Positions 1 to 64,000 of a stretch of 64,000 nucleotides of DNA are shown here, piece after piece. The translations under genes were made by a program, and so were the position numbers. The notes under the pieces are model-generated. The model was not told the DNA's origin. It searched no databases and saw only the letters and a list, made by a program, of their open reading frames with translations. The DNA comes from a virus, in the IMG/VR virus record IMGVR_UViG_3300031576_000034, positions 1 to 64,000 of that record; one strand, 5' to 3'. How positions within the stretch are numbered: the first letter of the stretch is position 1; every line of letters begins with the position of its first letter.

Positions 1-41
1 GAGTCGATCTCCACGCCGCCTGCGAGAATGAGCTTCGCCAT
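1..41 (-). CDS. 5' end of a gene leaving the window (third virion gene?)
   Basis: Thirteen codons are visible, reading MAKLILAGGVEID, before the sequence runs out. The start codon follows the stop of the capsid-like gene at 57 by 15 bases, with a purine-rich GGACGGAGAGAA stretch between them as ribosome-binding site. It is therefore the next gene of the same minus-strand operon. Nothing can be said of its function. Confidence 0.6.
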   Translation of the reverse strand, partial: MAKLILAGGVEID

Positions 42-56
42 CGTTCTCTCCGTCCG

Positions 57-770
57 TCACGCCACCGGGCGCATGCGGTAGCCGTCCGCGTAGATGCGCG
101 CACGGTAGCGACCGTTGACCAAATCGTCGCCCATGCCATCCGCGAGGTTGACGACGGTCCCGAGCGGGAACGACAGAGCGATCGTGAACGCCTGACCGCC
201 CTTGACCTGGAAGGGCGTACCGATCTTGCGCTCGTTGCGCGCCGACGTGCCGCCGTTGAAGGCGATCGTCGCAGGCGTGTTGCTCTGGTTGTTGACGATC
301 GCGCCGGCCACACCGTGCACGCCCATCGAGCCGGGGAAGAAGCCGAGAGGGTGCTGGTACTTGTTCTTCTGCTCGGCGATGATGAGCTTGAGGATCACAT
401 CGCGCTGAAGCCGGAGCATCTGCCGGAGCGAGACCTGCGGCGGATTCGGGTTGCCGATCTCGTTGCCGCCGTTCCACGCGGCAACCGACGCGGGCGCAGC
501 GAAGATCTCGACGCGGATCGCGAAGAGGTTGAGTTCCTGGTTGTCGGGGAGCGTGCTGCCAGCCCCGTCGAAGTTCGTGTCGCGCAGGATCGCCTGCCGC
601 GGTCCAACCGAGCCGGGCACCGCGCCTGCGAGACCGTAGGAGAAGCCCTGAAGGTCCTGGAGGTTCGCGGCGCTCGAGATCTCGACCGTCGTGTAGAGCG
701 GCGTCGTGGTCCAGTCCTCGGGCCTCACCTTGCGGCCGTCAGGGAGGATGATTTCGGTGATCTGTGCCAT
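57..770 (-). CDS. candidate capsid protein, paralogue 1
   Basis: A 237-residue protein without membrane segment or low complexity. It shares an order of motifs with the next gene (786-1511): ITEIILPDG near the start, then DW..(T/R)PLY, FSY, QA(I/T)LRDTN and E(I/V)F in the first 90 residues, and a similar RPVA/RRPTA end. Two tandem paralogues of about 240 residues in a cluster of membrane-anchored virion-type proteins recall the paired single-jelly-roll capsid proteins of the SH1/P23-77 virus group. That match is by size and layout only; I recognise no capsid family signature. The predicted content is mainly beta strand with many Asn, Gly and Thr. It could also be another virion surface protein. 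Confidence 0.6.
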   Translation of the reverse strand: MAQITEIILPDGRKVRPEDWTTTPLYTTVEISSAANLQDLQGFSYGLAGAVPGSVGPRQAILRDTNFDGAGSTLPDNQELNLFAIRVEIFAAPASVAAWNGGNEIGNPNPPQVSLRQMLRLQRDVILKLIIAEQKNKYQHPLGFFPGSMGVHGVAGAIVNNQSNTPATIAFNGGTSARNERKIGTPFQVKGGQAFTIALSFPLGTVVNLADGMGDDLVNGRYRARIYADGYRMRPVA

Positions 771-785
771 CGGGCGGGCTCCTGA

Positions 786-1511
786 TCAGGCGGTCGGGCG
801 ACGGTGAAGGCCGACGAGGTACGCGCGGACCTGCATGAGGATCGTCGCGCTCGTCTGCCCGTTCTCGAGGACGAAGTTCACAGCCGCCGCGGTCGGGTTG
901 ATGAGGAGGAAGTTGTAGTCCTCCGTGCCGCCGATGTGGACCGGGATGGACTGCATGTACCGCGCCTCCGCGGTCTGATGCCCGTTGTTGCTGAACGTGC
1001 GCAGCGCGACGCCGGCTGCGGGCCCAGACGAACCCATCGTCGGACCGAAGCCAGTCACGAACCAGCCGAAGCCGGCCTGCGGAAACGGCTTCTCCGACAC
1101 GTCCAGCTCGCCGATGAGTCGGTTGTGCAGAACGGCCATGTTCGGCGCTGTCGCCATGTTGCCGCCGTCGGGGACCGTGAACACACCCGTCGAATCGGTG
1201 TACGTCCACTGGAACACCTCGAGCGCGACGGCGTACACGAGGTAGTTCTCCGTCGTGTCGAGTTCGCTCGGCGTCGAGATGTTCGTGTCGCGCAGCGTCG
1301 CCTGGCGCTCAATCCCGATGTTCGCCGAGTTGATGACGTTCTGCGAACGCGTGTACGAGAAGAGGCGGATCTCCTCATCGGTGAACCCCGAGAGGAGGTC
1401 GCACATGCTGTAGAGCGGTCGATCGCTCCAGTCCGTCAGCGCGACCTCTTCGACCCCGCCCTCCGCGGTGGAGCTGGGGAAGATGACCTTGGTGATCTGG
1501 TTGATTGCCAT
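786..1511 (-). CDS. candidate capsid protein, paralogue 2
   Basis: A 241-residue protein, paralogue of the gene at 57-770. Shared pieces in the same order are ITKVIFP, DWSDRPLY, FSY, ERQATLRDTN, LEVF and the Arg-rich end LHRRPTA. It has no membrane segment and looks beta-rich. It lies 15 bases upstream of its paralogue and 7 bases downstream of a membrane protein gene, so the three are probably co-transcribed and highly expressed. The role as one half of a two-protein capsid is inferred from duplication, length and context; no database comparison was possible. Confidence 0.6.
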   Translation of the reverse strand: MAINQITKVIFPSSTAEGGVEEVALTDWSDRPLYSMCDLLSGFTDEEIRLFSYTRSQNVINSANIGIERQATLRDTNISTPSELDTTENYLVYAVALEVFQWTYTDSTGVFTVPDGGNMATAPNMAVLHNRLIGELDVSEKPFPQAGFGWFVTGFGPTMGSSGPAAGVALRTFSNNGHQTAEARYMQSIPVHIGGTEDYNFLLINPTAAAVNFVLENGQTSATILMQVRAYLVGLHRRPTA

Positions 1512-1518
1512 GTCGTCC

Positions 1519-2028
1519 TCAGGCCGTGCGCCGACCGAACGCGTTCGTGTCGACGGTGCCGCGAAGCGAGACGGTCTCGCCCTGGCCCTGCTGGTTGCCG
1601 CGCAGTTCGCGCATCACGACGGTGCCGAGCCCGCGCGTGCCGAACTGCGGCACGACCGCGCCGGTTCCAGCGCCGCTCGGGATTGCGCCCGGCAGGATGC
1701 CGCCCGCGAGCTTGCGCGCGTTGAGCGCCTCGAGGCCCATGATGCCGAGGCCGGCCCCGACGCTCGTGAGCCCTGCGGTCGCTGACCCGCGCATCCCCGC
1801 GAGGAGGTGAAGCGCGATCGAACCGAGGACGCCGAGTGCCGTCCCGATGGCCGGAGCCCACCGGTAGACCTTCGCCGCCGTCACGGAAGTCGACGGGTTG
1901 ACGACCGCTCGGATGCCGGCGGTGCCGCCGACCGTGAGCACGAGGCCCGCGGCGACAGGTACGAGATAGCTCGCCATCCCGCCGTTCTTGAGAGCACGAA
2001 GCCCTCGGAATCCACGCTTGTGCGCCAT
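1519..2028 (-). CDS. membrane protein of the virion cluster
   Basis: A 169-residue protein. The first 16 residues are basic (MAHKRGFRGLRALK). Hydrophobic segments follow near residues 20-40 (YLVPVAAGLVLTVGG) and 60-105, with many Gly and Ala, and the last third is polar. It sits directly upstream of the two capsid-like genes. An internal-membrane or membrane-to-capsid linking protein would fit, but that is inferred from position and composition only. About 90 bases without a gene separate it from the next upstream gene. Confidence 0.65.
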   Translation of the reverse strand: MAHKRGFRGLRALKNGGMASYLVPVAAGLVLTVGGTAGIRAVVNPSTSVTAAKVYRWAPAIGTALGVLGSIALHLLAGMRGSATAGLTSVGAGLGIMGLEALNARKLAGGILPGAIPSGAGTGAVVPQFGTRGLGTVVMRELRGNQQGQGETVSLRGTVDTNAFGRRTA

Positions 2029-2118
2029 GTCTGCCTGACCTCTCGTGTGAGACTACCACCGACTTTGCCCTACATGCAAGTAGATGTGCGCACCAACCGC
2101 ACAGAGTACCTGCGGAAC

Positions 2119-2583
2119 CTACTTCTTGCGACGCTTCTTCTTGCGGCTGTACGCGACGATCAGCGCCGCTCCGCCCCCGAGAACGAGCACGGCCGCCCCG
2201 GTCCAGATCGCGAACTTGATGATGCGCGAACGAGATTCCTCGCCGGTTACAGCGCGGACCTCCGCGTGAAACGCGTCAACGCGAACAGCAAGCGCATCCG
2301 TCTCCGCGAGCCACGTGCGCAGCTCCGCCTCGTTCTGCGACGCAGAGATCGCGTCGAGCTTGCTCAGGTGCGTGTCGAGTTCAGCGGAGAGTGCGCGCCG
2401 TTCGCGATCGAGCCGCTGGTAGTCGGCGGTCGGAAGCGCTCGCGCTGCTCCGGCGCGCTGAAGGAGTCGATCGGCGTCAGAGAGTTGCTCGGCGAACGCC
2501 TGAAAACGCTCGCCGGAGCCGATCACGTCCTCGGTGGAGACGGCGCGGAGGCCGTCGAGGGCGTTGAGGAGCATGACCTTCAT
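2119..2583 (-). CDS. tail-anchored coiled-coil protein
   Basis: A 154-residue protein with a helical, heptad-like polar body rich in Arg, Glu, Leu and Ala (about residues 20-120). One membrane segment, IWTGAAVLVLGGGAALIVAY, is followed by the basic tip SRKKKRRKK. This is C-tail anchor topology, shared by many neighbours. The start ATG at 2583 overlaps the stop of the upstream gene by four bases, so translation is coupled. Function unknown; a virion membrane protein is likely from context. Confidence 0.7.
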   Translation of the reverse strand: MKVMLLNALDGLRAVSTEDVIGSGERFQAFAEQLSDADRLLQRAGAARALPTADYQRLDRERRALSAELDTHLSKLDAISASQNEAELRTWLAETDALAVRVDAFHAEVRAVTGEESRSRIIKFAIWTGAAVLVLGGGAALIVAYSRKKKRRKK

Positions 2584-2924
2584 CGGCGACGCTTCTTTCC
2601 GCCGCGCAACGCGCCTGCTGACGCACTCTTCGTGATCTCGTACTGACCTCGGCGTCGCACCACACCGCGCGCACTGCCCGCCGCATCCCGGTCGATGCCG
2701 AACCTTGTTCCCTGGCTGAGAAACACGTGATCACAAAGCTGGACCTCAGACCCAGGCCGCGGCATCCGACGACCGAACGCCGTCGTGAGGTACTTCGCCG
2801 TCGATTCGCTCACACGCGCAGCCGTACCGACATCCGTGTTTGCCATCAGATGCGAACGCAGCGTTCGCGGCGCACCGATCGTCGGCACGAGCAGACCGCA
2901 AATCGGAATGCGCTTGCGGCTCAC
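2580..2924 (-). CDS. small basic protein, virion cluster
   Basis: A 114-residue basic protein ending in GGKKRRR. No membrane segment is visible. The centre (NTDVGTAARVSESTAKYL, then RPGSEVQLCDHVFL) looks globular. It is coupled by four-base overlaps to both neighbours. A second in-frame ATG 26 codons downstream (MANTDVG) could be the real start. Function not recognised. Confidence 0.6.
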   Translation of the reverse strand: MSRKRIPICGLLVPTIGAPRTLRSHLMANTDVGTAARVSESTAKYLTTAFGRRMPRPGSEVQLCDHVFLSQGTRFGIDRDAAGSARGVVRRRGQYEITKSASAGALRGGKKRRR

Positions 2925-3613
2925 TTGCTACCAGCCTTCTTGCGCCGATACTTCGTCCACAACCCCCACCCGACGATCCCCGTCGCAGTCGCGAGACCAA
3001 TCCCGATCGCCCACCAACCCCACGTCGGCATGACGAAGCGCGAACGCGGCGTCGAGATGTCGAGCGCGTCGGTGATGTCCGTGCGCGGGCGCGTCGTGTC
3101 AGGAACGGATCCGCCAGGAACAATCTCGGGAGCCGATCCGGTGATCGCCGCGTTGGCCTGCGTGATGAGCGCGGAGTAGACCCCGCTCACCGGCAAGTCG
3201 CGCACGGCCGCATCGAAGCTTGCGCCGCCCATCGTCGCGGCGAGTGCGGTATTCGCACGGTAGAACGCGGCGGGATCACCCTCGAGAAGCGCGACAGCGG
3301 GCGCCGCATTGTAGTCCGCGGGTCCGCCGAAGTAGGCGTAGTGCGCGACGTAGATCGCGCCGGAAAGCGCGTTGCGCGTGTTGGGCCCGAGTCGACCGTC
3401 GATCGCGAGGAACGGGAGTGCGCGATCGGCCGCCGCAACGTCGCTGAAACCCGAGGTGACGTACTGGCGGTTCGCCGTGAAGAGCGTCTGGAACGCCTTG
3501 AGCGCCTCGGTTGACCGAAGCGCGTCGTTCCTCGCAACCGCAGCAAGGTACGCCCACCCCGTCGCGGCGAGCGCGATGCGGGTTCTCGCTTCGCGCGTGT
3601 CGGCGACGGTCAC
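2921..3613 (-). CDS. membrane-anchored protein with peptidoglycan-binding-like segment
   Basis: A 230-residue protein. Residues about 35-85 contain LPFLAIDGRLGPNTRNAL, which has the D-G-x-x-G-x-x-T core of PG_binding_1 domains. A Pro/Thr/Asp-rich linker follows, then one membrane segment (WWAIGIGLATATGIVGWGLW) and the basic end KYRRKKAGSK. I infer a virion protein that holds the cell wall during entry while anchored in a membrane. Only the core motif supports the binding domain, so a helical structural role remains possible. Confidence 0.65.
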   Translation of the reverse strand: MTVADTREARTRIALAATGWAYLAAVARNDALRSTEALKAFQTLFTANRQYVTSGFSDVAAADRALPFLAIDGRLGPNTRNALSGAIYVAHYAYFGGPADYNAAPAVALLEGDPAAFYRANTALAATMGGASFDAAVRDLPVSGVYSALITQANAAITGSAPEIVPGGSVPDTTRPRTDITDALDISTPRSRFVMPTWGWWAIGIGLATATGIVGWGLWTKYRRKKAGSK

Positions 3614-3626
3614 GAGCGCGCCTCAG

Positions 3627-3749
3627 CTACTTCTTCCGCTTGCTCTTCTTGCGAGCCTTGACCTTGCGACAGCCCACGTAGTGATCGCCGGACTTGCGGC
3701 ACCCGCGGTACCACACGCGCTTGCGACCCTTCTTCTTCTTGCCTGCCAT
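3627..3749 (-). CDS. tiny Lys/Arg-rich protein, family member 1
   Basis: A 40-residue protein starting MAGKKKKGRKRVWYRGC and ending KKSKRKK, with two Cys (both as GCRK) and a Tyr/Trp pair. It is one of four consecutive genes with a MA(K/G)KxK start, high positive charge and Cys. Such proteins could neutralise packaged DNA or sit at the inner capsid. GC-rich codon third positions and regular spacing support real coding despite the size. Confidence 0.65.
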   Translation of the reverse strand: MAGKKKKGRKRVWYRGCRKSGDHYVGCRKVKARKKSKRKK

Positions 3750-3783
3750 GAACGTCTCCTTGAGCCAGTTGAACACGGCCGGA

Positions 3784-3942
3784 CTACTTGCAGTCCTTGC
3801 CGACCTTCTTGACGGAGCCCTTGCGGCCCTTCACGCGACAACCGTTGCCTTTGGCCGTGACGCGCTTGCCGCGCCAACGCGACGGGCAGTGACAGCCGGG
3901 CGCCTTGCGACCGCGGGACGACTTGCGCTTCTTCTTCGCCAT
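3784..3942 (-). CDS. tiny Lys/Arg-rich Cys protein, family member 2
   Basis: A 52-residue protein starting MAKKKRKSSRGRK, with Cys in a CHC pair and two further Cys in the C-terminal half (GNGCRVKGRK and KDCK). About 40 % of residues are Lys or Arg. A good ribosome-binding site (AGGAGA) lies 6 bases before the ATG. Possible DNA-condensing virion core protein; the paired Cys could bind metal or form disulfides. Confidence 0.65.
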   Translation of the reverse strand: MAKKKRKSSRGRKAPGCHCPSRWRGKRVTAKGNGCRVKGRKGSVKKVGKDCK

Positions 3943-3951
3943 GATGTTCTC

Positions 3952-4110
3952 CTACTTCGGCTGCGCGGCGCAGACGAAGCCGCTCTTCTTCTTGAACTTG
4001 ATCTTGGTGACCTTGCGACCGTTCCACTCGAACGGGCACTTGCCGGACGCCAGCTTCTTCACGAAGCGCGGCGCGTTCTTCGGGAGCTTGCGCTTCTTCT
4101 TCTTGGCCAT
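3952..4110 (-). CDS. tiny Lys/Arg-rich Cys protein, family member 3
   Basis: A 52-residue protein starting MAKKKKRKLPKN, with the core CPFEWNGRKVTKIKFKKKSG and a second Cys near the end (FVCAAQPK). Its length equals that of the downstream member 2, and the pattern of Lys-rich head, aromatic-containing core and Cys is shared. It begins next to the stop of member 4, within the same operon. The family relationship is judged by eye. Confidence 0.65.
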   Translation of the reverse strand: MAKKKKRKLPKNAPRFVKKLASGKCPFEWNGRKVTKIKFKKKSGFVCAAQPK

Positions 4111-4111
4111 G

Positions 4112-4408
4112 TCAGGTGCACCCGCACGTGCCGCCCTTGAGGCCGCGCACCGAGATCGCGCGCTGCGGGATGATCGGCATGCGTCCCTGCGGGCCGAGTC
4201 CGCGCTTGGTGGGCTTCCTCTCGCGGATCGTCCTGGGGCGACGCGTGCGAAAGGAACCCGGCGCGGTCGCGACGCACGTGGGCGCTTTGAACTTCTTGCC
4301 GGTCTTTGGCGAGCGCGCCCCGAGCACGTAGCCCGAAGAGCAGACGAACTGGTCGCCCTTGCGACGCCGGCCCCACTTCTTGCCCTTCTTCTTGGTCTTC
4401 TTCGCCAC
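4112..4408 (-). CDS. Lys/Arg-rich Cys protein, family member 4
   Basis: A 98-residue protein starting MAKKTKKKGKKWGRRRKG. It has Cys in FVCSSGYVLG and PTCVATA and a final CGC, plus an Arg/Pro-rich second half (TRRPRTIRERKPTKRG). It is strongly basic throughout, the longest of the four-gene family and the first transcribed of them. DNA-binding virion core protein is the leading guess; ribosomal-protein-like charge alone does not prove it. Confidence 0.65.
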   Translation of the reverse strand: MAKKTKKKGKKWGRRRKGDQFVCSSGYVLGARSPKTGKKFKAPTCVATAPGSFRTRRPRTIRERKPTKRGLGPQGRMPIIPQRAISVRGLKGGTCGCT

Positions 4409-4420
4409 GGGCGACCTCGA

Positions 4421-4711
4421 CTACTTCTTCTTCTTGCGGAAGACGAAGAACGCGACGACGCCACCGACGACGAGCCCCGCGCCCGCCCACGGCAGCCACG
4501 TCGGCATCGTCATCGCGCCAAGGCCGCGACCTCCGAGCCCCACGATGCCGCGGCTGTTCGGGATCGAGTGCCAGCCCGTCGCCTCGGCTCGAGCCGCCGC
4601 GACTCGTTCCATCGCACCGGGCACGACCATCGTGCGAGAGATCGGCGAGACCCACCCGGGAGCGGTGTCGCCGAGCGTGGGGGACCTACGAATCGCGCGA
4701 ATGACCTGCAT
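4421..4711 (-). CDS. tail-anchored membrane protein
   Basis: A 96-residue protein. The N-terminal 65 residues are polar with Gly and Pro. A single membrane segment near residues 70-91 (WAGAGLVVGGVVAFFVF) ends in RKKKK. It is the first gene of the minus-strand block that runs from here to the window edge, and it faces a plus-strand gene across 84 bases. That gap probably holds the divergent promoters. It fits the set of single-pass virion-type membrane proteins. Confidence 0.7.
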   Translation of the reverse strand: MQVIRAIRRSPTLGDTAPGWVSPISRTMVVPGAMERVAAARAEATGWHSIPNSRGIVGLGGRGLGAMTMPTWLPWAGAGLVVGGVVAFFVFRKKKK

Positions 4712-4795
4712 GGAGTCTCACCTTTCCGTACATCGTACGCTAAAGACCTACACGTACGCAAGCAGAAGCGGCAGCGTCGTGGTAGAGGGCGAACG

Positions 4796-5047
4796 ATGGG
4801 CGACGTGATCGACCTCGCGGAGCGGCGCGCGAAGAACGAGCCACGGAAGTTCGCGACGATGAAGTTCCCGACGATCATCGCGGTCGGGATTGGCAGCGAT
4901 TCACGCGATCCCGACAGCGTCATCGTGTTCATCGAGATCGATGCCAAGCCAGCATTCGCGTGGACGCTCGAGGCCGAGACGGCGAAGGCGCTGCGAGACG
5001 CGCTCGACAGGACGCTCGCACAGCTCGAAGATCCGCGCGTGGGCTGA
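4796..5047 (+). CDS. small conserved phage-type protein
   Basis: An 83-residue protein starting MGDVIDLAERR. Similar openings recur in small phage proteins of unknown function. It is the only plus-strand gene between 1 and 8.6 kb and is divergent from 4711. AGAGGG lies before the ATG. Its stop is immediately followed by the stop of the minus-strand gene at 5048. The middle has alternating hydrophobic residues (VIVFIEIDAKPAFAW) and the end is helical. Function unknown. Confidence 0.6.
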   Translation: MGDVIDLAERRAKNEPRKFATMKFPTIIAVGIGSDSRDPDSVIVFIEIDAKPAFAWTLEAETAKALRDALDRTLAQLEDPRVG

Positions 5048-5514
<467 letters not shown>

Positions 5515-5515
<1 letters not shown>

Positions 5516-6822
5516 CAAGACACAACCTTTCCAACGATCGCGCCGACGATGAGTCCACCGACGGCCGCTGCCGCGGGGACAAGCCACGCGGGCGTTGACG
5601 GTTCCTCTTCGGGCGGAGCGTTCATCTCGTCGAGCCGACGCTGCGGATCGAAGCCCTGCGCGATGAGGCTCTCGTACATCCTGGGAACAGTGGAGATTGG
5701 CGTCGCACCTTCGCCCCACACGCCGCACTCGGGCAGGTCGATAACGCGCTCCTGAAACTGGTGGAACGAGAACATGCAACCCGCTGCGAGATATTCCGAC
5801 AGCGCGTAGATGAGGCCAGCAATCGCGGAGCAAACCCAACCGATCACCGGAATGAAAGCTCCAATCGTGGCGACCTTCCCCGCAATAAACTGTATGTCCG
5901 CCTTGTTCTTCACCTCGGCGAGCGTGCGCATCTGCGCGGGCGTGAAGCCGAGCGCGGCAGCGTTGAGATCGAGGTACTGGCTGTAGCCACCCCACGCGTA
6001 CGCAAGAAGATCGATGAGCGGGTACTTCGAGTAGACCTCGAGCTTCTTCTTCCACCACTCAACGCGAACTGCGCCGTTCGTGCGCAAGGTCTTGTGGTAC
6101 CGTTTGCCGCTAGGGTAGCCGGGGCACGGGCTTCCAAAGACTCCGCCGCAATCTCGGTAGAGGCCGGTCGTGTCGTAGTCGAGCCACTTGCTCCACTCGA
6201 AGTAGTCATCCGGCGCGGTCCACATGGCGCGGTCAGCCTCGCCACGTGTGGTGGCTTCCGGCCACGCGTAAATTACACGCGGACCCCAACCAAGAAGATC
6301 GATGTGGAACGCGCGCTCACCCTTGTGCCCCATGTCGCGTACCGCCGCCGCCTTCGCCGGATCGAACACTGACTGCGCAAACGCATCTGCGCTGGGCGTG
6401 TCAAAAACGCCGTCCTTGCCGCCCGCCACTGAGCGTGTTCCCACAGGTAGACCCGTACGCCAGCCCCAGGCCAAGTTGTCGGCCTTGCGCATCACCCACG
6501 CCCAACGCGCCGAAGCGCTGTACCACCGCTCCCGTTCGTCAGGCTTGGGCGTGATCGCGAGCGCGTTCTTGAGGTGCTGCCGAGCCGTCTCGTAGAGGTC
6601 TGGTTGGATCAAGACCTGCCGCATCCGCGCCGGATCACAGGGACCCGAGAACAGGAGCGGCTCCCCCCCGCAGTTGCCCTTGATGTGCCGGGTGTAGCCC
6701 GTCTTCTCAATGCCCACGATGCGCTGCTCAGCCGCGAGCAGACCTGTCTCGAGCGATGCGATGGCGTCGCCGGAGATGGCTGCGCGGACGACGCCAGGGC
6801 GAAGCTGCGGGATGAACGTCAT
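5515..6822 (-). CDS. large tail-anchored virion-cluster protein
   Basis: 435 residues, the largest protein of the left cluster. The N-terminal 290 residues look globular and aromatic-rich (many Trp and Tyr: WGWRTGLP, YFEWSKWLDYD, Cys at CPGYP). A hydrophobic stretch near 325-350 (IGAFIPVIGWVCSAIAGLIYAL) and a final anchor (WLVPAAAAVGGLIVGAIVG) are separated by an acidic Pro-rich linker. It could be a spike, vertex or entry protein, but no family is recognised. Downstream genes follow without gaps. Confidence 0.65.
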
Positions 6823-6825
6823 GGC

Positions 6826-7008
6826 TCAGTTCGTGATCGCCGGGTCCTGTGCAGTTCGATTGATCATGCCACCAGTGATCGGCTCGAACGGCTGGTTCTG
6901 CGACGGCATGAGCGGCACCGCCTTCGCGGCGAGGATCCGGTTGCGAACGTAGAGGACGCCGAGCGTACCTGCGACACCGACTCCGAGTCCGAGGAGGAAC
7001 TTGATCAT
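6826..7008 (-). CDS. 60-residue signal-anchor membrane protein
   Basis: The protein begins with MIKFLLGLGVGVAGTLGVLY, a Gly-rich membrane helix, followed by RNRILAAK and a polar tail. It is a clear short paralogue-like neighbour of the 72-residue gene upstream (MLKYGIGFGVGVAAVLGYL). The reversed topology, anchor first, contrasts with the tail-anchored proteins around it. Likely a minor virion membrane protein. Confidence 0.65.
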   Translation of the reverse strand: MIKFLLGLGVGVAGTLGVLYVRNRILAAKAVPLMPSQNQPFEPITGGMINRTAQDPAITN

Positions 7009-7011
7009 CGA

Positions 7012-7230
7012 CTACCTCCACCGAAGGCCGGCAACGGTGGACTGCCCACGGTACGCGTTCATCGGCGCGAGCCCGAACATCCGCGCCGGGAGCGTGTTGT
7101 TCGCGTTCTGCGGGTCCACGTCGGGGATCACGCCGCCGGGGAACGTGCCCCAGCGCGTATACTCGCGGATGGCGAGGTACCCGAGCACCGCTGCGACTCC
7201 GACGCCGAACCCGATTCCGTACTTGAGCAT
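7012..7230 (-). CDS. 72-residue signal-anchor membrane protein
   Basis: The N-terminal helix MLKYGIGFGVGVAAVLGYLA is followed by a polar Pro/Asn-rich tail. It shares the (G/L)GxGVGVAxxLG pattern with the gene just downstream, which suggests a duplication. Three bases separate the two genes, and a TAGCTGATGC-type junction with a nearby GGAGGT site is seen upstream. Likely virion membrane protein. Confidence 0.65.
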   Translation of the reverse strand: MLKYGIGFGVGVAAVLGYLAIREYTRWGTFPGGVIPDVDPQNANNTLPARMFGLAPMNAYRGQSTVAGLRWR

Positions 7231-7233
7231 CAG

Positions 7234-7563
7234 CTACCTCCGTCCGAAACGAGTGATGACCCAACCGAGGAGGCCGCCGACGAGGACGCCACCGGCGGCT
7301 GCGAGAGGACCGACGAACGAGAACGAGGCAGTTCCGCCGCCGGCCGCTGCGCGGGCCTTCTGCGAGCGCATGATCCACTTCGCCGCGCCGAACGACCACG
7401 ACGCTTCCCAGTTCTGCCCGTGTGCCGCCTCGTACCAGTCTGCTTCGAGCGAGTCGTACAGCTCGCGCAGTTCCGCCGGCATCGTCGTGCCGCCCCACGC
7501 GTTCGCCTCCGCAACCACACGATCGTGCAGCGTGCGCAATTCAGCCGATTCAGCCGGTGACAT
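7234..7563 (-). CDS. tail-anchored membrane protein
   Basis: 109 residues from the ATG at 7563; a GTG one codon earlier is an alternative. The polar helical body contains LRELYDSLEADWYEAAHG and is followed by an anchor near residues 83-104 (VGPLAAAGGVLVGGLLGWVI) and the tip TRFGRR. The start overlaps the stop of the preceding gene, so translation is coupled. Function unknown. Confidence 0.65.
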   Translation of the reverse strand: MSPAESAELRTLHDRVVAEANAWGGTTMPAELRELYDSLEADWYEAAHGQNWEASWSFGAAKWIMRSQKARAAAGGGTASFSFVGPLAAAGGVLVGGLLGWVITRFGRR

Positions 7564-7829
7564 CACTCGCCTCGCTTTCGCCCGAACACGAGGTACGAAA
7601 TCCCGCCGCCCACGAACGCCCCGACGATCAGCGCGAGGCCCTTCTGGACGAGGGGGTCGCGGAGGATGCCGCCGGGCGAACCTTCAGATCGCATGCTGCC
7701 GTCGCCCTCGACGTTGCTTCCCGTCTCCTCGATCTGCTGACGCTGTTGCTCCATCTCGACGTAGAGCTGCCGCTGCGCCGACTCGGTGAGGGGCGGGAGC
7801 GCGAAGTTGAACATGCTCGGAACGGCCAT
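7563..7829 (-). CDS. tail-anchored membrane protein
   Basis: 88 residues. An N-terminal polar helix (QRQLYVEMEQQRQQIEETG) precedes the membrane segment LALIVGAFVGGGISYLVFG and the basic end RKRGE. It lies 3 bases after the stop of the first gene of this sub-operon. It belongs by topology to the virion-type membrane protein set. Confidence 0.65.
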   Translation of the reverse strand: MAVPSMFNFALPPLTESAQRQLYVEMEQQRQQIEETGSNVEGDGSMRSEGSPGGILRDPLVQKGLALIVGAFVGGGISYLVFGRKRGE

Positions 7830-7832
7830 CAG

Positions 7833-8444
7833 CTACCTCGCAATCACGAAGCCGAGGCCCACGCCCGCAGCAAGCGCAGCGAGACCGATGAGGAGGTTCG
7901 TCTTGTCGAAGGCGGCGGTGGCCTCCCCTGCGGGCGGAGATCCGCCAGCGTCCTCCCGAGCCTGCGCGACGATGTCATCCGCGGAGGGACTGCGGCGACC
8001 ACCGCGATCGTCGACCGCGTCGGCCACGTCGCAGAGCGAGCCGCCGATGTCGATGCCGCGTTGCACATCGAGCGCGGTGCCGGACGTGCTTTTGTCACCG
8101 GAGGTCGTGAACATGCCCGCGATCGACGAGCCGATCTGCGAGAGGCTGCCGCACGTGTCCCAGATCCCGCGAAGACCGCGGAGCTGCGCACCGCCTGCGA
8201 TGCCAGCGTGCACAGCTCCGAGCCGGCTCACTTCCATGTTGTAGCCCTCGAGCCCGACGCCGAGCGGACGGTAGTTGCCCGAGAGGACGTAGGAGCCCTG
8301 GCCGAGACCGTTGCCGCAGCCGACGCAGCCCGGTCCGCAACCAGAGAGGCCGCACCGCTGCGAGGTCGGCTTGATGCGGACGCCCGAGGACGGGTCCGTC
8401 GCGACGGTCGTCGGGAAGCCGTAGCGGTCGTAGTTGTAGGACAT
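7833..8444 (-). CDS. Cys-rich tail-anchored protein, first gene of sub-operon
   Basis: A 203-residue protein. Residues 28-48 hold a Cys/Gly cluster (CGLSGCGPGCVGCGNG) that could bind metal or be disulfide-bonded. The middle is Gly/Ser-rich, and the last 22 residues form an anchor (LLIGLAALAAGVGLGFVIA) ending in R. It is divergent from the HTH gene at 8653. The 8445-8652 interval contains phased 10-bp repeats likely to control this operon. Confidence 0.65.
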   Translation of the reverse strand: MSYNYDRYGFPTTVATDPSSGVRIKPTSQRCGLSGCGPGCVGCGNGLGQGSYVLSGNYRPLGVGLEGYNMEVSRLGAVHAGIAGGAQLRGLRGIWDTCGSLSQIGSSIAGMFTTSGDKSTSGTALDVQRGIDIGGSLCDVADAVDDRGGRRSPSADDIVAQAREDAGGSPPAGEATAAFDKTNLLIGLAALAAGVGLGFVIAR

Positions 8445-8500
8445 ACGCGCACATCATCCTACACCAAGGCGAACGGCGCGGCTAGACTGTTCGCAAACCC

Positions 8501-8540
8501 GCGTGTCCCGTCGTGTCCCAGCGTGTCCCGGCGTCCGGGA
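8501..8540. repeat. four phased 10-bp direct repeats (operator candidate)
   Basis: Four consecutive decamers read GCGTGTCCCG, TCGTGTCCCA, GCGTGTCCCG and GCGTCCGGGA, exactly in a 10-bp register. They lie in the divergent region between the virion operon start (8444) and the HTH gene, so all sites fall on one face of the helix. I infer cooperative binding by a regulator, perhaps the adjacent HTH protein. An AT-richer stretch (AAATAGATACTAAC) follows at 8551-8564. Confidence 0.6.
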
Positions 8541-8652
8541 CGCACGCGCGCAAATAGATACTAACGGGTGAACCGTACAGCAACGCGGTAGACCGCACGG
8601 AATGTCTACCCAGGTCGACCAGACCGCACACGAACGAGTAGAGGGATCCGGC

Positions 8653-8859
8653 ATGGAGCCCCTCGCAACACCGATCGAGATCGCCCGCGTCCTCCGCATC
8701 GAACCACGCGACGTGTACGAACTCGTCGCGCACCACGGCCTGCCTGTGATGCGCGTCGGTCGACGTTTGCGCTTCAAATGGGCGGAGATTGCGGAGTGGT
8801 TGCGCTCGCCACCTGCGATCGGAGCTTCTCAGCGATCCGCAGGTAGTTCCTGCCGTTGA
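8653..8859 (+). CDS. excisionase/MerR-like HTH DNA-binding protein
   Basis: A 68-residue protein with ATPIEIARVLRIEPRDVYEL followed by GLPVMRVGRRLRF and WAEIAEWL. This is the pattern of HTH_17 (excisionase family) helix-turn-helix proteins. The start at 8653 is preferred because GAGGGA lies 7 bases upstream; an in-frame ATG at 8602 would add 17 residues. Its position beside the phased repeats suggests a regulator of the divergent virion operon. Its 3' end overlaps the convergent gene at 8774 by 86 bases, which is unusual. Confidence 0.7.
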   Translation: MEPLATPIEIARVLRIEPRDVYELVAHHGLPVMRVGRRLRFKWAEIAEWLRSPPAIGASQRSAGSSCR

Positions 8860-9043
8860 ACCACACCGTCGCGACCCCGAACGCGGCGAGCGTTCCGCCT
8901 GCGACGATGCCAACCGGTCCCGACCGACGAGCCATGAAGATCCCACCGGCGACCATGAGCGGACCGATCACGAACACGTCGAGGACGCGGACCCACTGGG
9001 CCTTGATCTCGTCGCCGACGTGGACGGTGATCTCATCCGCCAC
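8774..9043 (-). CDS. two-helix membrane protein
   Basis: An 89-residue protein with two membrane segments (VFVIGPLMVAGGIFMA and GIVAGGTLAAFGVATVWF) joined by a short basic turn (RRSGP), and polar ends. The topology would suit a holin, but virion membrane proteins of this cluster are equally short. The C-terminus overlaps the convergent HTH gene. Confidence 0.6.
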   Translation of the reverse strand: MADEITVHVGDEIKAQWVRVLDVFVIGPLMVAGGIFMARRSGPVGIVAGGTLAAFGVATVWFNGRNYLRIAEKLRSQVASATTPQSPPI

Positions 9044-9047
9044 AGGA

Positions 9048-9242
9048 TCACTCCGCAGCGAGACCGAGCGCGTTGTCGTCGAACGGCCGAGGACCGCGCT
9101 TGATCATCTCGACGGCCTTCGCACGAAGATCAACGAGCACCTTGTTGATCTCGTCCTGCGAGCCGTACTCGCCGATGACTTGGAGCAGAAGGTACCCTTC
9201 GTGCACGCCTCGCGCCACAATCATCGAATGCATCGGAATCAT
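9048..9242 (-). CDS. small soluble protein
   Basis: A 64-residue protein with a beta-like start (MIVARGVHEGYLLLQVIG) and an amphipathic helix (DEINKVLVDLRAKAVEMI). GAGGAGAAC before the ATG is a good ribosome-binding site. It is four bases upstream of the two-helix membrane protein. No family recognised. Confidence 0.6.
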   Translation of the reverse strand: MIPMHSMIVARGVHEGYLLLQVIGEYGSQDEINKVLVDLRAKAVEMIKRGPRPFDDNALGLAAE

Positions 9243-9252
9243 GTCGTTCTCC

Positions 9253-9762
9253 TCAGATGACGGGAAGCCCGTCCCTACCAGCCATGTGATCGTTCCACGG
9301 AAGCTCCGTCTGCGTCCCGAACCCGGTCCCCGTGAGCGCCGGACCAAGAGCAAGCAGGCGGCCCTCCGCAGGCGAGAGGATCCCGTCGCGCGTGAGCGGC
9401 TGCGGCCAATCCTCGCGATGCATGAAGGCCGCGGGCTGCGGGAGGGCGGGAGGTCCGACCCTCATCGGATGGGACGGCGTCCCAGGCGTTCCGTGGCCGA
9501 ACGCGAGGTTCTGAAAGCCCCGCAGGCGATCTCGAGCGGCGGCGAGCGCGCGGACGGCGCCCCACACGCTCGTCATCGCGTCGGGGGCGAACTTGCGCTG
9601 GCCGACGAAGGACGGATGGAACGTCTCGCGGTTGCGGAGGATCTCGGCGGTCTGCTCGTAGTGCTGCGGGTAGGAACCGGCGACGAGCGGGAAGGGCAGG
9701 GTGCGGATCTCCTGCGGGATGTTCGTTCGAGCGCCCCACGGTCCCGGAATGATCGGAATCAC
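9253..9762 (-). CDS. hypothetical structural-cluster protein
   Basis: 169 residues starting with GTG at 9762, which overlaps the TGA of the transglutaminase-like gene (GTGA). The sequence is Pro/Gly/Arg-rich with few hydrophobic runs (IPIIPGPWG; FHPSFVGQRKF; HREDWPQPL). It probably has extended structure. Coupling to the upstream gene suggests a joint role. Confidence 0.6.
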   Translation of the reverse strand: MIPIIPGPWGARTNIPQEIRTLPFPLVAGSYPQHYEQTAEILRNRETFHPSFVGQRKFAPDAMTSVWGAVRALAAARDRLRGFQNLAFGHGTPGTPSHPMRVGPPALPQPAAFMHREDWPQPLTRDGILSPAEGRLLALGPALTGTGFGTQTELPWNDHMAGRDGLPVI

Positions 9763-10373
9763 GAGTCCCCCATCGGAAAATCGCGCACGGCCTTCGCACG
9801 CGGAAACTCCCAGCCCGGCTCCTTGCCCGACTCGGTGATGTCGAGCGCGGTCCAACCTCGGCCCGGGATCATCACCATCGGGTAGACGTGCGCCCAGTAG
9901 CGGCCGTCCTGCGAGATGATGCGAGCCATCATCTTGAAACCGATCGCGCGGAGAAGTGCGCAGAAAGCTACCGTCGCGTCGTCGCAATCGGCGCTGCCGG
10001 TTTCAAGCGTCGTTCGCAAATCCTGATACGTGTCGTACCCATCCGCATCCGCGAGGTATTTTGTATTCAGAACGAGGAAGTTCCAGATCGAAACGACCTC
10101 GCACGCGAAGTCTCGAGGTCCGCACGTCGGCGAACCCGGATGAACGCGGTAGGCCCGATTGTGGTAGCGGACCGCGGGAACCTGCTCGCCGGTCCGGGGG
10201 TCGTTGACCCAGACGTAGTTGCCGGACGCGAGAGCTGCGGCGAGCCAGCGCGTCTGTGGGTCCTTGAGCGACGCATCGACCTGCTCCCGGATGAGGCGGG
10301 CGTGGTCGTCGAGGGAGTTGGTCTCGATGATGCGGGTCGTCGTGCGCACGCTGTGTGGGATGGTACCACACAC
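9759..10373 (-). CDS. transglutaminase-like cysteine protease fold protein
   Basis: 204 residues. The C-terminal half has the transglutaminase-like core in order: Cys in SADCDDATVAFCALLRAIG, His in YWAHVYPMV and Asp in WTALDIT. Together these make the Cys-His-Asp triad of the superfamily. The N-terminal half is a helical region. Such phage proteins may process or cross-link virion proteins; that role is inferred. The start is a GTG overlapping an inverted repeat at 10353-10371, so start control by a bound protein is possible. Confidence 0.75.
   Translation of the reverse strand: MCGTIPHSVRTTTRIIETNSLDDHARLIREQVDASLKDPQTRWLAAALASGNYVWVNDPRTGEQVPAVRYHNRAYRVHPGSPTCGPRDFACEVVSIWNFLVLNTKYLADADGYDTYQDLRTTLETGSADCDDATVAFCALLRAIGFKMMARIISQDGRYWAHVYPMVMIPGRGWTALDITESGKEPGWEFPRAKAVRDFPMGDS
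10353..10371. promoter_or_regulatory. inverted repeat at a divergent start (operator candidate)
   Basis: GTGTGG and CCACAC flank a 7-base centre at the very start of the minus-strand transglutaminase-like gene. The 11-mer GTACCACACAC on the plus strand here recurs exactly at 59251-59261, before another gene. A shared binding site or promoter is inferred from that recurrence. Confidence 0.35.
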
Positions 10374-10410
10374 CCGCCTGCGAGCGCTACGTAAGCTCGT
10401 CGCCGACCGG

Positions 10411-10821
10411 CCAGACGATCTCCCAGTCCATCGCGGACAAGTCCGTCGGGGCGTACTACCGGGCTGCGGGAGCCGCGAGGATGCTCGCGTGCATGTACGC
10501 GTTGTCGGAGGGTCGGTGCTGGGCGAGCGTCGAGGATGCGAGGCGGGCGTGCCTGCTCTGCAAGCGGGCGATCGAGGCGAACGTCAAGACGGCTGCCGAG
10601 ATCGACAAGAGCAACCCGGACTACACGATCCAGGACCGCATCCAGCAAGCGATCGTCGGAGCCGGTGAAGACGGGATCTCGCAGCGGGAGTTGTCGAGGT
10701 CGCTGCGCCTGTCGGCGGAGCAGGTTCGGCGGTACATCACGGGCCTCAAGGAGATCGGGACGGTCGCGGTCGAGAACGTGCAGGGGACGGTGATGGTGCG
10801 GGAGAGCAAGTGGCCAAGTAG
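10411..10821 (+). pseudogene. truncated paralogue of the DUF3987-like ATPase (C-terminal part only)
   Basis: The reading frame from about 10411 matches the last third of the intact gene at 13489-14739. Shared pieces include AYYRAAGAARMLACM versus HYRSANVAKMIACM, EIDKSNPDYT versus EIDKRNPDYT, and a C-terminal winged-helix-like stretch (QRELSRSLRLSAEQVRRYI versus MRDLSRELHLTADQLRRHI). The ATPase domain with its P-loop is absent. After the homology ends near 10815 the frame runs on without resemblance to 11176. Divergence is high, roughly half the residues, so it is an old or horizontally derived copy. An ATG at 10355 could still allow a short protein. Confidence 0.75.
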
Positions 10822-10857
10822 CGCGACACGAACTAGATCGTGTAGACTCGACCTAGG

Positions 10858-11085
10858 ATGGCCATCCGCATACTCAAGACACGTGAGCCGCACGCCGGTC
10901 CGAACGGCGTTCGCAACGATCGATCGTACGCAGAGCGCATTGCCAACAAACTGTGCCGCTCGGTCCAATACAGATACCGCTTCGGACGAAACGGAACCAC
11001 CCTGGTCGTGTACACGGGCGGAAAAGCAAACGAACAAGATCGCTGGGCAGTGGGACCCACGTCGCCAGCGTGCCGAAAGCGTTGA
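10858..11085 (+). CDS. small basic hypothetical protein
   Basis: A 75-residue frame starting MAIRILKTREPHAGP and ending SPACRKR. A possible operator, ACACGA and TCGTGT around CTAG, lies at 10826-10843 just upstream. The codon third positions are less GC-biased than in the neighbours. It sits between two gene remnants. The call is uncertain. Confidence 0.4.
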   Translation: MAIRILKTREPHAGPNGVRNDRSYAERIANKLCRSVQYRYRFGRNGTTLVVYTGGKANEQDRWAVGPTSPACRKR

Positions 11086-11118
11086 CGTCCTTCGTGCCGC
11101 TCTGGTAAACGGACCAAG

Positions 11119-11235
11119 TTGGGTGCGTACTACAACGAGATTGAGCCGTTCGCGGCGCGTTGGCTCGAGAACCTAATCGCGGCCGGGCACATCGCGTCGG
11201 GCCGAGTCGACTCCCGGAGTGTTCGGAACGTACGT
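11119..11235 (+). pseudogene. N-terminal remnant of a phage C5 DNA methyltransferase
   Basis: From a TTG at 11119 the frame reads GAYYNEIEPFAARWLENLIA and then AGHIASGRVDSRSVRNV. This is a hallmark opening of phage Dcm-type methyltransferases (YYNEIDP..A.WLRNLI..G.I..G.VD.RSI.DV). The catalytic domain that should follow is missing. The frame dissolves into sequence that is antisense to the gene at 11173-11556. With the helicase remnant just upstream it marks a recombination scar. An intact but different C5 methylase is present at 14966. Confidence 0.7.
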
Positions 11236-11556
11236 GCACGTGACCACGATCGCCATCAACTTGAAGTTCGGCACAAGCACCGCACCGAGAGCTTGCGCTG
11301 CTGCGCGCGCCCCGCGAGCCGTTTCCTCCGACTCCTCAAACCAGCGCAACTTCGCAGCAACACGCCGAAGTTCCGCACGATCCACATCGACGATCGCACC
11401 ATTGTCGAGTCGTGAAATGCTGACGATCGCCAAGCGTTTCGTCGGACCGTGCGCCTCGAACGAAGCGATGAAACGATGCTTGGCCGTCTGGTACCTCCAG
11501 CCACCGAAAGGGTCGGCAACCGGCGCAGGAAGCAAGATGAGATCGCGATCGGTCAC
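11173..11556 (-). CDS. hypothetical protein
   Basis: 127 residues from a GTG at 11556 that overlaps the stop of the upstream frame. It contains FGGWRYQTAKHRFIASFEAH, SISRLDNGAIVDVDRAEL and LRWFEESEETARGA, with good GC-rich codon third positions. The last 20 or so codons overlap the methyltransferase remnant on the other strand, so its natural C-terminus may have been altered by the recombination that left the remnant. No family recognised. Confidence 0.6.
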   Translation of the reverse strand: MTDRDLILLPAPVADPFGGWRYQTAKHRFIASFEAHGPTKRLAIVSISRLDNGAIVDVDRAELRRVAAKLRWFEESEETARGARAAAQALGAVLVPNFKLMAIVVTCTYVPNTPGVDSARRDVPGRD

Positions 11557-11807
11557 GCTTGCCCGCCCTCGCCAAGCGTCTTGTCGATCGCCAGCGCCAC
11601 GTAGTGCCAGGGCGAACGTCCCGCGGCTTCGCACGGTCCACGATCGCGAACGCGTCGTTGCCCTTGCGGAGCACATGGGCATCGTGAGCGGCGTCCTCGA
11701 AGTTCGCGTACGGAGGGTGGCGGACCTTGCCGTCGGGGCAGACGATCTCGAAGAGCTGGGACGCTGCGCTGCGCTGCGCTTCGGCGGAGGAGATCGTCGA
11801 GAGACAT
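11553..11807 (-). CDS. small phage protein with two apparent compensating frameshifts
   Basis: The start (ATG 11807, overlapping the previous stop) and the end (PWHYVALAIDKTLGEGG, overlapping the next GTG) lie in one open frame of 84 residues. The middle, however, is convincing only in another frame (LFEIVCPDGKVRHPPYANFE, then DAFAIVDRAKPRD), where codon third positions are GC-rich. The first switch falls in an AGCGC pentamer repeat. Explanations are assembly indels, slippage mutation or overprinting. Function unknown. Confidence 0.45.
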   Translation of the reverse strand: MSLDDLLRRSAAQRSVPALRDRLPRRQGPPPSVRELRGRRSRCPCAPQGQRRVRDRGPCEAAGRSPWHYVALAIDKTLGEGGQA

Positions 11808-12010
11808 CACGGCCGGCTCACCGCACCGCTCGGCTGCACCGTCCAACGAAGCCACGTCGAGCCGGGCGTTCGAGGATCGCTCTGGTACACGTCGATCGTC
11901 GCGCGACGACGGCGGGCGAGAGCCTTCGCGGCCTTGAGCGACGCAACGCAGCCGGTCGCAACGACCTTACCATTGCGCCAGGACTCCCATTCGTACTTGC
12001 AGCGTTTCAC
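11807..12010 (-). CDS. small basic hypothetical protein
   Basis: 67 residues from a GTG at 12010: CKYEWESWRNGKVVATGC, then an Ala/Lys/Arg helix and TPGSTWLRWTVQPSG. It looks like a compact beta-rich domain. The stop overlaps the next gene's ATG. The longer upstream extension of the frame is rejected because it is antisense to the PAPS-reductase-like gene. Confidence 0.55.
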   Translation of the reverse strand: MKRCKYEWESWRNGKVVATGCVASLKAAKALARRRRATIDVYQSDPRTPGSTWLRWTVQPSGAVSRP

Positions 12011-12023
12011 GATTGGCAGACTA

Positions 12024-12788
12024 TCACGAACCGCAGAAACCGGAATCGCAGCCAGCGGTCGGCGGCTCGTACTCGCCACGCTCACTCTGCGCCCACCGAA
12101 CGACCTCGCGAATGCCGACCGCGCCGCCGTGTCGATACGGACGAAACAACGTACGCGGTTTACCCTCGCCGGTGTAACCCATCGACGTTTCGATGGCGGC
12201 AAGTTCCTCGATACGCTCCTCGGTGAGCAACCGGAGATCGGTTCGGTTGGAGTTGACGCACGGAAAGCACTCCATCGAACGATGCGGCAACGGCTCGAAG
12301 CCAGCGCGACGAACAAGTGCGTCTCGTTCCTCGATCGTCACGCGAACGAGCGGGGCCCAAAGCGACCTGCCGTTGTGCTTGTCACTCGACTCGGCCCACT
12401 CCGGCCAAGCCGCGCGTGCGCGCGACTCCTCGCGACGCACACCGACGGCGCACACCGCTTCACGATCTGGATCCACCTCATCGAGCCACACCTGCGCCGG
12501 CTCGATCTTCAAGACGGTGGTGCAGAACTGCATTCCGTTGCGAGGAAAGCCCTTGCGGAGCCGTGCGAGAGCGACGAAGCCGATGGACGGAATCCGGCAC
12601 GGCTCGAATCCGTGCGAACGAGCGAGCGTCTCACCTTGCACGACACGATCGGGCCACTCACGCGAGGCCCAGCCGGTGTCGGAGTAGGCGCAAAGGACAC
12701 GATCGTACTTCCGCAAGACGTCGGACTCGGCGAAACGCTGGACGAGCGCGATCGAGTCGTTGCCATACGAGACGAACACAACCAACAC
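12024..12788 (-). CDS. PAPS-reductase/ATP-pyrophosphatase family protein
   Basis: 254 residues. SYGNDSIAL at residues 7-15 is a variant of the SGGKDS nucleotide-binding loop. CTTVLKIEP and the Cys pair ECFPC are typical of phage proteins in the phosphoadenosine-phosphosulfate reductase family. A C-terminal CDSGFC adds two Cys. Family members handle sulfur activation, and some relatives (DndC) act in DNA phosphorothioation. No dnd partners are visible here, so a sulfur or nucleotide-modification role is only possible. The Gly-to-Tyr change in the loop is notable. Confidence 0.75.
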   Translation of the reverse strand: MLVVFVSYGNDSIALVQRFAESDVLRKYDRVLCAYSDTGWASREWPDRVVQGETLARSHGFEPCRIPSIGFVALARLRKGFPRNGMQFCTTVLKIEPAQVWLDEVDPDREAVCAVGVRREESRARAAWPEWAESSDKHNGRSLWAPLVRVTIEERDALVRRAGFEPLPHRSMECFPCVNSNRTDLRLLTEERIEELAAIETSMGYTGEGKPRTLFRPYRHGGAVGIREVVRWAQSERGEYEPPTAGCDSGFCGS

Positions 12789-12820
12789 GCGCTGAACCTA
12801 CCGCCGCCCCGCCCCGGCTG

Positions 12821-13306
12821 TCAACGACCAACCTCTCCGCAATCCCACGTGAGCGAGCACGCCCTCGCAACCCCGCGCTTCAAGCCGCGCCGTCGGCCTC
12901 GGAGTCCCTGAAGCACGCCGCACGGCCCGGCCTCCGCAGCGACGCCCTTGTCGTCGATGATGACGTGAGGCGAGGTCTTGATCGTCTCGTTGCAGTCGAG
13001 CCGCTGGAACTGCGAAAAGCGGTACGGATCGTAGGTGATGGGCGAAAGGCCGGCTCGGCGCGTACGCGGAGCAGAGTCGAGCGGCGTCGAGCTGACGAGC
13101 GTGCCCTCGACGAACGCATGCACGTTCTTACTCTTCTCGCGGATGACGCGCTGGCGTCCGGCCTCGGAGACGAGGAAGCGCGCGTTGTTGATCACGGCCC
13201 CGGACACGATGTCGATGACCTTGCCCTTCTTGGGGCCTTCCTGGGCCATGATCGACCACGCGCGCTTGTCGCGGATCTTCAAGTTGCGGTAAAGGCGGAC
13301 CTTCAT
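12821..13306 (-). CDS. conserved phage protein of unknown function
   Basis: 161 residues. It begins MKVRLYRNL and contains VSEAGRQRVIREKSKNVHAF, a motif I have seen in small phage proteins of unknown role (YRNL...GRQRVLREKRKNVHAFV...). The second half has ITYDPYRFSQFQR. The end (after about residue 130) is Arg-rich and may be less conserved. It is the first gene of the short minus-strand group ending at 11173. Confidence 0.65.
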   Translation of the reverse strand: MKVRLYRNLKIRDKRAWSIMAQEGPKKGKVIDIVSGAVINNARFLVSEAGRQRVIREKSKNVHAFVEGTLVSSTPLDSAPRTRRAGLSPITYDPYRFSQFQRLDCNETIKTSPHVIIDDKGVAAEAGPCGVLQGLRGRRRGLKRGVARACSLTWDCGEVGR

Positions 13307-13395
13307 TGCAGCCCAGCCACGAGCCCGACCTTGCCTGCCCGCGCTTGCGCTGTCAACACCCTTGCAGCCCCGCCCCCTCTTCGTGTACCAAAGGA

Positions 13396-13432
13396 AACGC
13401 CCTGCCGTCCCGGGAAAGGCTGGCAGGGCGTT
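13396..13432. other. strong hairpin in a divergent intergenic region
   Basis: AACGCCCTGCC at 13396-13406 pairs perfectly with GGCAGGGCGTT at 13422-13432, leaving a 15-base loop. It lies between the divergent genes starting at 13306 and 13489. There is no T-run on either side, so it is not a classical terminator. A transcript leader structure or protein-binding cruciform is possible. Confidence 0.6.
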
Positions 13433-13488
13433 GGACGACGAATCCGATCGGGAGACTAGCCCGGATCGGTTGAGGATTTCAAGCCTCT

Positions 13489-14739
13489 GTGACCGACGTA
13501 CGGGACTCACTCCCAAAGACCGGGCTGCTGCGAGCCTACGTGGACTGGGCGACGCGCGTCGTCCCTGTGCCGGGCTGGTACGTACTCTACACGATCCTGC
13601 CGTTCTTCGCGCACGAGCTGAGCCTGCGCGGGTACACGTGGCTCGATCAGCCGTTCCGGTTCTGGAGCGGCCTCGTAGGACCCACGGGGTCGGGCAAGAG
13701 CACCGCGGCGTTGCTTGCGCAGGACTTCGCGAAGGCGTGGTTCGAAGTGCGGGCGAGGGACATGGGGCCGTGCCCGGATCCGTTCATCTCGATCTCGAGC
13801 GCGTCGGTGGAGGCCACCGTTCACGCGATCGGCGAGAAGCATCAACAGCAAAACGATCTGTCGTGCGCGATCCTCGTCGCCGACGAGTTCACGAGCGTGA
13901 TCCAGCGCAAGGGTTTCTTGGAGTTCCTCAACACGATCTACGACTGCCGCAACTACAGCCTGAACTACATGAAGTACCGCAACACGGACGTGAAGACGCT
14001 GATCAAGAATCCGCGCGTATCGCTCTGTGTGCTCACGACGATCGACGCGCTCGGGATCAACGCCGAACGCGACTTTGGCGGGGGCGGAATGCTCAACCGG
14101 CTCAACTGGGTGCGCGAGAACGCGATGCCGTACGACGACGAGGAGCGCGTTCGGGAGTACGCGAGCATCGCGGGGATCTGGCAGGAGTGGGGAAGGCGGC
14201 TGCTCGTCAACGAATCGATGGGGTTCAAGCACGGTGGCGTGACGTACGCCTGGCCGAAAAACATCGAGTTCGATCTCGCCGCGAAACCGATCATCAAGGC
14301 GCTCGCGATGCGCAACGGCGAGCTGTCCATGACCGACAACCACGTCGGGACGCACTACCGCTCGGCGAACGTCGCGAAGATGATCGCGTGCATGCTCGCA
14401 CTTGCGGACGGAAGGGCGTGGGCGAACGTCGAGGACGTACGGCTCGCCTGCGCGCTCTGCACGCGAGCCGTCGGGGCGGCGATCAAGACCGAGCGTGAGA
14501 TCGACAAGCGCAACCCGGACTACACGATGCAGGAGAAGGTGAAGGAGGCGATCGTCGAGTCTGGCGAGAAAGGCATGACGATGCGCGATCTGTCGAGGGA
14601 GCTGCACCTGACGGCCGATCAGCTCCGCCGACACATCGACGGCCTACGGAGCATGGGAACGATCCAGGTCGAGATGGTTGGGCAGTCGCAGCTCATCCGG
14701 GACGTGAAGTACCCGATGGTCGCGATACGGTTGAACTGA
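13489..14739 (+). CDS. DUF3987-like AAA ATPase, probable replicative helicase
   Basis: 416 residues from a GTG. Walker A is GPTGSGKST near residue 64 and Walker B is CAILVADEF near 129. KNPRVSLCVLTTIDALG and GGGMLNRL follow, as in DUF3987/YfjI-type phage and plasmid proteins. The C-terminal third is helical and ends in a winged-helix-like domain (MRDLSRELHLTADQLRRHIDGL). I infer an ATP-driven helicase role at the nearby origin-like zone. A packaging ATPase is less likely because the C-terminal domains do not fit. A truncated paralogue lies at 10411-10821. Confidence 0.75.
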   Translation: MTDVRDSLPKTGLLRAYVDWATRVVPVPGWYVLYTILPFFAHELSLRGYTWLDQPFRFWSGLVGPTGSGKSTAALLAQDFAKAWFEVRARDMGPCPDPFISISSASVEATVHAIGEKHQQQNDLSCAILVADEFTSVIQRKGFLEFLNTIYDCRNYSLNYMKYRNTDVKTLIKNPRVSLCVLTTIDALGINAERDFGGGGMLNRLNWVRENAMPYDDEERVREYASIAGIWQEWGRRLLVNESMGFKHGGVTYAWPKNIEFDLAAKPIIKALAMRNGELSMTDNHVGTHYRSANVAKMIACMLALADGRAWANVEDVRLACALCTRAVGAAIKTEREIDKRNPDYTMQEKVKEAIVESGEKGMTMRDLSRELHLTADQLRRHIDGLRSMGTIQVEMVGQSQLIRDVKYPMVAIRLN

Positions 14740-14741
14740 CA

Positions 14742-14969
14742 ATGGTGACACTTCGATGTGGCATCCACCTCGGTCCCCGCCCGGCACCGTGCTCCGTCTG
14801 CGCCCAAGTCCAAGCCGAGGCCCGCGACGAGGCGCTCGAGCGACAGAGGCGGGAGTGGGGGGCGCACGCTGCGGGGCTTCGACGCCAGGAGCGGATCCGA
14901 ACGGGGAGGAAGAACGAGCAAAAGGTGACGGAGGCGCAGAAACTCTGGAAGCCGAGGCGGGCGCGATGA
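14742..14969 (+). CDS. small Cys-containing helical protein
   Basis: 75 residues. CGIHLGPRPAPCSVC gives three Cys, followed by a charged helix (EARDEALERQRREWG) and a basic tail. It starts 3 bases after the ATPase gene and overlaps the methyltransferase start by ATGA. It could be a zinc-binding accessory factor. Confidence 0.6.
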   Translation: MVTLRCGIHLGPRPAPCSVCAQVQAEARDEALERQRREWGAHAAGLRRQERIRTGRKNEQKVTEAQKLWKPRRAR

Positions 14970-15580
14970 CCCTCCGAGCGCTCGATCTGTTCTGCGGCGG
15001 GGGCGGCGCATCCGCAGGGCTCGTCCGAGCGGGCTTCGACGTGACCGGTGTCGATCTGCACCCGCAACCGCAGTACCCGTACCGCTTCGTGCGCGCCGAC
15101 TGGCGCGAAGTGAACCTGCGCGGCTACGACTTCGTGTGGGCCTCGCCGCCGTGCCAAGCGCACACGCAGTTGCGCGGCCTCGGCAAGGCGAAACCGGATG
15201 ACGTGGACCACATCCCTGCCGTGAGGGCGGCGTTGCGAGCTTGCGGTGCACCGTGGTGCATCGAGAACGTCCTCGGCGCTCCGTTGCTCTCGCCGGTCAC
15301 GCTGTGCGGGTCGATGTTCGGGCTCGATGTCCGCCGGCACCGCCTGTTCGAGGCGTCGTTTCCGATCCGGCCGCTCGCCTGCAAGTGCCGGGGACGTAGG
15401 AACATCGCCGTGTACAGCAAGCGGCCAAGAGATCGGCTCCCGGACGGAGTGATCCGGGCTCGAGACGTGGAACACGGACGACAGGCGATGGGGATCGATT
15501 GGCTCGACTGGCGGGGTCTGACGCAGGCGATCCCGCCCGCGTATTCGGAGTACGTCGCGCGCGAGTTGCTCCGGCGCTAG
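14966..15580 (+). CDS. compact C5 cytosine DNA methyltransferase
   Basis: 204 residues. Motif I is LDLFCGGGGASAGL, motif IV is ASPPCQAHT with the catalytic Cys, motif VI is ENV, motif VIII is RRHRLFE, and a motif X-like IPPAYSEYVA closes the chain. The target-recognition part is very short (four Cys/Arg-rich turns around CKCRGRRN), so the whole enzyme is about half the usual length, as in phage orphan methylases. Likely role: protection of phage DNA. Its stop overlaps the convergent gene's stop (CTAG). Confidence 0.85.
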   Translation: MTLRALDLFCGGGGASAGLVRAGFDVTGVDLHPQPQYPYRFVRADWREVNLRGYDFVWASPPCQAHTQLRGLGKAKPDDVDHIPAVRAALRACGAPWCIENVLGAPLLSPVTLCGSMFGLDVRRHRLFEASFPIRPLACKCRGRRNIAVYSKRPRDRLPDGVIRARDVEHGRQAMGIDWLDWRGLTQAIPPAYSEYVARELLRR

Positions 15581-16401
15581 GAGTCGTCCCCCTCCGGGAT
15601 CTCCTCCGGCCCGTCCATCGTGACAACCACGGGCGGCCCCGGCACGAATGACCCAGGTGGCGAGGGGTCGATGCAGACGGGGAGGCCGGGCGTCGGGGGG
15701 CGGTCGCGAGTGTCGTCGAAGATCTCGGCGTGCAGCTTCCCAATCTCGGCCTCCTCCTCGGGCGTGCGCTTCCACACCCACAAGCCGCGCTCGATCGTCT
15801 CGGCGCGTTGGAGCTTCTTCAACTCCTGAAGCACGGATGCTGCGCGCGCGTAGAACTTGGAACGCGGCGGCGGCACTTGATCGAGATTGTAGAGAAACTT
15901 GGCGATCATGCTGACGCTCAAGCCACGCTGATTCCGTTGGAGAAGTCGATACGCGCGGTACTTGCGCGTGCTGCTCTCCTGAAGTTTTGCTCGCTGGCGC
16001 GCGGCGCGGCGATCTCGAGCCTCCACACGTCGATCGTGCTGCTTGAGGAGCGGGTACGCAGTGAAGAGCATCGTCGTGTGGAAAACCACCGCCAATGGAT
16101 CGTCCTGCGATAGCTGAACGCGCAAACCAAGCAAGTCGTGCACGAGGTGCCGTGTCGTGTCGTACCGCTGCGACGGCAGTTCGTGCCAGCGAGGCATGGA
16201 CACACCGAACTTCGCCGCGTACTCGGAGACGGCGTCGAGGGCCGCGACCGTAGCGCCCTCGACCACCTCAGCGAACGGGATGTCGATCTCGTGGTGCGCC
16301 CGGAGTTTGAGGGACCCCTCGCAACGGTAGGCGAGATCGAGTTGCTCGGGCGTGAACTCGGGCATCGGGATGCCGGCCGCTGGCGTAGGGGTATCGGTCA
16401 T
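15577..16401 (-). CDS. candidate replication initiator or regulator beside the origin-like region
   Basis: 274 residues from the ATG at 16401; a start 12 codons upstream is possible. The central part is basic and helical (RRVEARDRRAARQRAKLQ, RKYRAYRLLQRNQRG) with a winged-helix-like stretch (SVSMIAKFLYNLDQVPPP). The end is acidic and Pro-rich. No Rep family is recognised. Its placement directly next to the inverted-repeat array at 16503-16802 is what suggests an initiator. Confidence 0.5.
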   Translation of the reverse strand: MTDTPTPAAGIPMPEFTPEQLDLAYRCEGSLKLRAHHEIDIPFAEVVEGATVAALDAVSEYAAKFGVSMPRWHELPSQRYDTTRHLVHDLLGLRVQLSQDDPLAVVFHTTMLFTAYPLLKQHDRRVEARDRRAARQRAKLQESSTRKYRAYRLLQRNQRGLSVSMIAKFLYNLDQVPPPRSKFYARAASVLQELKKLQRAETIERGLWVWKRTPEEEAEIGKLHAEIFDDTRDRPPTPGLPVCIDPSPPGSFVPGPPVVVTMDGPEEIPEGDDS

Positions 16402-16502
16402 AAAAGCTACGATAACCTGGGCAGCCGACAAAAGCAAAGCTCAACTAGGGCCGAAAAGCTTAGATCAGTCGATATAAGCTTATAAAGCCGTCCCAACTGC
16501 GG

Positions 16503-16802
16503 AGGTGTCGCAAGGTGTCGCAATGTACCTGTGTGACACCCACAGACCGCTAACTGCTCGGGTATGTTACACAATACACACCGTTTTCGTGGTGTCACAG
16601 GATAAAGGGGGGTACCCCGTGTTGGCCGAAAAACGTACCCATAGCCCGAGACCCCCCACGTAAATGGCACACACCCTCACCCCCCCTTTTTTGAGTGACA
16701 CCCCCCTTCTTCCTTATAAAGAAGCTATTTTTTTCTATAAATACAGAGGGATGGCGGGGTGGGGGGTGTCACACAGGTCCATTGCGACACCTTGTGACAC
16801 CC
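16503..16802. other. origin-like region: 39-bp inverted repeat around an AT-rich tract
   Basis: Arms 16503-16541 and 16764-16802 are inverted copies with 36 of 39 positions matching. They are built from a 9-mer, GGTGTC(G/A)CA, which occurs at 16504, 16514, 16591 and 16765 and in reverse at 16532, 16694, 16784 and 16794. Adjacent copies are spaced 10 bp. The centre contains an AT-rich stretch at 16711-16745 (CTTATAAAG, TTTTTTTCTATAAATA), rare in this GC-rich sequence. Iterons plus an AT-rich unwinding zone next to a candidate initiator suggest a replication origin. No gene is called in 16402-16862. A 12-bp palindrome, TATAAGCTTATA, lies at 16473-16484. Confidence 0.6.
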
Positions 16803-16862
16803 CCCACCGTCTTTTTAGGCCGTTGACGACCGCCCGGACGCCATGCCACGGTCAGCCTCCGG

Positions 16863-17231
16863 ATGCCCAACGCAGGCCCATACCGCTGCCCCCCGCCGTC
16901 CGCTCCGAGCCCGTCGGCATGGCGACGGAGGATCCGCCGAGTCCTCGGCGGGGCCTTGTGCGCGGTCCTCGGCCACCGATGGAACGTCAGCCGGACGTTC
17001 TTCGTCGGAGCTGCGGCCTGGCGACGACTTGCACCGTTTTCGGAAACGAATGGATGCGATGCGGATTGTCGATGGTGCGGGCTTGAGATACGCAATTTCG
17101 ATGATGCGTCGGCACCGCGAATCGAAACCAACAACGCGCGCGCACTCAACAACGCACTTGACGATACGCTCGACGATGTGACGGCAATCGCTTCCCGCGT
17201 CGCAGCTCGTCAAGCCCGACGGAAGCGCTGA
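16863..17231 (+). CDS. small zinc-ribbon-like phage protein
   Basis: 122 residues. CAVLGHRWN followed later by CDADCRWCGLE resembles small phage proteins with a C-x-LGH-x-W ... C-x-x-C pattern (DUF1660 type). The N-terminal part is basic. The remainder is helical and polar (NNALDDTLDDVTAIA). It starts just after the origin-like region and is the first gene of the rightward block. Confidence 0.55.
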   Translation: MPNAGPYRCPPPSAPSPSAWRRRIRRVLGGALCAVLGHRWNVSRTFFVGAAAWRRLAPFSETNGCDADCRWCGLEIRNFDDASAPRIETNNARALNNALDDTLDDVTAIASRVAARQARRKR

Positions 17232-17278
17232 CGACCTCACCGATGTCGCGGTGGTCGGGCTCGAGATCGCGGCGCGCC

Positions 17279-17353
17279 GAAGCCGACTCCTCCGAAGCCG
17301 ACTCCTCCGAAGCCGACTCCTCCGAAGCCGACTCCTCCGAAGCCGACTCCTCC
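17279..17353 (+). repeat. five perfect 15-bp tandem repeats
   Basis: The unit GAAGCCGACTCCTCC occurs five times without change and runs straight into a copy of the dispersed element. The reverse strand would encode GVGFG pentapeptides and another frame EESAS, but no convincing gene frame surrounds them. The absence of spacers rules out CRISPR. Confidence 0.85.
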
Positions 17354-17392
17354 GAAGGGGGCCCAGAGCACGCCGGAATCGACCACCCAAGG
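17354..17392 (+). repeat. dispersed 40-bp element, copy A
   Basis: It begins GAAGGGGGCCCAGAGCAC and ends CGACCACCCAAGG. It matches copies at 37539, 51509 (same strand) and 36844, 50911 and 62256 (opposite strand). Here it lies between the 15-bp and 10-bp tandem repeats in non-coding sequence. The last bases differ (AAGGCA instead of AAGGAG), so it offers no ribosome-binding site. Confidence 0.8.
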
Positions 17393-17420
17393 CAGCCAGT
17401 GCTCAAGCCTTGAATACTTC

Positions 17421-17500
17421 CGCACGCAACCGCACGCAACCGCACGCAACCGCACGCTTCCGCACGCTTCCGCACACTATCGCACACTTCCGCACACCGC
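17421..17500 (+). repeat. eight phased 10-bp tandem repeats
   Basis: Eight consecutive decamers are seen: CGCACGCAAC three times, CGCACGCTTC twice, then CGCACACTAT, CGCACACTTC and CGCACACCGC. The CGCAC core is invariant and the register is exactly 10 bp, so a protein would contact one face of the helix. They may be iterons of the origin region or an operator array for the rightward genes. Confidence 0.8.
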
Positions 17501-17952
17501 CCTACATTGCGAACCTTTTCGGGTAGTTGTAGGCGTAAGTGGTGCGTCCGGTCCCGTCCTCGACTGTTGGTAGTGATCCCACGCTGCTCGAGCGTCGCTA
17601 CCTACCAGCCCACCCCGACCCCTCCCGGCTCGGGCTCGGCGCGTTCCTAGACGCCCGCCTGACAGCTCGCGGCGCACAGCGGCGGGAAAGCTCGCTTGCC
17701 TCCCGCTCGGGCCTGAGGGCTGGCGCGAGGGGGCTGCGACGCGGCGCGCGCGGCCTACGGGCGTGCGGGCGCCTTCGGGAGGGGGCCGGTGGGGGCGGGG
17801 CCGGCGCACGCTGCCATAGTCTGTGACTATCGAAACAGGCATAGCCAAGCACTATTGCTAACTGGAAAATGATAGACTCCGGCTACGACGGGGGCCGAAA
17901 ACCCCTTGACGCGAACCCACAGTTACCTACCTTCGCCCACACTCGGAGCCCC
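17501..17952. other. gene-free leader of the rightward block
   Basis: About 450 bases without a supported gene. The first part is GC-rich. A perfect palindrome, ATAGTC-TGT-GACTAT, lies at 17816-17830, followed by a less GC-rich stretch (CACTATTGCTAACTGG, then AAAATGATAGACTCC) that could hold the promoter of the operon beginning at 17953. Reverse-strand frames here lack sensible composition and were not called. Confidence 0.5.
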
Positions 17953-18327
17953 GTGACCGCCATCGTCCGCAGCCGATTCGCCCGCATCCTCGCCTGGTTG
18001 GCGCGGATCGTCTTCTTCTGGCGCGAGGAGCCGCGATGCGGCAACTGTCGGTACTTCGATCGCGCGGCCTTCGTCGCAACGGTCTCACCGATTTTCGCGC
18101 AGGCGATGGCGGTCATCTCGCCCGATCAGCTTTTGAACCAGAAGCGCGGCAGGCGTGATCCCGAGACGATGGCCGTGCTCGACGACACGCCCGACGATGT
18201 GTCCCTTGCGCTCAAGGGGCGCATGCACACCTGGGATCGCTACGGCGCGTGCGGGATGAAGAACGCGGGCGTCTTCGAGGGTTTCCTCTGCGAGCAGTAC
18301 CGCAGGGGGCGGAACAGCACGGAATGA
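17953..18327 (+). CDS. Cys-containing small phage protein
   Basis: 124 residues from GTG 17953. An ATG at 17869 would add 28 residues but has no clear ribosome-binding site. A hydrophobic N-terminus (FARILAWLARIVFFW) is followed by CGNCRYF and later GACGMKNAG and a final Cys. This is the C-x-x-C...C...C spacing of small metal-binding phage proteins. It overlaps the next gene by ATGA, and that gene has a similar Cys layout. Confidence 0.55.
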   Translation: MTAIVRSRFARILAWLARIVFFWREEPRCGNCRYFDRAAFVATVSPIFAQAMAVISPDQLLNQKRGRRDPETMAVLDDTPDDVSLALKGRMHTWDRYGACGMKNAGVFEGFLCEQYRRGRNSTE

Positions 18328-18728
18328 CCGACGAGAAGAAATACGACGCCGAGTATTTCGATCGGCGTATGAACGATCCGGACGAGATTGCGAAGATCCC
18401 CGATCTCACGGCTCCGAACGTCGGGACGATCCCACTCGTGAGGAAGGCGTCGGCGAACGAACTCAAGATCTTCGCCGATCAAGGGCAGCGCCTCTGTCTG
18501 ACGTGCAGCAACTTCAAGCACCGCGAGGGCCAGGAGTCGATGCGCAGGCAGAAGTTCGTCGCGCGGCTCGTCCACGAGTTGTGGGGCAAGCGCGCGACCG
18601 AGTACCTCACCGACGCCCCGCAGAACATGGGGCTCTGCGCTGCGCGGAGCACGCCGCGCGATGAGGTGCTCGTCGGGCCGAGCACGCCGGCCTGCCCTTC
18701 GTACAAGAAGAACCCCTTTCAGCGATGA
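18324..18728 (+). CDS. Cys-containing phage protein
   Basis: 134 residues. LCLTCSNF, GLCAARSTP and ACPSYK give four Cys in the order C-x-x-C...C...C, as in the preceding gene, so both may be iron-sulfur or zinc proteins with related folds. The N-terminal 50 residues are charged. Coupled by ATGA overlaps on both sides. Confidence 0.65.
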   Translation: MTDEKKYDAEYFDRRMNDPDEIAKIPDLTAPNVGTIPLVRKASANELKIFADQGQRLCLTCSNFKHREGQESMRRQKFVARLVHELWGKRATEYLTDAPQNMGLCAARSTPRDEVLVGPSTPACPSYKKNPFQR

Positions 18729-19069
18729 CGATGATGACTCACCTCCTCTGGGCCGCCTCCCTCGTCGTCGTCGTTTACGGCGTGACGACCTCGCCGCTCC
18801 TCTCCGTCCCCCGCATGTATCTTTCGCTCGTTCATCCGCTCTTCGAGGGCTTCGTCTACTGCGCGGTGTGCGTCGGCTTCTGGGCGGCCATCGTCCTCGA
18901 ACTCATGCTTCGACCGTTCGACAGTTTTCTGGAAGCAGCCGTCTTCGGAGCGGCAGGCACCCACATTCTGACGGCAGCACTCCCGCGGTTTTTGCCGAGC
19001 GCTCACGAGATAGAAGGCCCGATCATCGACGAACTTCGAGAAGTTCGCAGAAAGCTCAAGGAGAACTAG
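18725..19069 (+). CDS. small multi-pass membrane protein (DUF1360-like)
   Basis: 114 residues with membrane segments at about 7-27 (LLWAASLVVVVYGV), 43-62 (FVYCAVCVGFWAAIVLEL) and 70-90. The C-x-x-C-VGFW core resembles DUF1360 membrane proteins of bacteria and phages. The polar helical tail ends in LREVRRKLKEN. Function is unknown in the family. Confidence 0.65.
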   Translation: MTMMTHLLWAASLVVVVYGVTTSPLLSVPRMYLSLVHPLFEGFVYCAVCVGFWAAIVLELMLRPFDSFLEAAVFGAAGTHILTAALPRFLPSAHEIEGPIIDELREVRRKLKEN

Positions 19070-19708
19070 ATGGACCCCACACAGAACCAGCTTCAGCAGA
19101 TCCTCGGAGTGCTCAAGTCAATCGGGCTCGACGAGGCCGCGATGGGACGCCTCGGCGACAAGCTCGTCAACGTGTCCAAGGCAGTGGGGGATTTCTTCGT
19201 CCAGCGGCTCGAGACCGACGCGAACTACGCCGCCGGCATCGGCGAGCTGGCGAGGACCGCCAAGTTCCGTGCCGAGCACAGCCAGCATCTCGAAAAGGAG
19301 CTTCACCGGTTCGAGGATCGCGTCTGCGACGCAGAGGAGCGGATCCTCGGTGCTGCGAGCCTGCTCGGCACCATGATCGCGCTCGCGCAGGATCCCGCGT
19401 TCGGGCTCACCGACGAGCAGCGCACGCAGGCCGTTGCGGGTCTTCGCGGCGTGCTCTCGGCGCTCGACTACGAGACGACGCGTGCAGCGCCCGAGGTCGT
19501 CAACCCGCCGGAGGGCGCGGAGACGCACCGCGGCACTGCGGAGTGCATCAACGGCCACGAGTGGCCCTGCGCCTGGTACGTCGCGAGGGTGGCCTTTGGG
19601 CCCGTTTCTACGAGCAGGCGGATCGTGTTCCCGGAGCGGTGCGACAAGTGCGGTGAGCGCTGGAACGAGATCGACACCGAGGAGCCGCTCACGGGCGAGC
19701 CGTCCTGA
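19070..19708 (+). CDS. helical protein with C-terminal zinc ribbon
   Basis: 212 residues. The first 140 are helical and coiled-coil-like (LEKELHRFEDRVCDAEERIL). A C-terminal ribbon has CINGHEWPC and CDKCGERW, four Cys with His. It begins directly after the previous stop. It may partner with the 620-residue protein that follows 14 bases later. Confidence 0.6.
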   Translation: MDPTQNQLQQILGVLKSIGLDEAAMGRLGDKLVNVSKAVGDFFVQRLETDANYAAGIGELARTAKFRAEHSQHLEKELHRFEDRVCDAEERILGAASLLGTMIALAQDPAFGLTDEQRTQAVAGLRGVLSALDYETTRAAPEVVNPPEGAETHRGTAECINGHEWPCAWYVARVAFGPVSTSRRIVFPERCDKCGERWNEIDTEEPLTGEPS

Positions 19709-19722
19709 GCACGGAGAACGAG

Positions 19723-21585
<1,863 letters not shown>

Positions 21586-21594
21586 GAGGCATCG

Positions 21595-21861
21595 ATGGCC
21601 GATGTGGAAATCGAGTACGGATCGGCCGATGTGGAAATCGAGTACGGATCGATCCCCGACGATCACATCTCCGTGTGGTTCCAAATCCCGCCGGCCGTGG
21701 CGACGCTCGTTCGCGATCTGTTGCCGCACGTCGATTTCGATCGCGTGCAGATCGTCGTCGTCGTTCCTGCGGCGCTGCTCCCGCATTGGCGTCGCGCCAT
21801 CCCGTACGATGCAATCTGGGCGGAGAGCGATCCGTTCACGGTGATGGTAGAACTCGGTTGA
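21595..21861 (+). CDS. small protein with perfect 9-residue N-terminal duplication
   Basis: 88 residues. ADVEIEYGS occurs twice in tandem right after the start Met, encoded by two identical 27-bp units (21598-21624 and 21625-21651). Identity at every third position means the duplication is recent. The rest looks like a compact alpha/beta domain (VWFQIPPAVATLVRDLLPHV). GGAGGC before the ATG is a ribosome-binding site. Confidence 0.65.
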   Translation: MADVEIEYGSADVEIEYGSIPDDHISVWFQIPPAVATLVRDLLPHVDFDRVQIVVVVPAALLPHWRRAIPYDAIWAESDPFTVMVELG

Positions 21862-21901
21862 CATCGCGGCGCGGCCTGCCGTACACGTCGTCTCGGGTGC
21901 A

Positions 21902-23527
21902 ATGAGCTGGTCCCGGTACGAGATCCCGGACGATCCGGAGTGGCGTTCGCTCGCTCGCGAGGCGGCTGAGGTCCCCGGGATCCGTGCGGACTACGCTGCG
22001 AGCCCGCCGCGAATCGAGTTGCCGAGCAACGCGGCGACGTTCTGGCCGCCAGCGAAGAGCGCGCCGCGTTTCTCCGCGACGATGGATCCGCCGGCCACGT
22101 CGCTTCTTCGCGGGTACCAGAAGCGCGCCGTCGACTTCATCCTCAACGCGCAGCGCGTTGTGCTTGCGGACTCCCCCGGCGTTGGCAAGAGTAGGGTCGC
22201 TGCGTTGGCCGCTTTGAACTTCCACGCGAAGCTCGGTCGCGGACCGATCCTCATCATCGGCCCCCAGCACCTCCGTCGTTCCTGGTACGAGGAGTTACGG
22301 CGTGTCGGTCTTCTTTCAGAGGAGAACGATCCGAGGTGGTGTGTGCTTCGCACCGTCAACAAATCTTCCGCGCTCGCTGAGGATCTGTGGCGGCCGGACG
22401 CGCAGTTCTACTTCTGCCATTACGAGATCCTGCACGCGTGGTGGGACCGGCTCTACCCGCTGCGGTTCGCGGCATCGATTCTCGACGAAGCGCACCTCGT
22501 CAAGAACTGGCGAACGCGCCGTGCGCAGGCCGTCGCTCTCGCTTGCGGCGCAACGCCGATGCGGATCGTTCTGACTGGAACGCCACTCCTCAACCGGCCG
22601 TCGGAGCTGCATTCCCTCCTCTCGCTCGCGACGGGCAAGTTTACGTGGGGCACGCCGTCCGAGTTTCTCGTCCGCTACTGCGGCGGCAAGAAGAACAAGT
22701 ACAACGGGGTCGAGAACGCAGCGGGCCTCGATACGCACCCGGAGGAGTTGCGAGCGCGTCTCGACACGTGCTTCATCCGCCGGACGATCGAGGACGTAGG
22801 ACTGGATCTCCCTCCGCTCACGAGGGAATCGATCCTCGTCGAGCCGGAAGCGGAGGAGCTGAAGAAGTACGCGTCGCTCTTTGACGGCTACGATCCCAAG
22901 GCGATCCTCGACGCGCTCCTCGATCGGCGCGGCAGCACGCAGACGTTCGCGATGCTCGATCGCGCGCGCAAGCTCGCCTCCGGGATGAAGCTGCGGGCGA
23001 CGCTTCGGGAGTGTGAGTCCGCTCTCGCGGCCGGCGAGCAGGGCGTCGTCTTCACCTGGCTCAAGGTCGTCGCGAAGCACATCGGCGGCGTGTACGGGCA
23101 GTGCATCACGGGGGAGATGACGCAGGATCAGCGGGACGTGACGCTTACGGAGTTTCTCCGTCGCGCGGCGGACCGGGAGCCGGCCTTGCTGGCGGCGACG
23201 TACGGCTCGTTGTCCGTGGGCGTCAACCTCCAAGTTGCGCGCATCGTCATCCTGCACGACCTCGACTGGACCCCCGCGACGCTTCTCCAGGCCGAGGCAC
23301 GCGTCTACCGCTCCGGCCAAACGCGGCCGGTCCTCTCCAAGTGGATCCTCGCAAAAGGGACGCTCGACGAGTACCTCGCGCAGATCCTCCTTGCGAAAGC
23401 CGACGTGATCGCGAAGACGCTCGGTGACCGCGAACCGCAGAAGCTCTCGGAAGTTCTCGGATCCGTCCGTCCCGAAACTGCATTCGATCGATTCTTCGAT
23501 GAGTTGAAGCGATGGAGGCAGAACTAA
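21902..23527 (+). CDS. SNF2-family DEAH helicase
   Basis: 541 residues. Motif I is DSPGVGKSR near 98, motif II is ILDEAHLVKN, motif III is LTGTPLLNRPSEL, and the second RecA domain ends with LLQAEARVYRSGQTRPV (motifs V-VI: Q-x-x-AR-x-x-R-x-GQ). This is the phage SNF2/SWI2 type, thought to assist replication or recombination by translocating on duplex DNA. It opens the replication block; its stop shares a base with the next ATG (TAATG). Confidence 0.9.
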   Translation: MSWSRYEIPDDPEWRSLAREAAEVPGIRADYAASPPRIELPSNAATFWPPAKSAPRFSATMDPPATSLLRGYQKRAVDFILNAQRVVLADSPGVGKSRVAALAALNFHAKLGRGPILIIGPQHLRRSWYEELRRVGLLSEENDPRWCVLRTVNKSSALAEDLWRPDAQFYFCHYEILHAWWDRLYPLRFAASILDEAHLVKNWRTRRAQAVALACGATPMRIVLTGTPLLNRPSELHSLLSLATGKFTWGTPSEFLVRYCGGKKNKYNGVENAAGLDTHPEELRARLDTCFIRRTIEDVGLDLPPLTRESILVEPEAEELKKYASLFDGYDPKAILDALLDRRGSTQTFAMLDRARKLASGMKLRATLRECESALAAGEQGVVFTWLKVVAKHIGGVYGQCITGEMTQDQRDVTLTEFLRRAADREPALLAATYGSLSVGVNLQVARIVILHDLDWTPATLLQAEARVYRSGQTRPVLSKWILAKGTLDEYLAQILLAKADVIAKTLGDREPQKLSEVLGSVRPETAFDRFFDELKRWRQN

Positions 23528-24303
23528 TGGGTGGTCGTCGTCGAGCCGAGAAGGCATCCAAGAACGTCGCTCGCACCGACTGGGGCACGCCGCTTCCGGT
23601 GCTCGAGTGCGTGCGCGAGTGCGGGCCGATCGGTCTCGATCCTTGCACCAACGAGAGCAGCGTCGTGTACGCGAAGGCGGCGTACTTCAAGTCGCCGGAC
23701 GTTGACACGGATCGTTTGGATACGGAGCACGCGCGGAAACGCGCGCTAGGCCGTGCGCAGTGGAAGAGTGCGGAGGACGTTCTCGCCGTACGTGGCGCGC
23801 TTGTGCAACGCGCCCAGACCGAATCGCTGCAGGTTGTCGAGCAAGTGATCCCCGGAGACGGTCTGCTCGACCCGTGGCACACTGACCGCGGCTCTACTTA
23901 CGTCAACCACCCCTTCTCTGCCGAGATGGTCGAGTGCTGGGACGGCAAGAAGCGTCGAACCAACGAAGCGTGGGCGCGCCGGGCAGCGCAGCAAGCCCCG
24001 TCGTGTCCGAACGACATCTTCGTCCTCACCCCCGCGAACCCCTGCTCGCTCTGGTGGAAGTGGTACTGGGACTACGCGTCGCTCATCTGCTTCTGGGACG
24101 GGCGATTGCAGTTTCTCGGGGCGGAGTTCACGGCGGACTTCGAGGTGGCGCTCGTCTGGTTCCAGGGTGATGATCCACTTGCGGAGGCGGGCTGGCGGCT
24201 CGTTCACGCGTCACATGTGGGAGCGGCTCTCGCGAAGCGCGGGAGGGTTGTGAATGCACGTACGGCCGGGTACGCGGGATCGCGTCGGAAAGAGACGCCG
24301 TGA
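23527..24303 (+). CDS. phage Dam-like N6-adenine DNA methyltransferase
   Basis: 258 residues from the ATG overlapping the helicase stop. TDWGTPLPVL near the N-terminus, GLDPCTN, DGLLDPW, VNHPFS and FVLTPANPCSLWWKWYW follow the order of phage DNA N-6-adenine methylases. The catalytic (D/N)PP(Y/F) motif reads NHPF here, and about 50 extra residues separate the N-terminal part from DGLL. Both are unusual, and activity may be altered. Likely role: modification of phage DNA. Confidence 0.8.
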   Translation: MGGRRRAEKASKNVARTDWGTPLPVLECVRECGPIGLDPCTNESSVVYAKAAYFKSPDVDTDRLDTEHARKRALGRAQWKSAEDVLAVRGALVQRAQTESLQVVEQVIPGDGLLDPWHTDRGSTYVNHPFSAEMVECWDGKKRRTNEAWARRAAQQAPSCPNDIFVLTPANPCSLWWKWYWDYASLICFWDGRLQFLGAEFTADFEVALVWFQGDDPLAEAGWRLVHASHVGAALAKRGRVVNARTAGYAGSRRKETP

Positions 24304-25301
24304 GCATCATCTCCGTCGGCGGCCTCCCCGTCCGCCGCCTCCCCGAGGAAGTCCTCGGCATCGAGGGCGGCCCCTCCCGTCGCGGCTCGACGTACTGGTC
24401 GCGCTTCCTGCACTGCGAGTTCGAGCATTACCTCTCGAACGTCTTGAGCTGGGGCGCGGAACAGATGACTGAGCCGCTCACGACGGGGATCGTCTGGCAT
24501 CACGGCCTCGAGCGGTACTACCTCGACAGGCAAGCGTGGCAGGAGAGTGCGCTTGCGCAGGATCCGAACCTCGACAAGCGGGACCCGCACTTTCTGTGTG
24601 GGAACTCCGGGGGTCCTGCGGCGTTCTATGAAGCGATCCAGCCGTTCTCCTCGGAGCCCGGATACGAGGAGATCTACGAGACGATCGCCAGGATGGCCGA
24701 GGCGTACATCGCGAAGTGGCGCTTCGAGTCGTTCGAGATCCTCGCGGTCGAGGACACGATGGAGGTCTCCTCGCCGCTCGAATACTCGTCGCGGCTCGAT
24801 CTCATCGTCGTCGACTGGGCGACGCGCATCCCAGCGACGCGCATCATCGAACACAAGAGCACCTACCGGATGGACCACTACGTCCTCGAGGGCTACACGC
24901 AGGATCTCCAGACCCTCGGCCAGGTGTACGTGTTCGAGAAGTTCGTCGACCTCGAGAAGTACCCGCCTTTCATCGGCTCGCTCGTCAACGTGACGAGCAA
25001 GACGAAGAATCCGGAGTGCGAGCGGATCCACGTCCAGCCGAGCCCGGAAGCGCTCAACGTCTGGGAGCGCGCGATGCTTGCTCATGCGCGGAGAAGCGAA
25101 CAGGCTGAGAAGGAAACGGATCACCACTACGCGAAGAACTACGCGGCGTGCACGCGCAGGTACGGCCGGTGCGAGTTCTTCGACCTCTGCCGCTCCTTTC
25201 CGTCCGTGGATGAGACGATGGCGCGTAGCATGACGACGGCGGGCGAGTTGCCGCCGGGGTACAAGGTGCGGCTCAACGTCTGGAAGGAGGATGCGCGATG
25301 A
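24300..25301 (+). CDS. Cas4/RecB-like PD-(D/E)XK nuclease
   Basis: 333 residues from GTG 24300. RLDLIVVDW followed by RIIEHKSTYR gives the D...E-x-K core. GYTQDLQTLGQVYVF follows as in the QxxxY motif, and CTRRYGRCEFFDLC near the C-terminus carries Cys suited to an iron-sulfur cluster. Phage proteins of this type serve as recombination exonucleases with Sak4-like ATPases, as the genes downstream suggest. There is no CRISPR array. Confidence 0.85.
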   Translation: MSIISVGGLPVRRLPEEVLGIEGGPSRRGSTYWSRFLHCEFEHYLSNVLSWGAEQMTEPLTTGIVWHHGLERYYLDRQAWQESALAQDPNLDKRDPHFLCGNSGGPAAFYEAIQPFSSEPGYEEIYETIARMAEAYIAKWRFESFEILAVEDTMEVSSPLEYSSRLDLIVVDWATRIPATRIIEHKSTYRMDHYVLEGYTQDLQTLGQVYVFEKFVDLEKYPPFIGSLVNVTSKTKNPECERIHVQPSPEALNVWERAMLAHARRSEQAEKETDHHYAKNYAACTRRYGRCEFFDLCRSFPSVDETMARSMTTAGELPPGYKVRLNVWKEDAR

Positions 25302-25555
25302 GTATTCGAGTGATCTACCAGTGTGACGCGTGTGAACGAACGGCCGAGGCCGGAGCCGGCCGACGGTCGGCTCCGAAAGGTTGGAAGACGCTTGAGCGAC
25401 CCCACGTCCACAGCGGCATCGTGGGGCTGCGCTGGCGACGTCACACGCGAACGATCGTCGCGTGCCCGAGCCCGGTGTGCCGCAAGCAACTCGGCAGCCG
25501 TGTCAAGCCGGTCGGGCCGACGTGGGCCAAGTTGCGTGGGACGTTCGTCGGATGA
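25298..25555 (+). CDS. small zinc-finger-like protein
   Basis: 85 residues with CDACERTAEAG and ACPSPVCRK as two Cys pairs, separated by a basic segment (RWRRHTRT). It is coupled by an ATGA overlap to the nuclease gene and to the next gene. Probably a small metal-binding DNA-associated protein; function unknown. Confidence 0.6.
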   Translation: MSIRVIYQCDACERTAEAGAGRRSAPKGWKTLERPHVHSGIVGLRWRRHTRTIVACPSPVCRKQLGSRVKPVGPTWAKLRGTFVG

Positions 25556-25818
25556 ACGTCACGATCCACAAGCACATCCCTGACGCCGCTTCCCTCCGCT
25601 CCGCCGACTGCTACCGCGTCTTCGTAGATACGGGAGAATCTGTCTGCGGGAAGCTCGTTCGGGCGCGGTGGGTGGTCGATCTCGGTGACGGCACCGACGA
25701 CGATCGGCTTCGTACGCTCCTGGGGGGCCTCCCGGCGGGGAAGTACTGGGTCTACCACCTGCTCAAGTCGATCACGAAGGGGCGGAGTAGGGTCACGTGG
25801 GGGGAGCCCAAGACGTGA
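25552..25818 (+). CDS. hypothetical protein
   Basis: 88 residues starting MNVTIHKHIPDAASLRSAD. Beta-rich with two Cys; no known motif. Overlaps both neighbours by four bases, within the replication operon. Confidence 0.6.
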   Translation: MNVTIHKHIPDAASLRSADCYRVFVDTGESVCGKLVRARWVVDLGDGTDDDRLRTLLGGLPAGKYWVYHLLKSITKGRSRVTWGEPKT

Positions 25819-26159
25819 ATCGAGTTCGTCGAGTCCTCTCAGCCGCGCGTGTTGAAGCCTTTCGCGCCTGCCGTCGTCGAGGCCGGTTCGATGTCGACGA
25901 CGTGCTCGACTACGTGGTCGGAGCGTTGGCGCTCGATGCCGTCGAACGTACATACGGTGCTGGCGACGCGATGTGGGCTCCGGGGGACTCCGGAGAGGAC
26001 TACGACAACGTGCCGGTGACGCATGTACGGAGCATGAATCAGAGCGTCGTGGCCGTTCTCGCCGCGCTCGATCCAGCGATCATCGCGCTTGGCGCGGACC
26101 GCGGCAAGGTCGGGGCGACCGCACGCGCAAGGGCGCGTCTCGCAGCGATTTTGCCATGA
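25815..26159 (+). CDS. hypothetical helical protein
   Basis: 114 residues from a GTG. The N-terminal basic helix (RRVLSAARVEAFRACRRRG) is followed by an acidic helix (VDDVLDYVVGALALDAVE) and an Ala-rich end. No family recognised. Coupled to the exonuclease gene by ATGA. Confidence 0.55.
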   Translation: MNRVRRVLSAARVEAFRACRRRGRFDVDDVLDYVVGALALDAVERTYGAGDAMWAPGDSGEDYDNVPVTHVRSMNQSVVAVLAALDPAIIALGADRGKVGATARARARLAAILP

Positions 26160-26914
26160 GCGCGCTCGACCACTACCTCGTCATCGACACCGAGACGACC
26201 GGCTTGGATGCCGACAAGTCGCGCGTCCTTGAGCTGGGCCTCGCGCGCTTCGAGCGCGGGCAGCTCGTCGAGCAAGCCAACTACTTGATCCGGTGTGAGC
26301 CGCACGAGTGGAAGGAAGAGATCACGCGCATCAACGGGCTCACGTGGGCCGACGTGTTCGGCGCCCCCGAGTGGGCGGAAGTCTGGGAGGCGATCAAGAC
26401 TCTCACGGAGGTCGGAACGTACGTCGCGTACAACGCATCGTTCGACCGTCGTTTCGTGGGAAACAGGACGCGGGAGGGGCTGCCGTCGGGACACCCGCTC
26501 CTCTCAACGACGTGGATCGATCCGCTCCCGTTCGCGTGGGCGATGAACCGGCCGGGCCCCAACAAGCTCGTCAACGTCTGCGCGCGGTACGGCGTCGATC
26601 TGAGCAACGCGCACAACGCGCTCGCCGACGCAATCGCGACCGGGCTGGTTCTCCCAAGGGTTTTGAAGGCGTACGACGGATCTCTCCTCGACGCCTCGGT
26701 CGAAAAAATCCTCGAAACGCAATTACGCTTGACGTGCGAACGCGCTCGCTACTACAAGGGGGGTGCTGCGGTCTTCGTGTGTGACGGCTGCGGCGAAGCG
26801 AAAGCTTCGGCGGATCCCAAAAAGGCCCCCGAGAAGTGGGCCTTGCGGGACGACGGGCGCGTGACGTGCTCGCTGGGCTGTGACGCGCAGTTGCTCTGGC
26901 GGAAAACCGGGTAG
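26156..26914 (+). CDS. DnaQ-like DEDDh 3'-5' exonuclease with zinc ribbon
   Basis: 252 residues. VIDTETTGLD (ExoI), YNASFDRRF (ExoII) and HNALADA (ExoIII, DEDDh type) lie in the first 160 residues. A C-terminal ribbon has CDGCGEAK and CSLGC with four Cys. Likely proofreading, recombination or host-DNA degradation exonuclease. The polymerase at 29311 has its own exonuclease domain, so this one is separate. Confidence 0.85.
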   Translation: MSALDHYLVIDTETTGLDADKSRVLELGLARFERGQLVEQANYLIRCEPHEWKEEITRINGLTWADVFGAPEWAEVWEAIKTLTEVGTYVAYNASFDRRFVGNRTREGLPSGHPLLSTTWIDPLPFAWAMNRPGPNKLVNVCARYGVDLSNAHNALADAIATGLVLPRVLKAYDGSLLDASVEKILETQLRLTCERARYYKGGAAVFVCDGCGEAKASADPKKAPEKWALRDDGRVTCSLGCDAQLLWRKTG

Positions 26915-26932
26915 CGAACCAAGGGTGCAAGG

Positions 26933-27640
26933 ATGCGATTCGAGCATGCGACGGGTGTACCGTCTCGACTCCGCGTGTTTCTCTACGGACACACGCGCAG
27001 CGGCAAGACGCGCGTGGCCGCCACGTTCCCGAGGCCGCTCTTCGTGTTCCCGAGGAACGAGAACGGCGAGATCGCGCTCGCCGGGAGCGGCATCCCGTTC
27101 GTCAAGGTCGCCTCGCGCGACGAGATGAACGCCGTCCTCGACGAGTTGCTCGCCGCGAACAAGGCCGGGCGCCTGAACGAGTACGGCGACACGATCGTGG
27201 TCGAGAGCTTCACGCACGTCGCGCGCTTCGTCGAGATGGAGCTGACGAGGTCCGGTGCGCGGGAGATGAAGGGCCAGTGGGGCTACATGGACAGCTTCTT
27301 CAAGCACGTGCTCGACGTGCTGTGGCAGCTTGACGCCCATGTCGTCTGCACCTCCCTCGCCTCGATCAAGGCGAGCAAGGACGGCGTGATCCTCTCGGCA
27401 GGGCCCGACATGCCTGGCAAGAGCGCGGGGATCTTCGCCTCCTCGGCCGACATCCTCGGCTACTGCTCGCAGATGAGCACGGGGCAGGGCTCAATCTTCC
27501 AGACGGCGCTGATCAAGCAGGGCGAGTTCGACGCGGGCACGCGCATCCCGCTCATGCCGCAGGGCATCTACACCAACTTCAACTACCCGCGCGACATCGC
27601 GCCGTACGTTGGCGTGCCGGAGCAAATTGCGGCGCAGTAA
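26933..27640 (+). CDS. Sak4-like RecA-family ATPase (AAA_24)
   Basis: 235 residues. The P-loop GHTRSGKT is at residues 19-26 and a Walker B-like TIVVES near 83. AAA_24 phage nucleotide-binding proteins act as single-strand annealing recombinases (Sak4) with an SSB and a RecB-like nuclease; all three are encoded here within 4 kb. The ribosome-binding site is weak and the gene stands 18 bases after the exonuclease. Confidence 0.8.
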   Translation: MRFEHATGVPSRLRVFLYGHTRSGKTRVAATFPRPLFVFPRNENGEIALAGSGIPFVKVASRDEMNAVLDELLAANKAGRLNEYGDTIVVESFTHVARFVEMELTRSGAREMKGQWGYMDSFFKHVLDVLWQLDAHVVCTSLASIKASKDGVILSAGPDMPGKSAGIFASSADILGYCSQMSTGQGSIFQTALIKQGEFDAGTRIPLMPQGIYTNFNYPRDIAPYVGVPEQIAAQ

Positions 27641-27690
27641 ATCGTCAGATTTTTGCGTCGTAAGACGCGTTGAATTCGTAGGAGATGATC

Positions 27691-27963
27691 ATGGGACGAC
27701 CGAAGAAGGATGGAACTCCGGCGGCGAAGCCGACCAAGACGCGCAGCAGCAAGGCGTGCAGCGTGCTCGTGCCCGCGACGCATGACGAGATCGAGGGCGC
27801 TCTCAAGGAGACGGGCGAGATGCTCTACCGTCGGCACGACGCTCCTGGCGGCCTCAAGCAGGCCAAGGAGATCATCGCTGGGATGACCAGCGATCTCGCT
27901 GGCGTGGAGATCGTGGTCAAGAGCAAGCGGCCGGAGCGGACGACGAAGGTCAAGTTCGTCTGA
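27691..27963 (+). CDS. small helical protein
   Basis: 90 residues from ATG 27691, with GGAG 6 bases upstream; the ATG at 27685 is too close to that site. A basic N-terminus (MGRPKKDG) is followed by helical segments. It lies between the ATPase and the SSB-like gene, so a recombination accessory role is possible. Confidence 0.6.
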   Translation: MGRPKKDGTPAAKPTKTRSSKACSVLVPATHDEIEGALKETGEMLYRRHDAPGGLKQAKEIIAGMTSDLAGVEIVVKSKRPERTTKVKFV

Positions 27964-27964
27964 C

Positions 27965-28156
27965 ATGTTCTGGAACGGCGCACTCGCAGCAAAGATCGTC
28001 GCCGGAGCGGTGAGCGCGTTCGCGTTCACCCTCCGCAAGGGCGGCAACGTGCTCGTCGAAGTGCGCGGGAGCAACGTCGTCGTCTACCCGGCCGAGATGG
28101 ATCTGAAGAGCGCGCAGAAGGCACACGATCTCGTCGTGATCGACTGCGACAAATGA
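27965..28156 (+). CDS. 63-residue hypothetical protein
   Basis: Begins MFWNGALAAKIVAGAVSAFAF, then beta-like strands (LVEVRGSNVVVYPAEM). It starts one base after the previous stop. The hydrophobic N-terminus may be a core helix rather than a membrane anchor. Function unknown. Confidence 0.55.
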   Translation: MFWNGALAAKIVAGAVSAFAFTLRKGGNVLVEVRGSNVVVYPAEMDLKSAQKAHDLVVIDCDK

Positions 28157-28204
28157 CGCGTGTGGAAAACACGCTGCCCTAACTGAACTGAGGAGAAGAG
28201 AACC

Positions 28205-28801
28205 ATGCCCGTGATCGAAACCAATGGAGACACGTCGGGAAGCGGCTCGAGCGGCCGAGAGCGGCTCATCCCCGCCGGCTACCTGCACGTCCGCATCACC
28301 GAGAGCCCCCTCGGCACGACGAAGAACGGCCACCCGCAGGTCACGCTCAAGGGCGAGATCATCGCGCACGAGGCCGATCAGCGCGCCGCGGGCCGCAAGG
28401 CGACCATCTACCAAGTGCAGGGTGCGAAGTCCGCTCCCTACACGAAGCGGCTCCTCGACGCCGCGGGCTTCGAGGCGCTCGACGCGTCGGCGAACCCGCA
28501 GATGGTGCAGGGCGCGCGTCGGTACATCAACAAGGGCGACAAGATCGTCTGGGACACCGACATGCTTGCGGGCTGCATCGTGCGCGTCGAGTGCACCCAC
28601 GACGAGTGGGAGGCAGGCAAGTGGAGCGAGCGCTGGGGCAACTGGAGCCCGTCGCAGTACGCCGCCCAGCCCGGTCACGGCCACGTGCCGATCCACGGCG
28701 GCATGCAGGGCGCTCCGCAGGTCTCGCAGAGCGTCCCGCAGGGCCCGTATGCGCAGCAGCCGTACATGCCCGGCCAGGGCAACCCGCCGCTCCGCCGATG
28801 A
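28205..28801 (+). CDS. phage single-stranded DNA-binding-like protein
   Basis: 198 residues. The core (RLIPAGYLHVRITESPLG, VTLKGEI, CIVRVECTHDEW) is an OB-like beta domain. The C-terminal 50 residues are a disordered Gln/Gly/Pro-rich tail, the layout of phage SSB/DUF669 proteins. The tail ends in PPLRR rather than the acidic tip of bacterial SSB. A GAGGAGAAGAGAA site upstream promises strong translation. Partner of the Sak4-like ATPase. Confidence 0.65.
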   Translation: MPVIETNGDTSGSGSSGRERLIPAGYLHVRITESPLGTTKNGHPQVTLKGEIIAHEADQRAAGRKATIYQVQGAKSAPYTKRLLDAAGFEALDASANPQMVQGARRYINKGDKIVWDTDMLAGCIVRVECTHDEWEAGKWSERWGNWSPSQYAAQPGHGHVPIHGGMQGAPQVSQSVPQGPYAQQPYMPGQGNPPLRR

Positions 28802-29214
28802 AGCGGTCGGAGGAAGAGCAGATGGTCGCGGGCCTCGCGCAGGCGCTTCTCGACGCCCTGCGCGGGGCCTTCGGGCTCGACTTCGATGTCGAGCGCGGCA
28901 AGCACGCCGCGAGTCACGCGGCGACCGACGTGCTCGCGCTCGCACCGCTGCTTGAGCAGTTCACGCCCGAGGGCCGACACAAGATCTGGCAGATCGCGCT
29001 CATCCGCATGAGCGACATCATCGGCAGCAAGCCCGAGGTGCTCGTCGAGGCCGGCGTCAGGCTCGAGCGCGAGGCGTGGCGCGATGCGAATGCGCCGATG
29101 TTCGGCGCGACGATCCTCGCGCTCGCCACGTCGCCGATCGCGCGCGCGTTCCTCTACTACGAGGGCTACGAGCTGCGGTTCCGGTTGCTCGATCCGCCCA
29201 AGCTCGACTCCTGA
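28798..29214 (+). CDS. helical hypothetical protein
   Basis: 138 residues, ATGA overlap with the SSB-like gene. Helices such as EEQMVAGLAQALLDAL and HKIWQIALIRMSDIIG, few aromatic residues, no known motif. It ends the transcription block before a terminator-like hairpin. Confidence 0.6.
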   Translation: MKRSEEEQMVAGLAQALLDALRGAFGLDFDVERGKHAASHAATDVLALAPLLEQFTPEGRHKIWQIALIRMSDIIGSKPEVLVEAGVRLEREAWRDANAPMFGATILALATSPIARAFLYYEGYELRFRLLDPPKLDS

Positions 29215-29260
29215 TCCACGTACGGGTGGAGTCTCCCGGGACGTGAATCGACTGGCCGGC

Positions 29261-29294
29261 GCCGCAGCGGTCGGAGGACTGCGGCACTTTTCTC
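29261..29294 (+). terminator. intrinsic terminator candidate
   Basis: GCCGCAG (29261-29267) pairs with CTGCGGC (29279-29285) over an 11-base loop and is followed by ACTTTTCTC. It separates the SSB gene group from the polymerase gene, whose ribosome-binding site GGGAGG lies just downstream. The T-run is short, so termination may be partial. Confidence 0.55.
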
Positions 29295-29310
29295 ATTCTG
29301 GGAGGTATCG

Positions 29311-32300
29311 GTGCGTGAGCTTCGTCTCGAGTACGTCTACGACCACCGCATCGCAAACTGCGATGCGTGCGGTCTGCGACCGTTCCGAGACGAGACCCTC
29401 TGCCTCTCCGAGCCGAATGCGATTTCCCACCCGTGCGGATCGGCCGTCGGGGAGGGGTCCAAGTCCGGCGAGAAGCCTTTCAACTGGAACGGCCTCCTCA
29501 TCCTCGGCGAAGGCCCCGGCAACACCGAGGCGCGCCTCAAGCGGCCGTTCATGGGCCCGTCCGGCGAGCTACTGACGAAGCTGCTCACGAAGGCCGGTCT
29601 GAAACGGGAGGAGTGCTACGTCGGAAATACCACGCTTTGTCGGCCGGATTACGCCGGGCTCGACACGAAGCGTAAGAGCCTCACCGACGCGTTCCCCACG
29701 GCCGTCCCGTCCTGCCGCCCGCGTCTGCTCGCCGAGATCGAGGCGCTTCAGCCCCGGGTGATCCTCGCGTTCGGGCAGGCCGCGCTTGCTGCGCTCACTG
29801 GAGTCGAAGAGACGGTCGCCAAGCGTGTCCCGTACACGTGCGGCACGTGCAAGGGAGAACTTCGTTGGCGCCGCTGGGGGTGCGCGAAGTGCAAGAAGAT
29901 CTATCCTGAGTTTCCCGTTGTCGATGAGAACCGACCATCGGACGTGACGACCTGTTGCTTTGCCAAGTGGCAGCCGCGCAACGAGGTTTGCGACGAGTGC
30001 AAGGGCCTGAAAACGTCCGTGCAGACAAGTCAGGAGTTCAAGACGCTGCACACCTTGGGGGAAGTCGCTGGCGGCGTCTTCCGCGCTCAGAATCTCCCAG
30101 CACTCGTCGGGATTCTCAAGGAGCCGGACAAGACGTTCGTGATCGCGACGTACCATCCGGCGCATCTGCTTCGGCCCGCGGAGACGAAGGGGGACAAGAA
30201 GATTGGGGGGCAGTTCCTCGCCTCCGCGGTGCTCATGCACTGCCGCAAGGCCGCGCGGCTTTTGCACGAAGACCCCGTGTGGTCGATGCGGCATCAGACG
30301 ATCACGACGGCGGAAGAGCTGAACGCGTACCTCGAACGCTGGGCTGGTGATGTCTTCACAGTGGACATCGAGACGGACAACGAAGAGCCGCTCAGCGTCA
30401 CGAAGATCACGTGTGTCGGGTTCAACGCGTTGAGCACGGACGAGGTGATCGTCTGCGACACAGACGGGCTCCCGCGCGAGCATCCGCTCGTTCAAGCCAT
30501 CTGTGATTTTTGGTCTGACGCGCGCTACCACAAGGTTGGGCATGGCGCGGTGTACCGCAAGGCTGGCCAGAACATCCTCTACGATTCGACGGTGATCCGG
30601 CACGTGTGGGGCGCGGAACTCGAAAACTTGCACTTCGACACGATGATCGCGCACATCGCGGTCGCGCCCGACGAGCCGCATCACCTTCAGCACATCGCCT
30701 CGAGCTTCACGGATGCCGAGCCGTGGAAGCCGCCGAAGAAGGCCAAGACGGGCGGGTTTCACTTCGACTCGAAGGAAGAGCTGCACCTCTACAACGCGCG
30801 CGACGTACGCAACACGAGCCTCGCAACCGGCCCCCTCTCCGCGCTCATGGTCGAGGAGAAGACACGCCAGGTTCACGACCTCGACATCCGCAAGGTCGAG
30901 ATCGCGCGGCACATGACGCTCGCCGGCATGCCGGTGGACCGCCGAGAGATGCTCCGCATCGGTGCAGACGCGCAGTACGAACGCGAGACCGAGCAACGCG
31001 AGATGCGCGCGATGTTCGGACGGCTGCCCGACTCAGTTCTGAGCAAGGCCGCCCAGGAGGACGTGCGGAAGGGTTCCCAGGACGCCTTCTACTTCAACCC
31101 GCACTCGACGCCGCAGCTCCAATGGGCTCTCTTCGACCCGCAAGGCCCGTTCAAGATGCCGCCGACAGGCTTCACGGACGGCGGGGGCGCGTCCACGGAC
31201 AAACCTGCGCTCATGGCCGTCCTCTCGGCGCCGCACGCCCCTCGTGAGGCCAAGGACTTCGTGCAGCGGCTCATGCGCTACCGCGATGCGAAGATGGTCA
31301 CGACGCTCTGCAACATCTCAGAGGGCGAGAAGGGGCTCCAGATCGGCGTGGACGGTCGTGTGCACCCGTCATGGTACCCGAATGGTGCACGGACGGGGCG
31401 TTGGACGAGCGAACCGAACTTTCAGAATTTCAAAAAGTGGCTGCGCGCGATGTTCCGCGTCGGCGAAGGCCGGCGGCTCGTTGGAGCCGACAAGGCCCAG
31501 TTGGAACTTCGGATCATGGCCGCCCGCGCTGGCGCGACCGACCTCATCCGCCGCTGCAAGACCGCTGTCGAGTCCCGCAAGCTCGAGCCCGAGTGCGACC
31601 CGCACAGCTTCATCGCGAGTAAGTTCTTCGGCGAGACGTTCACGCTGCTCTCGCTCGCCGATCCACTCCACGACAGGGCGAACAAGCGGTGCAAGTGCGA
31701 GACGTGCATCCGCAAACTCCTGCGCGAGGTGATCAAGCGCGGCATCTACGGCCTCGCCTACGGTGCGACCGAGTACACGGTCTACGAGGCCCTCATCGAC
31801 GGCGGCTACGACGGGCCGCCGATCTCGGTCGAGATGATCCGTGCCGCGATCGATCTCGTCTTCACGACGTGGCCGGAGTTGCGGACGTACTTCGACGGGC
31901 AGTACGCGCTGGCGCTCAAGACCGGGTACGTGTTCGACGGGCTGCTCGGGCGGATGCGGTGTTTTCCGCTTGGGGATGTGTCGCAGACGGAAGTATTCAA
32001 CTGGGGGGTCCAGTGCCTTCCGGGCAACGTGCGTGTGCTGACGGCTGGCGGCTACATTCCGATCGGGGAGATCGCGCGGCCAGTGTTCGCTTGGACTGGC
32101 AACCGCTGGTCGCCCGCTCGGAGGATCTCAAAGGGTGCAGAGCAGGTGTGGCGCGTGACAACGGACGCCGGGCATGCGCTGGAGGCAAACGCTGCGCACC
32201 GGTTGCTCGTAGCGGACGGCGCCGACTTCGTTTGGCGTGAAACGGCTGCCTTGAAACCTGGCGACACAATTGGATTGTCGTTGGCCACCCCGATGCGCTG

Positions 32301-33504
32301 CGGCTGCACCGAAGAAACAGAGGAATCGGCGTTTTGGCTTGGGTACTGGATTGGCAATGGGTCGTGGACCCGGGGCCGCAACGAGGCCGGAATGACGTTT
32401 GGAACGCGCGTCTACGGCGAGACGCACCAGGAATACGCGTTGCGCTTTCGACGGTGGCTTGAGACGCAGGGCTTGACGCACCAGAAACCGACGACTGGGC
32501 GTCGACACGACGGCACGCGGTCGAACTGCACAATCATCGTGTCGTCCACGCTGCCCGCGTGGCTTGCGCGTTTCGAAATCGACGACACGTGGAAGTCGAA
32601 GACGAAACGCGTACCGCCGCCGGTGTGGCGGTGGTCGCTGGACCTTCGAGGTGCGTACTTGCGCGGCTATTTTGCTGCGGACGGTTCGTTGTCAGCCAGG
32701 GATCTGCGAGGCGCAAAAACGCCGACCGTCAACACGCCGAATCTAGAGTTGTTACGCGACACGCAGTTGCTGCTTCGTTCCTGCGGCGTTGAGAGTCGGA
32801 TTCGCGGGCCGTACAAGGCTGATCGTGCGGGCCACATCATGTGGCGCCTCAACATGCACGGACGCGCGCTCCAGGAGTTTCTCGGCTGGGCCGCCCCGCG
32901 CAGCGAACGCGCGCAACTTCGGTACAGCACAGGCGTTGTTTGCACGCCCGACGCAGTGTCGAAGTTTCTCGACTTGTACCCGCGCAACCCGTTCGACTAC
33001 GGCGCACAAGCGTCGTTCTACGTGCTGTGGAGCCGGCTCGCGCACGGCGGCAACACCAACCCGCACACGCTTGCGCGAATGCTAACCGCACTTGACGCGC
33101 GCTCGGCGATGGATCTGTACGCCACCGCCAAGGTTGCGTCCGTCGAAGCCCTTGAACGCGAAGCGCCGATGTACACGTTGATGGTGGGCCACAGCTCACA
33201 CCGCTACGACAGCGCCGGGTTCATCTCGAAGAACAGCAGCGCAGCAACCGTCATGGACTCCGACACGCTCCGTTTCTTCCACGGCACGAACGACCTCCCC
33301 TCCTTTCGCCAGATCGATCCCACGGCGAAAGTCATCGCGCAGGTCCACGACGCGCTCTACGTCGAGTGCGACGAGCGGAGGGCCGATCAGATGATCGCGC
33401 TGATGAACGTCGCCCTCTCGTGCGAGGTGCAGCTTGCGGCGGGTGAGTGGATGCCGCTCCCCGCGACGGCGCACGCCGCCGACAACTGGATGGACGCCGC
33501 ATGA
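29311..33504 (+). CDS. uracil-DNA-glycosylase/3'-5' exonuclease/family A DNA polymerase fusion with intein
   Basis: 1397 residues from GTG. Residues 1-290 form a uracil-DNA-glycosylase-superfamily domain (ILGEGPGNTEARLKRPFMGP, YVGNTTLCRP, VILAFGQAAL, ATYHPAHLLRP) with several Cys pairs, including an inserted CGTCKGE...CAKC ribbon. Residues about 345-520 are the proofreading exonuclease (TVDIETDN, YNARDV). The palm and fingers follow: ADKAQLELR (motif A, near 720), IKRGIYGLAYG (motif B) and VHDALY (motif C, near 1344). An intein fills residues 902-1308 between motifs B and C. The phage replicative polymerase is the obvious role. The N-terminal glycosylase suggests uracil removal coupled to synthesis. 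Confidence 0.9.
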   Translation: MRELRLEYVYDHRIANCDACGLRPFRDETLCLSEPNAISHPCGSAVGEGSKSGEKPFNWNGLLILGEGPGNTEARLKRPFMGPSGELLTKLLTKAGLKREECYVGNTTLCRPDYAGLDTKRKSLTDAFPTAVPSCRPRLLAEIEALQPRVILAFGQAALAALTGVEETVAKRVPYTCGTCKGELRWRRWGCAKCKKIYPEFPVVDENRPSDVTTCCFAKWQPRNEVCDECKGLKTSVQTSQEFKTLHTLGEVAGGVFRAQNLPALVGILKEPDKTFVIATYHPAHLLRPAETKGDKKIGGQFLASAVLMHCRKAARLLHEDPVWSMRHQTITTAEELNAYLERWAGDVFTVDIETDNEEPLSVTKITCVGFNALSTDEVIVCDTDGLPREHPLVQAICDFWSDARYHKVGHGAVYRKAGQNILYDSTVIRHVWGAELENLHFDTMIAHIAVAPDEPHHLQHIASSFTDAEPWKPPKKAKTGGFHFDSKEELHLYNARDVRNTSLATGPLSALMVEEKTRQVHDLDIRKVEIARHMTLAGMPVDRREMLRIGADAQYERETEQREMRAMFGRLPDSVLSKAAQEDVRKGSQDAFYFNPHSTPQLQWALFDPQGPFKMPPTGFTDGGGASTDKPALMAVLSAPHAPREAKDFVQRLMRYRDAKMVTTLCNISEGEKGLQIGVDGRVHPSWYPNGARTGRWTSEPNFQNFKKWLRAMFRVGEGRRLVGADKAQLELRIMAARAGATDLIRRCKTAVESRKLEPECDPHSFIASKFFGETFTLLSLADPLHDRANKRCKCETCIRKLLREVIKRGIYGLAYGATEYTVYEALIDGGYDGPPISVEMIRAAIDLVFTTWPELRTYFDGQYALALKTGYVFDGLLGRMRCFPLGDVSQTEVFNWGVQCLPGNVRVLTAGGYIPIGEIARPVFAWTGNRWSPARRISKGAEQVWRVTTDAGHALEANAAHRLLVADGADFVWRETAALKPGDTIGLSLATPMRCGCTEETEESAFWLGYWIGNGSWTRGRNEAGMTFGTRVYGETHQEYALRFRRWLETQGLTHQKPTTGRRHDGTRSNCTIIVSSTLPAWLARFEIDDTWKSKTKRVPPPVWRWSLDLRGAYLRGYFAADGSLSARDLRGAKTPTVNTPNLELLRDTQLLLRSCGVESRIRGPYKADRAGHIMWRLNMHGRALQEFLGWAAPRSERAQLRYSTGVVCTPDAVSKFLDLYPRNPFDYGAQASFYVLWSRLAHGGNTNPHTLARMLTALDARSAMDLYATAKVASVEALEREAPMYTLMVGHSSHRYDSAGFISKNSSAATVMDSDTLRFFHGTNDLPSFRQIDPTAKVIAQVHDALYVECDERRADQMIALMNVALSCEVQLAAGEWMPLPATAHAADNWMDAA
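32014..33234 (+). other. intein with LAGLIDADG-type endonuclease inside the polymerase
   Basis: 407 residues, from Cys902 (CLPGNVRVLTAGGYIPIGEI) to Asn1308, with Ser as the +1 residue. DAGHALEANAAHRLL is the block B splicing motif with its His. GYWIGNGSW and LRGYFAADGSL are the two LAGLIDADG-like helices. The C-terminal block reads GFISKN, with Lys where most inteins have His before Asn. Codon usage has more A and T than the exteins, consistent with separate ancestry. Confidence 0.85.
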
Positions 33505-34004
33505 AGAATCTCCCCTCGTGGGCCGTGATGGCCGCAGGAGTTGGCCTCTTTCCGATGCTGCTCCTACCCTACTTGATGAAGAGGAAGACGATGAATCCAC
33601 TGACAACAGCAATCGGCGAGCAGTTCCACGCGCTCGAGAACACGATCAAGAACAGCCCCGGAGTCTCGCGCAAGCGGCGAGACGCGCTCCTTGGGACCCT
33701 CAAGGCGGCGTTCAACGCGATCAACGAGGCGCGCACCAAGCAGCGTGTCGAGGACGCGCGAGTTGCCGCTGAGAACGAGAAGCGTGCCCGCGAAGAGGGC
33801 CAGACCGAAGGGCTCCGGCTGGCCGTCACGCTGCTTCGTGCCCACGAAGCGTCGATCCTCATCCACCTGACGGCACAGGAGACGCTCGACGCGGTGAATC
33901 GGGCGCCGGAGCGGGTCGCGGTGCGGACGTTCGCGGCGGGGGTGGTGTCGATGTTTGAGAGTGGGAAGGTCCACCCGAAGTCGGGGATGGGGAGGTCGGC
34001 ATGA
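33501..34004 (+). CDS. membrane-anchored helical protein
   Basis: 167 residues. One N-terminal membrane segment (WAVMAAGVGLFPMLLLPYL) is followed by a Lys/Arg stop signal and a long charged coiled-coil-like body (EDARVAAENEKRAREEG). The ATGA overlap couples it to the polymerase. It might hold replication or virion components at the membrane; function unknown. Confidence 0.6.
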   Translation: MKNLPSWAVMAAGVGLFPMLLLPYLMKRKTMNPLTTAIGEQFHALENTIKNSPGVSRKRRDALLGTLKAAFNAINEARTKQRVEDARVAAENEKRAREEGQTEGLRLAVTLLRAHEASILIHLTAQETLDAVNRAPERVAVRTFAAGVVSMFESGKVHPKSGMGRSA

Positions 34005-34354
34005 AGACGATCAGTCGACTCCAGCGTGAGATCGGCGAGTGGTCCAAGTCGCGCGGATGGTTCCCGGCGGACGGCGCACTCGCCGATCCCGAGTTCAAGG
34101 CGCTCTTCGTCAGCTCCAAGCTGGCGTTGATCCACTCGGAGGTTAGCGAAGCGCTGGAGGCCGTGCGCGAACACGAGTACGAAGCGTACATTGCAGAGGG
34201 CAAGCCAGAGGGTTGCGCCACCGAACTCGCGGACGCCGTGATCCGTATTCTCGACCTCGCCGAGATCCTCGGGCTCGATCTCTCGGGCGCGATCGATGCG
34301 AAGATGCTGTACAACCACACGCGGCCGTACAAGCACGGCGGCAAGGCGATTTGA
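34001..34354 (+). CDS. MazG-like nucleotide pyrophosphohydrolase
   Basis: 117 residues. The all-alpha NTP pyrophosphatase pattern is present: ALIHSEVSEALEAVRE (E-x-x-E) and ELADAVIRILDLAEILGLDL (E-x-x-D), then KMLYNHTRPYKHGGK. Phage MazG proteins hydrolyse dNTPs or alarmones such as (p)ppGpp during infection. Position after the polymerase supports nucleotide-pool control. Confidence 0.85.
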   Translation: MKTISRLQREIGEWSKSRGWFPADGALADPEFKALFVSSKLALIHSEVSEALEAVREHEYEAYIAEGKPEGCATELADAVIRILDLAEILGLDLSGAIDAKMLYNHTRPYKHGGKAI

Positions 34355-34356
34355 CG

Positions 34357-34662
34357 ATGACGGCTCCCTGGTCGATGCAGTGCCCGCACTGCGACAAGGA
34401 CGCCCTCTGGATCGAGGGCGCGTACGTCTGTAGCAACGGCCACGAGTCGCTCGACGACGAGCCGCTGAGCTTCGGCCCAGAACCCAAGCCGAGACCAGTC
34501 ACGCGCGAAGAGATCGTCACCTTCCTCGACGACAACTGCTCCATGACGCGTGAGGAGGTTCACGAGGCGATCCTCGCTGCGTGGGACCTCGCGTCGAGTG
34601 AGGAGACCGTCGGAGAGAAGTCGGCCGTGATACGCTTCCGCGCGGTGACAGAGAACCGATGA
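34357..34662 (+). CDS. zinc-ribbon protein
   Basis: 101 residues with QCPHCDKDALWIEGAYVCSNGH, a classical C-x-x-C...C-x-x-x-H ribbon, then a helical acidic domain (REEVHEAILAAWDLASSEE). Probably a small nucleic-acid or protein-interaction factor; overlaps the next gene by ATGA. Confidence 0.6.
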   Translation: MTAPWSMQCPHCDKDALWIEGAYVCSNGHESLDDEPLSFGPEPKPRPVTREEIVTFLDDNCSMTREEVHEAILAAWDLASSEETVGEKSAVIRFRAVTENR

Positions 34663-35135
34663 GCCGCGTCGTCACCTTCCGCGTCGAGGACCCCCTCTAC
34701 GCCCAGCTTCACGAATTCGCGCAGCGCTCGAGCCTCTCCGAAGGCCAGGCCGCGCGCTTTCTCACCGAGGTCGGCCTCGGCAAGACGCCGCAGGACGCCG
34801 CGATCTCGGTCTACATGCGGGCTCTGTCCGCCAGGCTCAAGGCGCCGATCCGCGCGGCTCTCAAGACCATCAAGTCGGATCTGGAGCGGTTCGCGAAAGC
34901 GTACGGTGGGGAGATGGAGTTCGAGCGAGTCGAGCCGAGGGAAGAAGAGATCCCGGAGGAGGAGACGATGACGCCAGAGGAAGCTGGGGAGTCCGGGATG
35001 TTCGATCAGGACGAGCCGGCGGCGGAAGAACGGGGAGAGTCGGGAGCGTTCGACAGGGAGCCGGAAGTTCCGGCTCCGCCCGCAGGACTCAGTGGAAAGA
35101 AGAGGCGGCGAGGTCGCCGAGGAGGCAAGCGATGA
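34659..35135 (+). CDS. ribbon-helix-helix-like protein with acidic then basic tail
   Basis: 158 residues. The first 40 (VVTFRVEDPLYAQLHEFAQR, then LSEGQAARFLTEVGL) fit a ribbon-helix-helix DNA-binding fold. A helical middle is followed by an acidic tail with an imperfect repeat (EAGESGMFDQDEP and ERGESGAFDREPE) and a very basic end, KKRRRGRRGGKR. DNA-binding regulator or DNA organiser; inferred from pattern only. Confidence 0.55.
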   Translation: MSRVVTFRVEDPLYAQLHEFAQRSSLSEGQAARFLTEVGLGKTPQDAAISVYMRALSARLKAPIRAALKTIKSDLERFAKAYGGEMEFERVEPREEEIPEEETMTPEEAGESGMFDQDEPAAEERGESGAFDREPEVPAPPAGLSGKKRRRGRRGGKR

Positions 35136-35398
35136 CGCTGTACTACGATACGACGCCCTCGTACCGGCCGACCATCCTTACGAGCATCACGAGCATGCAG
35201 ATGCACGCCGTCGCCCCCGACGACCTGCTCGCGCGAGCCCGCGTCGAGGCCGCCCGCTACCGCGGCTGGAAGCGGATCGGCCGCTTTGAGCGAGCCGAGG
35301 AGCACCGCCGGAAGGCGCGAGAGTTCGTCGAGGCCGTACCGGTGGAGACGAAGCACCTCGGGGCGCACAGCCGGATCCTCGCGGAGCTTTCCAAGTGA
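35132..35398 (+). CDS. small basic helical protein
   Basis: 88 residues, ATGA overlap with the previous gene. RARVEAARYRGWKRIGRFER and EHRRKAREFVEA form basic amphipathic helices. No family recognised. Confidence 0.55.
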   Translation: MTLYYDTTPSYRPTILTSITSMQMHAVAPDDLLARARVEAARYRGWKRIGRFERAEEHRRKAREFVEAVPVETKHLGAHSRILAELSK

Positions 35399-35874
35399 TC
35401 GTCGAGCCGCCGTGCCCATCATACATTTACCTGATCGACACCGATCAGTACGCTGGCAATTTCGAGCGCGAGGTCGTCGCGTACGCGACCGGGTGCGCGT
35501 CTTCAGAAGACAGGTACGCCGTTGTAGCCGGCCACTACCGCACTGCTTTCCCGGAAGACTACCGCGGCAGGTACAACAGCATCATGTACGACGTGGTCGC
35601 TGAGATGCCCGACTACCAAGGATTCATGTGCGTCGCCGGGATCGGTGGAACACCAGTGCAGGTCGGGCAGGAAACGCAGCATCGAAGCGTCGTCATCTAC
35701 CTCGTGCGGCGGCCTTCGGACGAGTTGCTTCGGCGCTGGCTCGATCGCGCGCGCGAATACCTCGACGATCCGCAGAAGTACGACAGCCACGAGTTCGTTC
35801 CACGTGCGACGGTGTTCGGCGCAAGACTTCTCCGTGTCGAGCGCGTGTTCCACCCGGAATGGGCCGCGGCATGA
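35395..35874 (+). CDS. hypothetical globular protein
   Basis: 159 residues from GTG. Contains YIYLIDTDQYAGNFEREVVA, FMCVAGIGGTPVQVG and VVIYLVRRPSDELLRRWLDR, consistent with an alpha/beta domain that strings beta strands with a helix pair. No catalytic motif seen. Confidence 0.6.
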   Translation: MIVEPPCPSYIYLIDTDQYAGNFEREVVAYATGCASSEDRYAVVAGHYRTAFPEDYRGRYNSIMYDVVAEMPDYQGFMCVAGIGGTPVQVGQETQHRSVVIYLVRRPSDELLRRWLDRAREYLDDPQKYDSHEFVPRATVFGARLLRVERVFHPEWAAA

Positions 35875-36068
35875 CCGAACACGAGTTCACCACCGAGCAC
35901 GTCTTCATGTGCCCCTTCTGCATGCTCGAGGTCCACATCGTTCGCGACGAGACGAACGAACCCGCGCTCATCCACGGGATGCCGCCGTGCAAGCGGTATC
36001 TCAACCTTGACGTGGTGGACTACATGCAGGCGGTCAACAGGGAGAAGGCCAAAACGGCGCCGTCGTGA
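35871..36068 (+). CDS. small zinc-binding-like protein
   Basis: 65 residues with FMCPFCMLEVHIV and a later PPCKRY, so at least three Cys plus His. Overlaps both neighbours by four bases. Its place directly before the sugar genes is probably positional only. Confidence 0.55.
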   Translation: MTEHEFTTEHVFMCPFCMLEVHIVRDETNEPALIHGMPPCKRYLNLDVVDYMQAVNREKAKTAPS

Positions 36069-36787
36069 AACGCATCCTCGTCACAGGCGGCCTCGGCTTC
36101 ATCGGTTCAGCCTTCCTGCGCCGCTTCGTCGTGGAGCGCCCGAACATCGCGTGGCTCAACGTGGACGCGATGACGTACTGCGCCGATCCGCGCCGCATCG
36201 ACGGCATCGACAAGCTCCCGTGCTACGGCGCGCGTTTCGTCGACATCTCTCGGTGGGAGGACGTAGCTCGGTTGGTTTCGTGGGCGCCGGACACGATCGT
36301 GCACTTCGCGGCCGAGACGCACGTGGACCGAAGCATCCTCGACCCGGAGGTCTTCACGCGGACCAACGTCGTAGGGACGCTCAACATGCCGATGGTGATC
36401 GAACGGTGCCTCACGCGGCAGCCGATCACGATCCACGGCGACGGCAAGAACCTTCGGGACTGGCTCCACGTCGAGGACCACGTCTCCGGGATCTGGACGA
36501 TCCTCGAGCGCGGCAAACTCGGCGAGTCGCACAACATCGGCGGCACCGAGGAAGTCAGCAACGAGGATGTCGTGAACGAGGTGTGCGCGTGCGTCGCCGA
36601 CACGCTCGACGCGCATGTCGACGACTTCCTCGCCCTCAAGACGTACGTGACGGACCGGCCCGGCAACGATCGGCGGTACGCCCTGGACACAACGAAGTTG
36701 CGCGCGCTAGGCTGGGCGCCGCGCAGAAGGTTCGACGAGGGCGTGGCAGAGGTTGTGGAGAGGGCGGTGCGTCGATGGAACCGGTGA
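36065..36787 (+). CDS. RmlB-like nucleotide-sugar dehydratase lacking the catalytic centre
   Basis: 240 residues, against about 340 for dTDP-glucose 4,6-dehydratase. The NAD-binding start (VTGGLGFIGSAFLRRF), the HFAAETHVDRSI segment and TNVVGTLN are present. The chain then jumps to MPMVIERCL and IHGDGKNLRDWLHVEDHVSG, which in RmlB lie about 90 residues later. The missing part normally carries the STDEVYG motif and the YxxxK pair, so the protein should not catalyse dehydration. The join is in frame and the flanks are intact. A regulatory or structural role, or a recent deletion, are options. Confidence 0.75.
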   Translation: MKRILVTGGLGFIGSAFLRRFVVERPNIAWLNVDAMTYCADPRRIDGIDKLPCYGARFVDISRWEDVARLVSWAPDTIVHFAAETHVDRSILDPEVFTRTNVVGTLNMPMVIERCLTRQPITIHGDGKNLRDWLHVEDHVSGIWTILERGKLGESHNIGGTEEVSNEDVVNEVCACVADTLDAHVDDFLALKTYVTDRPGNDRRYALDTTKLRALGWAPRRRFDEGVAEVVERAVRRWNR

Positions 36788-37293
36788 AGTTCCGGCTCGA
36801 GCGGCACCGAGACGAACGCGGGCTCTTCGTCGAGCTGGCGCATCTTGGGCGGTCGATTCCGGGCTGCTCCGGGGCCCCCTTGGAGTACCCGGTCTTCGAG
36901 CAGTGGAATTGCTCGATGTCGCACGCCAGCGTCTTCCGTGGCCTCCACTTCCAAGCCCACCCTCACGCCCAAACCAAGCTCATCACCCTCCTCTCCGGCG
37001 GCATCACCGACTGCTGCCTCGACATCCGCCCTGGCCCGACGTTCGGCCAGCTTCACAAGTTCGTTCTCGAGGTGTTCGAGGGCGTCTTCGTTCCGCCGGG
37101 CTTCGCCCACGGTTTCTACGCATTCAACGCGTCCGTCGTCGTCTACGGGTGTTCGCCGGCTCGTGTCGAAGCCGCGGAGCGCACGATCGCGCCGCCGTTC
37201 AGCGTGCTAACCGCGACGCAGTCGTTGCGGGATCGCGGTGCGCCGGCGCTCGAGGAGTTCGCGGCGAAGTACCCGGAGGAGTTGCCACGATGA
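36775..37293 (+). CDS. rmlC: dTDP-4-dehydrorhamnose 3,5-epimerase-like protein
   Basis: 172 residues, near family length. DERGLFVE, SVFRGLHFQAHPHAQTKL (catalytic His), DIRPGPTFGQLHKFVLEV and VPPGFAHGFYAF follow RmlC. It acts on dTDP-4-keto-6-deoxy sugars. Residues 23-37 are encoded by an inverted copy of the dispersed 40-bp element, between the substrate strand and the QWNCSMS segment, apparently in frame. The ATG lies inside the 3' end of the RmlB-like gene. Confidence 0.85.
   Translation: MEPVKFRLERHRDERGLFVELAHLGRSIPGCSGAPLEYPVFEQWNCSMSHASVFRGLHFQAHPHAQTKLITLLSGGITDCCLDIRPGPTFGQLHKFVLEVFEGVFVPPGFAHGFYAFNASVVVYGCSPARVEAAERTIAPPFSVLTATQSLRDRGAPALEEFAAKYPEELPR
36844..36885 (-). repeat. dispersed 40-bp element, copy F (inside the rmlC-like gene)
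   Basis: On the minus strand it reads CCAAGGGGGCCCCGGAGCAG and then GGAATCGACCGCCCAAG, matching the consensus with a few changes. It is the only copy within the body of a recognised gene and encodes the loop LGRSIPGCSGAPLE. It may be an insertion tolerated in frame. Confidence 0.65.
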
Positions 37294-37556
37294 GCGGCGG
37301 AGCCCTCGACTACGCCTACCAACACGTCGAAGCCGCGGCACGGTTGGTCCAGCAGATCGGTGAACGCGGCGAGGACCTGACGGATGCGCAGCGCGCCAAG
37401 TACGTGGCGTTCGCGGCGCATATCGACCTCGTCGCCGCGGCGTTGCACGACATCGAGTGGGTCGCGTCGGCCGACATGGGGCCGGGGGACGAGATCGCGG
37501 CCATCGACGCCTGCTTCACCGGAACGGACGCGGCGCGCGAAGGGGGCCCGAAGTAG
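37290..37556 (+). CDS. small helical protein ending in the dispersed element
   Basis: 88 residues. Helices such as YQHVEAAARLVQQIGERGED and HIDLVAAALHDIEWV. The last codons (EGGPK) are contributed by copy B of the dispersed element. ATGA overlap with the rmlC-like gene. Function unknown. Confidence 0.6.
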   Translation: MSGGALDYAYQHVEAAARLVQQIGERGEDLTDAQRAKYVAFAAHIDLVAAALHDIEWVASADMGPGDEIAAIDACFTGTDAAREGGPK

Positions 37557-37578
37557 TCGGAATCGACCACCCAAGGAG
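37539..37578 (+). repeat. dispersed 40-bp element, copy B
   Basis: It begins GAAGGGGGCCCGAAG and ends CGACCACCCAAGGAG. It covers the 3' end of the preceding gene and the start of a 150-base gap. The inner part can fold: on the reverse strand GTGGTCG-ATTC-CGACTAC makes a 7-bp stem. No start codon follows the AAGGAG closely. Confidence 0.8.
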
Positions 37579-37710
37579 TCGGGCCGAGCCGCCCAGGCGC
37601 ACGCCACCCGGTGTGTTGGGTGCGAGGGGACGAAGCACCCAGACGGCTCAACCCGCGACAGGATCGGCGATCATGGCGGAAAGCGCAAGGGATGTGGTAC
37701 TGTGCCCTAC

Positions 37711-38046
37711 ATGGCGTTCGTCAACTACGGTCCCGCCCCGCTCACCTACCGCGACCAGCAGGGGTTCGAGCATCCCGCGACGAACAACGGCCTCAAGCGC
37801 TGGGAGAACATGCTCGCGGCGCAGGGCCTCAACGGGCTCGGCTACGCCCCCGGCGAGACGCCCACGTGGCTTCGTGTCGGCTGGGGCGTCCTCGCGACGG
37901 CTTCGATGGCGGCGAGCGCCTACCACGGCTACAAGCGCAATGGCAAGGTCGGTTGGGCGATCTGGTGGGGGGCGATGGGGTTCCTCTTTCCCGTGATCAC
38001 GCCGACCATCGCGCTGGCGCAGGGATTCGCGCGTCGAAAGAAGTAG
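37711..38046 (+). CDS. virion-type membrane protein
   Basis: 111 residues. A polar N-terminus (FVNYGPAPLTYRDQQGFEHP) precedes two hydrophobic segments (GWGVLATASMAASAYHGY and AIWWGAMGFLFPVITPTIALA) and the basic tip RRKK. The resemblance in layout to the minus-strand virion cluster suggests a second group of particle membrane proteins here. Confidence 0.6.
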   Translation: MAFVNYGPAPLTYRDQQGFEHPATNNGLKRWENMLAAQGLNGLGYAPGETPTWLRVGWGVLATASMAASAYHGYKRNGKVGWAIWWGAMGFLFPVITPTIALAQGFARRKK

Positions 38047-38427
38047 ATGTTGATCCAGCCGAAAACGTGTCGGTGCGGCGAAGCGTTCACGCCTTGGCGC
38101 GAAACGCAAACGCACTGCTCGACAGCGTGCTACCACCTTCGCGCGGAGACACTCCAAGGACCCGTCGCTCCGCTCGCTTCTACTCCGACGAGTGCGGCGG
38201 CTACTTCACCGCCCGCTTCCGCGACGCGCGCTACACGGGCGAGTGCGGCGGCAAGAGTGCGTACAACATCGAGGTCGCTGGTGTGGTCGCCCGACGCGCC
38301 GCTCTGCGCCGCCTCGGACACGAAGGCACGCATCGTCGAAGACATCCAGGGCTTCTTCGAGTACGAGCGGTGCGGGCAGGGTCGGCTCGACGGGCTGAAG
38401 AAGCGCAAGCGTCGCCGGAGCAAGTGA
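38047..38427 (+). CDS. zinc-finger-like protein with two apparent compensating frameshifts
   Basis: The frame is open for 126 residues. Its beginning (CRCGEAFTPWRETQTHCSTAC, a C-x-C...C-x3-C finger) and end (ARIVEDIQGFFEYERCGQG, basic tail) look real. Between about 38150 and 38275 the convincing coding frame is a different one (RFYSDECGGYFTARFRDARY), with almost every third base G or C. Two indels that cancel, in nature or in assembly, or overprinting, would explain it. Confidence 0.45.
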   Translation: MLIQPKTCRCGEAFTPWRETQTHCSTACYHLRAETLQGPVAPLASTPTSAAATSPPASATRATRASAAARVRTTSRSLVWSPDAPLCAASDTKARIVEDIQGFFEYERCGQGRLDGLKKRKRRRSK

Positions 38428-38609
38428 TGGCGCACAAGACCTGCAAGCACCTGTGGGAGACGTTGCGCGACCGACGCCGCGTGCGGCTCTGCCTCACGCC
38501 GAAGGCCGCCCGTGCGCTCGCCAAGCGGACCGGGCGCGCGGTTGTGCGTGTGACGCCATCGGTAGACACGCACTGGGACGAAACGCGCGCCGCGCGGAGC
38601 CGCGCGTGA
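38427..38609 (+). CDS. 60-residue basic protein
   Basis: MAHKTCKHLWETLRDRRRVR and an Ala/Arg/Lys helix (PKAARALAKRTGRAVVRV). Two Cys. It starts at the base shared with the previous stop (TGATG). Similar in charge to the small basic virion proteins at 3.6-4.4 kb. Confidence 0.55.
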   Translation: MAHKTCKHLWETLRDRRRVRLCLTPKAARALAKRTGRAVVRVTPSVDTHWDETRAARSRA

Positions 38610-38860
38610 TGTCCTGCTCCACCCGCACCTCCATCCAGACCGTCCTCTTCGACCGCTCCGTCTTCCGGTCGAAGAAGGCGATCCGCGCCTTCCTCCGCCG
38701 CAACAAGTTCCGCACGAGTCTCGACTGCAACGACAAGACGTGTCGCGCTCGCCAGCTCGCCCCCTCGCGATTCTGCAAGGGCACGTTCAGAACGATCCAG
38801 CTTCGGAAGAAGGGCGCGGGCGGAGTCAAGGCCGTGATCGGAAAGCGCAGGGCGGCGTGA
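38609..38860 (+). CDS. 83-residue basic Cys protein
   Basis: SVFRSKKAIRAFLRRNKFR followed by CNDKTCRARQ and SRFCKGTFRTIQLRKKG. Four Cys and about 30 % basic residues; resembles the Lys/Arg-rich Cys family of the left cluster in composition. Possible DNA-binding virion protein. Confidence 0.55.
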   Translation: MSCSTRTSIQTVLFDRSVFRSKKAIRAFLRRNKFRTSLDCNDKTCRARQLAPSRFCKGTFRTIQLRKKGAGGVKAVIGKRRAA

Positions 38861-39204
38861 ACTACACCTACAGCCAGGGCTTCTACACGCCCCCGCACAC
38901 CCCCCGCCGCCCCGGCTTTTACGGCGCCGTCCCGGTCGACAACGGCTCCCCTCCGTCGACCTACGCCGTCGCAGGCGTCCTGAACAAGGAGCCGGGCTCG
39001 ATGGCCCGCCTCGTCGGCGTGACGGCGATCCGCTCCATCTGCATCGCCCCCGGGATCTGGATCGTGACCAAGCTCGTCGCTCCCGAGGTCTCGACGTGGA
39101 AGGTGCTGCTCATCTCGCTCGGGGGGTCGGCGACGATCTCGATCGGGATGCTGATGTGGTACTGGCTGCGAATGCGCGGCGAGCAGACGACGGGGGTCGC
39201 ATGA
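38857..39204 (+). CDS. two-helix membrane protein
   Basis: 115 residues from GTG. A polar Tyr/Pro-rich N-terminus, then membrane segments near 55-75 (TAIRSICIAPGIWIVTKLV) and 82-104 (VLLISLGGSATISIGMLMWY). Virion or lysis membrane protein; it lies two genes before the amidase. Confidence 0.6.
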   Translation: MNYTYSQGFYTPPHTPRRPGFYGAVPVDNGSPPSTYAVAGVLNKEPGSMARLVGVTAIRSICIAPGIWIVTKLVAPEVSTWKVLLISLGGSATISIGMLMWYWLRMRGEQTTGVA

Positions 39205-39464
39205 AGAAGCAAAAGATTCCTGTGGTGGTTCGCGTCGGCCCCGGCAAAGACGTGTTTGCGGTCCTACCTTCGATCGAAGCGAGTCGCGGGCGTTTCACGT
39301 GCTACTCGCACGCGGATCAGCACGGCGAATGCGATTCCGGGTATGTCAAGCGCGCGCGCCCTGCGACGGCTGCGGAAGCAGCGCCGCTGCTTCGTGAGTT
39401 GCGGCGACGCTACGCGTCCGCTGGACGCGTCGTGTCGGGGCGTCGCTTGCCGCGGCGACATTGA
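39201..39464 (+). CDS. small basic protein
   Basis: 87 residues starting MKKQKIPVVVRVGPGKDVFA. CYSHADQHGEC suggests a small metal site; the C-terminus is Arg-rich (LRELRRRYASAGRVVSGRR). ATGA overlap with the membrane protein gene. Confidence 0.55.
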   Translation: MKKQKIPVVVRVGPGKDVFAVLPSIEASRGRFTCYSHADQHGECDSGYVKRARPATAAEAAPLLRELRRRYASAGRVVSGRRLPRRH

Positions 39465-39467
39465 TAG

Positions 39468-40355
39468 ATGCTCCCCGAAGGTGCAAAGTTCGAGGCCGAC
39501 CTCGGCGACACCGTCATCTACGACGTGGCGCACCTCCTGCCTCGCCACGCCTTCAAGCGGTACGAGAATCGCTCCGTCTCCGAGATCGACCGCATCCTCA
39601 TCCACAAGTCCGGCGCGAACGGACCTCCGGGCTACCGCGGCGCCGAAGGCATGGCCCGCTTCTGCGTCGACCACCGAGGTTGGCCCGGAGCGGCCTACCA
39701 CTTCTGGCTTTCGCAGGTTCCCGACAAGGACAACGCCGGCAAGCTCGTCATTTACCGCTGCAACGCGACCTCGACGCGCAGCTACCACACCGGCAAGCTC
39801 TGCAACCGCTTCGGGATCTCGATCGCGTTCCAGGGCAACTTCGAGGGCGACGGCGATCTCATCTCGGAGGGCTTGAAGCCGACCGACGCGCAGATGGTGA
39901 TGGCCGAGCTGCTCGTCTCCTGGCTTCGCGGGCAGCACCAGATCGTCTTCGGGAAGCTTGGGCCTGACGACGACTGGGGCCTCTCGGGGCACTGGGAGTG
40001 GGGCAAGCCCGTCTGCCCCGGCGACTTCCTTCGCGCCTGGGTCATGCGCAAGCGCGGCGATGTCGCGCGCGACCCCGCCGTCGCAATCCCATCCTCGCAC
40101 GAGGTCGACCCGCGCCGTTTCACCGCCCGCCAACTCCAGCAAGCGCTCGCCCTGCTTGGCCACAACCCCGGGCAGGTCGACGGAGTCCACGGCTACCAGA
40201 CTCGCGCCGCGCTCGAGGACTTCCAGAAGGGCTCTGGGCTTGTGCAGGACGGCGTGTACGGGCCCAAGACGGCCAACGCGATGCTTGCGGCGCTGCGGGC
40301 TCGGGGGCTTGCCGATGCGGGCCTCTTCGACGATCATGCGGCGAGGATCCAATGA
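39468..40355 (+). CDS. N-acetylmuramoyl-L-alanine amidase with peptidoglycan-binding domain
   Basis: 295 residues. Residues about 35-200 form an Amidase_2-type domain: ILIHKSG (zinc His), AYHFWLS, CNRFGISIAFQGNFEG and GHWEWGKPVCPG (His and Cys near the zinc site). Residues 215-285 are PG_binding_1 (LQQALALLGHNPGQVDG, YGPKTANAML). This is the likely endolysin, cutting the stem peptide from MurNAc. No signal peptide, so a holin or membrane lesion is needed; small membrane proteins surround it. Confidence 0.88.
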   Translation: MLPEGAKFEADLGDTVIYDVAHLLPRHAFKRYENRSVSEIDRILIHKSGANGPPGYRGAEGMARFCVDHRGWPGAAYHFWLSQVPDKDNAGKLVIYRCNATSTRSYHTGKLCNRFGISIAFQGNFEGDGDLISEGLKPTDAQMVMAELLVSWLRGQHQIVFGKLGPDDDWGLSGHWEWGKPVCPGDFLRAWVMRKRGDVARDPAVAIPSSHEVDPRRFTARQLQQALALLGHNPGQVDGVHGYQTRAALEDFQKGSGLVQDGVYGPKTANAMLAALRARGLADAGLFDDHAARIQ

Positions 40356-40624
40356 AAGGCCCTGTCCGACTCACGAAGCGGGATCGCGGTCGACTTCGGC
40401 GCGCGGCCGAGTTGTACGACAAGGCTGCGCGTATTTCGCGGCGCTGCGCGGCGGGCGAGGGCTACGCGGAGTTTTCTGCGGAGCGAGCAACGCTCCTGCG
40501 GCGTGTTGCGCGCGAAAGCACCACGTTGCGGCTGAAGTTTCAAACCTCCGGTGCTGCCTACGTGCGCAAACAAGAATCGGCAGCGAGCGCCCAATTGCAC
40601 GGCGCGCGTCGGCGGTGCGGCTGA
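40352..40624 (+). CDS. small basic helical protein
   Basis: 90 residues. TKRDRGRLRRAAELYDKAA and an Arg-rich helical remainder with two Cys. ATGA overlap with the amidase. No family recognised; could be a lysis accessory factor. Confidence 0.5.
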   Translation: MKGPVRLTKRDRGRLRRAAELYDKAARISRRCAAGEGYAEFSAERATLLRRVARESTTLRLKFQTSGAAYVRKQESAASAQLHGARRRCG

Positions 40625-40875
40625 TGAACGCGTGGCAAGCAGCCGGCCTCGGCCTCCTTGGCGGTCTCACCGTCACGGGCCTCTTCTTCCTCTTCGGGCA
40701 GTCGAGGGTGGATACGGCCTTGGAGAACACGATGCGGGCGACGATCGATCGCGAGGTTCCGCCTCGTGTCCGGGCGGAGCTGGACGCGAAATTCGCGGAG
40801 TTGGGGATCGATCGGACGACGGGGACGAGGATCAACAGGTTGCTCGCGTCGATGGACCGGGCGGGGGTCCTGTGA
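40624..40875 (+). CDS. signal-anchor membrane protein
   Basis: 83 residues. The N-terminal membrane helix (AAGLGLLGGLTVTGLFFLF) is followed by a charged helical tail (RATIDREVPPRVRAELDAKF). One membrane span, N-terminal. Placed after the endolysin, so a holin or spanin-like role is possible. Confidence 0.6.
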   Translation: MNAWQAAGLGLLGGLTVTGLFFLFGQSRVDTALENTMRATIDREVPPRVRAELDAKFAELGIDRTTGTRINRLLASMDRAGVL

Positions 40876-41111
40876 AAGCACCGACGGCGATGAGGCCGGC
40901 AACCGCAGCCTTCGTCGGCGGCCTCACCGGAGCCCTCCTCGGCACGGCCGGCCTCCTCGTCTGGCGAGCCCTCCGCCTCGGCGCGATCGGGCAGGCATAC
41001 GTCGTGGAGGTCGCCGCTCGAACCGCGGACGAGCACGTGGCAAGCACGTACGGCCTCACGGCGGAGCGGATCCAGCGTCTCGAATCGTACGGACGCCTCT
41101 TGACGCGCTGA
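40872..41111 (+). CDS. signal-anchor membrane protein
   Basis: 79 residues from GTG. Membrane segment AAFVGGLTGALLGTAGLLVW, then a polar helix (TADEHVASTYGLTAERIQRL). It resembles its upstream neighbour in size and topology, and the pair may work together. Confidence 0.6.
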   Translation: MKAPTAMRPATAAFVGGLTGALLGTAGLLVWRALRLGAIGQAYVVEVAARTADEHVASTYGLTAERIQRLESYGRLLTR

Positions 41112-41146
41112 CGCCGCCTCGGGTACATCGTCCTCGGGTGCAGGAA

Positions 41147-41230
41147 ATGGATTCGGACTGGTTCGAGCTGCTCGTGATCAGCTTGTGCGTCGTGATGGCG
41201 CTGCCGTGGTTGCAGTGGTGCGCATCGTGA
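41147..41230 (+). CDS. 27-residue single-span micropeptide
   Basis: MDSDWFELLVISLCVVMALP and seven more residues: an acidic head and one membrane helix. GCAGGAA precedes the ATG and its stop overlaps the next start (GTGA). Size and coupling suggest a real membrane micropeptide. Confidence 0.45.
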   Translation: MDSDWFELLVISLCVVMALPWLQWCAS

Positions 41231-41868
41231 AGTCCATCTTCGCGACCATCTCCACCCTCGACCGAATGAAGCGATTTGGCGTGTGGCACGATCAGCAGAT
41301 CAACAAGGCGCGGCCTGGCATTCTGTACTTGCCGGATGCAGCGGACGCCACGCTTGGGGCGCGACGTGAGCGCGCGCGCATCGACATCCTGAAAACGACA
41401 GCGTGGGACACGCTCATCTGGCTTGACGACGACGACTACCTGCACCCCGATCGCGTCGCGAGGCAAGTGAAGTTGCTCGAAGAGCATCCCGAGGCGCCCT
41501 ACACCGCCTTCACGGCCGCCCACTTCCTCGACATGAAGACGCGTCGCCTCTGCCCGTTCGAGTCCGGCGGCGCCGCCCCGCTCGCCCTCACGATGCTCCG
41601 CAGGCACGTCGTGGAGGCGATCAGCTTCGATACGAGCCTCGACTACGGCGAGGACACTCGGTACATGATGCTCGTCGAGTCCAAATTCGGGCCCGGCCTC
41701 CGCGTTCACGATCCGTACATGACCGTCTTCGGCTGCCATCCGTACAACGTCTCCCGCGAAGCCAGGGCGGGGCTGCCGTTCACGATCCCGCTCGACGAGT
41801 TGCGCGGTCCGCTCGGCTGGACGATGGAGGACGACGCGGCGCTCGATGCGCTCGTCGCCGGGTTCTGA
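41227..41868 (+). CDS. GT-A type glycosyltransferase
   Basis: 213 residues from GTG 41227. TLIWLDDDDYLHPDRVARQV contains the D-x-D metal motif of family 2-like transferases, followed by EEHPEAPYTAF and a conserved-looking YGEDTRYMM acceptor segment. The N-terminal fold is shorter than usual. First glycosyltransferase of the glycan block. Confidence 0.7.
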   Translation: MKSIFATISTLDRMKRFGVWHDQQINKARPGILYLPDAADATLGARRERARIDILKTTAWDTLIWLDDDDYLHPDRVARQVKLLEEHPEAPYTAFTAAHFLDMKTRRLCPFESGGAAPLALTMLRRHVVEAISFDTSLDYGEDTRYMMLVESKFGPGLRVHDPYMTVFGCHPYNVSREARAGLPFTIPLDELRGPLGWTMEDDAALDALVAGF

Positions 41869-42173
41869 TGCCGCGCGTCTGGAACAAACACACCGAAGCA
41901 CCCCCGGCCGACGCTGTGTACGTCGGGCGACCAACTGCGTTTGGCAACCCGTTCTCGCACATGACTGGGACGCTCGCAGCGCACCGCGTGCGCACGCGGC
42001 ACGAAGCGATCGTCGCATTCGAGCGTTGGTTTGTTGCGCAGCCCGCGCTCATCGAACGTGCGAAGTTGGAACTGCGCGGCAAGGATCTCGTGTGTTGGTG
42101 CGCACCGCTGCCATGCCACGCAGCGGTGCTCCTGCGTATCGCGAACAGCGTCGAGGCGGACAAGGCTGTGTGA
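41868..42173 (+). CDS. DUF4326 family protein
   Basis: 101 residues. VYVGRPTAFGNPFSHM and DLVCWCAPLPCHAAVLL are signature segments of DUF4326, a small domain common in phages with unknown function. Inserted within the glycan block; it shares a base with the previous stop (TGATG). Confidence 0.85.
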   Translation: MPRVWNKHTEAPPADAVYVGRPTAFGNPFSHMTGTLAAHRVRTRHEAIVAFERWFVAQPALIERAKLELRGKDLVCWCAPLPCHAAVLLRIANSVEADKAV

Positions 42174-42192
42174 TGTACCGAGACGGGTTCTG

Positions 42193-42399
42193 ATGCCTGC
42201 GGTGTGCGAGGGCTGTGGAGACACGGCCGAGTGCGTTATCGACCTGACGGCGATGCCGTGCACGGCGGACAATTCGCCGCTGCACATCGCGGCCTGGGAT
42301 GGCACGCATCGTTTACCGCTCTGCGAGTCCTGTCGAGAACAAGCCGTCCACGCGTTACAGTGTCCGCTTGACCTGGAAGACGGAGAGGAAGACGAGTGA
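42193..42399 (+). CDS. small zinc-ribbon-like protein
   Basis: 68 residues. CEGCGDTAEC and LCESCREQ provide two Cys pairs. The acidic tail (DLEDGEEDE) ends one base into the next gene's start. Function unknown. Confidence 0.55.
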   Translation: MPAVCEGCGDTAECVIDLTAMPCTADNSPLHIAAWDGTHRLPLCESCREQAVHALQCPLDLEDGEEDE

Positions 42400-43145
42400 T
42401 GCTATCCGTCCTCCTCGGCACCTTCAACCGCTTCCCCCACCTCCAACGCTGCCTCACAGCGTGCCGAGCGTCTTACGGTGGCGGCGATCTCGAGTTCGTC
42501 ATCTGCGACGGCGGCTCAACCGACGGCTCGCGGGAGTGGCTGGCCGCGCAGCAAGACGTGATCCTGATCGGCGAACGGAAGTTGGAAGGCGCCTGCAAGG
42601 CGATCAACCAGTGCTTCGCGCTCTCCCGAGGCGAGTACGTCACGATCCTGAACGACGACATCGCTCCCATCGAGCGAGCCCTGGATGCGGCCATCGAGCG
42701 CCTCGCCGATCCGACCATTGGTCAGGTGGCCTGCCCGTTCCGTCAGATCGACGAGGCGCGTCCATTCCACATCGAGCACGTCAACGGCCTGCCCTACGCG
42801 AACATCGCCGTGATGCGTCGCCCGCTCCTCGAAACGATCGTCGGCATCTGCGGAGGCGTCTGGAACCCGCGCTACCGCACGTACGGCGGCGACACAGAGC
42901 TTTCATGCTGGGTCCATCGGCTCGGCTACAAGGTCGTCGAGGAGCCCAAGGCGTGCTTCGTCGACTACATGCCACAGGACGAGCTTCGCAACGAGAACCA
43001 CAAGGAGCAGCGCGGTGTCGCGGACAACCAACTCTTCTGGTCGAGGTGGAGGAGCCCGGAGATGCTCGTGCCGTTCGGGCCGCTGCCGACGGTGAAGGTG
43101 GCGGAGCGGATTGCGTTGGTGCGGTACGAGGATCGGAGACGCTGA
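42399..43145 (+). CDS. family 2 glycosyltransferase
   Basis: 248 residues. SVLLGTFNRFPHLQRCL opens a GT-A fold, with ICDGGSTDGSREW and VTILNDDIAP (D-x-D region). The acceptor half contains YGGDTELSCWVHRLGYKV, as in GT2 enzymes. Transfers a sugar from a nucleotide donor, possibly to the virion or host surface. Confidence 0.85.
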   Translation: MLSVLLGTFNRFPHLQRCLTACRASYGGGDLEFVICDGGSTDGSREWLAAQQDVILIGERKLEGACKAINQCFALSRGEYVTILNDDIAPIERALDAAIERLADPTIGQVACPFRQIDEARPFHIEHVNGLPYANIAVMRRPLLETIVGICGGVWNPRYRTYGGDTELSCWVHRLGYKVVEEPKACFVDYMPQDELRNENHKEQRGVADNQLFWSRWRSPEMLVPFGPLPTVKVAERIALVRYEDRRR

Positions 43146-43164
43146 TGGCGAAGGTCACGAAGCT

Positions 43165-43227
43165 GTGAAGAAGCTTGACATGCGCCGCGAAGTCCTTCGC
43201 GCCCTCAAGTGCGCGAGGAAAAAGTGA
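43165..43227 (+). CDS. 20-residue basic micropeptide
   Basis: MKKLDMRREVLRALKCARKK from a GTG. It follows a seven-codon frame (43145-43168, MAKVTKL) and precedes the gene at 43227. All junctions overlap (TGATG, GTGA, TGATG), so ribosomes could pass through all four frames. Possibly translation-coupling leaders; real peptides are unproven. Confidence 0.3.
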   Translation: MKKLDMRREVLRALKCARKK

Positions 43228-43460
43228 TGAACCGCAAGGTGCGTAATCTCATCTTAGGCGCTCTCGACGATTCAGCGCAATCGGCTGAAGACCAGGCGGT
43301 GTACTACGACGACGTTCCAGGCCGGACTCGGCCGCAACACAACAAAGCGCGAGCGGCTGACCACAGACGACGCGCAAAACGCCTGCTTGAAGCGCGCTAC
43401 GAGTTCATCCTGTTGTACCAAGACACGTATCGGGACACGCGTCGGGGGAAGAAGCGATGA
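43227..43460 (+). CDS. small charged helical protein
   Basis: 77 residues. RKVRNLILGALDDSAQSAED and a basic helical end (ADHRRRAKRLLEARYEF). Overlaps the next gene by ATGA. No family recognised. Confidence 0.55.
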   Translation: MNRKVRNLILGALDDSAQSAEDQAVYYDDVPGRTRPQHNKARAADHRRRAKRLLEARYEFILLYQDTYRDTRRGKKR

Positions 43461-44548
43461 CACTTCTCTCCGCCGATCAAATCGCACGCCTGCACGCCTG
43501 CGACACCCCCCTCGACTCCTGGCCGCTCCGTTCGGTCCTGCCGCCCAAGGAACGCATCCTCCACATCCACCTCGACACCGACGACGACCCTCAGTACGGG
43601 ATGCAGCGCGCGCTCAACCTCTGGGGCAGTGACGTGAGCCGGATCGCGTGGACGCGCGTCGGTGCCGAAGCGACGCGCAGACAGGCCGTCGAGGTCTGCC
43701 GACAGCAACAGCCGACGCTCGTCTGGATGCAGCTCCAGACCCCCGACGTTCTTGATGCTTCCACGCTTCGGCAGATGAGGGAAGCAGCCCCCAACGCGTT
43801 GCTCGTGACGTGGTGCGGCGACGTGGGCCGATGCGACCCGAACGAAGTGCTTCCGTGGGAGGCCGAGGTAGCTGACAACGTCCACCTCTGCCTCTTCTCA
43901 TCGACGACGCAGGCTCACGCCTACCGCGCGCACGGTCACCCCGGCGCGTCCTATCTTCAGATCGGCTGCGACACGCAGTGGTTCCGGCCTGCGAACGCCA
44001 CGAAAAAGTACCGCGTCGCGTTCCTCGGGCAGAACTACGGAACCAACTTCGATCGCACGTTGCCGGGTAACGACGCTGCGCTCCGCGCGGAGGTCGCGCG
44101 CGCACTGAAGCGGCGGCTCGGCCGAGATTTCTACCTCGCTGGCGGTGGATGGGGCGGCCTCGAGGATGCGTTCGTCGCAACGCGCGACTCGCCTGCCGTC
44201 TACCACCAGTCCAAGCTCGCGCTTTCGATCTCCCTTTCGCAGATTCTTGGTCGCTACTCGTCAGATCGGCTTCTTCGTGCGCTAGGGTGCGGCGTCCCGA
44301 CGTTCGTCCGCGAGTTCTCCGGCATGGCCTCTTGGGGACTCGTGGATCGCGACAACTGCATCATCTGGCGGACGGAGATGTCTGTTGGGCACGTCGTGGA
44401 ACTGATCGCGCAGGATTGGAGCGCTGAGATCGGCGAACGCGGCGCGAAACTGGTGGTACAGCATCACACCTGGGAAGTCCGCGTGCGCGAGCTTGCCGTC
44501 TACCTTGCCGCGCTGCGCGGAGCCGAGATCACGACGGAGACGTTGTGA
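43457..44548 (+). CDS. GT-B/CgeB-like glycosyltransferase
   Basis: 363 residues. The C-terminal half has ALSISLSQILGRYSSDRLLR, ALGCGVPTFVREFSGM and an end pattern typical of Glyco_trans_1_2 (CgeB/DUF3880) proteins. The N-terminal half has VTWCGDVGRCDPNEVLPW and an ASYLQIGCDTQWFRP junction. Probably transfers a deoxysugar in the glycan block. Confidence 0.7.
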   Translation: MTLLSADQIARLHACDTPLDSWPLRSVLPPKERILHIHLDTDDDPQYGMQRALNLWGSDVSRIAWTRVGAEATRRQAVEVCRQQQPTLVWMQLQTPDVLDASTLRQMREAAPNALLVTWCGDVGRCDPNEVLPWEAEVADNVHLCLFSSTTQAHAYRAHGHPGASYLQIGCDTQWFRPANATKKYRVAFLGQNYGTNFDRTLPGNDAALRAEVARALKRRLGRDFYLAGGGWGGLEDAFVATRDSPAVYHQSKLALSISLSQILGRYSSDRLLRALGCGVPTFVREFSGMASWGLVDRDNCIIWRTEMSVGHVVELIAQDWSAEIGERGAKLVVQHHTWEVRVRELAVYLAALRGAEITTETL

Positions 44549-45318
44549 AGGTTGGGGCCTACTACGCCCTGCACTACGGCGCGGAGTACCTCGCGTGGTC
44601 GCTGAGATCGATCGCCGAGCAGGTCGATCACATCGTCGTTCTCTACAGCTCGCAACCGACGTACGGAACCGCGTCGCCCGTCGCGTGCCCGGAACCAGAG
44701 GAGCAGCTTCGACGCGAAACAACGCGCTTCGTCGACCCAGCTCGCGTCGAATGGATCCGCGGCCACTGGCACGGCGAAGGTTCGCACCGCGACGCAGGCC
44801 TTCAGATCCTCCGTACACTCGGTTGTGAGATCGCCGTTCCCGTCGACTCCGACGAGTTTTGGATGCCCGACGCAGTCCGCGCTGCGGCCGAGCACGCTTA
44901 CCAGATGAACTCTGCGTACGCGTGGCTGTGTCACTTCGAGCATTTCTGGCGAACGTTCAACAGGACGGTGCACGACAGCTTCAGGCCGATCCGTGTTGTC
45001 GACCTGCGGCAGCCCATCGGAACGCAAGCATACATGCCGCTTGAGGCTCAACTCGCGCCCGTCTACCACACGAGCTGCGCTCAAGCTGAGCGGATCACGC
45101 GCTACAAGTGGACTTGCCACGGTCACCAGTCAGAGCTTCGCGCGAACTGGCTCGAGGAGAAGTTCTTCGCGTGGACGTCGGAGAACGACCTGCCAGATCT
45201 CCACCCGGTCGTCTTCAACTTGTGGGACCGAGCGCGCGAAGCAAGCGAGACGACGCTCGCCGCTGTAGACACGCTCCTGCACGATCACCCGTACTACGGA
45301 AAGCCGCTCATCCGGTGA
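44545..45318 (+). CDS. glycosyltransferase-like protein (GT-A)
   Basis: 257 residues from GTG. AYYALHYGAEYLAWSLRSIA opens the fold, and AVPVDSDEFWMPD is the D-x-D motif. The pattern matches GT2-like transferases that start with a 'low-contact' opening helix. GTGA overlaps join it to both neighbours. Confidence 0.65.
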   Translation: MKVGAYYALHYGAEYLAWSLRSIAEQVDHIVVLYSSQPTYGTASPVACPEPEEQLRRETTRFVDPARVEWIRGHWHGEGSHRDAGLQILRTLGCEIAVPVDSDEFWMPDAVRAAAEHAYQMNSAYAWLCHFEHFWRTFNRTVHDSFRPIRVVDLRQPIGTQAYMPLEAQLAPVYHTSCAQAERITRYKWTCHGHQSELRANWLEEKFFAWTSENDLPDLHPVVFNLWDRAREASETTLAAVDTLLHDHPYYGKPLIR

Positions 45319-46112
45319 CGGTCGTCTTCGCGCGTACGCGGCACCGGTACGACTCGTACTGGCACTTCTGGAGGCTCGTCGAGCTGTCCGGCTACGAGAC
45401 GTGCTTCCTCGACGAGGCGGATCTCGACGACCCAAGCAAGTGTTTCATCACGACACCGCTCAACGGCGAGATCGCCGCGTGGCAGCGCGAACGTCGTGCA
45501 AAGACGATCTGGTGGTGTCTCGAGCAGTACGATCCGGTTGGCGGCGGAGCGTCACTCTCCGCGCGCCTCGCCACCGTCATCCCAGGCACGTTCAACCGTA
45601 TCTGGGGCTCGGACGAGTTCTTCTGCAAGAAGGATCCGCGCATCGAGTTCGTTCGGCTAGGCTCCAGCACGCAGCTCAACACGACGGGCCGCCTCGCGTG
45701 CGACGACATGTCCAACCGCTTCGATGCGATGCCGCTCGCGTACTTGTGGGGCCGTCGCGCGGAGTTCGTCGAGGCCCTCGTTCGGCACGGCGTCAAGATC
45801 GCTCCACCCTCGTACACCGAACCGGAACGCTCCGACTTGCTCGTGTCGAGCCGCTGGGTCCTCAACCTTCAGCAGTACCCCGAGCCGTTCATCGCGCCGC
45901 TCCGGCCCGCCATCGCTGCGGCCTTCGGATGCGGGGTGATCTCCGAGCCGCTCGGCGTGCCGTACCCACACATCGTCGAGACAGGTGATCCGGCTCAGAT
46001 GGCCGCGCTCGTCCGCGACGCGAGCCTCCTCTCTCGACGGTACGCCACCGGTCTGCGGCAACTCCTTTGCATCGACAACACGTTCCGCTCGTTCGTAGAC
46101 GGTGCCGTATGA
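45315..46112 (+). CDS. glycosyltransferase-like protein (GT-B half)
   Basis: 265 residues from GTG. TIWWCLEQYDPVGGG and the C-terminal AAFGCGVISEPLGVPYPH, followed by a D-x-x-x-M helix, resemble the nucleotide-binding half of GT-B enzymes without a full N-terminal domain. Role in the same glycan path is inferred from position. Confidence 0.6.
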   Translation: MTVVFARTRHRYDSYWHFWRLVELSGYETCFLDEADLDDPSKCFITTPLNGEIAAWQRERRAKTIWWCLEQYDPVGGGASLSARLATVIPGTFNRIWGSDEFFCKKDPRIEFVRLGSSTQLNTTGRLACDDMSNRFDAMPLAYLWGRRAEFVEALVRHGVKIAPPSYTEPERSDLLVSSRWVLNLQQYPEPFIAPLRPAIAAAFGCGVISEPLGVPYPHIVETGDPAQMAALVRDASLLSRRYATGLRQLLCIDNTFRSFVDGAV

Positions 46113-47050
46113 CGCTGCACCCTCGCGCCAACATCCACGTCGTTCACGTGATGCCGGACCACGGTCCGTTCGCGAGCAACTACACGCACTACGTTGCCGC
46201 AGCGCGCAGACTGCCGTGGCTCAGCGTCGTGCACCCGGACACACTCGATTTGTGGTGGCCGACCATCCAGGCCGATCCGCACGTGCTCGTCGTCCTCTGG
46301 TCGGAACGAGCAGTTCCGCTGCGGGCCGATCGCCAGTGCCGCATCGTCGAGGTCTACGCTGAGGCGTTCGGGCCTTTCTGGCTGTCTGCGCACGCGGCGC
46401 ACCTCGACCGAGCGCTAGCGCGCAGCACGGAACTGGATGCCTTCGTCGTGCACACTCCGCGCGTTGCAAAGCACCTCATCGCTGCGTTCGGGCTCCAGTC
46501 TGTTGTCATGCCGGTGGGTTGGGTGCCGGACTTTCGACGAGTTCCGCCGGGCGCTAGGACTCGCAAGGACGTGCTCTACTTCGGAAGCGCGACCGGCAAG
46601 CGTCTGTGGTCCGCTCCAGCGCTCTTCGAGCGCTGCGCCTCCCTGCGGGACGCTTCTGGCGCGTTCGGCGATGAGCTGGAGGTCCGGCTCTACGACGCGC
46701 TTGCCGCCGTCACGCTCCACCACTCAGATGTGTGGACGACCTCGACGTGGCGCCTTTGGCAGATCGCTGGCACAGGGGCGGCGGCGATCTTCGAGGCCGG
46801 GACCGAACTTGACGCGAGCGGCACCGCTCGAGAATCCGCGCCGGATCTTTGGCCGCTCTCCGGCTCAGGTGACTACTTCGTGCTTCCCCGGGTCACCGAA
46901 GCGAACGTGAGCCTTGTCGCGCGTGAGCTTGATCGGCTCGTCGCCGATCCAACCAAGCTCGCGGAGTCCGCCACACACATGACTGAGGAGCTTCGCGCGT
47001 GGCCGATCGAACGCTGCCACGAGGCGCTCCTTGAAAGGTTCGGCCGATGA
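46109..47050 (+). CDS. GT-B type glycosyltransferase-like protein
   Basis: 313 residues. DAFVVHTPRVAKHLIAAFG, VVMPVGWVPDFR and VLYFGSATGKRLWSAP mark the hinge of a GT-B fold. WRLWQIAGTGAAAIFEAG and the final AREL/ADPTKLAES helix complete the donor half. Donor and acceptor unknown. Confidence 0.65.
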   Translation: MTLHPRANIHVVHVMPDHGPFASNYTHYVAAARRLPWLSVVHPDTLDLWWPTIQADPHVLVVLWSERAVPLRADRQCRIVEVYAEAFGPFWLSAHAAHLDRALARSTELDAFVVHTPRVAKHLIAAFGLQSVVMPVGWVPDFRRVPPGARTRKDVLYFGSATGKRLWSAPALFERCASLRDASGAFGDELEVRLYDALAAVTLHHSDVWTTSTWRLWQIAGTGAAAIFEAGTELDASGTARESAPDLWPLSGSGDYFVLPRVTEANVSLVARELDRLVADPTKLAESATHMTEELRAWPIERCHEALLERFGR

Positions 47051-48213
47051 TCCCGCTCTTCAAGGTCTTCACCGCTCCGACGGCTGCCGAACGCGTCGCC
47101 GAAGTTCTCGCGTCTGGCTACACGGCGCAGGGGCCCGTCGTCGAGATGTTCGAGACGATGCTCAAGGACTACCTCGGAGAGCAGAGTTTGCTCACGGTGT
47201 CGTCGGGGACGGCTGCACTCGATCTCGCGTGCCATCTGGCAGGCGTTGGGCCAGGGACGGAGGTGATCTCGACCCCGCAAACATGCTCTGCGACGAACGG
47301 AGTCATTGCGAACCGCGGTGCGAAGATCATCTGGGCCGACATCGACCCGCTCACCGGCAACATCGATCCCGCATCGGTCGCAAAGCTTGTCAACGAGAAG
47401 ACCGTCGCCGTGATGGCCGTCGATTGGTCCGGTCGCCTCTGCGGCTACAAAGCGATCCGGGAAGCCCTGCGCGGTGACATTTGGATCATCCGCGACGCCG
47501 CACACGGCTTCGGGACCGTCGACAAGAACGCCGACTTCACATGCTGGTCGTTTCAGGCGATCAAGCACCTCTCGACAGGGGATGGTGGCCTTCTTCTCGT
47601 ACCGCCGAGTCAGTACGAACGCGCGCGGAAGCTCCGCTGGTTCGGCCTCGATCGCACCAAGGGCGAGTCCTTCCGTTGCGCGCAGGACATCGAGGAAGTC
47701 GGCTACAAGTACCACATGAACGATGTGGCGGCGGCGATCGGCTGCGCGAACTTCACCGCCGGCTTCGCGAAGTGGGTGGAGGTGGACGGCAGCACGTTCC
47801 AAGCACGCTACGGAGAGATCGACATCCTCGGGCGGCATCGTGAGAACGCACGCCTCCTCCTCGACGGCCTCACCCGCATCCAAGATGCCGTCAGCTACGA
47901 CTTCGCGAACGCTCCGCCGTTCGACCCGACCTCGGCGTACTGGGTCCTCACGATCCTCGTTCCGCACGAACGCGACGAGCTTCAAGCGTTCCTCGCCTCG
48001 CGCGGCATCGGCTCAAGTCGAGTCCACCGTTGCAACGACGAACACACGGCCTTCAAGCGCGTCTCTGAATGGCGCGTGCCGCACCCGGGTCTTGACGCTT
48101 TCGATGCTGCCCAGCTTTCGATCCCGTGCGGCTGGTGGGTCGGCGAGCACGAGCGGAACACGATCTTGATGGCGCTGTTCGACTTCGCAGAGCAGCAGAA
48201 GCGCGGCGCATGA
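47047..48213 (+). CDS. DegT/DnrJ/EryC1 sugar aminotransferase
   Basis: 388 residues. VSSGTAALDLACHLAGVGPG, RDAAHGFG (Asp150, His153) and SFQAIKHLSTGDGG with the PLP lysine at residue 173 are complete. These enzymes aminate 3- or 4-keto nucleotide sugars. With a GNAT acetyltransferase next door, it resembles the WecE-WecD pair that makes dTDP-Fuc4NAc. Confidence 0.9.
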   Translation: MIPLFKVFTAPTAAERVAEVLASGYTAQGPVVEMFETMLKDYLGEQSLLTVSSGTAALDLACHLAGVGPGTEVISTPQTCSATNGVIANRGAKIIWADIDPLTGNIDPASVAKLVNEKTVAVMAVDWSGRLCGYKAIREALRGDIWIIRDAAHGFGTVDKNADFTCWSFQAIKHLSTGDGGLLLVPPSQYERARKLRWFGLDRTKGESFRCAQDIEEVGYKYHMNDVAAAIGCANFTAGFAKWVEVDGSTFQARYGEIDILGRHRENARLLLDGLTRIQDAVSYDFANAPPFDPTSAYWVLTILVPHERDELQAFLASRGIGSSRVHRCNDEHTAFKRVSEWRVPHPGLDAFDAAQLSIPCGWWVGEHERNTILMALFDFAEQQKRGA

Positions 48214-48659
48214 TTCGCTGCGTCACGACCGTCGAAGACGCCCAGATCGTCCGCGCGATCCGCAACGCGTGCCGGCACTACATGACGCGCGACGCGCGAT
48301 CGATCTCCGAAGAACAACAAGCGGCGTGGTTCGAGTCTCTCGACGAGAACGTGTCGCTTTACCTTCTGGACGAGGTCGGCTACGGCATGACCAGAACCGA
48401 CGAGAGCGGCTCGTGGCTGACCGGCGGCCTCCTGCCGTCCGTACGCGGCCAGGGGCACGGTGAAGCACTCTTCCGCCACCTCGTCGCGTCCAGCCCCGCC
48501 CCGTGGCTCCTCGAAGTGCTGCGCGGCAACGCGCCAGCATTCAGCCTCTACCGCAAACTCGGCTTCGTCGTGAATGACGTGTTCGAGCGCGAGGTGCTGC
48601 GGGACGAAGCGACGAACGGCCCCGTGACGATTGTGGAGATGAAACTTGAACCTCGCTGA
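48210..48659 (+). CDS. GNAT N-acyltransferase
   Basis: 149 residues. LPSVRGQGHGEALFRHLV is the acetyl-CoA pyrophosphate loop (R-x-x-G-x-G/A), followed by LEVLRGNAPAFSLYRKLGF (motif B). Probably acylates the amino sugar produced by the aminotransferase. ATGA overlap confirms coupling. Confidence 0.85.
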   Translation: MIRCVTTVEDAQIVRAIRNACRHYMTRDARSISEEQQAAWFESLDENVSLYLLDEVGYGMTRTDESGSWLTGGLLPSVRGQGHGEALFRHLVASSPAPWLLEVLRGNAPAFSLYRKLGFVVNDVFEREVLRDEATNGPVTIVEMKLEPR

Positions 48660-49305
48660 CATCCGCGCGCTGGCAAAGAAAGCCGCGGTGGACACGCTCC
48701 GGCTTGACGTGCCTGAGGCGGGCAGCATGTACTACCGCTTTCTCAGGCACCTTGCGAACGCGATGAACGCGCGCGCTTGTCTTGAGATCGGGACGTACCG
48801 AGGCTCGAGCGCAGTTCACCTTGCGATCGACTCGGATGCCTCAGTCGTCACGATCGATCTCAACCCAGACGCCCAACGTTGTGTGGACGAACTTGTCGTT
48901 CGCTTCGGATTGGACATCGTCCCGATCACAGCCAACAGCGGCTTCGTCCTCCAGGACCCCGCCGAAGCCGCGAAGATCCGCGCCCTCGCCCCCTTCGACA
49001 TCCTCTACATCGATGGCGACCACACGTTCAACTCGGCCTACGGCGACTATACGACCTTCTGGCCGCTGGTCCGTGAAGGCGGCGTCATCGTCTTCGATGA
49101 CATCACGCTGCCGATGGACGGGCAAGAGATGCACGTCTTCTGGGACCACGTCGTCGATCCGAAGGTCGAGCTGCCGTGGCTCCATGAGACGGGGTTCGGG
49201 GCAGCTATCCGCGGCAAGCTCCCGCCTCCGCCGTGGGAGATGGTGATCGGCGACGCTACCCGCGAGATCGAGCGTCGGCGAGCGCCACGAGCCCCCACAG
49301 GATGA
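48646..49305 (+). CDS. class I SAM-dependent methyltransferase
   Basis: 219 residues from a TTG within the GNAT gene. ACLEIGTYRGSSAVHLA is motif I, VVTIDLNPD motif II and DILYIDGDHTFNSAYGDY a Methyltransf_24-type metal/substrate segment. It could O-methylate the sugar. The last 50 bases overlap a convergent small gene. Confidence 0.8.
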   Translation: MNLADIRALAKKAAVDTLRLDVPEAGSMYYRFLRHLANAMNARACLEIGTYRGSSAVHLAIDSDASVVTIDLNPDAQRCVDELVVRFGLDIVPITANSGFVLQDPAEAAKIRALAPFDILYIDGDHTFNSAYGDYTTFWPLVREGGVIVFDDITLPMDGQEMHVFWDHVVDPKVELPWLHETGFGAAIRGKLPPPPWEMVIGDATREIERRRAPRAPTG

Positions 49306-49417
49306 GCCCGCCCAACGCGACCGCCCCGCCGACCACCCCCGCAACGACCCACGGTGAGCCGCCAAGGTAGGGCGCGAGGTCGGGGTCGGGGACGAGCGGG
49401 GGTTCGTACTCGTTCAC
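49256..49417 (-). CDS. 53-residue signal-anchor membrane protein
   Basis: From a GTG at 49417: a Pro/acidic head, then the membrane helix WVVAGVVGGAVALGGLILWG, then LVALADARSRG. Codon third positions are almost all G or C. GTGA overlap with the upstream gene. Its 3' end overlaps the methyltransferase end. A holin-like or virion role is possible. Confidence 0.6.
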   Translation of the reverse strand: MNEYEPPLVPDPDLAPYLGGSPWVVAGVVGGAVALGGLILWGLVALADARSRG

Positions 49418-49584
49418 GGCGTCTTCCGTTCTGCGGGCGTCATCCGCCGCCAGAGAAGGTCCAGACGCTCAAGATGCGCGTCTTCCTCCGGCGATTCCGC
49501 ACCGCCGTGACGCGCGCGGATCACCGCGAGGTCGACGAGCGCCAGCGCGTACTTGAGTGCGGCCGACTCGCCCTCGTTCGTCAT
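49414..49584 (-). CDS. 56-residue helical protein
   Basis: MTNEGESAALKYALALVDLA followed by an acidic/basic helical region (EDAHLERLDLLWRRM). ATGA overlap with the M23 gene upstream and GTGA with the next gene. Function unknown. Confidence 0.55.
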   Translation of the reverse strand: MTNEGESAALKYALALVDLAVIRARHGGAESPEEDAHLERLDLLWRRMTPAERKTP

Positions 49585-50153
49585 GCGCATGCCCTCTGTT
49601 GATCGTACTGGAACACGCCCCGTGGCCCGAACGTGAGCCCCAGCTCCGCATAGAGCGGCTCGGGGTCCACGTTGTTCGTCCGGTACGGCCCCGGAAACGG
49701 CGATCGACCTCCGGCCCCGGCGTGCCGAAGCTCGTTGTGCAGATGGGCTCCCATCCCCGGGAACTTGCCGTTCGTCGTGTTGCCGACGAGGCCGAGCGGC
49801 TCACCGACGGCCGCCTCGTCGCCGACGGGCATCACAGAGCGGAGGTGGGCATACAGGGCCCAGAGCTTCGTCACGCCGCTCCCGTAGACCCGCTGGATGG
49901 CCGCCCGGTAGACCCCGGACAGCTCGACGACGAGCGCGTTGCCGTAGCCGTTCATCGGGCCCTCCGCGGCGCTGTCATACGCCTGGAGGACCACCCGGCC
50001 CGCGAGCATCGAGAAGATCGCGTCGCCTGGGCGGGCTCGGAAGTCGAGGCCCGCATGGAACGTCGGGGCGCCCGTCGCCCGGCCTGGACGGATCCCATAG
50101 CGGCTCGAGAGGGCGCCGTTCGGACCCAACGGCGGAAAGATGAGACAGGGCAC
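49581..50153 (-). CDS. M23 family zinc metallopeptidase
   Basis: 190 residues from GTG 50153. FHAGLDF gives the H-x3-D ligands and GAHLHNEL the H-x-H. These sit in the compact M23 core with GYGNALVVEL and LYAHLRSVMP, as in lysostaphin-type peptidases that cut peptidoglycan cross-bridges. No signal peptide. It is a virion or lysis enzyme, next to an exported protein upstream. Confidence 0.85.
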   Translation of the reverse strand: MPCLIFPPLGPNGALSSRYGIRPGRATGAPTFHAGLDFRARPGDAIFSMLAGRVVLQAYDSAAEGPMNGYGNALVVELSGVYRAAIQRVYGSGVTKLWALYAHLRSVMPVGDEAAVGEPLGLVGNTTNGKFPGMGAHLHNELRHAGAGGRSPFPGPYRTNNVDPEPLYAELGLTFGPRGVFQYDQQRACA

Positions 50154-50198
50154 GGGGGGAGGATACCAGAGGTCGGCAGAGGGGGCAGGAACAGTGCT

Positions 50199-50348
50199 TC
50201 ATGGGTACATGTAGCCGTCGTTGCGCGTCCCGGTGCAGACGACAAGTCGGTAGCCGCGCTCGCGCGCTTGTACCGTCCACGCCCTTCTCCGGCCGTCCCA
50301 CGTGTCCGGGTTCTCCTCGCACGGCCGCAGCGTCTCCTCACCGCTCAC
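50199..50348 (-). CDS. 49-residue hypothetical protein
   Basis: From GTG 50348 inside the end of the exported-protein gene: GEETLRPCEENPDTWDGRRR, then ERGYRLVVCTGTRNDGYMYP. Codon bias favours this frame. It lies between the exported protein and the M23 gene; the gap to the latter is 45 bases. Function unknown. Confidence 0.5.
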   Translation of the reverse strand: MSGEETLRPCEENPDTWDGRRRAWTVQARERGYRLVVCTGTRNDGYMYP

Positions 50349-50805
50349 GAGGCGCCAGCAGAACGCTCGGACTCGGGCCCACGCTCGTGCGTCCCACCGC
50401 TGTCGACGCGGCCAGCCAGCCCGCAGGCTCCTCGTCGTTCCAGCCCAGATTGCGCGACCAGAAGCAGTTGTTGCGGTGGTCGCACGGCCGGATGCCGAGG
50501 ACGCGCGCAGAGTGCCGTTCGAGCCACACGCGACGTTCGTCGGTGATCGCTCGCTGGTTTTCGACGATCTGAAAGATCATCGCGCAGTCCGCGAGCGAAT
50601 CGAATCCGCTCTCGTTGACGCATACTTTCGCGAGTGCAAGCGCGAGTTCGCGCCGAGACGATCGGTGTACCGCGTTCACGGTGTGGACTTCGTGCGCGCT
50701 TGCACGCGGGCCCTGCGCGTGCACCTCGCTCGCGCACCACCCGATCGCGAACAACGCGACGAAAAGTGCAACGATCTTGATGATTCGCAAATACGTTTGG
50801 TTCAT
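50338..50805 (-). CDS. exported Cys-rich protein, possibly lysozyme-like
   Basis: 155 residues. Signal peptide or anchor at residues 8-25 (IKIVALFVALFAIGWCAS), cut likely after HAQG. The body has ALAKVCVNESGFDSLADCAM, which resembles the E-S-G-F active-site helix of lytic transglycosylases, and CDHRNNCFW. Glycosidase activity is only suggested. It begins the short minus-strand lysis-type group with the M23 peptidase. Confidence 0.55.
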   Translation of the reverse strand: MNQTYLRIIKIVALFVALFAIGWCASEVHAQGPRASAHEVHTVNAVHRSSRRELALALAKVCVNESGFDSLADCAMIFQIVENQRAITDERRVWLERHSARVLGIRPCDHRNNCFWSRNLGWNDEEPAGWLAASTAVGRTSVGPSPSVLLAPRER

Positions 50806-50910
50806 GGGTCGTCCTCTGTACTCGCCGACGCGGGGTTACGTCAAGGTCCCGTCGGAATGTACTTGACGGCGCGATTCGTTCGGGAGTACGAAACAGGTTG
50901 TGTTGTTGGG

Positions 50911-50948
50911 CTCCTTGGGTGGTCGGTTCCGGCTGCTCTGGGCCCCCT
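50911..50948 (-). repeat. dispersed 40-bp element, copy D
   Basis: On the minus strand it reads GGGGGCCCAGAGCAG, then CGGAACCGACCACCC and AAGGAG. It lies in the 249-base gap between the exported-protein gene (50805) and the HTH gene (51055), about 100 bases upstream of the former on the same strand. It could be part of that gene's leader. Confidence 0.8.
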
Positions 50949-51054
50949 AATTCTGCGCCGTCCTGAGCGGCGCTGGGTGCGAGGATCTGATGGACGGCAA
51001 GGCACGCATCCGCCCCTCCCGGGGCGCGCAAACTGTGGAATTCTTGGAGGAGTT

Positions 51055-51300
51055 GTGACGCCGCGCGACATCGTCTGCCTCCGCAAGCGTCTTGGCTTCA
51101 ACCAGCCGCGCCTTGCGCGATTCATCGAGATCAACCAAGTGACGATTTGCCGCTGGGAGACCGGGCACAGCAAGCCAGCGGGCCTGTCGCTCGTCGTCCT
51201 GCGCGCTCTCCACGAGGCCGTCTCGACGGACGCGGGTCTGCGGCGGATCCTCAAGTTCCGCGATCTCGCGGAGCTGATCGAGGCTGCGGGGTTGCTGTGA
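51055..51300 (+). CDS. XRE-type HTH regulator
   Basis: 81 residues from GTG with GGAGGAG 5 bases upstream. RDIVCLRKRLGFNQPRLARF followed by INQVTICRWETGHSKP is the Cro/C1 helix-turn-helix (recognition helix VTICRWE). First gene of the rightward accessory operon, so probably its regulator. Confidence 0.8.
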   Translation: MTPRDIVCLRKRLGFNQPRLARFIEINQVTICRWETGHSKPAGLSLVVLRALHEAVSTDAGLRRILKFRDLAELIEAAGLL

Positions 51301-51563
51301 CGTTCGACCTGCGAGGCCTCTGCGACCAGCCGGGCTGCGTGCTCTGTGAAGCGCGTGTGGAGGCAGAGTGGGGCATCGCGCGGGTTGAGCGGGAGGCAGG
51401 GCGAAGGGCGGCGGAGCAACGAAGGGGCCGCGATGTGAATATCGCGGTGGTGGTCGCAGTGTCGGTGATCGTGGCCGTCACGTGTGGGGCGGCGTGGTGT
51501 TCGGCCAACGAAGGGGGCCCAGAGCAGTTGGAACCGGCCATCCAAGGAGTCGAACATGGCTGA
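51297..51563 (+). CDS. single-span membrane protein ending in the dispersed element
   Basis: 88 residues from GTG (GTGA overlap). LCDQPGCVLC gives three Cys; the membrane segment is NIAVVVAVSVIVAVTCGAAW. The final 17 residues are encoded by copy C of the dispersed element, so the protein's own end may have been replaced. Confidence 0.6.
   Translation: MTFDLRGLCDQPGCVLCEARVEAEWGIARVEREAGRRAAEQRRGRDVNIAVVVAVSVIVAVTCGAAWCSANEGGPEQLEPAIQGVEHG
51509..51549 (+). repeat. dispersed 40-bp element, copy C (gives next gene's RBS)
   Basis: It begins CGAAGGGGGCCCAGAGCAG and ends GGCCATCCAAGGAG. The terminal AAGGAG is placed 6 bases before the ATG at 51556, an ideal Shine-Dalgarno spacing. It overlaps the 3' end of the previous gene. 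Confidence 0.8.
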
Positions 51564-51735
51564 CACGAAAGTCGACATCGCGAGGCTCCGAGAACTTCGC
51601 GCTTTCGCAGGCGGCTCCTCGGGTTCGCTCAAGGAGCGTGAAGCAGCGTTGCACGAGATCCGCCGTGCTTTGCCGGCCGTTCTGGACGAGTTGGAACAGC
51701 TTCGCACACAGGTAGAGAAGGCTGCACGACCGTGA
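51556..51735 (+). CDS. 59-residue helical protein
   Basis: MADTKVDIARLRELRAFAGG, then two amphipathic helices (KEREAALHEIRRALPAVLDE). Its ribosome-binding site is supplied by the dispersed element. GTGA overlap with the next gene. Function unknown. Confidence 0.6.
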   Translation: MADTKVDIARLRELRAFAGGSSGSLKEREAALHEIRRALPAVLDELEQLRTQVEKAARP

Positions 51736-52196
51736 AAATCTACGTTGCATCGTCCTCCCGCGACCTCGCCCGCCCCCGCCGCGTCATGGCCGCCCTCGAA
51801 GCCGCCGGCCTCGAGAACGCCCTCGATTGGACGAAGGACATCGACGAGGCCGCAGCGAACGGCTGGAAGACCGATCGGGAGGTCCCGGACGACCTCGCCA
51901 TCCGCTCGGCCGAGCGCGACCTCGACGCCATCTTCAACGCTGACGCGATCCTGCTCCTCGTGAACGCGGGTGGGACGGGGCAGTGGATCGAGTTCGGGTT
52001 TGCGCTCGGCCTCAACGCGGAGCGAGAAGAGCACGATCCGATGATCTTCGTGGCGGGTGACTCCAAGCGGACGATCTTCCTTCGGCGCAAGGAGATCGTC
52101 GGAAAGTACCCGACGGCGCACACGTTGGTTTCCCGGTGGTTCGCGACCGACGAGGAAGCCATCCAGTACCTCATCGGCATGCACGAGAACTCGTGA
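51732..52196 (+). CDS. nucleoside 2-deoxyribosyltransferase-like protein
   Basis: 154 residues from GTG. KIYVASSSRDLARPRRVMAA opens the fold, with ADAILLLVNAGGTGQWIEFG holding the catalytic Glu position of the NDT/YtoQ-like family. These enzymes cleave or exchange N-glycosidic bonds of nucleosides; related domains act in nucleotide-signal immunity. It is coupled to the SLOG-like gene. Confidence 0.75.
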   Translation: MKIYVASSSRDLARPRRVMAALEAAGLENALDWTKDIDEAAANGWKTDREVPDDLAIRSAERDLDAIFNADAILLLVNAGGTGQWIEFGFALGLNAEREEHDPMIFVAGDSKRTIFLRRKEIVGKYPTAHTLVSRWFATDEEAIQYLIGMHENS

Positions 52197-52657
52197 TCGT
52201 CGCCTTCAGCGGGCATCGTCCCGACAAGCTCACTGGGTACGGAGACACCCCCATGCGGCGGAACGTCATCGCAGCCCTCCAAAAGCACCTGGAGGACCTC
52301 CACCCAACGCTCGGGATCTCCGGCATGGCCCTCGGCGTCGACCAGTGGGCCGCCCAGCTCTGCACCGATCTCGAGATCCCGTGGGACGCGTACGTTCCGT
52401 TCAAGGGTCAGGAATCGGAGTGGCCTCGGGAATCGCAGGCGACGTACCGGACGTTGCTCGGCCATGCACGGAGGATCCACGTGACGGCGACGAGCTACAG
52501 CAACGCGGCTTTCCAGCATCGCAACATGGCGATGGTGAACGCCTGCGATCTGCTCCTGGCGGTGTGGGACGGCTCGAGCGGCGGAACAGGCAACTGCGTC
52601 GCGTACGCGCAGAAGGTTGGGCGGAAGATGGTGCGGATCGATCCGAGGACGTTGTGA
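52193..52657 (+). CDS. SLOG-superfamily (YpsA/DUF1273-like) protein
   Basis: 154 residues from GTG. VAFSGHRPDKLTGYGD is the signature start. GISGMALGVDQWAAQLC follows, and DLLLAVWDGSSGGTGNCVAY is the nucleotide-binding glycine loop. SLOG domains bind or process nucleotide-derived ligands. Next to the NDT-like protein this suggests a two-protein module acting on one nucleotide. Confidence 0.8.
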   Translation: MIVAFSGHRPDKLTGYGDTPMRRNVIAALQKHLEDLHPTLGISGMALGVDQWAAQLCTDLEIPWDAYVPFKGQESEWPRESQATYRTLLGHARRIHVTATSYSNAAFQHRNMAMVNACDLLLAVWDGSSGGTGNCVAYAQKVGRKMVRIDPRTL

Positions 52658-53195
52658 CCGCGCTCCCCACCACCCCCGCGACGTGCGGCGAGTGCGAGCA
52701 CGTCATGCGAGGTCGTGCGCCGATCGACGACGCCTGCGGGCACACGTTGTCGAAGCGGATGCTGCTCGTGTCGCGCCTCTCGGTGCCGCACCCGCTCTGC
52801 CCCATCCGCCGCGCAGCGGCGCTCGCGGAGCGGGACGCGGAGATCGCGCGCGTGAAGCGGGAGCACGGCGAAGAGATGGGACGGCTTCTCGCCGCCGCGC
52901 AGGGCACGATCGACGCCACGAAGGCGACCGCGACGCGCAACTTCGAGATCCTCATCGAAGGGCACGCTGCCGATCGCGACCACGCCTGCGCCCGCCTCGA
53001 CGCCACGAGCGCATCGCCGCCGCCATCGCCCGCGCCGAGCAGGCCGAGTCGAAGGTCGCGGCACTGCGTGAGGCGGCGCGTGCCATCGTGCAGCGCGCTG
53101 ACAGCGCACCGATGCCGATGCCGCCGAGCGTCGCGAAGAACTGGCGCGACGACTGCGCCGCTTTCATCCAGCGCCTTGCGAGGGAAACGCCATGA
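52654..53195 (+). CDS. coiled-coil protein with single-base frameshift
   Basis: From GTG 52654 the frame is convincing to about 53005 (CGECEHVMRGRAP; ALAERDAEIARVKREHGEE). From 53010 the frame one base over carries on (ERIAAAIARAEQAESKVAAL, then DSAPMPMPPSVAKNWRDDC) and stops at 53195 with an ATGA overlap to the next gene. A one-base deletion or an assembly error near 53007 explains it; programmed shifting is less likely. Intact it would be about 180 residues. Confidence 0.5.
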
Positions 53196-53626
53196 CCCCC
53201 GACGAGATCGCGCGCCTGCGGGCGCTGCTTGAGAGCATCGACGCGGCGGGCGCGTACACCGACCGCCTCGCGCGCGAACAGGTGGAGCGTGCTCGCGACG
53301 CGATCATCGCCGAGGTGCCCGCCCTACTCGACGCGCTCGAAGCGGCGACATCGGGCGAGGAGATCAAGAACAACGCGTTGCGTGAGTTGGAAGCGGTGCT
53401 GCTCCGACACGAGAACCGCATCGCCGAGGCGACGCGCGAGCGGGACGAGGCGCGGGCGGACGCCAAGTCTCTGCGCAGGACCGTTCAGCCTGCGGGTGTT
53501 GCGGCGCAGCTCGCGTATGACGCGGCAATCCTGCACGGCACCGCGCCGCAGTGGAAGAAGCCCGAAGGGAGTGGCACAAACGCAACCGATGACGCGGCGG
53601 TGCGTGCGGCGAAGGAGAAGCCGTGA
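53192..53626 (+). CDS. coiled-coil accessory protein
   Basis: 144 residues. The start MTPDEIARLRALLESIDAAG matches the gene at 53808 (MTPADIERLRARLA). A long charged coiled coil (ENRIAEATRERDEARADAK) and the end AAKEKP follow. The gene-end sequence recurs elsewhere in this array. Function unknown. Confidence 0.6.
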   Translation: MTPDEIARLRALLESIDAAGAYTDRLAREQVERARDAIIAEVPALLDALEAATSGEEIKNNALRELEAVLLRHENRIAEATRERDEARADAKSLRRTVQPAGVAAQLAYDAAILHGTAPQWKKPEGSGTNATDDAAVRAAKEKP

Positions 53627-53811
53627 AGAGGGGCGAGAAGATCGATCCGTGGATGCGTGGTTACGCCGCCGCACTGGCGAACATCATCCGCACCAACGGC
53701 GAAACAGGCCTCGCGAAGATCGCGATGGACTCGGACAACCTCACATTTCAGGACTTCGTGAACGCTGGCGTCGAGCGGTACGACCTCGACGCGCTCAGGA
53801 AAGCACGATGA
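53623..53811 (+). CDS. 62-residue helical protein
   Basis: From GTG: KIDPWMRGYAAALANIIRTN and DSDNLTFQDFVNAGVERYDL. Compact and helical. GTGA and ATGA overlaps with its neighbours. Function unknown. Confidence 0.6.
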   Translation: MKRGEKIDPWMRGYAAALANIIRTNGETGLAKIAMDSDNLTFQDFVNAGVERYDLDALRKAR

Positions 53812-54301
53812 CCCCCGCTGACATCGAGCGCCTGCGGGCACGACTCGCCCATGAGCACGATGCATCGTGCTACCACACGAGCGCAGATCACTGCGCCGAC
53901 CACCATCGGCACGACGAGCAGTGCACCCGCGCGCTCAGGTGCCGCCTGCCTGACGAGCGCATCTCACGCGCGCAGGCGCTCGCGCTGCTCGACTCGGTGG
54001 AGCGCCTGACGCGCGAGCGCGACATGGCCACGCTGGCTCTTGCGTGGGCACGCGAGGCGTTGAGGATGGGCGAGAACGACGGCGCTCCGGGTGACTACGC
54101 CCGCGCGGCGTTTCATCTCGTCGAGGGCAGCAATCGCGAGCGCGACGAGGCCGTGGCCCGCGAGGCGGCGCTGCGGGAGGCGGCGCAGTTGGTGGTTGAT
54201 GCGCTCCGATTCGACCCGGACGGCACCGGCCCGACTCGGCAGACGCTGACCGACGCGCGCGCGCGATACTCCGCGCCGCGCTCACGCGCGTGGGTGGGTG
54301 A
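53808..54301 (+). CDS. His/Cys-rich accessory protein, frameshifted at a CG run
   Basis: Starts MTPADIERLRARLAHEHDAS like the gene at 53192, then a His/Cys cluster (CYHTSADHCADHHRHDEQC) and coiled coil. At a GC-dinucleotide run (54257-54267) the natural frame seems to change. The frame ending ILRAALTRVGG stops at 54301 and overlaps the next ATG, whereas the nominal frame runs on without resemblance. A two-base slip in the run would do this. Confidence 0.5.
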
Positions 54302-54540
54302 TGGCTCTCACGGACGGCACACGGACGACCGCGCGCTATCGCTGCTGCGAGCAGTGGGGTGGTGGGCGGGCGTGGCGGTGCATCAACGGCGGGCCATTGC
54401 GCCGAGGGGCTCGGTGGAAAGCGGGGCGAGATGCGACGCTGTACCCCGCGGGCTGTGTCCTCGTGGTCAAGACAACGACGATCATCGAAGAGGGCCGCGA
54501 GAAGGGGCGACAGAAGCGCGCGGCGAAGGAGGGGACGTGA
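54301..54540 (+). CDS. small beta-rich accessory protein
   Basis: 79 residues (GTG at 54298 also possible). TDGTRTTARYRCCEQWGGGR, then VLVVKTTTIIEEGREKG and the end RAAKEGT. That end is repeated at 55326 and doubles as ribosome-binding site (AAGGAGGGG) for the next GTG. Confidence 0.55.
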   Translation: MALTDGTRTTARYRCCEQWGGGRAWRCINGGPLRRGARWKAGRDATLYPAGCVLVVKTTTIIEEGREKGRQKRAAKEGT

Positions 54541-54797
54541 CGACTGCCAAGGACCGACGCGAGCTGGTCGAGTCGAGCTTCGCCACTGTGCGGATCGAGT
54601 GCTCCTCGTGCGGCGGCGAAGCGGAGATAGACGTGGAGTTCGTGGTGCAGTCCCCGGGCGAACACCCATACGGGCACCGCTTCGATCTCCCGGAGGGGTG
54701 GACGATCAACGCACCCGAAGGCGCTCTTTGTGGCGTCGGACTCACGTGCGCGGAGTGCAACGGCACGCCGAAGAAGCGGAAGAGGAACAAGCCGTGA
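54537..54797 (+). CDS. zinc-ribbon accessory protein
   Basis: 86 residues. VRIECSSCGGEAEIDVEF and GLTCAECNGTPKK provide two C-x-x-C pairs, a complete zinc ribbon. Basic end KKRKRNKP. GTGA overlaps on both sides. Confidence 0.65.
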   Translation: MTTAKDRRELVESSFATVRIECSSCGGEAEIDVEFVVQSPGEHPYGHRFDLPEGWTINAPEGALCGVGLTCAECNGTPKKRKRNKP

Positions 54798-55081
54798 CAC
54801 CGACACCGAGGAACTATTCGATCCACGGGCTGATCGGCCCGGCCGAGTCGCGCAAAGCCTGTCGCAAGTGTTTGCTCTGCGGGCACCGTAACCATTGTCA
54901 CGCGATGATCAAAGTCGGCGTGCGTCACTACGTCCACGCGCGCTGTGCGATCGACAACGACCCGGCGATCATCGGCCGGATGCCGCACTGGATCCTCTCT
55001 CAGTTGCCGATCTCGGCGTTCGACGGGCAGGACAAGGCATTCCTGACCCGCGTGCTGCGCCTCGTGAGAGACACGCCGTGA
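54794..55081 (+). CDS. Cys/His-rich accessory protein
   Basis: 95 residues. ACRKCLLCGHRNHCHAMIKV has the look of a treble-clef or zinc site, with HYVHARC further on. The remainder is helical. Coupled by GTGA. Function unknown. Confidence 0.6.
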   Translation: MTPTPRNYSIHGLIGPAESRKACRKCLLCGHRNHCHAMIKVGVRHYVHARCAIDNDPAIIGRMPHWILSQLPISAFDGQDKAFLTRVLRLVRDTP

Positions 55082-55326
55082 CCGACCAACACGCTCTCAA
55101 TCGCGCCGTGGGTCTGGCGCGGTCGCCGGAAACTCGCAACGCCGCAGTGAAGGCTGCCCGTGCGCACGGACGCGAGGTTGCGCGGCTGTTGCGGGTCTGG
55201 GCCGTGACGTTGCCGGTACTCAACTATCCTGCCCACCGCGAAGCTCGAAAGCTCGCTCAGCGCGCACTTCGGATCGACGCGGAATACGCAGCGAAGCGGG
55301 GGCGCGCGGCGAAGGAGGGAACGTGA
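55078..55326 (+). CDS. small basic helical protein
   Basis: 82 residues. SPETRNAAVKAARAHGREVA, helical and Ala/Arg-rich, ending RAAKEGT. This is the same seven-residue end as the gene at 54301, with matching DNA, so gene-end exchange is likely. Confidence 0.55.
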   Translation: MTDQHALNRAVGLARSPETRNAAVKAARAHGREVARLLRVWAVTLPVLNYPAHREARKLAQRALRIDAEYAAKRGRAAKEGT

Positions 55327-56132
55327 CCGACATCGATCTGACAGGGTTGGAGGCAGCCGTGTACCGGGCGACAGCGGAGATAGATCGCTTGCGCGCCGAG
55401 CGCGATGCCGCCCTCGCTCGCGCTGAGGCCGCGGAGGCGCGCATCGCGGAGTTGCAGCAGGCGTGGCCGCACATGGTCGACCGGCACCGCGCGTTGGAAG
55501 GCGAGCGCGACGCAGCCACCGTTGCGTTCGCGGAGGCGACGCGAGCCACGGATGCACACGCGCGAGCCACGGATGCACACGGTTGCGCTCTGACGCCGGA
55601 ACGCGAGGCCGATCTGCGCGCGGCGCTGACGACGAATAGCAACTGGGCGCCGACGTTCGTACGTGAGGTGTTCGCGGCACTCGACGCGGCTCGTGCACAT
55701 GCCAGGCATGCTCGTGCAACGATGATCGAAGCCTGCAACTCCGGCGGCCTCGCGCTTCGTCGTGAGCGGGACAAGCACGCCGCTGCGCTCGCGGAGGTCG
55801 CACGGTGCGTGCGGGAGGAGCGATGGGCGTGGGAGCGGAAGGCGCGGGAACGGTCGGAGAGAGCGTGGCATGCAGCGCCGCGACGACGGCTACAGCCCCT
55901 CCGAGACGCCGTTCTCGCCGCCACCGACGCCGCCCTCGCCTCCGGCGCCGCTGCCGGGGCGCGCGTGATCGAGGCGGCGCAGGTGCAGGGGGCGCAGTGG
56001 GAGCAGCAGCGGGTGCTGGCTCGCTTGCACGGGGCCACGGTGCGACTCGCCGACGGCAGTCTTGGAGACGCCGACATCATGGGTTGGCCCGATCCGGCCG
56101 AGGTCGTCGCAGCGCGGAGGGGCAAGCCGTGA
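55323..56132 (+). CDS. long coiled-coil accessory protein
   Basis: 269 residues from GTG. Heptad-rich at residues 18-45 (AEIDRLRAERDAALARAEAA) and 145-230. A 7-residue tandem duplication, RATDAHA and RATDAHG, is encoded by near-identical 21-bp units near 55548-55589. The end ARRGKP has DNA matching the gene end at 58119. Probably a filament-like interaction protein. Confidence 0.6.
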   Translation: MTDIDLTGLEAAVYRATAEIDRLRAERDAALARAEAAEARIAELQQAWPHMVDRHRALEGERDAATVAFAEATRATDAHARATDAHGCALTPEREADLRAALTTNSNWAPTFVREVFAALDAARAHARHARATMIEACNSGGLALRRERDKHAAALAEVARCVREERWAWERKARERSERAWHAAPRRRLQPLRDAVLAATDAALASGAAAGARVIEAAQVQGAQWEQQRVLARLHGATVRLADGSLGDADIMGWPDPAEVVAARRGKP

Positions 56133-56662
56133 CCGCCCCGCTCACCGACGAACGCCTCGCGGAGATCGAGGAGATCCTCGACGGCGGCTCGATGTACGGT
56201 CGGGCGCGCCTGCACCTCGCAGCGGATAATCTGCTTGCCGAGATCCGCCGCCTTCGCGCGCAGGGCGCGATGGAGCGCGACGCTGTTCTCGACGAACTGC
56301 GCCACGTGAAGGAGCAGCGGGCCAGGCTGCGGGCCACGACGATGCCGACGGTAATCTGTCAACGCGCCTGGGGCGAAGAGGACGACTGGTGGGTGGTCGT
56401 CTACGAGAACGCGGGCCGGCTTGCCGGAGCATCGGTCGAGGGCACCGGCGCGGAGATGCGTGCGCTCGCGCAGGGCATCATCGAAGGCGATGGCTACCAC
56501 GCGGTGCGGTGTGCCGTTCGCCGCGCACGCAACGGAAACTGGCAGGTCTGGTCGCCACGCAATCACGCGAGCGACCGGCTGCCGGAGATCAGTCCGGCGC
56601 AAGCGCAGGGGCTTGCGGGGCAGATCCTCCGCGACGTGCCCGACGCGATGGAGGGGCCGTGA
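56129..56662 (+). CDS. accessory protein with helical N-terminus
   Basis: 177 residues from GTG. LTDERLAEIEEILDGGSMYG and LRHVKEQRARLRA are helical; the C-terminal part (EEDDWWVVVYENAGRLAGAS, NWQVWSPRN) looks like an alpha/beta domain. No family recognised. Confidence 0.6.
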   Translation: MTAPLTDERLAEIEEILDGGSMYGRARLHLAADNLLAEIRRLRAQGAMERDAVLDELRHVKEQRARLRATTMPTVICQRAWGEEDDWWVVVYENAGRLAGASVEGTGAEMRALAQGIIEGDGYHAVRCAVRRARNGNWQVWSPRNHASDRLPEISPAQAQGLAGQILRDVPDAMEGP

Positions 56663-56949
56663 GCCGGCTGCGAGAGGTCGTGCGCGCGTCGGTTGTCGCG
56701 ATCGACGCGGGCGGCCAGTCGACGGCGCGCGTGCACGCGGAGATCGTTCGTGCTGCGCTCGCGGAGCGAGGGCTCGGCGCAGACTGCCACGTGGTATCCC
56801 CTGGCAACCCGCGGATCCCACTGAACGACGAACAGATCCTGGAATGGTACGCCGGACAGCTCCTCGCGATCGTCGACGGCGGCACGTGGTTCGCGATGAA
56901 CGCGTGGATCAACTGCGCCGAGAAGTTCGCAGGCATCACGCCTGCTTGA
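56659..56949 (+). CDS. hypothetical protein
   Basis: 96 residues from GTG. VVRASVVAIDAGGQSTARVH, then GNPRIPLNDEQILEWYAGQL. Last gene before a 130-base gap, which contains a weak partial match to the dispersed element (CGACCGCCCAAGGAC at 57024-57038). Confidence 0.55.
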   Translation: MSRLREVVRASVVAIDAGGQSTARVHAEIVRAALAERGLGADCHVVSPGNPRIPLNDEQILEWYAGQLLAIVDGGTWFAMNAWINCAEKFAGITPA

Positions 56950-57081
56950 GATGCGCGCGGCGCGGTCGTGATTCTGACTCGACGCGATCTCGCCATCGTG
57001 GGACATGTGGACGCCGTGACCCCCTCTCACACGACCGCCCAAGGACAACTGGCTCGCTGTGCGGGTCCACAGGAGTGAACG

Positions 57082-57396
57082 ATGGCAACGAAGAAGACGA
57101 AGAAGACGAAGAAGACATCGCCGTACGTGGTGATCCGCACGTACAGTGCGGGCGTCCATGTCGGCGAACTGGTTGCGCGGACCGGCTCGGAGGCCCTGCT
57201 GCGCAACGCACGCCGCCTGTGGAGCTGGTCGGGCGGGCGGCTGTCGCTGCACGAGGTCGCGACGGAGGGCGCGCGCAGCGGCGACCGCATCAGTGTGGCG
57301 ATCTCGGAGATCACGCTTGTCGGCGTGATCGAGGTGCTCGCAACGACGGCGGATGGCGAGCACTCGCTGCGCGTCGCGCCCCCGTACAAGTCGTGA
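57082..57396 (+). CDS. DUF6948 family phage protein
   Basis: 104 residues. A Lys/Thr head (MATKKTKKTKKTS) precedes VVIRTYSAGVHVGELVARTG, ARRLWSWSGGRLSLHEVATEG and SEITLVGVIEVLATT. This is the pattern of a small phage family (DUF6948) of unknown function. The Lys-rich head is encoded by repeating AAGACGAAG triplets. CAGGAG before the ATG is the ribosome-binding site. Confidence 0.8.
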   Translation: MATKKTKKTKKTSPYVVIRTYSAGVHVGELVARTGSEALLRNARRLWSWSGGRLSLHEVATEGARSGDRISVAISEITLVGVIEVLATTADGEHSLRVAPPYKS

Positions 57397-57614
57397 TCGA
57401 CCCCGTGACCGGCCTGCCGCAGATCTCCGGCTACGGCTCTGGCTACGGCCCTGGCTACGGCCCTGGTTACGGCTACGGCTCTGGCTACGGCTACGGCTCC
57501 GGCGACGGCGGCGGCTCCGGCAGCGGCTCCGGCTCCGGCTCCGGCGGCGGCTCCGGATCCGGCGACGGCGACGGCTCCGGCTCCGGCGACGGCGACGGCT
57601 CCGGCTCCGCATGA
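57393..57614 (+). CDS. Gly/Tyr/Ser low-complexity protein
   Basis: 73 residues. After VIDPVTGLPQISGYG the chain consists of GY(S/P)GYG blocks followed by G(S/D)G repeats to the end. DNA is a run of GGCTCCGG- and GGCTACGG-type repeats, so length should vary easily. It may be a flexible or self-associating polymer; coupled by GTGA and ATGA. Confidence 0.55.
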   Translation: MIDPVTGLPQISGYGSGYGPGYGPGYGYGSGYGYGSGDGGGSGSGSGSGSGGGSGSGDGDGSGSGDGDGSGSA

Positions 57615-57913
57615 CCCACGCGCACACAACCGCGCAGGACTGCACCGTCACCGTCCGCCTCGTCGGCGCGAGCGCGGAGATCGTCGGCGAGAGCGTGGAG
57701 ATCGTCGTGCAGCAGCCCTCGCTGCACCGCGCGTGGTGCGCCAGGCTGCATCCGGGCTGGCTGCCGACGCGCCCGGACCCCGTCGAGCGGAAGTGCGACT
57801 GCGGCGCCGGGAGCGTGCGGACGTTCACCTGCTCGCAGGAAGATGCGGGCGCGATCGGGTCGATGCTCGTCTTTGCGGCACGCCCACGGCCGAGCGACGA
57901 CGGGGGCGGGTGA
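57611..57913 (+). CDS. Cys-containing accessory protein
   Basis: 100 residues. The first half is a beta sandwich-like stretch (TVTVRLVGASAEIVGESVEI). The second has KCDCGAGSVRTFTC with three Cys. Shares one base with the next ATG. Confidence 0.55.
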   Translation: MTHAHTTAQDCTVTVRLVGASAEIVGESVEIVVQQPSLHRAWCARLHPGWLPTRPDPVERKCDCGAGSVRTFTCSQEDAGAIGSMLVFAARPRPSDDGGG

Positions 57914-58119
57914 TGCTCGACACACTCAACCATGCCTGGTACGCGGTGACGCGCCCTGGGGACTGCCTCTGCGCGATGTGCCTCGGCGCGTGCGGCGACT
58001 GCTGCAAGCCGGCGATCGTGCCGATCAGGTCGCGTGCTCGCAAGGGATACACACCGTGCTGCGAGACGTGCGCGGTAAAGCGAGCGAAGAAGATGCGCGC
58101 AGCGCGGAGGGGCAAGTGA
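57913..58119 (+). CDS. Cys-rich 68-residue protein
   Basis: CLCAMCLGACGDCCKP and CCETCAVKRAKKM give nine Cys, arranged like a double zinc or iron-sulfur site. Basic end ARRGK. The gene end shares 18 bases with the end at 56132. Function unknown. Confidence 0.65.
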   Translation: MLDTLNHAWYAVTRPGDCLCAMCLGACGDCCKPAIVPIRSRARKGYTPCCETCAVKRAKKMRAARRGK

Positions 58120-58490
58120 TCGCGCTCGCGCAGTACCTCGACTGCGACGACCTGTGGGCGGACGAACAGCGGACCCAAGAGGACCTGTTCGAGCGCGAGG
58201 CGGAGCGTCACGATCTGCTCGCGTTCATCGCTGAGGGCACGAACACGATCTTCGACCCTGCGTGGCGACCGCCGCCATGCGGCCAAGGAGGGCCGCCGTG
58301 CATCACACCGTGCAGCGGGAGCATCGTGGTCGTGGACTACGACACGCTCGCGTGGAAGACGCGTGACGAGGGCTTCCTTGTCTTCGTCGTGTACGCGGAG
58401 CCGCGACCGGTGACGACGGGATGGACGTGCGCGGCGGAGTGGATCCCCGCGCACCGCGTGCGCTCCCCGTGGCCCGCGAGGACGCCGTGA
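58116..58490 (+). CDS. accessory protein
   Basis: 124 residues from GTG. Acidic N-terminus (DCDDLWADEQRTQEDLFERE), then a Pro/Cys-rich loop (PPPCGQGGPPCITPC) and strands (GFLVFVVYAEPRP). No family recognised. Confidence 0.55.
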   Translation: MIALAQYLDCDDLWADEQRTQEDLFEREAERHDLLAFIAEGTNTIFDPAWRPPPCGQGGPPCITPCSGSIVVVDYDTLAWKTRDEGFLVFVVYAEPRPVTTGWTCAAEWIPAHRVRSPWPARTP

Positions 58491-58723
58491 GCGGCTACGT
58501 CAAGCGTCGCGCACGGTCGCAGGCGTGGCGCGCGTTTCGCGCTACGGCCCGCGCGTTCCGCGGACGGCGCGGCATGTGGGCCCGCTACGACTCGGCGCCG
58601 CAGTACCAGGACGGCGGTTCGGGTGGTCGCGTCGTCGTGTGGCTCGCGGAGCCGCTCGTGCTCAACGGCGTCACCTTCGGCGAACACCACAGCCGCATCG
58701 TCGTCTCAGGCGACCGGCCGTGA
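58487..58723 (+). CDS. basic accessory protein
   Basis: 78 residues from GTG. KRRARSQAWRAFRATARAFR is strongly basic; the second half is beta-like (RVVVWLAEPLVLNGVTFGEH). Last supported plus-strand gene of the array. A 35-codon frame after it (58720-58827) is antisense to the next gene and is not called. Confidence 0.55.
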   Translation: MSGYVKRRARSQAWRAFRATARAFRGRRGMWARYDSAPQYQDGGSGGRVVVWLAEPLVLNGVTFGEHHSRIVVSGDRP

Positions 58724-58741
58724 CCGCGCCCGCGATCGAGC

Positions 58742-58936
58742 CTACGGATTGCGGTGCGAACCCAGCGTCGAGCACTCCGCCGCCGTCGCGCGCACGAGCG
58801 CCGTCACCTCGTCGTGGCGCACTTTGAACGCTGGCAGGCTTGGATTGCTGCGACGCTGCTCTCTGTCCGCGCGGAGCTTGCGACGCATCTCCTCGACGAG
58901 TTCCGGCGATGGATCTCGATTCCCATTCTTCATCAC
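58742..58936 (-). CDS. 64-residue charged protein
   Basis: GNRDPSPELVEEMRRKLRAD, then REQRRSNPSLPAFKVRHDEV. Overlaps the holin-like gene upstream by four bases. Function unknown; probably part of a two-gene lysis-type unit. Confidence 0.5.
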   Translation of the reverse strand: MMKNGNRDPSPELVEEMRRKLRADREQRRSNPSLPAFKVRHDEVTALVRATAAECSTLGSHRNP

Positions 58937-59238
58937 GGCCTCCTTGCTTCCGCAGCGAGCCGATCGAGCGCCTCGCTGAGCTTCTCGTGGGCCTCGACGG
59001 CGCTGCGAGCCATCTCCTGCGCGTCCTTCGTGCGAGCTTCCTGGACCTCATCGAGCCGTTTGTAGACACGGAAGAGGGCCCACGCCAGACCGAGGATGAC
59101 CGCCCCGAGCGGGCCTGCGGCGAGGAGCGACGCGGCGATGCCTGGGTCGGGCTCGAGGCCCGCTTGGGCGTACACGACGGCGGGAACGGACAAGATCGCG
59201 AGGGCCGCGCAGAGCTTGATCAGGCCCGGTGTCGACAT
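58933..59238 (-). CDS. holin-like two-helix protein
   Basis: 101 residues from ATG 59238. First segment LIKLCAALAILSVPAVVYA could be a signal or membrane helix with a possible cut after YAQA. The second is GPLGAVILGLAWALFRVY, followed by a charged amphipathic helix (EARTKDAQEMARSAVEAHEK). The layout suits a class II holin or a phage membrane regulator. Confidence 0.55.
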   Translation of the reverse strand: MSTPGLIKLCAALAILSVPAVVYAQAGLEPDPGIAASLLAAGPLGAVILGLAWALFRVYKRLDEVQEARTKDAQEMARSAVEAHEKLSEALDRLAAEARRP

Positions 59239-59241
59239 GCC

Positions 59242-59258
59242 TGTGGTAGTGTACCACA
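59242..59258. promoter_or_regulatory. 17-bp perfect palindrome between divergent genes
   Basis: TGTGGTA-GTG-TACCACA lies 3 bases upstream of the minus gene's ATG (59238) and 7 bases before the plus gene's GTG (59265). The 11-mer GTACCACACAC starting at 59251 is identical to one at 10363-10373. A repressor site controlling both genes is inferred. Confidence 0.5.
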
Positions 59259-59264
59259 CACGTC

Positions 59265-60368
59265 GTGCCGAAGAGGAAGCCGAAGGGTCTCGGGTACCCG
59301 CAGCAGCCGTGCGGGCTCTCGTACGAGCAGTTCCGCTCGGGCTGGCGGTACGCGGACGCCTACGAGTTCATCGCGTTCCGGCCTGAGTCCAAGGGCGTCT
59401 CGCAAAAGGCGGTTCTGCGCGAGATGGGGAAGTTGAAGCGCGCGGAATTTGAGCGGTACCGGGATGAATGCGAGGGAGCTGCGGCGGTCGGGCTCGGCCG
59501 CACCTATGCTCAGAAGCGCGCGATCGAGCGTTCGCGGCTCATCACGGTCCCCGAGGCGCAAGCCCGCGTCGCGTCGAAGGGCCCTGTCCCGACGACGCTC
59601 CCAAGCCACATCAAGCCGTTCGCGAACTGGATGGCGTCGCGCCAAGGACACCTCCCGAGCAATCGCGAGGTGATCAAGGCGTACGTGATCGCGCGATCGA
59701 GTGTGATGCGCGGCGGTCTGCCCAAGGCCACGGTCTGCAAGACCTTCCCCGAGTACCGTGAGATCAAGCGCCTCGCGCAACGCAAGAACGTCCGGCCCGA
59801 GGACACGATGGCGACGCTCCTCTTCACGCCAGAGGGCAAGCGGTATCTCGACGCGGCCGAGCGCGGCCGGCTCGATCAGAAAGCCGCGAAGGCACTCGCC
59901 GAGCGCACGGCGTGTTTCGGCTTCTCGAACGAGATGCTCGCCGATCTCGAGTACGCCCCGGGCCTCGCATGGAAGCGCGACGCTCTTCAGCACGCATACC
60001 GCGGCCCGCGCACTGGGTGGATCTCGTTCGTACAAGAGAACGTGAGCGGGATCTCGGCCGCGAAGGCCGGCTTCTTCGCAGCCCTCCTCGGTCGTGGCGA
60101 CATGCCGACGTACGATGCGCGCGAGATCGCGCTCTGGCGCCGCAAGAAGCCCAAGAAGGGCTCGCCCGCTCCCGAGGGTCCGGAGGTCGAGGCGTTCGTC
60201 GAGCGGATCAGCGCGTACCCGATGACGCTCGCACCAGAGCACGAGCCCTTCCGCGAGCACCTCGTGCACCACGCGCTCTGGGAGGCGTACCCGGTCAAGG
60301 GCAAGCGGAGCAAGACGACGCACGGGGCGACGATTCGGGCGATGCAGTTCGCTGGAGTGAAGCGATGA
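59265..60368 (+). CDS. hypothetical protein with HhH-like segment
   Basis: 367 residues from GTG. Basic start (MPKRKPKGLGYPQQP), helical middle, and VSGISAAKAGFFAALLGRGD followed by MPTYDAREIALW. The last resembles the helix-hairpin-helix plus Asp segment of DNA glycosylases and ligases (GIG.KTA.FLL...GD.PTLD). The end has HEPFREHLVHHALWEAYP. DNA binding is plausible, but no catalytic set was confirmed. First gene of a five-gene operon. Confidence 0.5.
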   Translation: MPKRKPKGLGYPQQPCGLSYEQFRSGWRYADAYEFIAFRPESKGVSQKAVLREMGKLKRAEFERYRDECEGAAAVGLGRTYAQKRAIERSRLITVPEAQARVASKGPVPTTLPSHIKPFANWMASRQGHLPSNREVIKAYVIARSSVMRGGLPKATVCKTFPEYREIKRLAQRKNVRPEDTMATLLFTPEGKRYLDAAERGRLDQKAAKALAERTACFGFSNEMLADLEYAPGLAWKRDALQHAYRGPRTGWISFVQENVSGISAAKAGFFAALLGRGDMPTYDAREIALWRRKKPKKGSPAPEGPEVEAFVERISAYPMTLAPEHEPFREHLVHHALWEAYPVKGKRSKTTHGATIRAMQFAGVKR

Positions 60369-60403
60369 AGGTCCGCTTCTACCGCCGACGCCGACGCCGA
60401 TGA
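60365..60403 (+). CDS. 12-residue polyarginine micropeptide
   Basis: MKVRFYRRRRRR, with ATGA overlaps to the gene before (60368) and the gene after (60400). Perfect coupling at both ends argues for translation. It could be a DNA-binding micropeptide, or a short frame that only carries ribosomes to the next start. Confidence 0.4.
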   Translation: MKVRFYRRRRRR

Positions 60404-61068
60404 CCGAGATCGTCGCGCCCGGCTTCCGCTATCGCCTCACACGCGCCGACGTGCTCTGGGCGGCGCGAGCTGTCGCCTACGAAACCTCCGACGCCGAGGA
60501 GCAGGCCGCAACGCTCTGGACGCTCACGCAGGCGTTCGTCGCCGGCACCGCGAGCGTCCCCGATCCGCGAAGCCGGTTCGGCACCTTCGCTGATTTCGTT
60601 CGAGCCTACGCGCAGCCTGTGAATCCCCTGTGGGATTCGCTCGACGACGACAAGTGCCGCCGGTTTCCCAACTCGTGCACACCGCGACAAATGGCGCGAC
60701 GCACCGAGGCGCGGACTGCACGCTTCGACGACTTGGACGAGCTGGCGGAGTTCCGCGATGCCTCGAACATCGAGGAAATCGTGACGTTGTGGGCCTCTGG
60801 CCTGCTTCCCAACCCTGTACCTGGCGCCGTGGAGTACGCGGCACCGAGCGTCTCCTCGTCGTTCCTCGCACGCATAGACGACGCGGAGATCGTCAGTCGA
60901 CAAGACCAATGGTACATCGCGTTGCGACGCAATCGCGCTCAAGCAGAGCGCGTCGCGATGCGTCCTGGGCCGTATCCGTTCTCGCTTCTAGGCGGCGCGC
61001 TCCTCGCCACAACCATCGCCGGAGCGGTTGTCGGCGGAACGTATGTTGCGCTACGCTGGGCCCGATGA
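60400..61068 (+). CDS. tail-anchored protein, possibly cell-wall hydrolase-like
   Basis: 222 residues. DVLWAARAVAYETSDAEEQA resembles the Glu-containing helix of SleB-type or lysozyme-like hydrolases, and the middle has CRRFPNSC. The last segment (FSLLGGALLATTIAGAVVGG) is a membrane anchor ending in RWAR. The tail-anchor style matches the 1-8 kb virion proteins. Confidence 0.55.
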   Translation: MTEIVAPGFRYRLTRADVLWAARAVAYETSDAEEQAATLWTLTQAFVAGTASVPDPRSRFGTFADFVRAYAQPVNPLWDSLDDDKCRRFPNSCTPRQMARRTEARTARFDDLDELAEFRDASNIEEIVTLWASGLLPNPVPGAVEYAAPSVSSSFLARIDDAEIVSRQDQWYIALRRNRAQAERVAMRPGPYPFSLLGGALLATTIAGAVVGGTYVALRWAR

Positions 61069-61298
61069 AGCTCGACCGCACCGACTGGACCCACCTCGCC
61101 TTGCTAACTGCGGGGGCGACCGGGCTTAGCGTCGGTGCGCTGGCCGTGAGTGACGGAATCAGCCCGCCAGAGCACCCGCGGCCTGTCGAATTTTGGCTCA
61201 AAGCCGCTGGCATATTCGCTGCCAGCGCGGCTTTGAGCGTCGGATTGGCAATCGGTGCGGCGGCGGTAATCGTGAAGATCGAAGGGCTGGACTCGTGA
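61065..61298 (+). CDS. two-span membrane protein carrying a long hairpin in its gene
   Basis: 77 residues. Membrane segments at 10-28 (LALLTAGATGLSVGALAV) and 46-70 (AAGIFAASAALSVGLAIGAA). The codons of the second segment contain a 17-bp inverted repeat (61196-61238). Coupled to both neighbours. Confidence 0.6.
   Translation: MKLDRTDWTHLALLTAGATGLSVGALAVSDGISPPEHPRPVEFWLKAAGIFAASAALSVGLAIGAAAVIVKIEGLDS
61196..61238 (+). other. 17-bp stem hairpin inside a coding sequence
   Basis: GCTCAAAGCC then GCTGGCA, a 7-base loop TATTCGC, then TGCCAGC, a 2-base bulge GC, and GGCTTTGAGC. All 17 pairs are Watson-Crick. In mRNA this would be very stable and could control the tail-anchored hydrolase downstream, or serve as a recombination or processing site. 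Confidence 0.75.
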
Positions 61299-61915
61299 GA
61301 CTCGTACTCGTCGGCGACTCGCACATGGAAGAAGCCGGGCTCGCCCCCGGCCTCATCGACGGCCTGCGCGCCGCGGGTCTCGAGCCCGTCGCCATCCACG
61401 CGACGCGCGGTAAGGGCGTCCGCTGGTACCTCGACGAGGGCCGGCTCGACCGCATCCTCGAAGTCCATCGGCCGACGGTGCTCGTCGTCGAACTGGGCGC
61501 AAACGATTCGGTGACCACGAGCGGCAGCGAGTACGAGCGTCGGCTCGGCGAGTTCGTCACCAAGGCGAAGGCCGCAGGCGCCTCGATCGTTTGGATCGGG
61601 CCGCCGCACGCCACGGACGCTGAAGTAGGACGCCGCCACGAGGCCGTGGCCAACGTCCAGTCGCTCTACTTCGACGGGCGCGGTGTGCCGTGGATCGATG
61701 CGCGGCCGATGACCGCGGACCTCCAGCACGCCCGGGACGGCGTGCACTTCATACGTACGAGCTACGACGAATGGGCGCGCAGACTCGCGCCGGCCGTTGC
61801 CGCCGAAGTGAAGGCGCTCGAACGACGCGGCAAGGTGATGCCGATCGCTGTCGGGCTCGTCGCCGGGCTCATCATCGGCGGGACGGTCGGGGCGATCGTC
61901 GCGTTCTCGCGCTAG
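61295..61915 (+). CDS. tail-anchored SGNH/GDSL hydrolase
   Basis: 206 residues from GTG. VGDSHMEE is block I with the catalytic Ser, VVELGANDS block III (G-x-N-D), and RDGVHFI block V (D-x-x-H); the triad is complete. Residues 182-204 (VMPIAVGLVAGLIIGGTVGA) form a C-terminal anchor. Such esterases deacylate glycans or lipids. Anchoring suggests a virion or envelope enzyme acting on host surface polymers. Confidence 0.85.
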   Translation: MRLVLVGDSHMEEAGLAPGLIDGLRAAGLEPVAIHATRGKGVRWYLDEGRLDRILEVHRPTVLVVELGANDSVTTSGSEYERRLGEFVTKAKAAGASIVWIGPPHATDAEVGRRHEAVANVQSLYFDGRGVPWIDARPMTADLQHARDGVHFIRTSYDEWARRLAPAVAAEVKALERRGKVMPIAVGLVAGLIIGGTVGAIVAFSR

Positions 61916-61957
61916 GCGCGGCACTTCCGCTTTTGCGCTGCCGCTCGACGCGCGCGG

Positions 61958-62248
61958 TCATCGGATGTCGTCCCCTTGCCCGGCTTCTTCCTCAAGCGCA
62001 TCGTACCCGCCCGCCTCGGCCCACGTGTCGTGCTGCACCGTCTCTTCGTCGTTGAGATCGGAGCACGCCTTGAAGCCGGGCCCGTCCTGCACGAGCGCGG
62101 ACACGTCGGCGTCTTGGAGGCCGTGCCGAGCGTACGCGATGTCGCACGCCTCGGAGAGCAGCTCTTCCTCGGTTGAGTCGTTGGGTGCCGAGAGCCACGC
62201 CTCGGTGAGGCGTTGGACGTAGGCGGGGATGTCTTTCAAGGTCGTCAT
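61958..62248 (-). CDS. acidic helical protein
   Basis: 96 residues. MTTLKDIPAYVQRLTEAWLS, then acidic segments (SDLNDEETVQHDTWAEAGG, EEEAGQGDD). Its ribosome-binding site AAGGAG is the end of dispersed-element copy E, 8 bases before the ATG. Function unknown; composition would suit a DNA mimic, but that is speculation. Confidence 0.6.
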   Translation of the reverse strand: MTTLKDIPAYVQRLTEAWLSAPNDSTEEELLSEACDIAYARHGLQDADVSALVQDGPGFKACSDLNDEETVQHDTWAEAGGYDALEEEAGQGDDIR

Positions 62249-62526
62249 CGTCGGTCTCCTTGGGTAGTCGGTTCCGGGCTACTCTGGGCCCCCTTCGGAG
62301 GGCGAGTCCTCGCTGCGTCGTCCGGCCACACAACCAAATCCCACGGGTACGGCGACGCCGTCCCCCGCTCGCGTCTCTGTCGCCCCCGAGCCTCCTCCGT
62401 CAACCGGAACGCTTCTCGCGCTTCGTGTTCGGTCGCGAACGGCCCCGCCTGCGCGATGCCGCCGCCGGATGCGTACCAGGCGGTCACAGTCCAGCCCGCT
62501 GTTTCGCTCGGACGCTCCTCGCGCAC
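62245..62526 (-). CDS. small protein ending in the dispersed element
   Basis: 93 residues from GTG 62526. ETAGWTVTAWYASGGGIAQA and FATEHEAREAFRLTEEARGR look like a compact alpha/beta domain. The last 20 or so residues come from the dispersed element, as in the genes ending at 37556 and 51563. Confidence 0.55.
   Translation of the reverse strand: MREERPSETAGWTVTAWYASGGGIAQAGPFATEHEAREAFRLTEEARGRQRRERGTASPYPWDLVVWPDDAARTRPPKGAQSSPEPTTQGDRR
62256..62300 (-). repeat. dispersed 40-bp element, copy E (gives next gene's RBS)
   Basis: On the minus strand it reads CTCCGAAGGGGGCCCAGAG, then TAGCCCGGAACCGACTACC and CAAGGAG. It is the longest match to the consensus. Its AAGGAG is the Shine-Dalgarno site of the gene starting at 62248. 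The inner GTAGTC...GGCTAC can pair on the plus strand. Confidence 0.8.
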
Positions 62527-62816
62527 TTGATCGCCTCTGCGTAGAGCTTGCGAACAGCGGCGTAACCGTCCAAGTCGTTGATCATCTCGACTCTGGCACC
62601 AGCGACCCCGCGCAGAAGCTCGAATGTGGCGTGCGAGGCGTCGATCCGGTCTAGGGCGCCTGTCGCGCACCACTGCACAGCATACTCGCTGCGCGCTGTG
62701 CACGCGCGGCCGGTCTTCGTGCGCGCGTACGCGTCTTGCGTCCAGCGCTTCTTGCTCGCGATGAGTTTCCACGCCGCGCGAAGATCGCGAAGGATTGCCT
62801 TCTGGTTCGTCGTCAT
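62484..62816 (-). CDS. DUF6197-like phage protein
   Basis: 110 residues. LRAAWKLIASKKRWTQDAYA, followed by ARSEYAVQWCATGALDRID, follows the DUF6197 pattern (AxxLI...RW.Q..A...G......WC..GAL). The function of this small phage family is unknown. It overlaps the receiver gene upstream by four bases; its own 3' end overlaps the next gene by 43. Confidence 0.75.
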   Translation of the reverse strand: MTTNQKAILRDLRAAWKLIASKKRWTQDAYARTKTGRACTARSEYAVQWCATGALDRIDASHATFELLRGVAGARVEMINDLDGYAAVRKLYAEAIKCARSVRAKQRAGL

Positions 62817-63163
62817 CGGTCAAGCTCCTCTCTCACAGCCGCCCGCAACCCGTCCACGTCCCCCTTCACGACCCACGGCACGCCCTCCGCCGGCTGCTCG
62901 CTTCCCGAGAACACGACGGCGGGCGCCTTCACCTGGCGCGCGTACGCGAGCACCCGCACCCCAGCCCCTTCAAGCTCCGGTCCGCTCGGTTCGGCTGGGA
63001 AGCGCCAGTCCGTCACCACGAGGTCCACCTTTGGGCCGTAGAGCAGGCGCACCCGGGCCTCGGAGAGGCTCCCAGCGTGCTGCACGCGGCCGTAGTCGCC
63101 GAGCAGGCGCACGAGGGCTCGGGCGGTGGCGGGGTCGTCTTCGACGAGGAGGATCGTTTTCAC
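62813..63163 (-). CDS. stand-alone response-regulator receiver domain
   Basis: 116 residues, exactly one receiver domain. LLVEDDP gives the acidic pocket, LVVTDWRFP the phospho-accepting Asp, VVFSGS the Ser/Thr and WVVKGD the conserved Lys. No output domain and no kinase gene nearby. It might intercept a host phosphorelay (CheY- or SpoF-like), or sense a kinase encoded outside the window. Confidence 0.88.
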   Translation of the reverse strand: MKTILLVEDDPATARALVRLLGDYGRVQHAGSLSEARVRLLYGPKVDLVVTDWRFPAEPSGPELEGAGVRVLAYARQVKAPAVVFSGSEQPAEGVPWVVKGDVDGLRAAVREELDR

Positions 63164-63387
63164 GTTCGTCTCCCTGCCAGCATCGTGGCGTAGTCGTCGG
63201 CGAGGTCGTGATAGAACCTCGCGCGCCCTGTGCAGTGCCCGACGCGCTTGTGGTCGCCTTGGAGGAGCGCGAGCCGCGCCTCTGTCTCGTGTTCGGCCGC
63301 GTGCGCAAGGTGTGCCGCGCGCATGTGCTCGTACCCGCGGACATGGTGCGCCATCGCTTCGTCGTGCAGTTGTTCGCGAGTCTTCAT
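63160..63387 (-). CDS. 75-residue His-rich helical protein
   Basis: EQLHDEAMAHHVRGYEHMRA continues in His/Ala/Glu-rich helices (AHLAHAAEHETEARLALLQG). TPR-like spacing of small residues is visible. Coupled to the receiver by an ATGA overlap. Function unknown. Confidence 0.55.
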   Translation of the reverse strand: MKTREQLHDEAMAHHVRGYEHMRAAHLAHAAEHETEARLALLQGDHKRVGHCTGRARFYHDLADDYATMLAGRRT

Positions 63388-63704
63388 CGCTTCATCTCCG
63401 GGTGCTCCGCCTGAAAGTGCAGGCCGGCAAATCGGATCCCGCCCGGCGCGAACGCGCCGATCGCCAAGCCTTCCGCCAGCGCGTTGAACGCCTTGGCCGT
63501 CTCGCCCTTCTTCTTGCTCCGGTACTGGATGATGTCGCCCTTCTCGGCGACGATCTGCGCGCACTCGGCGGCGCGAGTTTGCAGCTCGGACCACGGACGG
63601 CGCTTGAACTCCTCGACGCGGAGCGGGACGGCGGCCGAGAGGGCGATCGTCAGAAGGTCGTTCACGGCGCCGCCGTGAAGTCCGCGTGCGTCGAGATCGA
63701 TCAC
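63384..63704 (-). CDS. small helical protein
   Basis: 106 residues from GTG 63704 with GGAGG upstream. LLTIALSAAVPLRVEEFKRR, then LQTRAAECAQIVAEKGDIIQ and GLAIGAFAPGGIRFAGLHFQ. An alpha-rich domain; no family recognised. Confidence 0.55.
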   Translation of the reverse strand: MIDLDARGLHGGAVNDLLTIALSAAVPLRVEEFKRRPWSELQTRAAECAQIVAEKGDIIQYRSKKKGETAKAFNALAEGLAIGAFAPGGIRFAGLHFQAEHPEMKR

Positions 63705-63708
63705 GGTC

Positions 63709-64000
63709 TCATCCTCCCGTCCGCGCAGCGCGCCACGCAATCAGCCGATCAGCCCGGCGCCCAAACTCGGCCAGTGCCAACTCACGCGTGTCCTGCGGCC
63801 CGATGTCGAAACAGAGGCCGTACTCGGGCGACCTCGGATCCCACGAGCGCGCCGGCATCTCTCCGGACCAAACGAGCTTGGATATCGAGCAATGCGGACG
63901 CTCGCCGTAGCCCCCGCCGCCCTGGAACATCTGCCCGACTTCGACGCCCTCCCGGGTGATCGTCCAAGTCGTCTCGACTCCCCAAGGTCCCGGCGCCTCG
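63709..64000 (-). CDS. partial gene entering from the right edge
   Basis: 97 codons are visible and the 5' end lies outside the window. GPWGVETTWTITREGVEVGQ, then PEYGLCFDIGPQDTRELALA and an Arg-rich end. An ATG at 63930 is present, but the upstream frame is continuous and well composed. Function unknown. Confidence 0.6.
   Translation of the reverse strand, partial: EAPGPWGVETTWTITREGVEVGQMFQGGGGYGERPHCSISKLVWSGEMPARSWDPRSPEYGLCFDIGPQDTRELALAEFGRRADRLIAWRAARTGG

What the first reader, a model, noticed from the sequence alone, without database searches (positions are those of the whole stretch)
57..8444. Possible large tailless, membrane-containing phage: a cluster of about ten single-span membrane proteins next to a capsid-like pair
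Seen: between 1.5 and 8.4 kb at least nine consecutive genes encode short proteins with one Gly/Ala-rich membrane helix, mostly at the C-terminus and ending in Lys/Arg. Two tandem paralogues of about 240 residues precede them, and no terminase, portal, tape measure or tail gene is visible in 64 kb. Known: internal-membrane phages (PRD1, PM2, SH1/P23-77 groups) carry clusters of small membrane proteins, and SH1/P23-77 have two related capsid proteins, but their genomes are around 35 kb or less. Inference: this could be a much larger member of that way of life, with its own PolA and glycan locus. The packaging ATPase would lie outside the window.
Basis: partly seen in the sequence, partly recalled or inferred. 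Interest (0 to 1): 0.8.

Follow-up and report, generated by a model that had tools for sequence, protein, structure and literature searches.

The report
Giant tailless membrane phage lineage (inferred)
The DNA appears to come from an uncultured phage that builds a tailless shell around a membrane; a related genome that closes into a circle is about 87,000 bases, twice the largest such bacterial phage known to us, and shows no DNA-packaging motor of the usual tailed or tailless kinds.

Summary
The window is 64 kb of a 68.4-kb IMG/VR contig. The two 240-residue proteins at 57-1511 are true paralogues. The contig starts inside a probable third. Three relatives (30.7, 37.9 and 86.8 kb) share the same order: membrane-protein cluster with tiny Lys/Arg-rich proteins, a capsid-like triplet, two larger beta-rich proteins, and a transglutaminase-like protein beside a UDG-PolA replication module. 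The 86.8-kb relative has an exact 123-bp terminal repeat, and a gene reads across the junction, so it looks circular and complete (about 86.7 kb). It has no recognisable terminase, portal, HK97 capsid or tail gene, and no FtsK/HerA-type packaging ATPase. AlphaFold models of both paralogues are all-beta. Their best capsid matches are vertical single-jelly-roll proteins of internal-membrane viruses (SPV1, HHIV-2, SH1), with weak scores. Best reading: a new lineage of tailless, internal-membrane phages, twice the size of SSIP-1 (43.8 kb), with three capsid paralogues and perhaps DNA condensed by basic proteins. Particle, membrane and jelly-roll type are inferred, not shown. Corrections to the finding: the membrane genes are interrupted rather than nine consecutive, and the expected ATPase was not found.

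The parts
1..41 (-). Probable start of a third capsid paralogue (MAKLILAGGVEID...), cut off by the contig end
   Evidence: Reverse complement of bases 1-41 read by hand; position and motif match clade c paralogues that follow clade b in G001, G002 and G004. Inference.
57..770 (-). Capsid-like paralogue, clade b (237 aa)
   Evidence: Paralogy; tree; AF2 model pLDDT 58, pTM 0.58; Foldseek hits SPV1, HHIV-2, SH1
786..1511 (-). Capsid-like paralogue, clade a (241 aa)
   Evidence: AF2 model pLDDT 69, pTM 0.67; Foldseek (SPV1 at rank 3)
1519..2028 (-). Membrane protein with two Gly/Ala-rich segments, directly upstream of the capsid genes in all four genomes
   Evidence: 43% identity to G004 6016-6522, 29% to G001; hydropathy
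2119..2583 (-). Membrane protein, C-terminal helix, tail RKKKRRKK
   Evidence: weak match to G004 4647-5096
2921..3613 (-). Membrane protein, C-terminal helix (230 aa)
   Evidence: 27% to G004 3773-4486, E=8e-14; helix seen by eye, under the threshold
3627..3776 (-). Tiny Lys/Arg-rich protein (43% K+R)
3784..3942 (-). Tiny Lys/Arg-rich protein (40% K+R)
3952..4110 (-). Tiny Lys/Arg-rich protein (37% K+R)
4112..4408 (-). Lys/Arg-rich protein (30% K+R)
   Evidence: comparable genes at the same place in G004 (2882-4629)
4421..4711 (-). Membrane protein, C-terminal helix, tail RKKKK
5048..5515 (-). Membrane protein, C-terminal helix
5515..6822 (-). Large membrane-anchored protein (435 aa), C-terminal helix; positional counterpart of 515-587-aa genes in the relatives
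   Evidence: counterpart by gene order only
6826..7008 (-). Membrane protein, N-terminal helix
7012..7230 (-). Membrane protein, N-terminal Gly-rich helix
   Evidence: by eye (under the threshold)
7234..7563 (-). Membrane protein, C-terminal helix
7563..7829 (-). Membrane protein, C-terminal helix
7833..8444 (-). Membrane protein, C-terminal helix; positional counterpart of the G004 gene that crosses the circle junction
8774..9043 (-). Protein with two membrane helices
9759..10349 (-). Transglutaminase-like protein, last gene of the structural module
   Evidence: Pfam Transglut_core E=1.9e-11; 41-48% to relatives; related to SSIP-1 structural protein gp34, E=3e-10
13540..14739 (+). DUF3987-type P-loop ATPase, probable replicative helicase, first gene of the replication module
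21902..23527 (+). SNF2-type helicase
   Evidence: PHROG 62 E=9e-76
26933..27640 (+). Sak4-like RecA-type ATPase
   Evidence: PHROG 124 E=7e-22
29311..33504 (+). UDG-PolA fusion; intein-like insert about 32014-33234
   Evidence: insert absent from G001
37711..38046 (+). Membrane protein shared with the structural module of G001 (50% over 52 aa)
39468..40355 (+). Endolysin (amidase plus peptidoglycan-binding)
   Evidence: PHROG 1493 E=1.1e-24

Best explanation
The window belongs to a new lineage of large (about 87 kb, circular or circularly permuted) tailless phages. I infer a shell built from three paralogous vertical single-jelly-roll proteins laid over an internal membrane that is populated by about a dozen small, mostly single-span proteins. 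Larger beta-rich proteins downstream would be minor capsid or vertex parts, and a beta-helix-like protein a spike candidate. Lys/Arg-rich mini-proteins would condense the DNA, and lysis would use the amidase and M23 peptidase. Replication would rely on a UDG-PolA fusion, a DUF3987 helicase, SNF2 and Sak4-like proteins. Shown by computation: paralogy, three capsid clades, membrane-gene enrichment, synteny in four genomes, absence of recognisable tailed-phage packaging and tail genes and of FtsK-type ATPases. Inferred: capsid role, jelly-roll type, internal membrane, DNA condensation.
For: Paralogues; three fully supported capsid clades in four genomes. Same gene order in G001, G002 and G004. 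G004 has a 123-bp exact terminal repeat, and the gene at its ends reads across it. No terminase, portal or HK97 capsid in any of the four, with positive controls; Pfam and PHROG scans of most G004 proteins show none. AF2 models all-beta, pTM 0.58 and 0.67. Foldseek against 350,542 PDB chains puts SPV1 first and HHIV-2 and SH1 among the top hits for one paralogue, and SPV1 third for the other. In BFVD the second hit (I1ZBH9, 211 aa, prob 1.00) has the length of SSIP-1 gp46. SSIP-1 has a tandem pair of structural paralogues (26%, E=1e-12) and a structural transglutaminase-like protein related to the window's.
Against: Fold matches are weak (best PDB E=0.009-0.02, TM below 0.5), and for 786-1511 non-capsid jelly rolls and pgp3 rank alongside SPV1. 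Nothing links the capsid proteins by sequence to any known family. No FtsK/HerA packaging ATPase, which most viruses of this kind have. Membrane helices alone do not prove a virion membrane. Only four genomes plus one fragment are known. ParB and an integrase-like gene in G004 would also suit a plasmid or phage-plasmid.
Confidence: 0.74

Rival explanations
1. A tailed phage whose terminase, portal and capsid are too diverged for profile searches; the beta-rich paralogues are decoration or fibre proteins.
For: Most 70-90 kb phages are tailed; many proteins here have no match; beta-rich decoration proteins are common in tailed phages; some BFVD hits are proteins of uncultured Caudovirales.
Against: The apparently complete 86.7-kb G004 has no P-loop protein that could be a terminase beyond DUF3987, Sak4-like and SNF2, no portal or HK97 capsid and no tape-measure-sized gene in the structural module. 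Clusters of single-span proteins with basic tails do not fit a tail module.
Confidence: 0.1
2. Still a tailless virus, but the main shell is built by the larger beta-rich proteins (310-412 aa, perhaps double jelly rolls), and the 240-residue triplet forms pentons, spikes or minor parts.
For: Two larger related beta-rich proteins follow the triplet in all three relatives that reach that far; their fold was not predicted here.
Against: The triplet's best capsid matches are main-shell proteins of SPV1, HHIV-2 and SH1, and a tandem pair of small structural paralogues is what SSIP-1 has.
Confidence: 0.1
3. A large plasmid or other mobile element, not a virus, with a cell-surface membrane-protein locus.
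For: G004 has ParB and a tyrosine-recombinase-like gene; no hallmark capsid gene is found by sequence.
Against: Endolysins, DNA methylases, MazG, UDG-PolA and Sak4-like genes are typical phage genes; no conjugation or plasmid replication gene was seen; IMG/VR lists all four as viral; the structural module parallels SSIP-1.
Confidence: 0.06

Closest known systems
[quoted passage not shown]
   Same: Circular dsDNA; tailless, internal membrane (literature, PMC6356626); a tandem pair of about 210-aa structural paralogues; a structural transglutaminase-like protein, related by sequence to 9759-10349 (E=3e-10); no FtsK/HerA ATPase obvious in its annotation (its structural 'ATPase' gp40 looks RecA-like by eye).
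   Different: Half the size; two capsid types instead of three; no detectable sequence link between capsid proteins; no UDG-PolA module. That BFVD hit I1ZBH9 is gp46 rests on length only.
Sphaerolipoviridae/Simuloviridae and P23-77 group (Helvetiavirae, realm Singelaviria)
   Same: Two related small capsid proteins, clusters of small membrane proteins; weak fold similarity to HHIV-2 and SH1 capsid proteins.
   Different: Genomes 16-19 kb (Simuloviridae, PMC12642351) and about 30 kb (Sphaerolipoviridae, PMC12643093); they encode an FtsK-HerA packaging ATPase (PMC8812541), not found here.
Portogloboviridae (SPV1)
   Same: Best capsid fold match; circular dsDNA; no packaging ATPase (PMC8812541); internal membrane, nucleoprotein core and several DNA-binding proteins (PMC8459092).
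   Different: 20-kb archaeal virus; one main-shell jelly-roll protein plus a penton protein; no recognised replication genes.
Huracanviridae (candidate, ANME-1 viruses)
   Same: Metagenomic tailless viruses with single-jelly-roll capsid proteins (PMC9894754).
   Different: Archaeal hosts; not compared here by sequence.

Membership tests
Singelaviria / Helvetiavirae (vertical single-jelly-roll capsid viruses) | Two paralogous vertical single-jelly-roll major capsid proteins | tested here: inconclusive
   Paralogy met; all-beta models with SPV1, HHIV-2 and SH1 among top fold hits but E=0.01-0.15, TM below 0.5
Singelaviria / Helvetiavirae (vertical single-jelly-roll capsid viruses) | FtsK-HerA packaging ATPase | tested here: not met
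   PF01580: no match over cut-off in any of four genomes, positive in all 14 controls; P-loop survey. SPV1 and FLiP also lack it (PMC8812541)
Singelaviria / Helvetiavirae (vertical single-jelly-roll capsid viruses) | Tailless icosahedral virion with internal membrane | not testable with these tools
   Needs microscopy; gene content agrees
SSIP-1-like phages | Sequence-related capsid proteins | tested here: not met
   hhalign probability below 2%
SSIP-1-like phages | Shared structural transglutaminase-like protein | tested here: met
   E=3e-10 pairwise, hhalign 98%; the domain is widespread, so weak on its own
Caudoviricetes (tailed phages) | Large terminase | tested here: not met
   apparent PHROG hits are an intein
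Caudoviricetes (tailed phages) | HK97-fold capsid and portal | tested here: not met
   (one Pfam family each); PHROG and Pfam scans
[quoted passage not shown]
   No match by sequence; the 310-412-aa proteins downstream were not folded

The most novel reading that the evidence does not exclude
The largest tailless bacterial viruses known: about 87-kb genomes inside a shell of three single-jelly-roll paralogues, filled without any packaging ATPase by assembling shell and membrane around DNA condensed by histone-like Lys/Arg-rich mini-proteins. This would be a separate high-rank lineage near SSIP-1 and SPV1.
Probability: 0.35. Interest if true: 0.87.

Novelty: new variant of a known kind. Interest (0 to 1): 0.72.

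Why it matters
Tailless membrane phages are known with small genomes; the largest I found in the literature searched is SSIP-1 at 43.8 kb. A lineage at about 87 kb with its own polymerase, glycan genes and three capsid paralogues would double that size. It would test whether a packaging motor is needed to fill a large internal-membrane capsid, and would show a route to complexity outside tailed phages. It also shows how such viruses stay hidden: their capsid proteins match no profile library used here.

Tried and rejected
Single-protein scans of IMG/VR with 786-1511, 5515-6822 and 19723-21582 found nothing; pair alignments were needed. A five-row alignment was too diverse to scan with. No phage isolate is related; the PolA finds only distant DNA polymerases. 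'Terminase large subunit' PHROG hits in G004 (E to 5e-24) cover only residues 99-468 of a 900-aa SNF2 protein, an intein with LAGLIDADG/Hint signatures; the intein-free orthologue in the window has none, so rejected. A sequence link between these capsid proteins and SSIP-1 gp45/gp46: top-ranked among SSIP-1 proteins in one comparison but not significant. The FtsK match at 44907-45038 (E=0.004, under cut-off, 44 residues, no P-loop) is noise. Host from L012, a Chitinophagia MAG contig: it ends in a truncated piece of this phage, probably a chimeric assembly, so not used. The metagenomes' names could not be found.
Full report
Setting. The window is bases 1-64000 of a 68,366-bp IMG/VR record without end repeats. 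I called 124 genes with a codon-usage script of my own, so exact starts are approximate.

Observation. The two 240-residue proteins are true paralogues, 26% identical end to end, E=7e-14. Between 1519 and 9043, 10 of 16 genes have a membrane helix by hydropathy against 19 of 106 elsewhere (Fisher p=0.0004); two more were seen by eye. The 16 leave out a doubtful ORF and a plus-strand gene, a choice made before counting but by hand. The run is interrupted by four tiny Lys/Arg-rich proteins and those two genes, so 'nine consecutive' is too strong; the longest unbroken run is seven.

Relatives. Single-protein scans found none. Alignments of two or three sequences found three virus contigs: G001 (30,687 bp), G002 (37,943 bp), G004 (86,806 bp), and a fragment at the end of a Chitinophagia MAG contig. 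All three contigs hold three tandem paralogues, and the tree gives three fully supported clades with the window's two in clades a and b. The window contig begins 41 bases into a reading frame, MAKLILAGGVEID, at the place where clade c stands in the relatives, so the pair is probably a cut triplet.

Shared plan. In the relatives the triplet is preceded by a two-segment membrane protein and a cluster of membrane and Lys/Arg-rich proteins, and followed by two larger related beta-rich proteins (310-412 aa), small membrane proteins and, in G002 and G004, a long protein that looks like a beta-helix by eye. The transglutaminase-like gene and the DUF3987 ATPase mark the border to a replication module with SNF2, PD-(D/E)XK-like, Sak4-like and UDG-PolA genes. 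About thirty window genes have a match in G004.

A complete relative. G004 carries an exact 123-bp direct terminal repeat, and a gene reads through the junction in frame; its place in the gene order matches the other genomes. I take it as a circular or circularly permuted genome of about 86.7 kb. The tool's record header did not state this class, so it rests on my reading.

Packaging and tail genes. Pfam found no terminase, portal, capsid or tail family in G004; targeted searches for Terminase_6N, Phage_portal, Phage_capsid and FtsK in all four genomes found nothing over cut-off, with positive controls. Four G004 proteins that straddle my 20-kb pieces (847, 127, 949 and 741 aa), a few others and those under 80 aa were not scanned by profile. 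PHROG 'terminase' hits trace to an intein in SNF2. In G004 the only clear P-loops are Sak4-like and DUF3987, plus SNF2; the window adds a ComM-like Mg-chelatase. PHROG lists showed only the top 25 of 28, 54 and 40 families.

Fold. AlphaFold models of 57-770 (8 sequences, pLDDT 58, pTM 0.58) and 786-1511 (12 sequences, pLDDT 69, pTM 0.67) are all-beta apart from short helices. For the first, the top PDB hit is SPV1, with HHIV-2 and SH1 in the first 40; for the second, SPV1 is third among mixed jelly rolls. Scores are weak. In BFVD the second hit, I1ZBH9 (prob 1.00), has the 211 residues of SSIP-1 gp46; I could not confirm its identity.

SSIP-1. This tailless membrane phage (43,788 bp) has adjacent structural proteins gp45 and gp46 that are paralogues, which I take to be its two major capsid proteins (that it has two types is stated in PMC6356626; the mapping is mine). 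Its structural protein gp34 shares a transglutaminase-like domain with 9759-10349. The capsid proteins themselves show no significant sequence link.

Mechanism. I infer a single-jelly-roll shell over an internal membrane. With no FtsK/HerA ATPase, filling may follow SPV1 and FLiP, which lack one (PMC8812541); SPV1 holds a nucleoprotein core (PMC8459092), and the Lys/Arg-rich proteins could play that part. A divergent motor, or use of the DUF3987 or Sak4-like ATPase, is not excluded.

Verdict. A new lineage with the general plan of SSIP-1-like viruses but twice the size. I do not file it in Singelaviria, because one defining feature was not met and the fold is not firm.

Noticed in passing
window 32014-33234 (inside 29311-33504): Intein-like insert (HINT-type ends) in the PolA part; absent from G001, and the G004 polymerase aligns through the same region, so it probably carries it too.
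   Followed up: partly
G004 73684-76386 (L031 13687-16386): Intein interrupts the Walker A motif of the SNF2 helicase; PHROG 'terminase large subunit' families 19299, 36964 and 15 match inteins, a trap for automatic annotation.
   Followed up: yes
window 36065-49305: Glycan and nucleotide-sugar locus: dTDP-sugar-like epimerases, glycosyltransferase-like genes, an aminotransferase and an acetyltransferase (by eye); G004 has a different one (UDP-GlcNAc 2-epimerase, UDP-glucose dehydrogenase, methyltransferases).
   Followed up: partly
G004 39733-40116 and 77182-77442: Lipoproteins rich in Asp-Ala-Gly resemble those of Myxococcota, a possible host hint; from memory, not tested.
   Followed up: no
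L021 12657-13610: Chitinophagia MAG contig ends in a truncated piece of this phage lineage very similar to G001; probably a chimeric assembly.
   Followed up: partly
window 10355-11176: Looks like a partial second copy of the DUF3987 helicase C-terminal part, outside the main replication module.
   Followed up: no
window 64070-65266 and 66203-66667 (record coordinates; beyond 64000 in L001): ComM/YifB-like Mg-chelatase and RadC-like genes near the right end of the contig, unusual in phages.
   Followed up: no
G004 50732-52216 and 65839-66144: Cytochrome c peroxidase-like (MauG) gene and a GroES-like gene in a phage genome.
   Followed up: no

What the first reader, a model, noticed from the sequence alone, without database searches (positions are those of the whole stretch)
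17354..62300. Dispersed 40-bp element, six copies on both strands, carrying a Shine-Dalgarno core
Copies at 17354, 37539 and 51509 (plus) and 36844, 50911 and 62256 (minus) share GGGGGCCC(A)GAG, CGGAA(C/T)CGACCACCC and AAGGAG. Four abut or overlap gene ends or starts, two provide an ideally placed AAGGAG for the next gene, and one lies inside rmlC. Spread in both orientations and into genes suggests a mobile or copied repeat that has been recruited as a translation signal. I know of no named family with this sequence.
Basis: partly seen in the sequence, partly recalled or inferred. Interest (0 to 1): 0.7.

Follow-up and report, generated by a model that had tools for sequence, protein, structure and literature searches.

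The report
Private 40-base repeat in unclassified virus
An unclassified, GC-rich virus record of 68 kb (host not known) carries six diverged copies of one 40-base DNA sequence, found in no other collection searched here; two copies sit exactly where a ribosome-binding site belongs, but most do not, so it is best read as a copied repeat of undecided function.

Summary
The 68,366-nt virus record contains six, and only six, copies of a 38-42 bp asymmetric repeat, three on each strand, at the stated places. Leave-one-out profile searches recover every copy (E 4e-5 or better; the next best match is E >= 3). Two details need correcting: AAGGAG is intact in four of six copies, and the centre varies by 1-2 nt. 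Copies at 51,510 (+) and 62,256 (-) lie at tight gene-gene junctions and place AAGGAG 6-7 nt before an ATG. They lie over the 3' ends of likely upstream ORFs in two different frames, so DNA, not a peptide, is shared. One copy is antisense inside rmlC. No RNA structure was found. Substitutions (15 transitions, 2 transversions) are evenly spread, as expected from drift after copying. The repeat was not found in the IMG/VR, GTDB, phage or plasmid searches made. The only relative found (30.7 kb, syntenic) lacks it, also in the interval matching copy A. Best reading: a virus-private dispersed repeat of common descent, perhaps recruited as a Shine-Dalgarno site twice. A binding site for a virus regulator remains a serious rival. 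Mobility was not shown: no transposase recognised, no shared target duplication, no clean insertion.

The parts
17354..17392 (+). Copy A, in non-coding DNA between a 15-bp tandem array (17277-17357) and 10-bp iteron-like repeats (17416-17497); tail AAGGCAG, no SD core
36844..36881 (-). Copy B, antisense inside rmlC (36775-37293 +); tail AAGATG, no SD core
37539..37578 (+). Copy C, overlaps the 3' end of an 88-aa ORF (37290-37556 +) whose TAG stop lies in the element; AAGGAG present, no start codon at SD distance
50911..50950 (-). Copy D, in the divergent interval between a minus-strand ORF (50338-50805) and the HTH ORF (51055-51300 +); AAGGAG present, no start codon at SD distance
51510..51549 (+). 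Copy E, over the 3' end of a likely 88-aa ORF (51297-51563 +), frame ...EGGPEQLEPAIQGVEHG*; AAGGAG 6 nt before ATG 51556
51556..51735 (+). 59-aa ORF whose SD is the tail of copy E
62256..62296 (-). Copy F, over the 3' end of a likely 80-aa ORF (62245-62487 -), a different frame (...PPKGAQSSPEPTTQGDRR*); AAGGAG 7 nt before ATG 62248
61958..62248 (-). 96-aa ORF whose SD is the tail of copy F

Best explanation
A virus-private family of short dispersed repeats that descends from one ancestral roughly 40-bp sequence and was copied to six places in both orientations, without an autonomous transposase that could be recognised (copying by ectopic recombination or replication template switching is inferred, not shown). 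Selection mostly tolerated copies at gene ends and in non-coding DNA. At two junctions (E, F) the AAGGAG tail now stands as the Shine-Dalgarno site of the next gene and the body forms the C-terminal codons of the previous ORF, in different frames. Shown: the copies, their common descent, DNA-level rather than peptide or RNA-structure similarity, SD spacing. Inferred: copying route, order of events, use by ribosomes.
For: Leave-one-out homology of all six. Substitutions 15 transitions to 2 transversions, 24 of 36 gap-free columns invariant against 22-26 expected if changes fall evenly on all columns: no constrained core stands out. 1-2 nt indels in the centre. E and F lie over upstream ORFs in different frames, B is antisense in rmlC, A and D are non-coding: no shared peptide. 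All six copies fold less stably than the mean of their shuffles (z +0.5 to +2.1) and no Rfam family matches the window. AAGGAG persists in C and D, which lack a start at SD distance. Absent from the only relative, including the interval matching A.
Against: No transposase or recombinase was recognised, though not every gene was searched against family libraries. No common target-site duplication. B is not a clean insertion in rmlC. Boundary enrichment (P 0.004) and two divergent pairs under 750 bp apart (P 0.0015, noticed after the fact) are not predicted by plain random copying. The evenness test has little power with 12-17 changes.
Confidence: 0.5

Rival explanations
1. The element is a DNA site for a virus-encoded regulator (repressor or elongation-blocking protein), kept by selection at gene boundaries, working like stoperators of cluster A mycobacteriophages or SPBRE of SPbeta.
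For: Asymmetric, virus-private, five of six at boundaries or non-coding and five of six pointing the same way as the gene downstream; an HTH ORF (51055-51300) lies between copies D and E (Pfam HTH matches below the curated cut-offs). SPBRE was an unexplained repeat until MrpR was shown to bind it (PMC10516654).
Against: 38-42 bp is long compared with 13-bp stoperators and the 15-bp SPBRE; centre varies by 1-2 nt; B is antisense deep in a gene; substitutions show no constrained core.
Confidence: 0.3
2. The element is primarily a translation-initiation module, like the start-associated sequences (SAS) of cluster K mycobacteriophages.
For: AAGGAG 6-7 nt before ATG at E and F; weakly folded surroundings; SAS also contain AGGAG, sit 3-7 bp before starts and are largely confined to their phage cluster (PMC3203893).
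Against: Only two of six copies precede a start; A and B lack the SD; C and D keep it without a start; most genes of this virus use other SDs or none, and only 7 of 109 starts have AAGGAG(G).
Confidence: 0.12
3. The copies are ends of small cassettes: B/C and D/E are divergent pairs spanning about 735 and 640 bp and could be terminal inverted repeats.
For: Two such close divergent pairs arise in 0.15% of random placements.
Against: rmlC runs intact across B; no common target duplications; no other repeat shared by the two interiors was listed; the pairs are not the most similar copies.
Confidence: 0.05
4. Chance similarity in GC-rich DNA.
For: GC is 66%.
Confidence: 0.01

Closest known systems
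Start-associated sequences (SAS/ESAS), cluster K mycobacteriophages (PMC3203893)
   Same: Short asymmetric repeat confined to one virus group, holding an SD core next to start codons; function unsettled
   Different: 13 bp, 11-19 copies per genome, nearly all before starts and in one orientation; here about 40 bp, six copies, two before starts, both strands
Stoperators, cluster A mycobacteriophages (PMC9283540)
   Same: Asymmetric dispersed sites, many in short intergenic spaces, orientation follows transcription (five of six here)
   Different: 13-mers, more than twenty sites, repressor known; no binding protein known here
SPBRE of Bacillus phage SPbeta (PMC10516654)
   Same: Dispersed repeat in intergenic regions, first noticed by sequence alone
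   Different: 15-bp motif in promoter regions bound by MrpR; no such protein or promoter link shown here

Membership tests
SAS | Consensus GGGATAGGAGCCC | tested here: not met
   Element reads AAGGGGGCCCAGAGYAG..CGGAAYCGACCACCCAAGGAG
SAS | Virtually all copies 3-7 bp before a start codon | tested here: not met
   Two of six
SAS | Contains an SD core | tested here: inconclusive
   AAGGAG in four of six
Stoperator | 13-bp asymmetric site bound by a repressor | not testable with these tools
   Length differs (38-42 bp); binding needs an experiment
Stoperator | Orientation follows transcription | tested here: inconclusive
   Five of six copies; B is antisense
SPBRE | Bound by MrpR or a homologue | not tested
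   No homologue search was made
Mobile element with target duplication | Direct repeats at the insertion site | tested here: not met
   No common flanking duplication; 4-nt matches at E and F only
Mobile element | Empty site in a relative | tested here: inconclusive
   A absent from the matching interval of a distant relative; B-F not covered by that contig
Structured RNA element | Stable fold or Rfam match | tested here: not met

The most novel reading that the evidence does not exclude
A non-autonomous micro-element that spreads into gene junctions of a virus and carries its own Shine-Dalgarno sequence, so that insertion can supply both a C-terminal tail for one gene and a start signal for the next.
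Probability: 0.12. Interest if true: 0.65.

Novelty: new member of a known kind. Interest (0 to 1): 0.3.

Why it matters
If the copies move and bring a start signal, they would show how a virus can rewire translation of small genes by scattering one short sequence. If they are regulator sites, they point to an unknown control system in a virus for which the phage-record searches made here gave no close match. Either way the claim is directly testable with one reporter and one binding assay.

Tried and rejected
Pattern scans of viral contigs and genome contigs, and blastn against phages and plasmids, gave no match or only partial matches read as chance. Searches of viral contigs for relatives with the capsid-like ORF, the DUF3987-like ORF and PolA alone found none; an alignment of the two capsid-like paralogs found one contig, and a transglutaminase alignment found only that contig again. 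Structure prediction of the capsid-like protein failed (pLDDT 32) and was not used. A promoter reading near C and D was dropped: the scans found none there, and near A only one minus-strand match at 16571-16598. A protein-tag reading was rejected because frames differ between copies.

Full report
Setting. The window is part of a 68,366-nt IMG/VR virus record, 66% GC, without tRNAs or Rfam matches. Of the window, 1-25,000 and 25,000-49,000 were compared with the phage collection by megablast and gave no match; 49,001-64,000 was not compared in that way. Two structural-region proteins and an exonuclease-like protein gave no match there by tblastn; PolA and RmlC gave only matches under 60% identity.

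The repeat. Six copies, A to F, lie at the stated places, three per strand. Hand alignment gives AAGGGGGCCCAGAGYAG, 0-2 variable bases, CGGAAYCGACCACCCAAGGAG (machine alignment). A profile of any five finds the sixth at E = 4e-5 or better and nothing else below E about 3. Shuffled sequence gives none. AAGGAG is intact in C, D, E and F only.

Context. My own gene calls and frame reading place A and D in non-coding DNA, C at the 3' end of an 88-aa ORF, B antisense in rmlC (Pfam dTDP_sugar_isom), and E and F over the 3' ends of small ORFs whose last codons overlap the next ATG. The small upstream ORFs at E and F have neutral coding scores (0.02 and -0.06 per codon against a mean of 0.20 for called genes) and are called mainly on open frame and overlap, so they are likely rather than certain. 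E is read in one frame and F in another, which speaks against conservation of a peptide. Five of six copies at boundaries or in non-coding DNA has P = 0.004 against random placement.

Nature of the similarity. RNA folding is weaker than the shuffle mean for all copies. Changes are 15 transitions and 2 transversions and are spread evenly over columns, as expected after copying from one ancestor; the test has little power and a fully constrained site could look alike. No common target duplication exists. In rmlC the loop holding B is about four residues longer than in the M. tuberculosis enzyme (alignment), so B is not a plain 40-bp insertion.

Elsewhere. Scans of viral and GTDB contigs and blastn against phages and plasmids gave no match or only partial matches. 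One relative, IMGVR_UViG_3300042453_003256, 30,687 nt, shares gene order with much of the left half of the window up to PolA and has no copy, also in the interval matching A. No homologue of a gene next to copies B, D, E or F was found in that contig; of those near C only a short stretch of the ORF at 37702-38046 matched.

Interpretation. Common descent of the six copies is firm. Copying without selection on a core, with two copies now serving as SD sites, explains most facts (0.5). A regulator site is next (0.3), with SPBRE as a precedent for an unexplained repeat later shown to bind a repressor, and stoperators as dispersed oriented sites. A primary start module like SAS fails for four of six copies. 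Two close divergent pairs, B/C and D/E, remain unexplained (P 0.0015, post hoc).

Limits. Gene calls are home-made; 20 proteins were searched in Pfam and 10 in PHROGs, so a recombinase or regulator among the remaining genes could have been missed. No relative covers five of the six sites. Nothing here tests translation or binding.

Noticed in passing
29311-33504: DNA polymerase A fused to an N-terminal uracil-DNA-glycosylase domain, with a LAGLIDADG domain and a weak intein-splicing match at about residues 902-1324; the relative's PolA joins residues 901 and 1325 almost directly, so this insert is absent there.
   Followed up: partly
57-10349: Minus-strand block with two paralogous capsid-like ORFs (30% identical), several ORFs that look by eye like single-membrane-span proteins, short basic peptides and a transglutaminase; the relative has three copies of the paralog. 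No Pfam or PHROGs match for the paralogs; a capsid role and a non-tailed virus are guesses, untested.
   Followed up: partly
16501-16541 and 16764-16804: Inverted repeat of 41 nt, 93% complementary, in the non-coding interval left of copy A; together with the tandem arrays at 17277-17497 this looks like a possible replication origin.
   Followed up: no
36065-36787: rmlB-like ORF of 240 aa that appears by eye to lack the central part of the usual enzyme; not tested.
   Followed up: no
36844-37578 and 50911-51549: Copies B/C and D/E form two divergent pairs under 750 bp apart, unlikely by random placement.
   Followed up: partly
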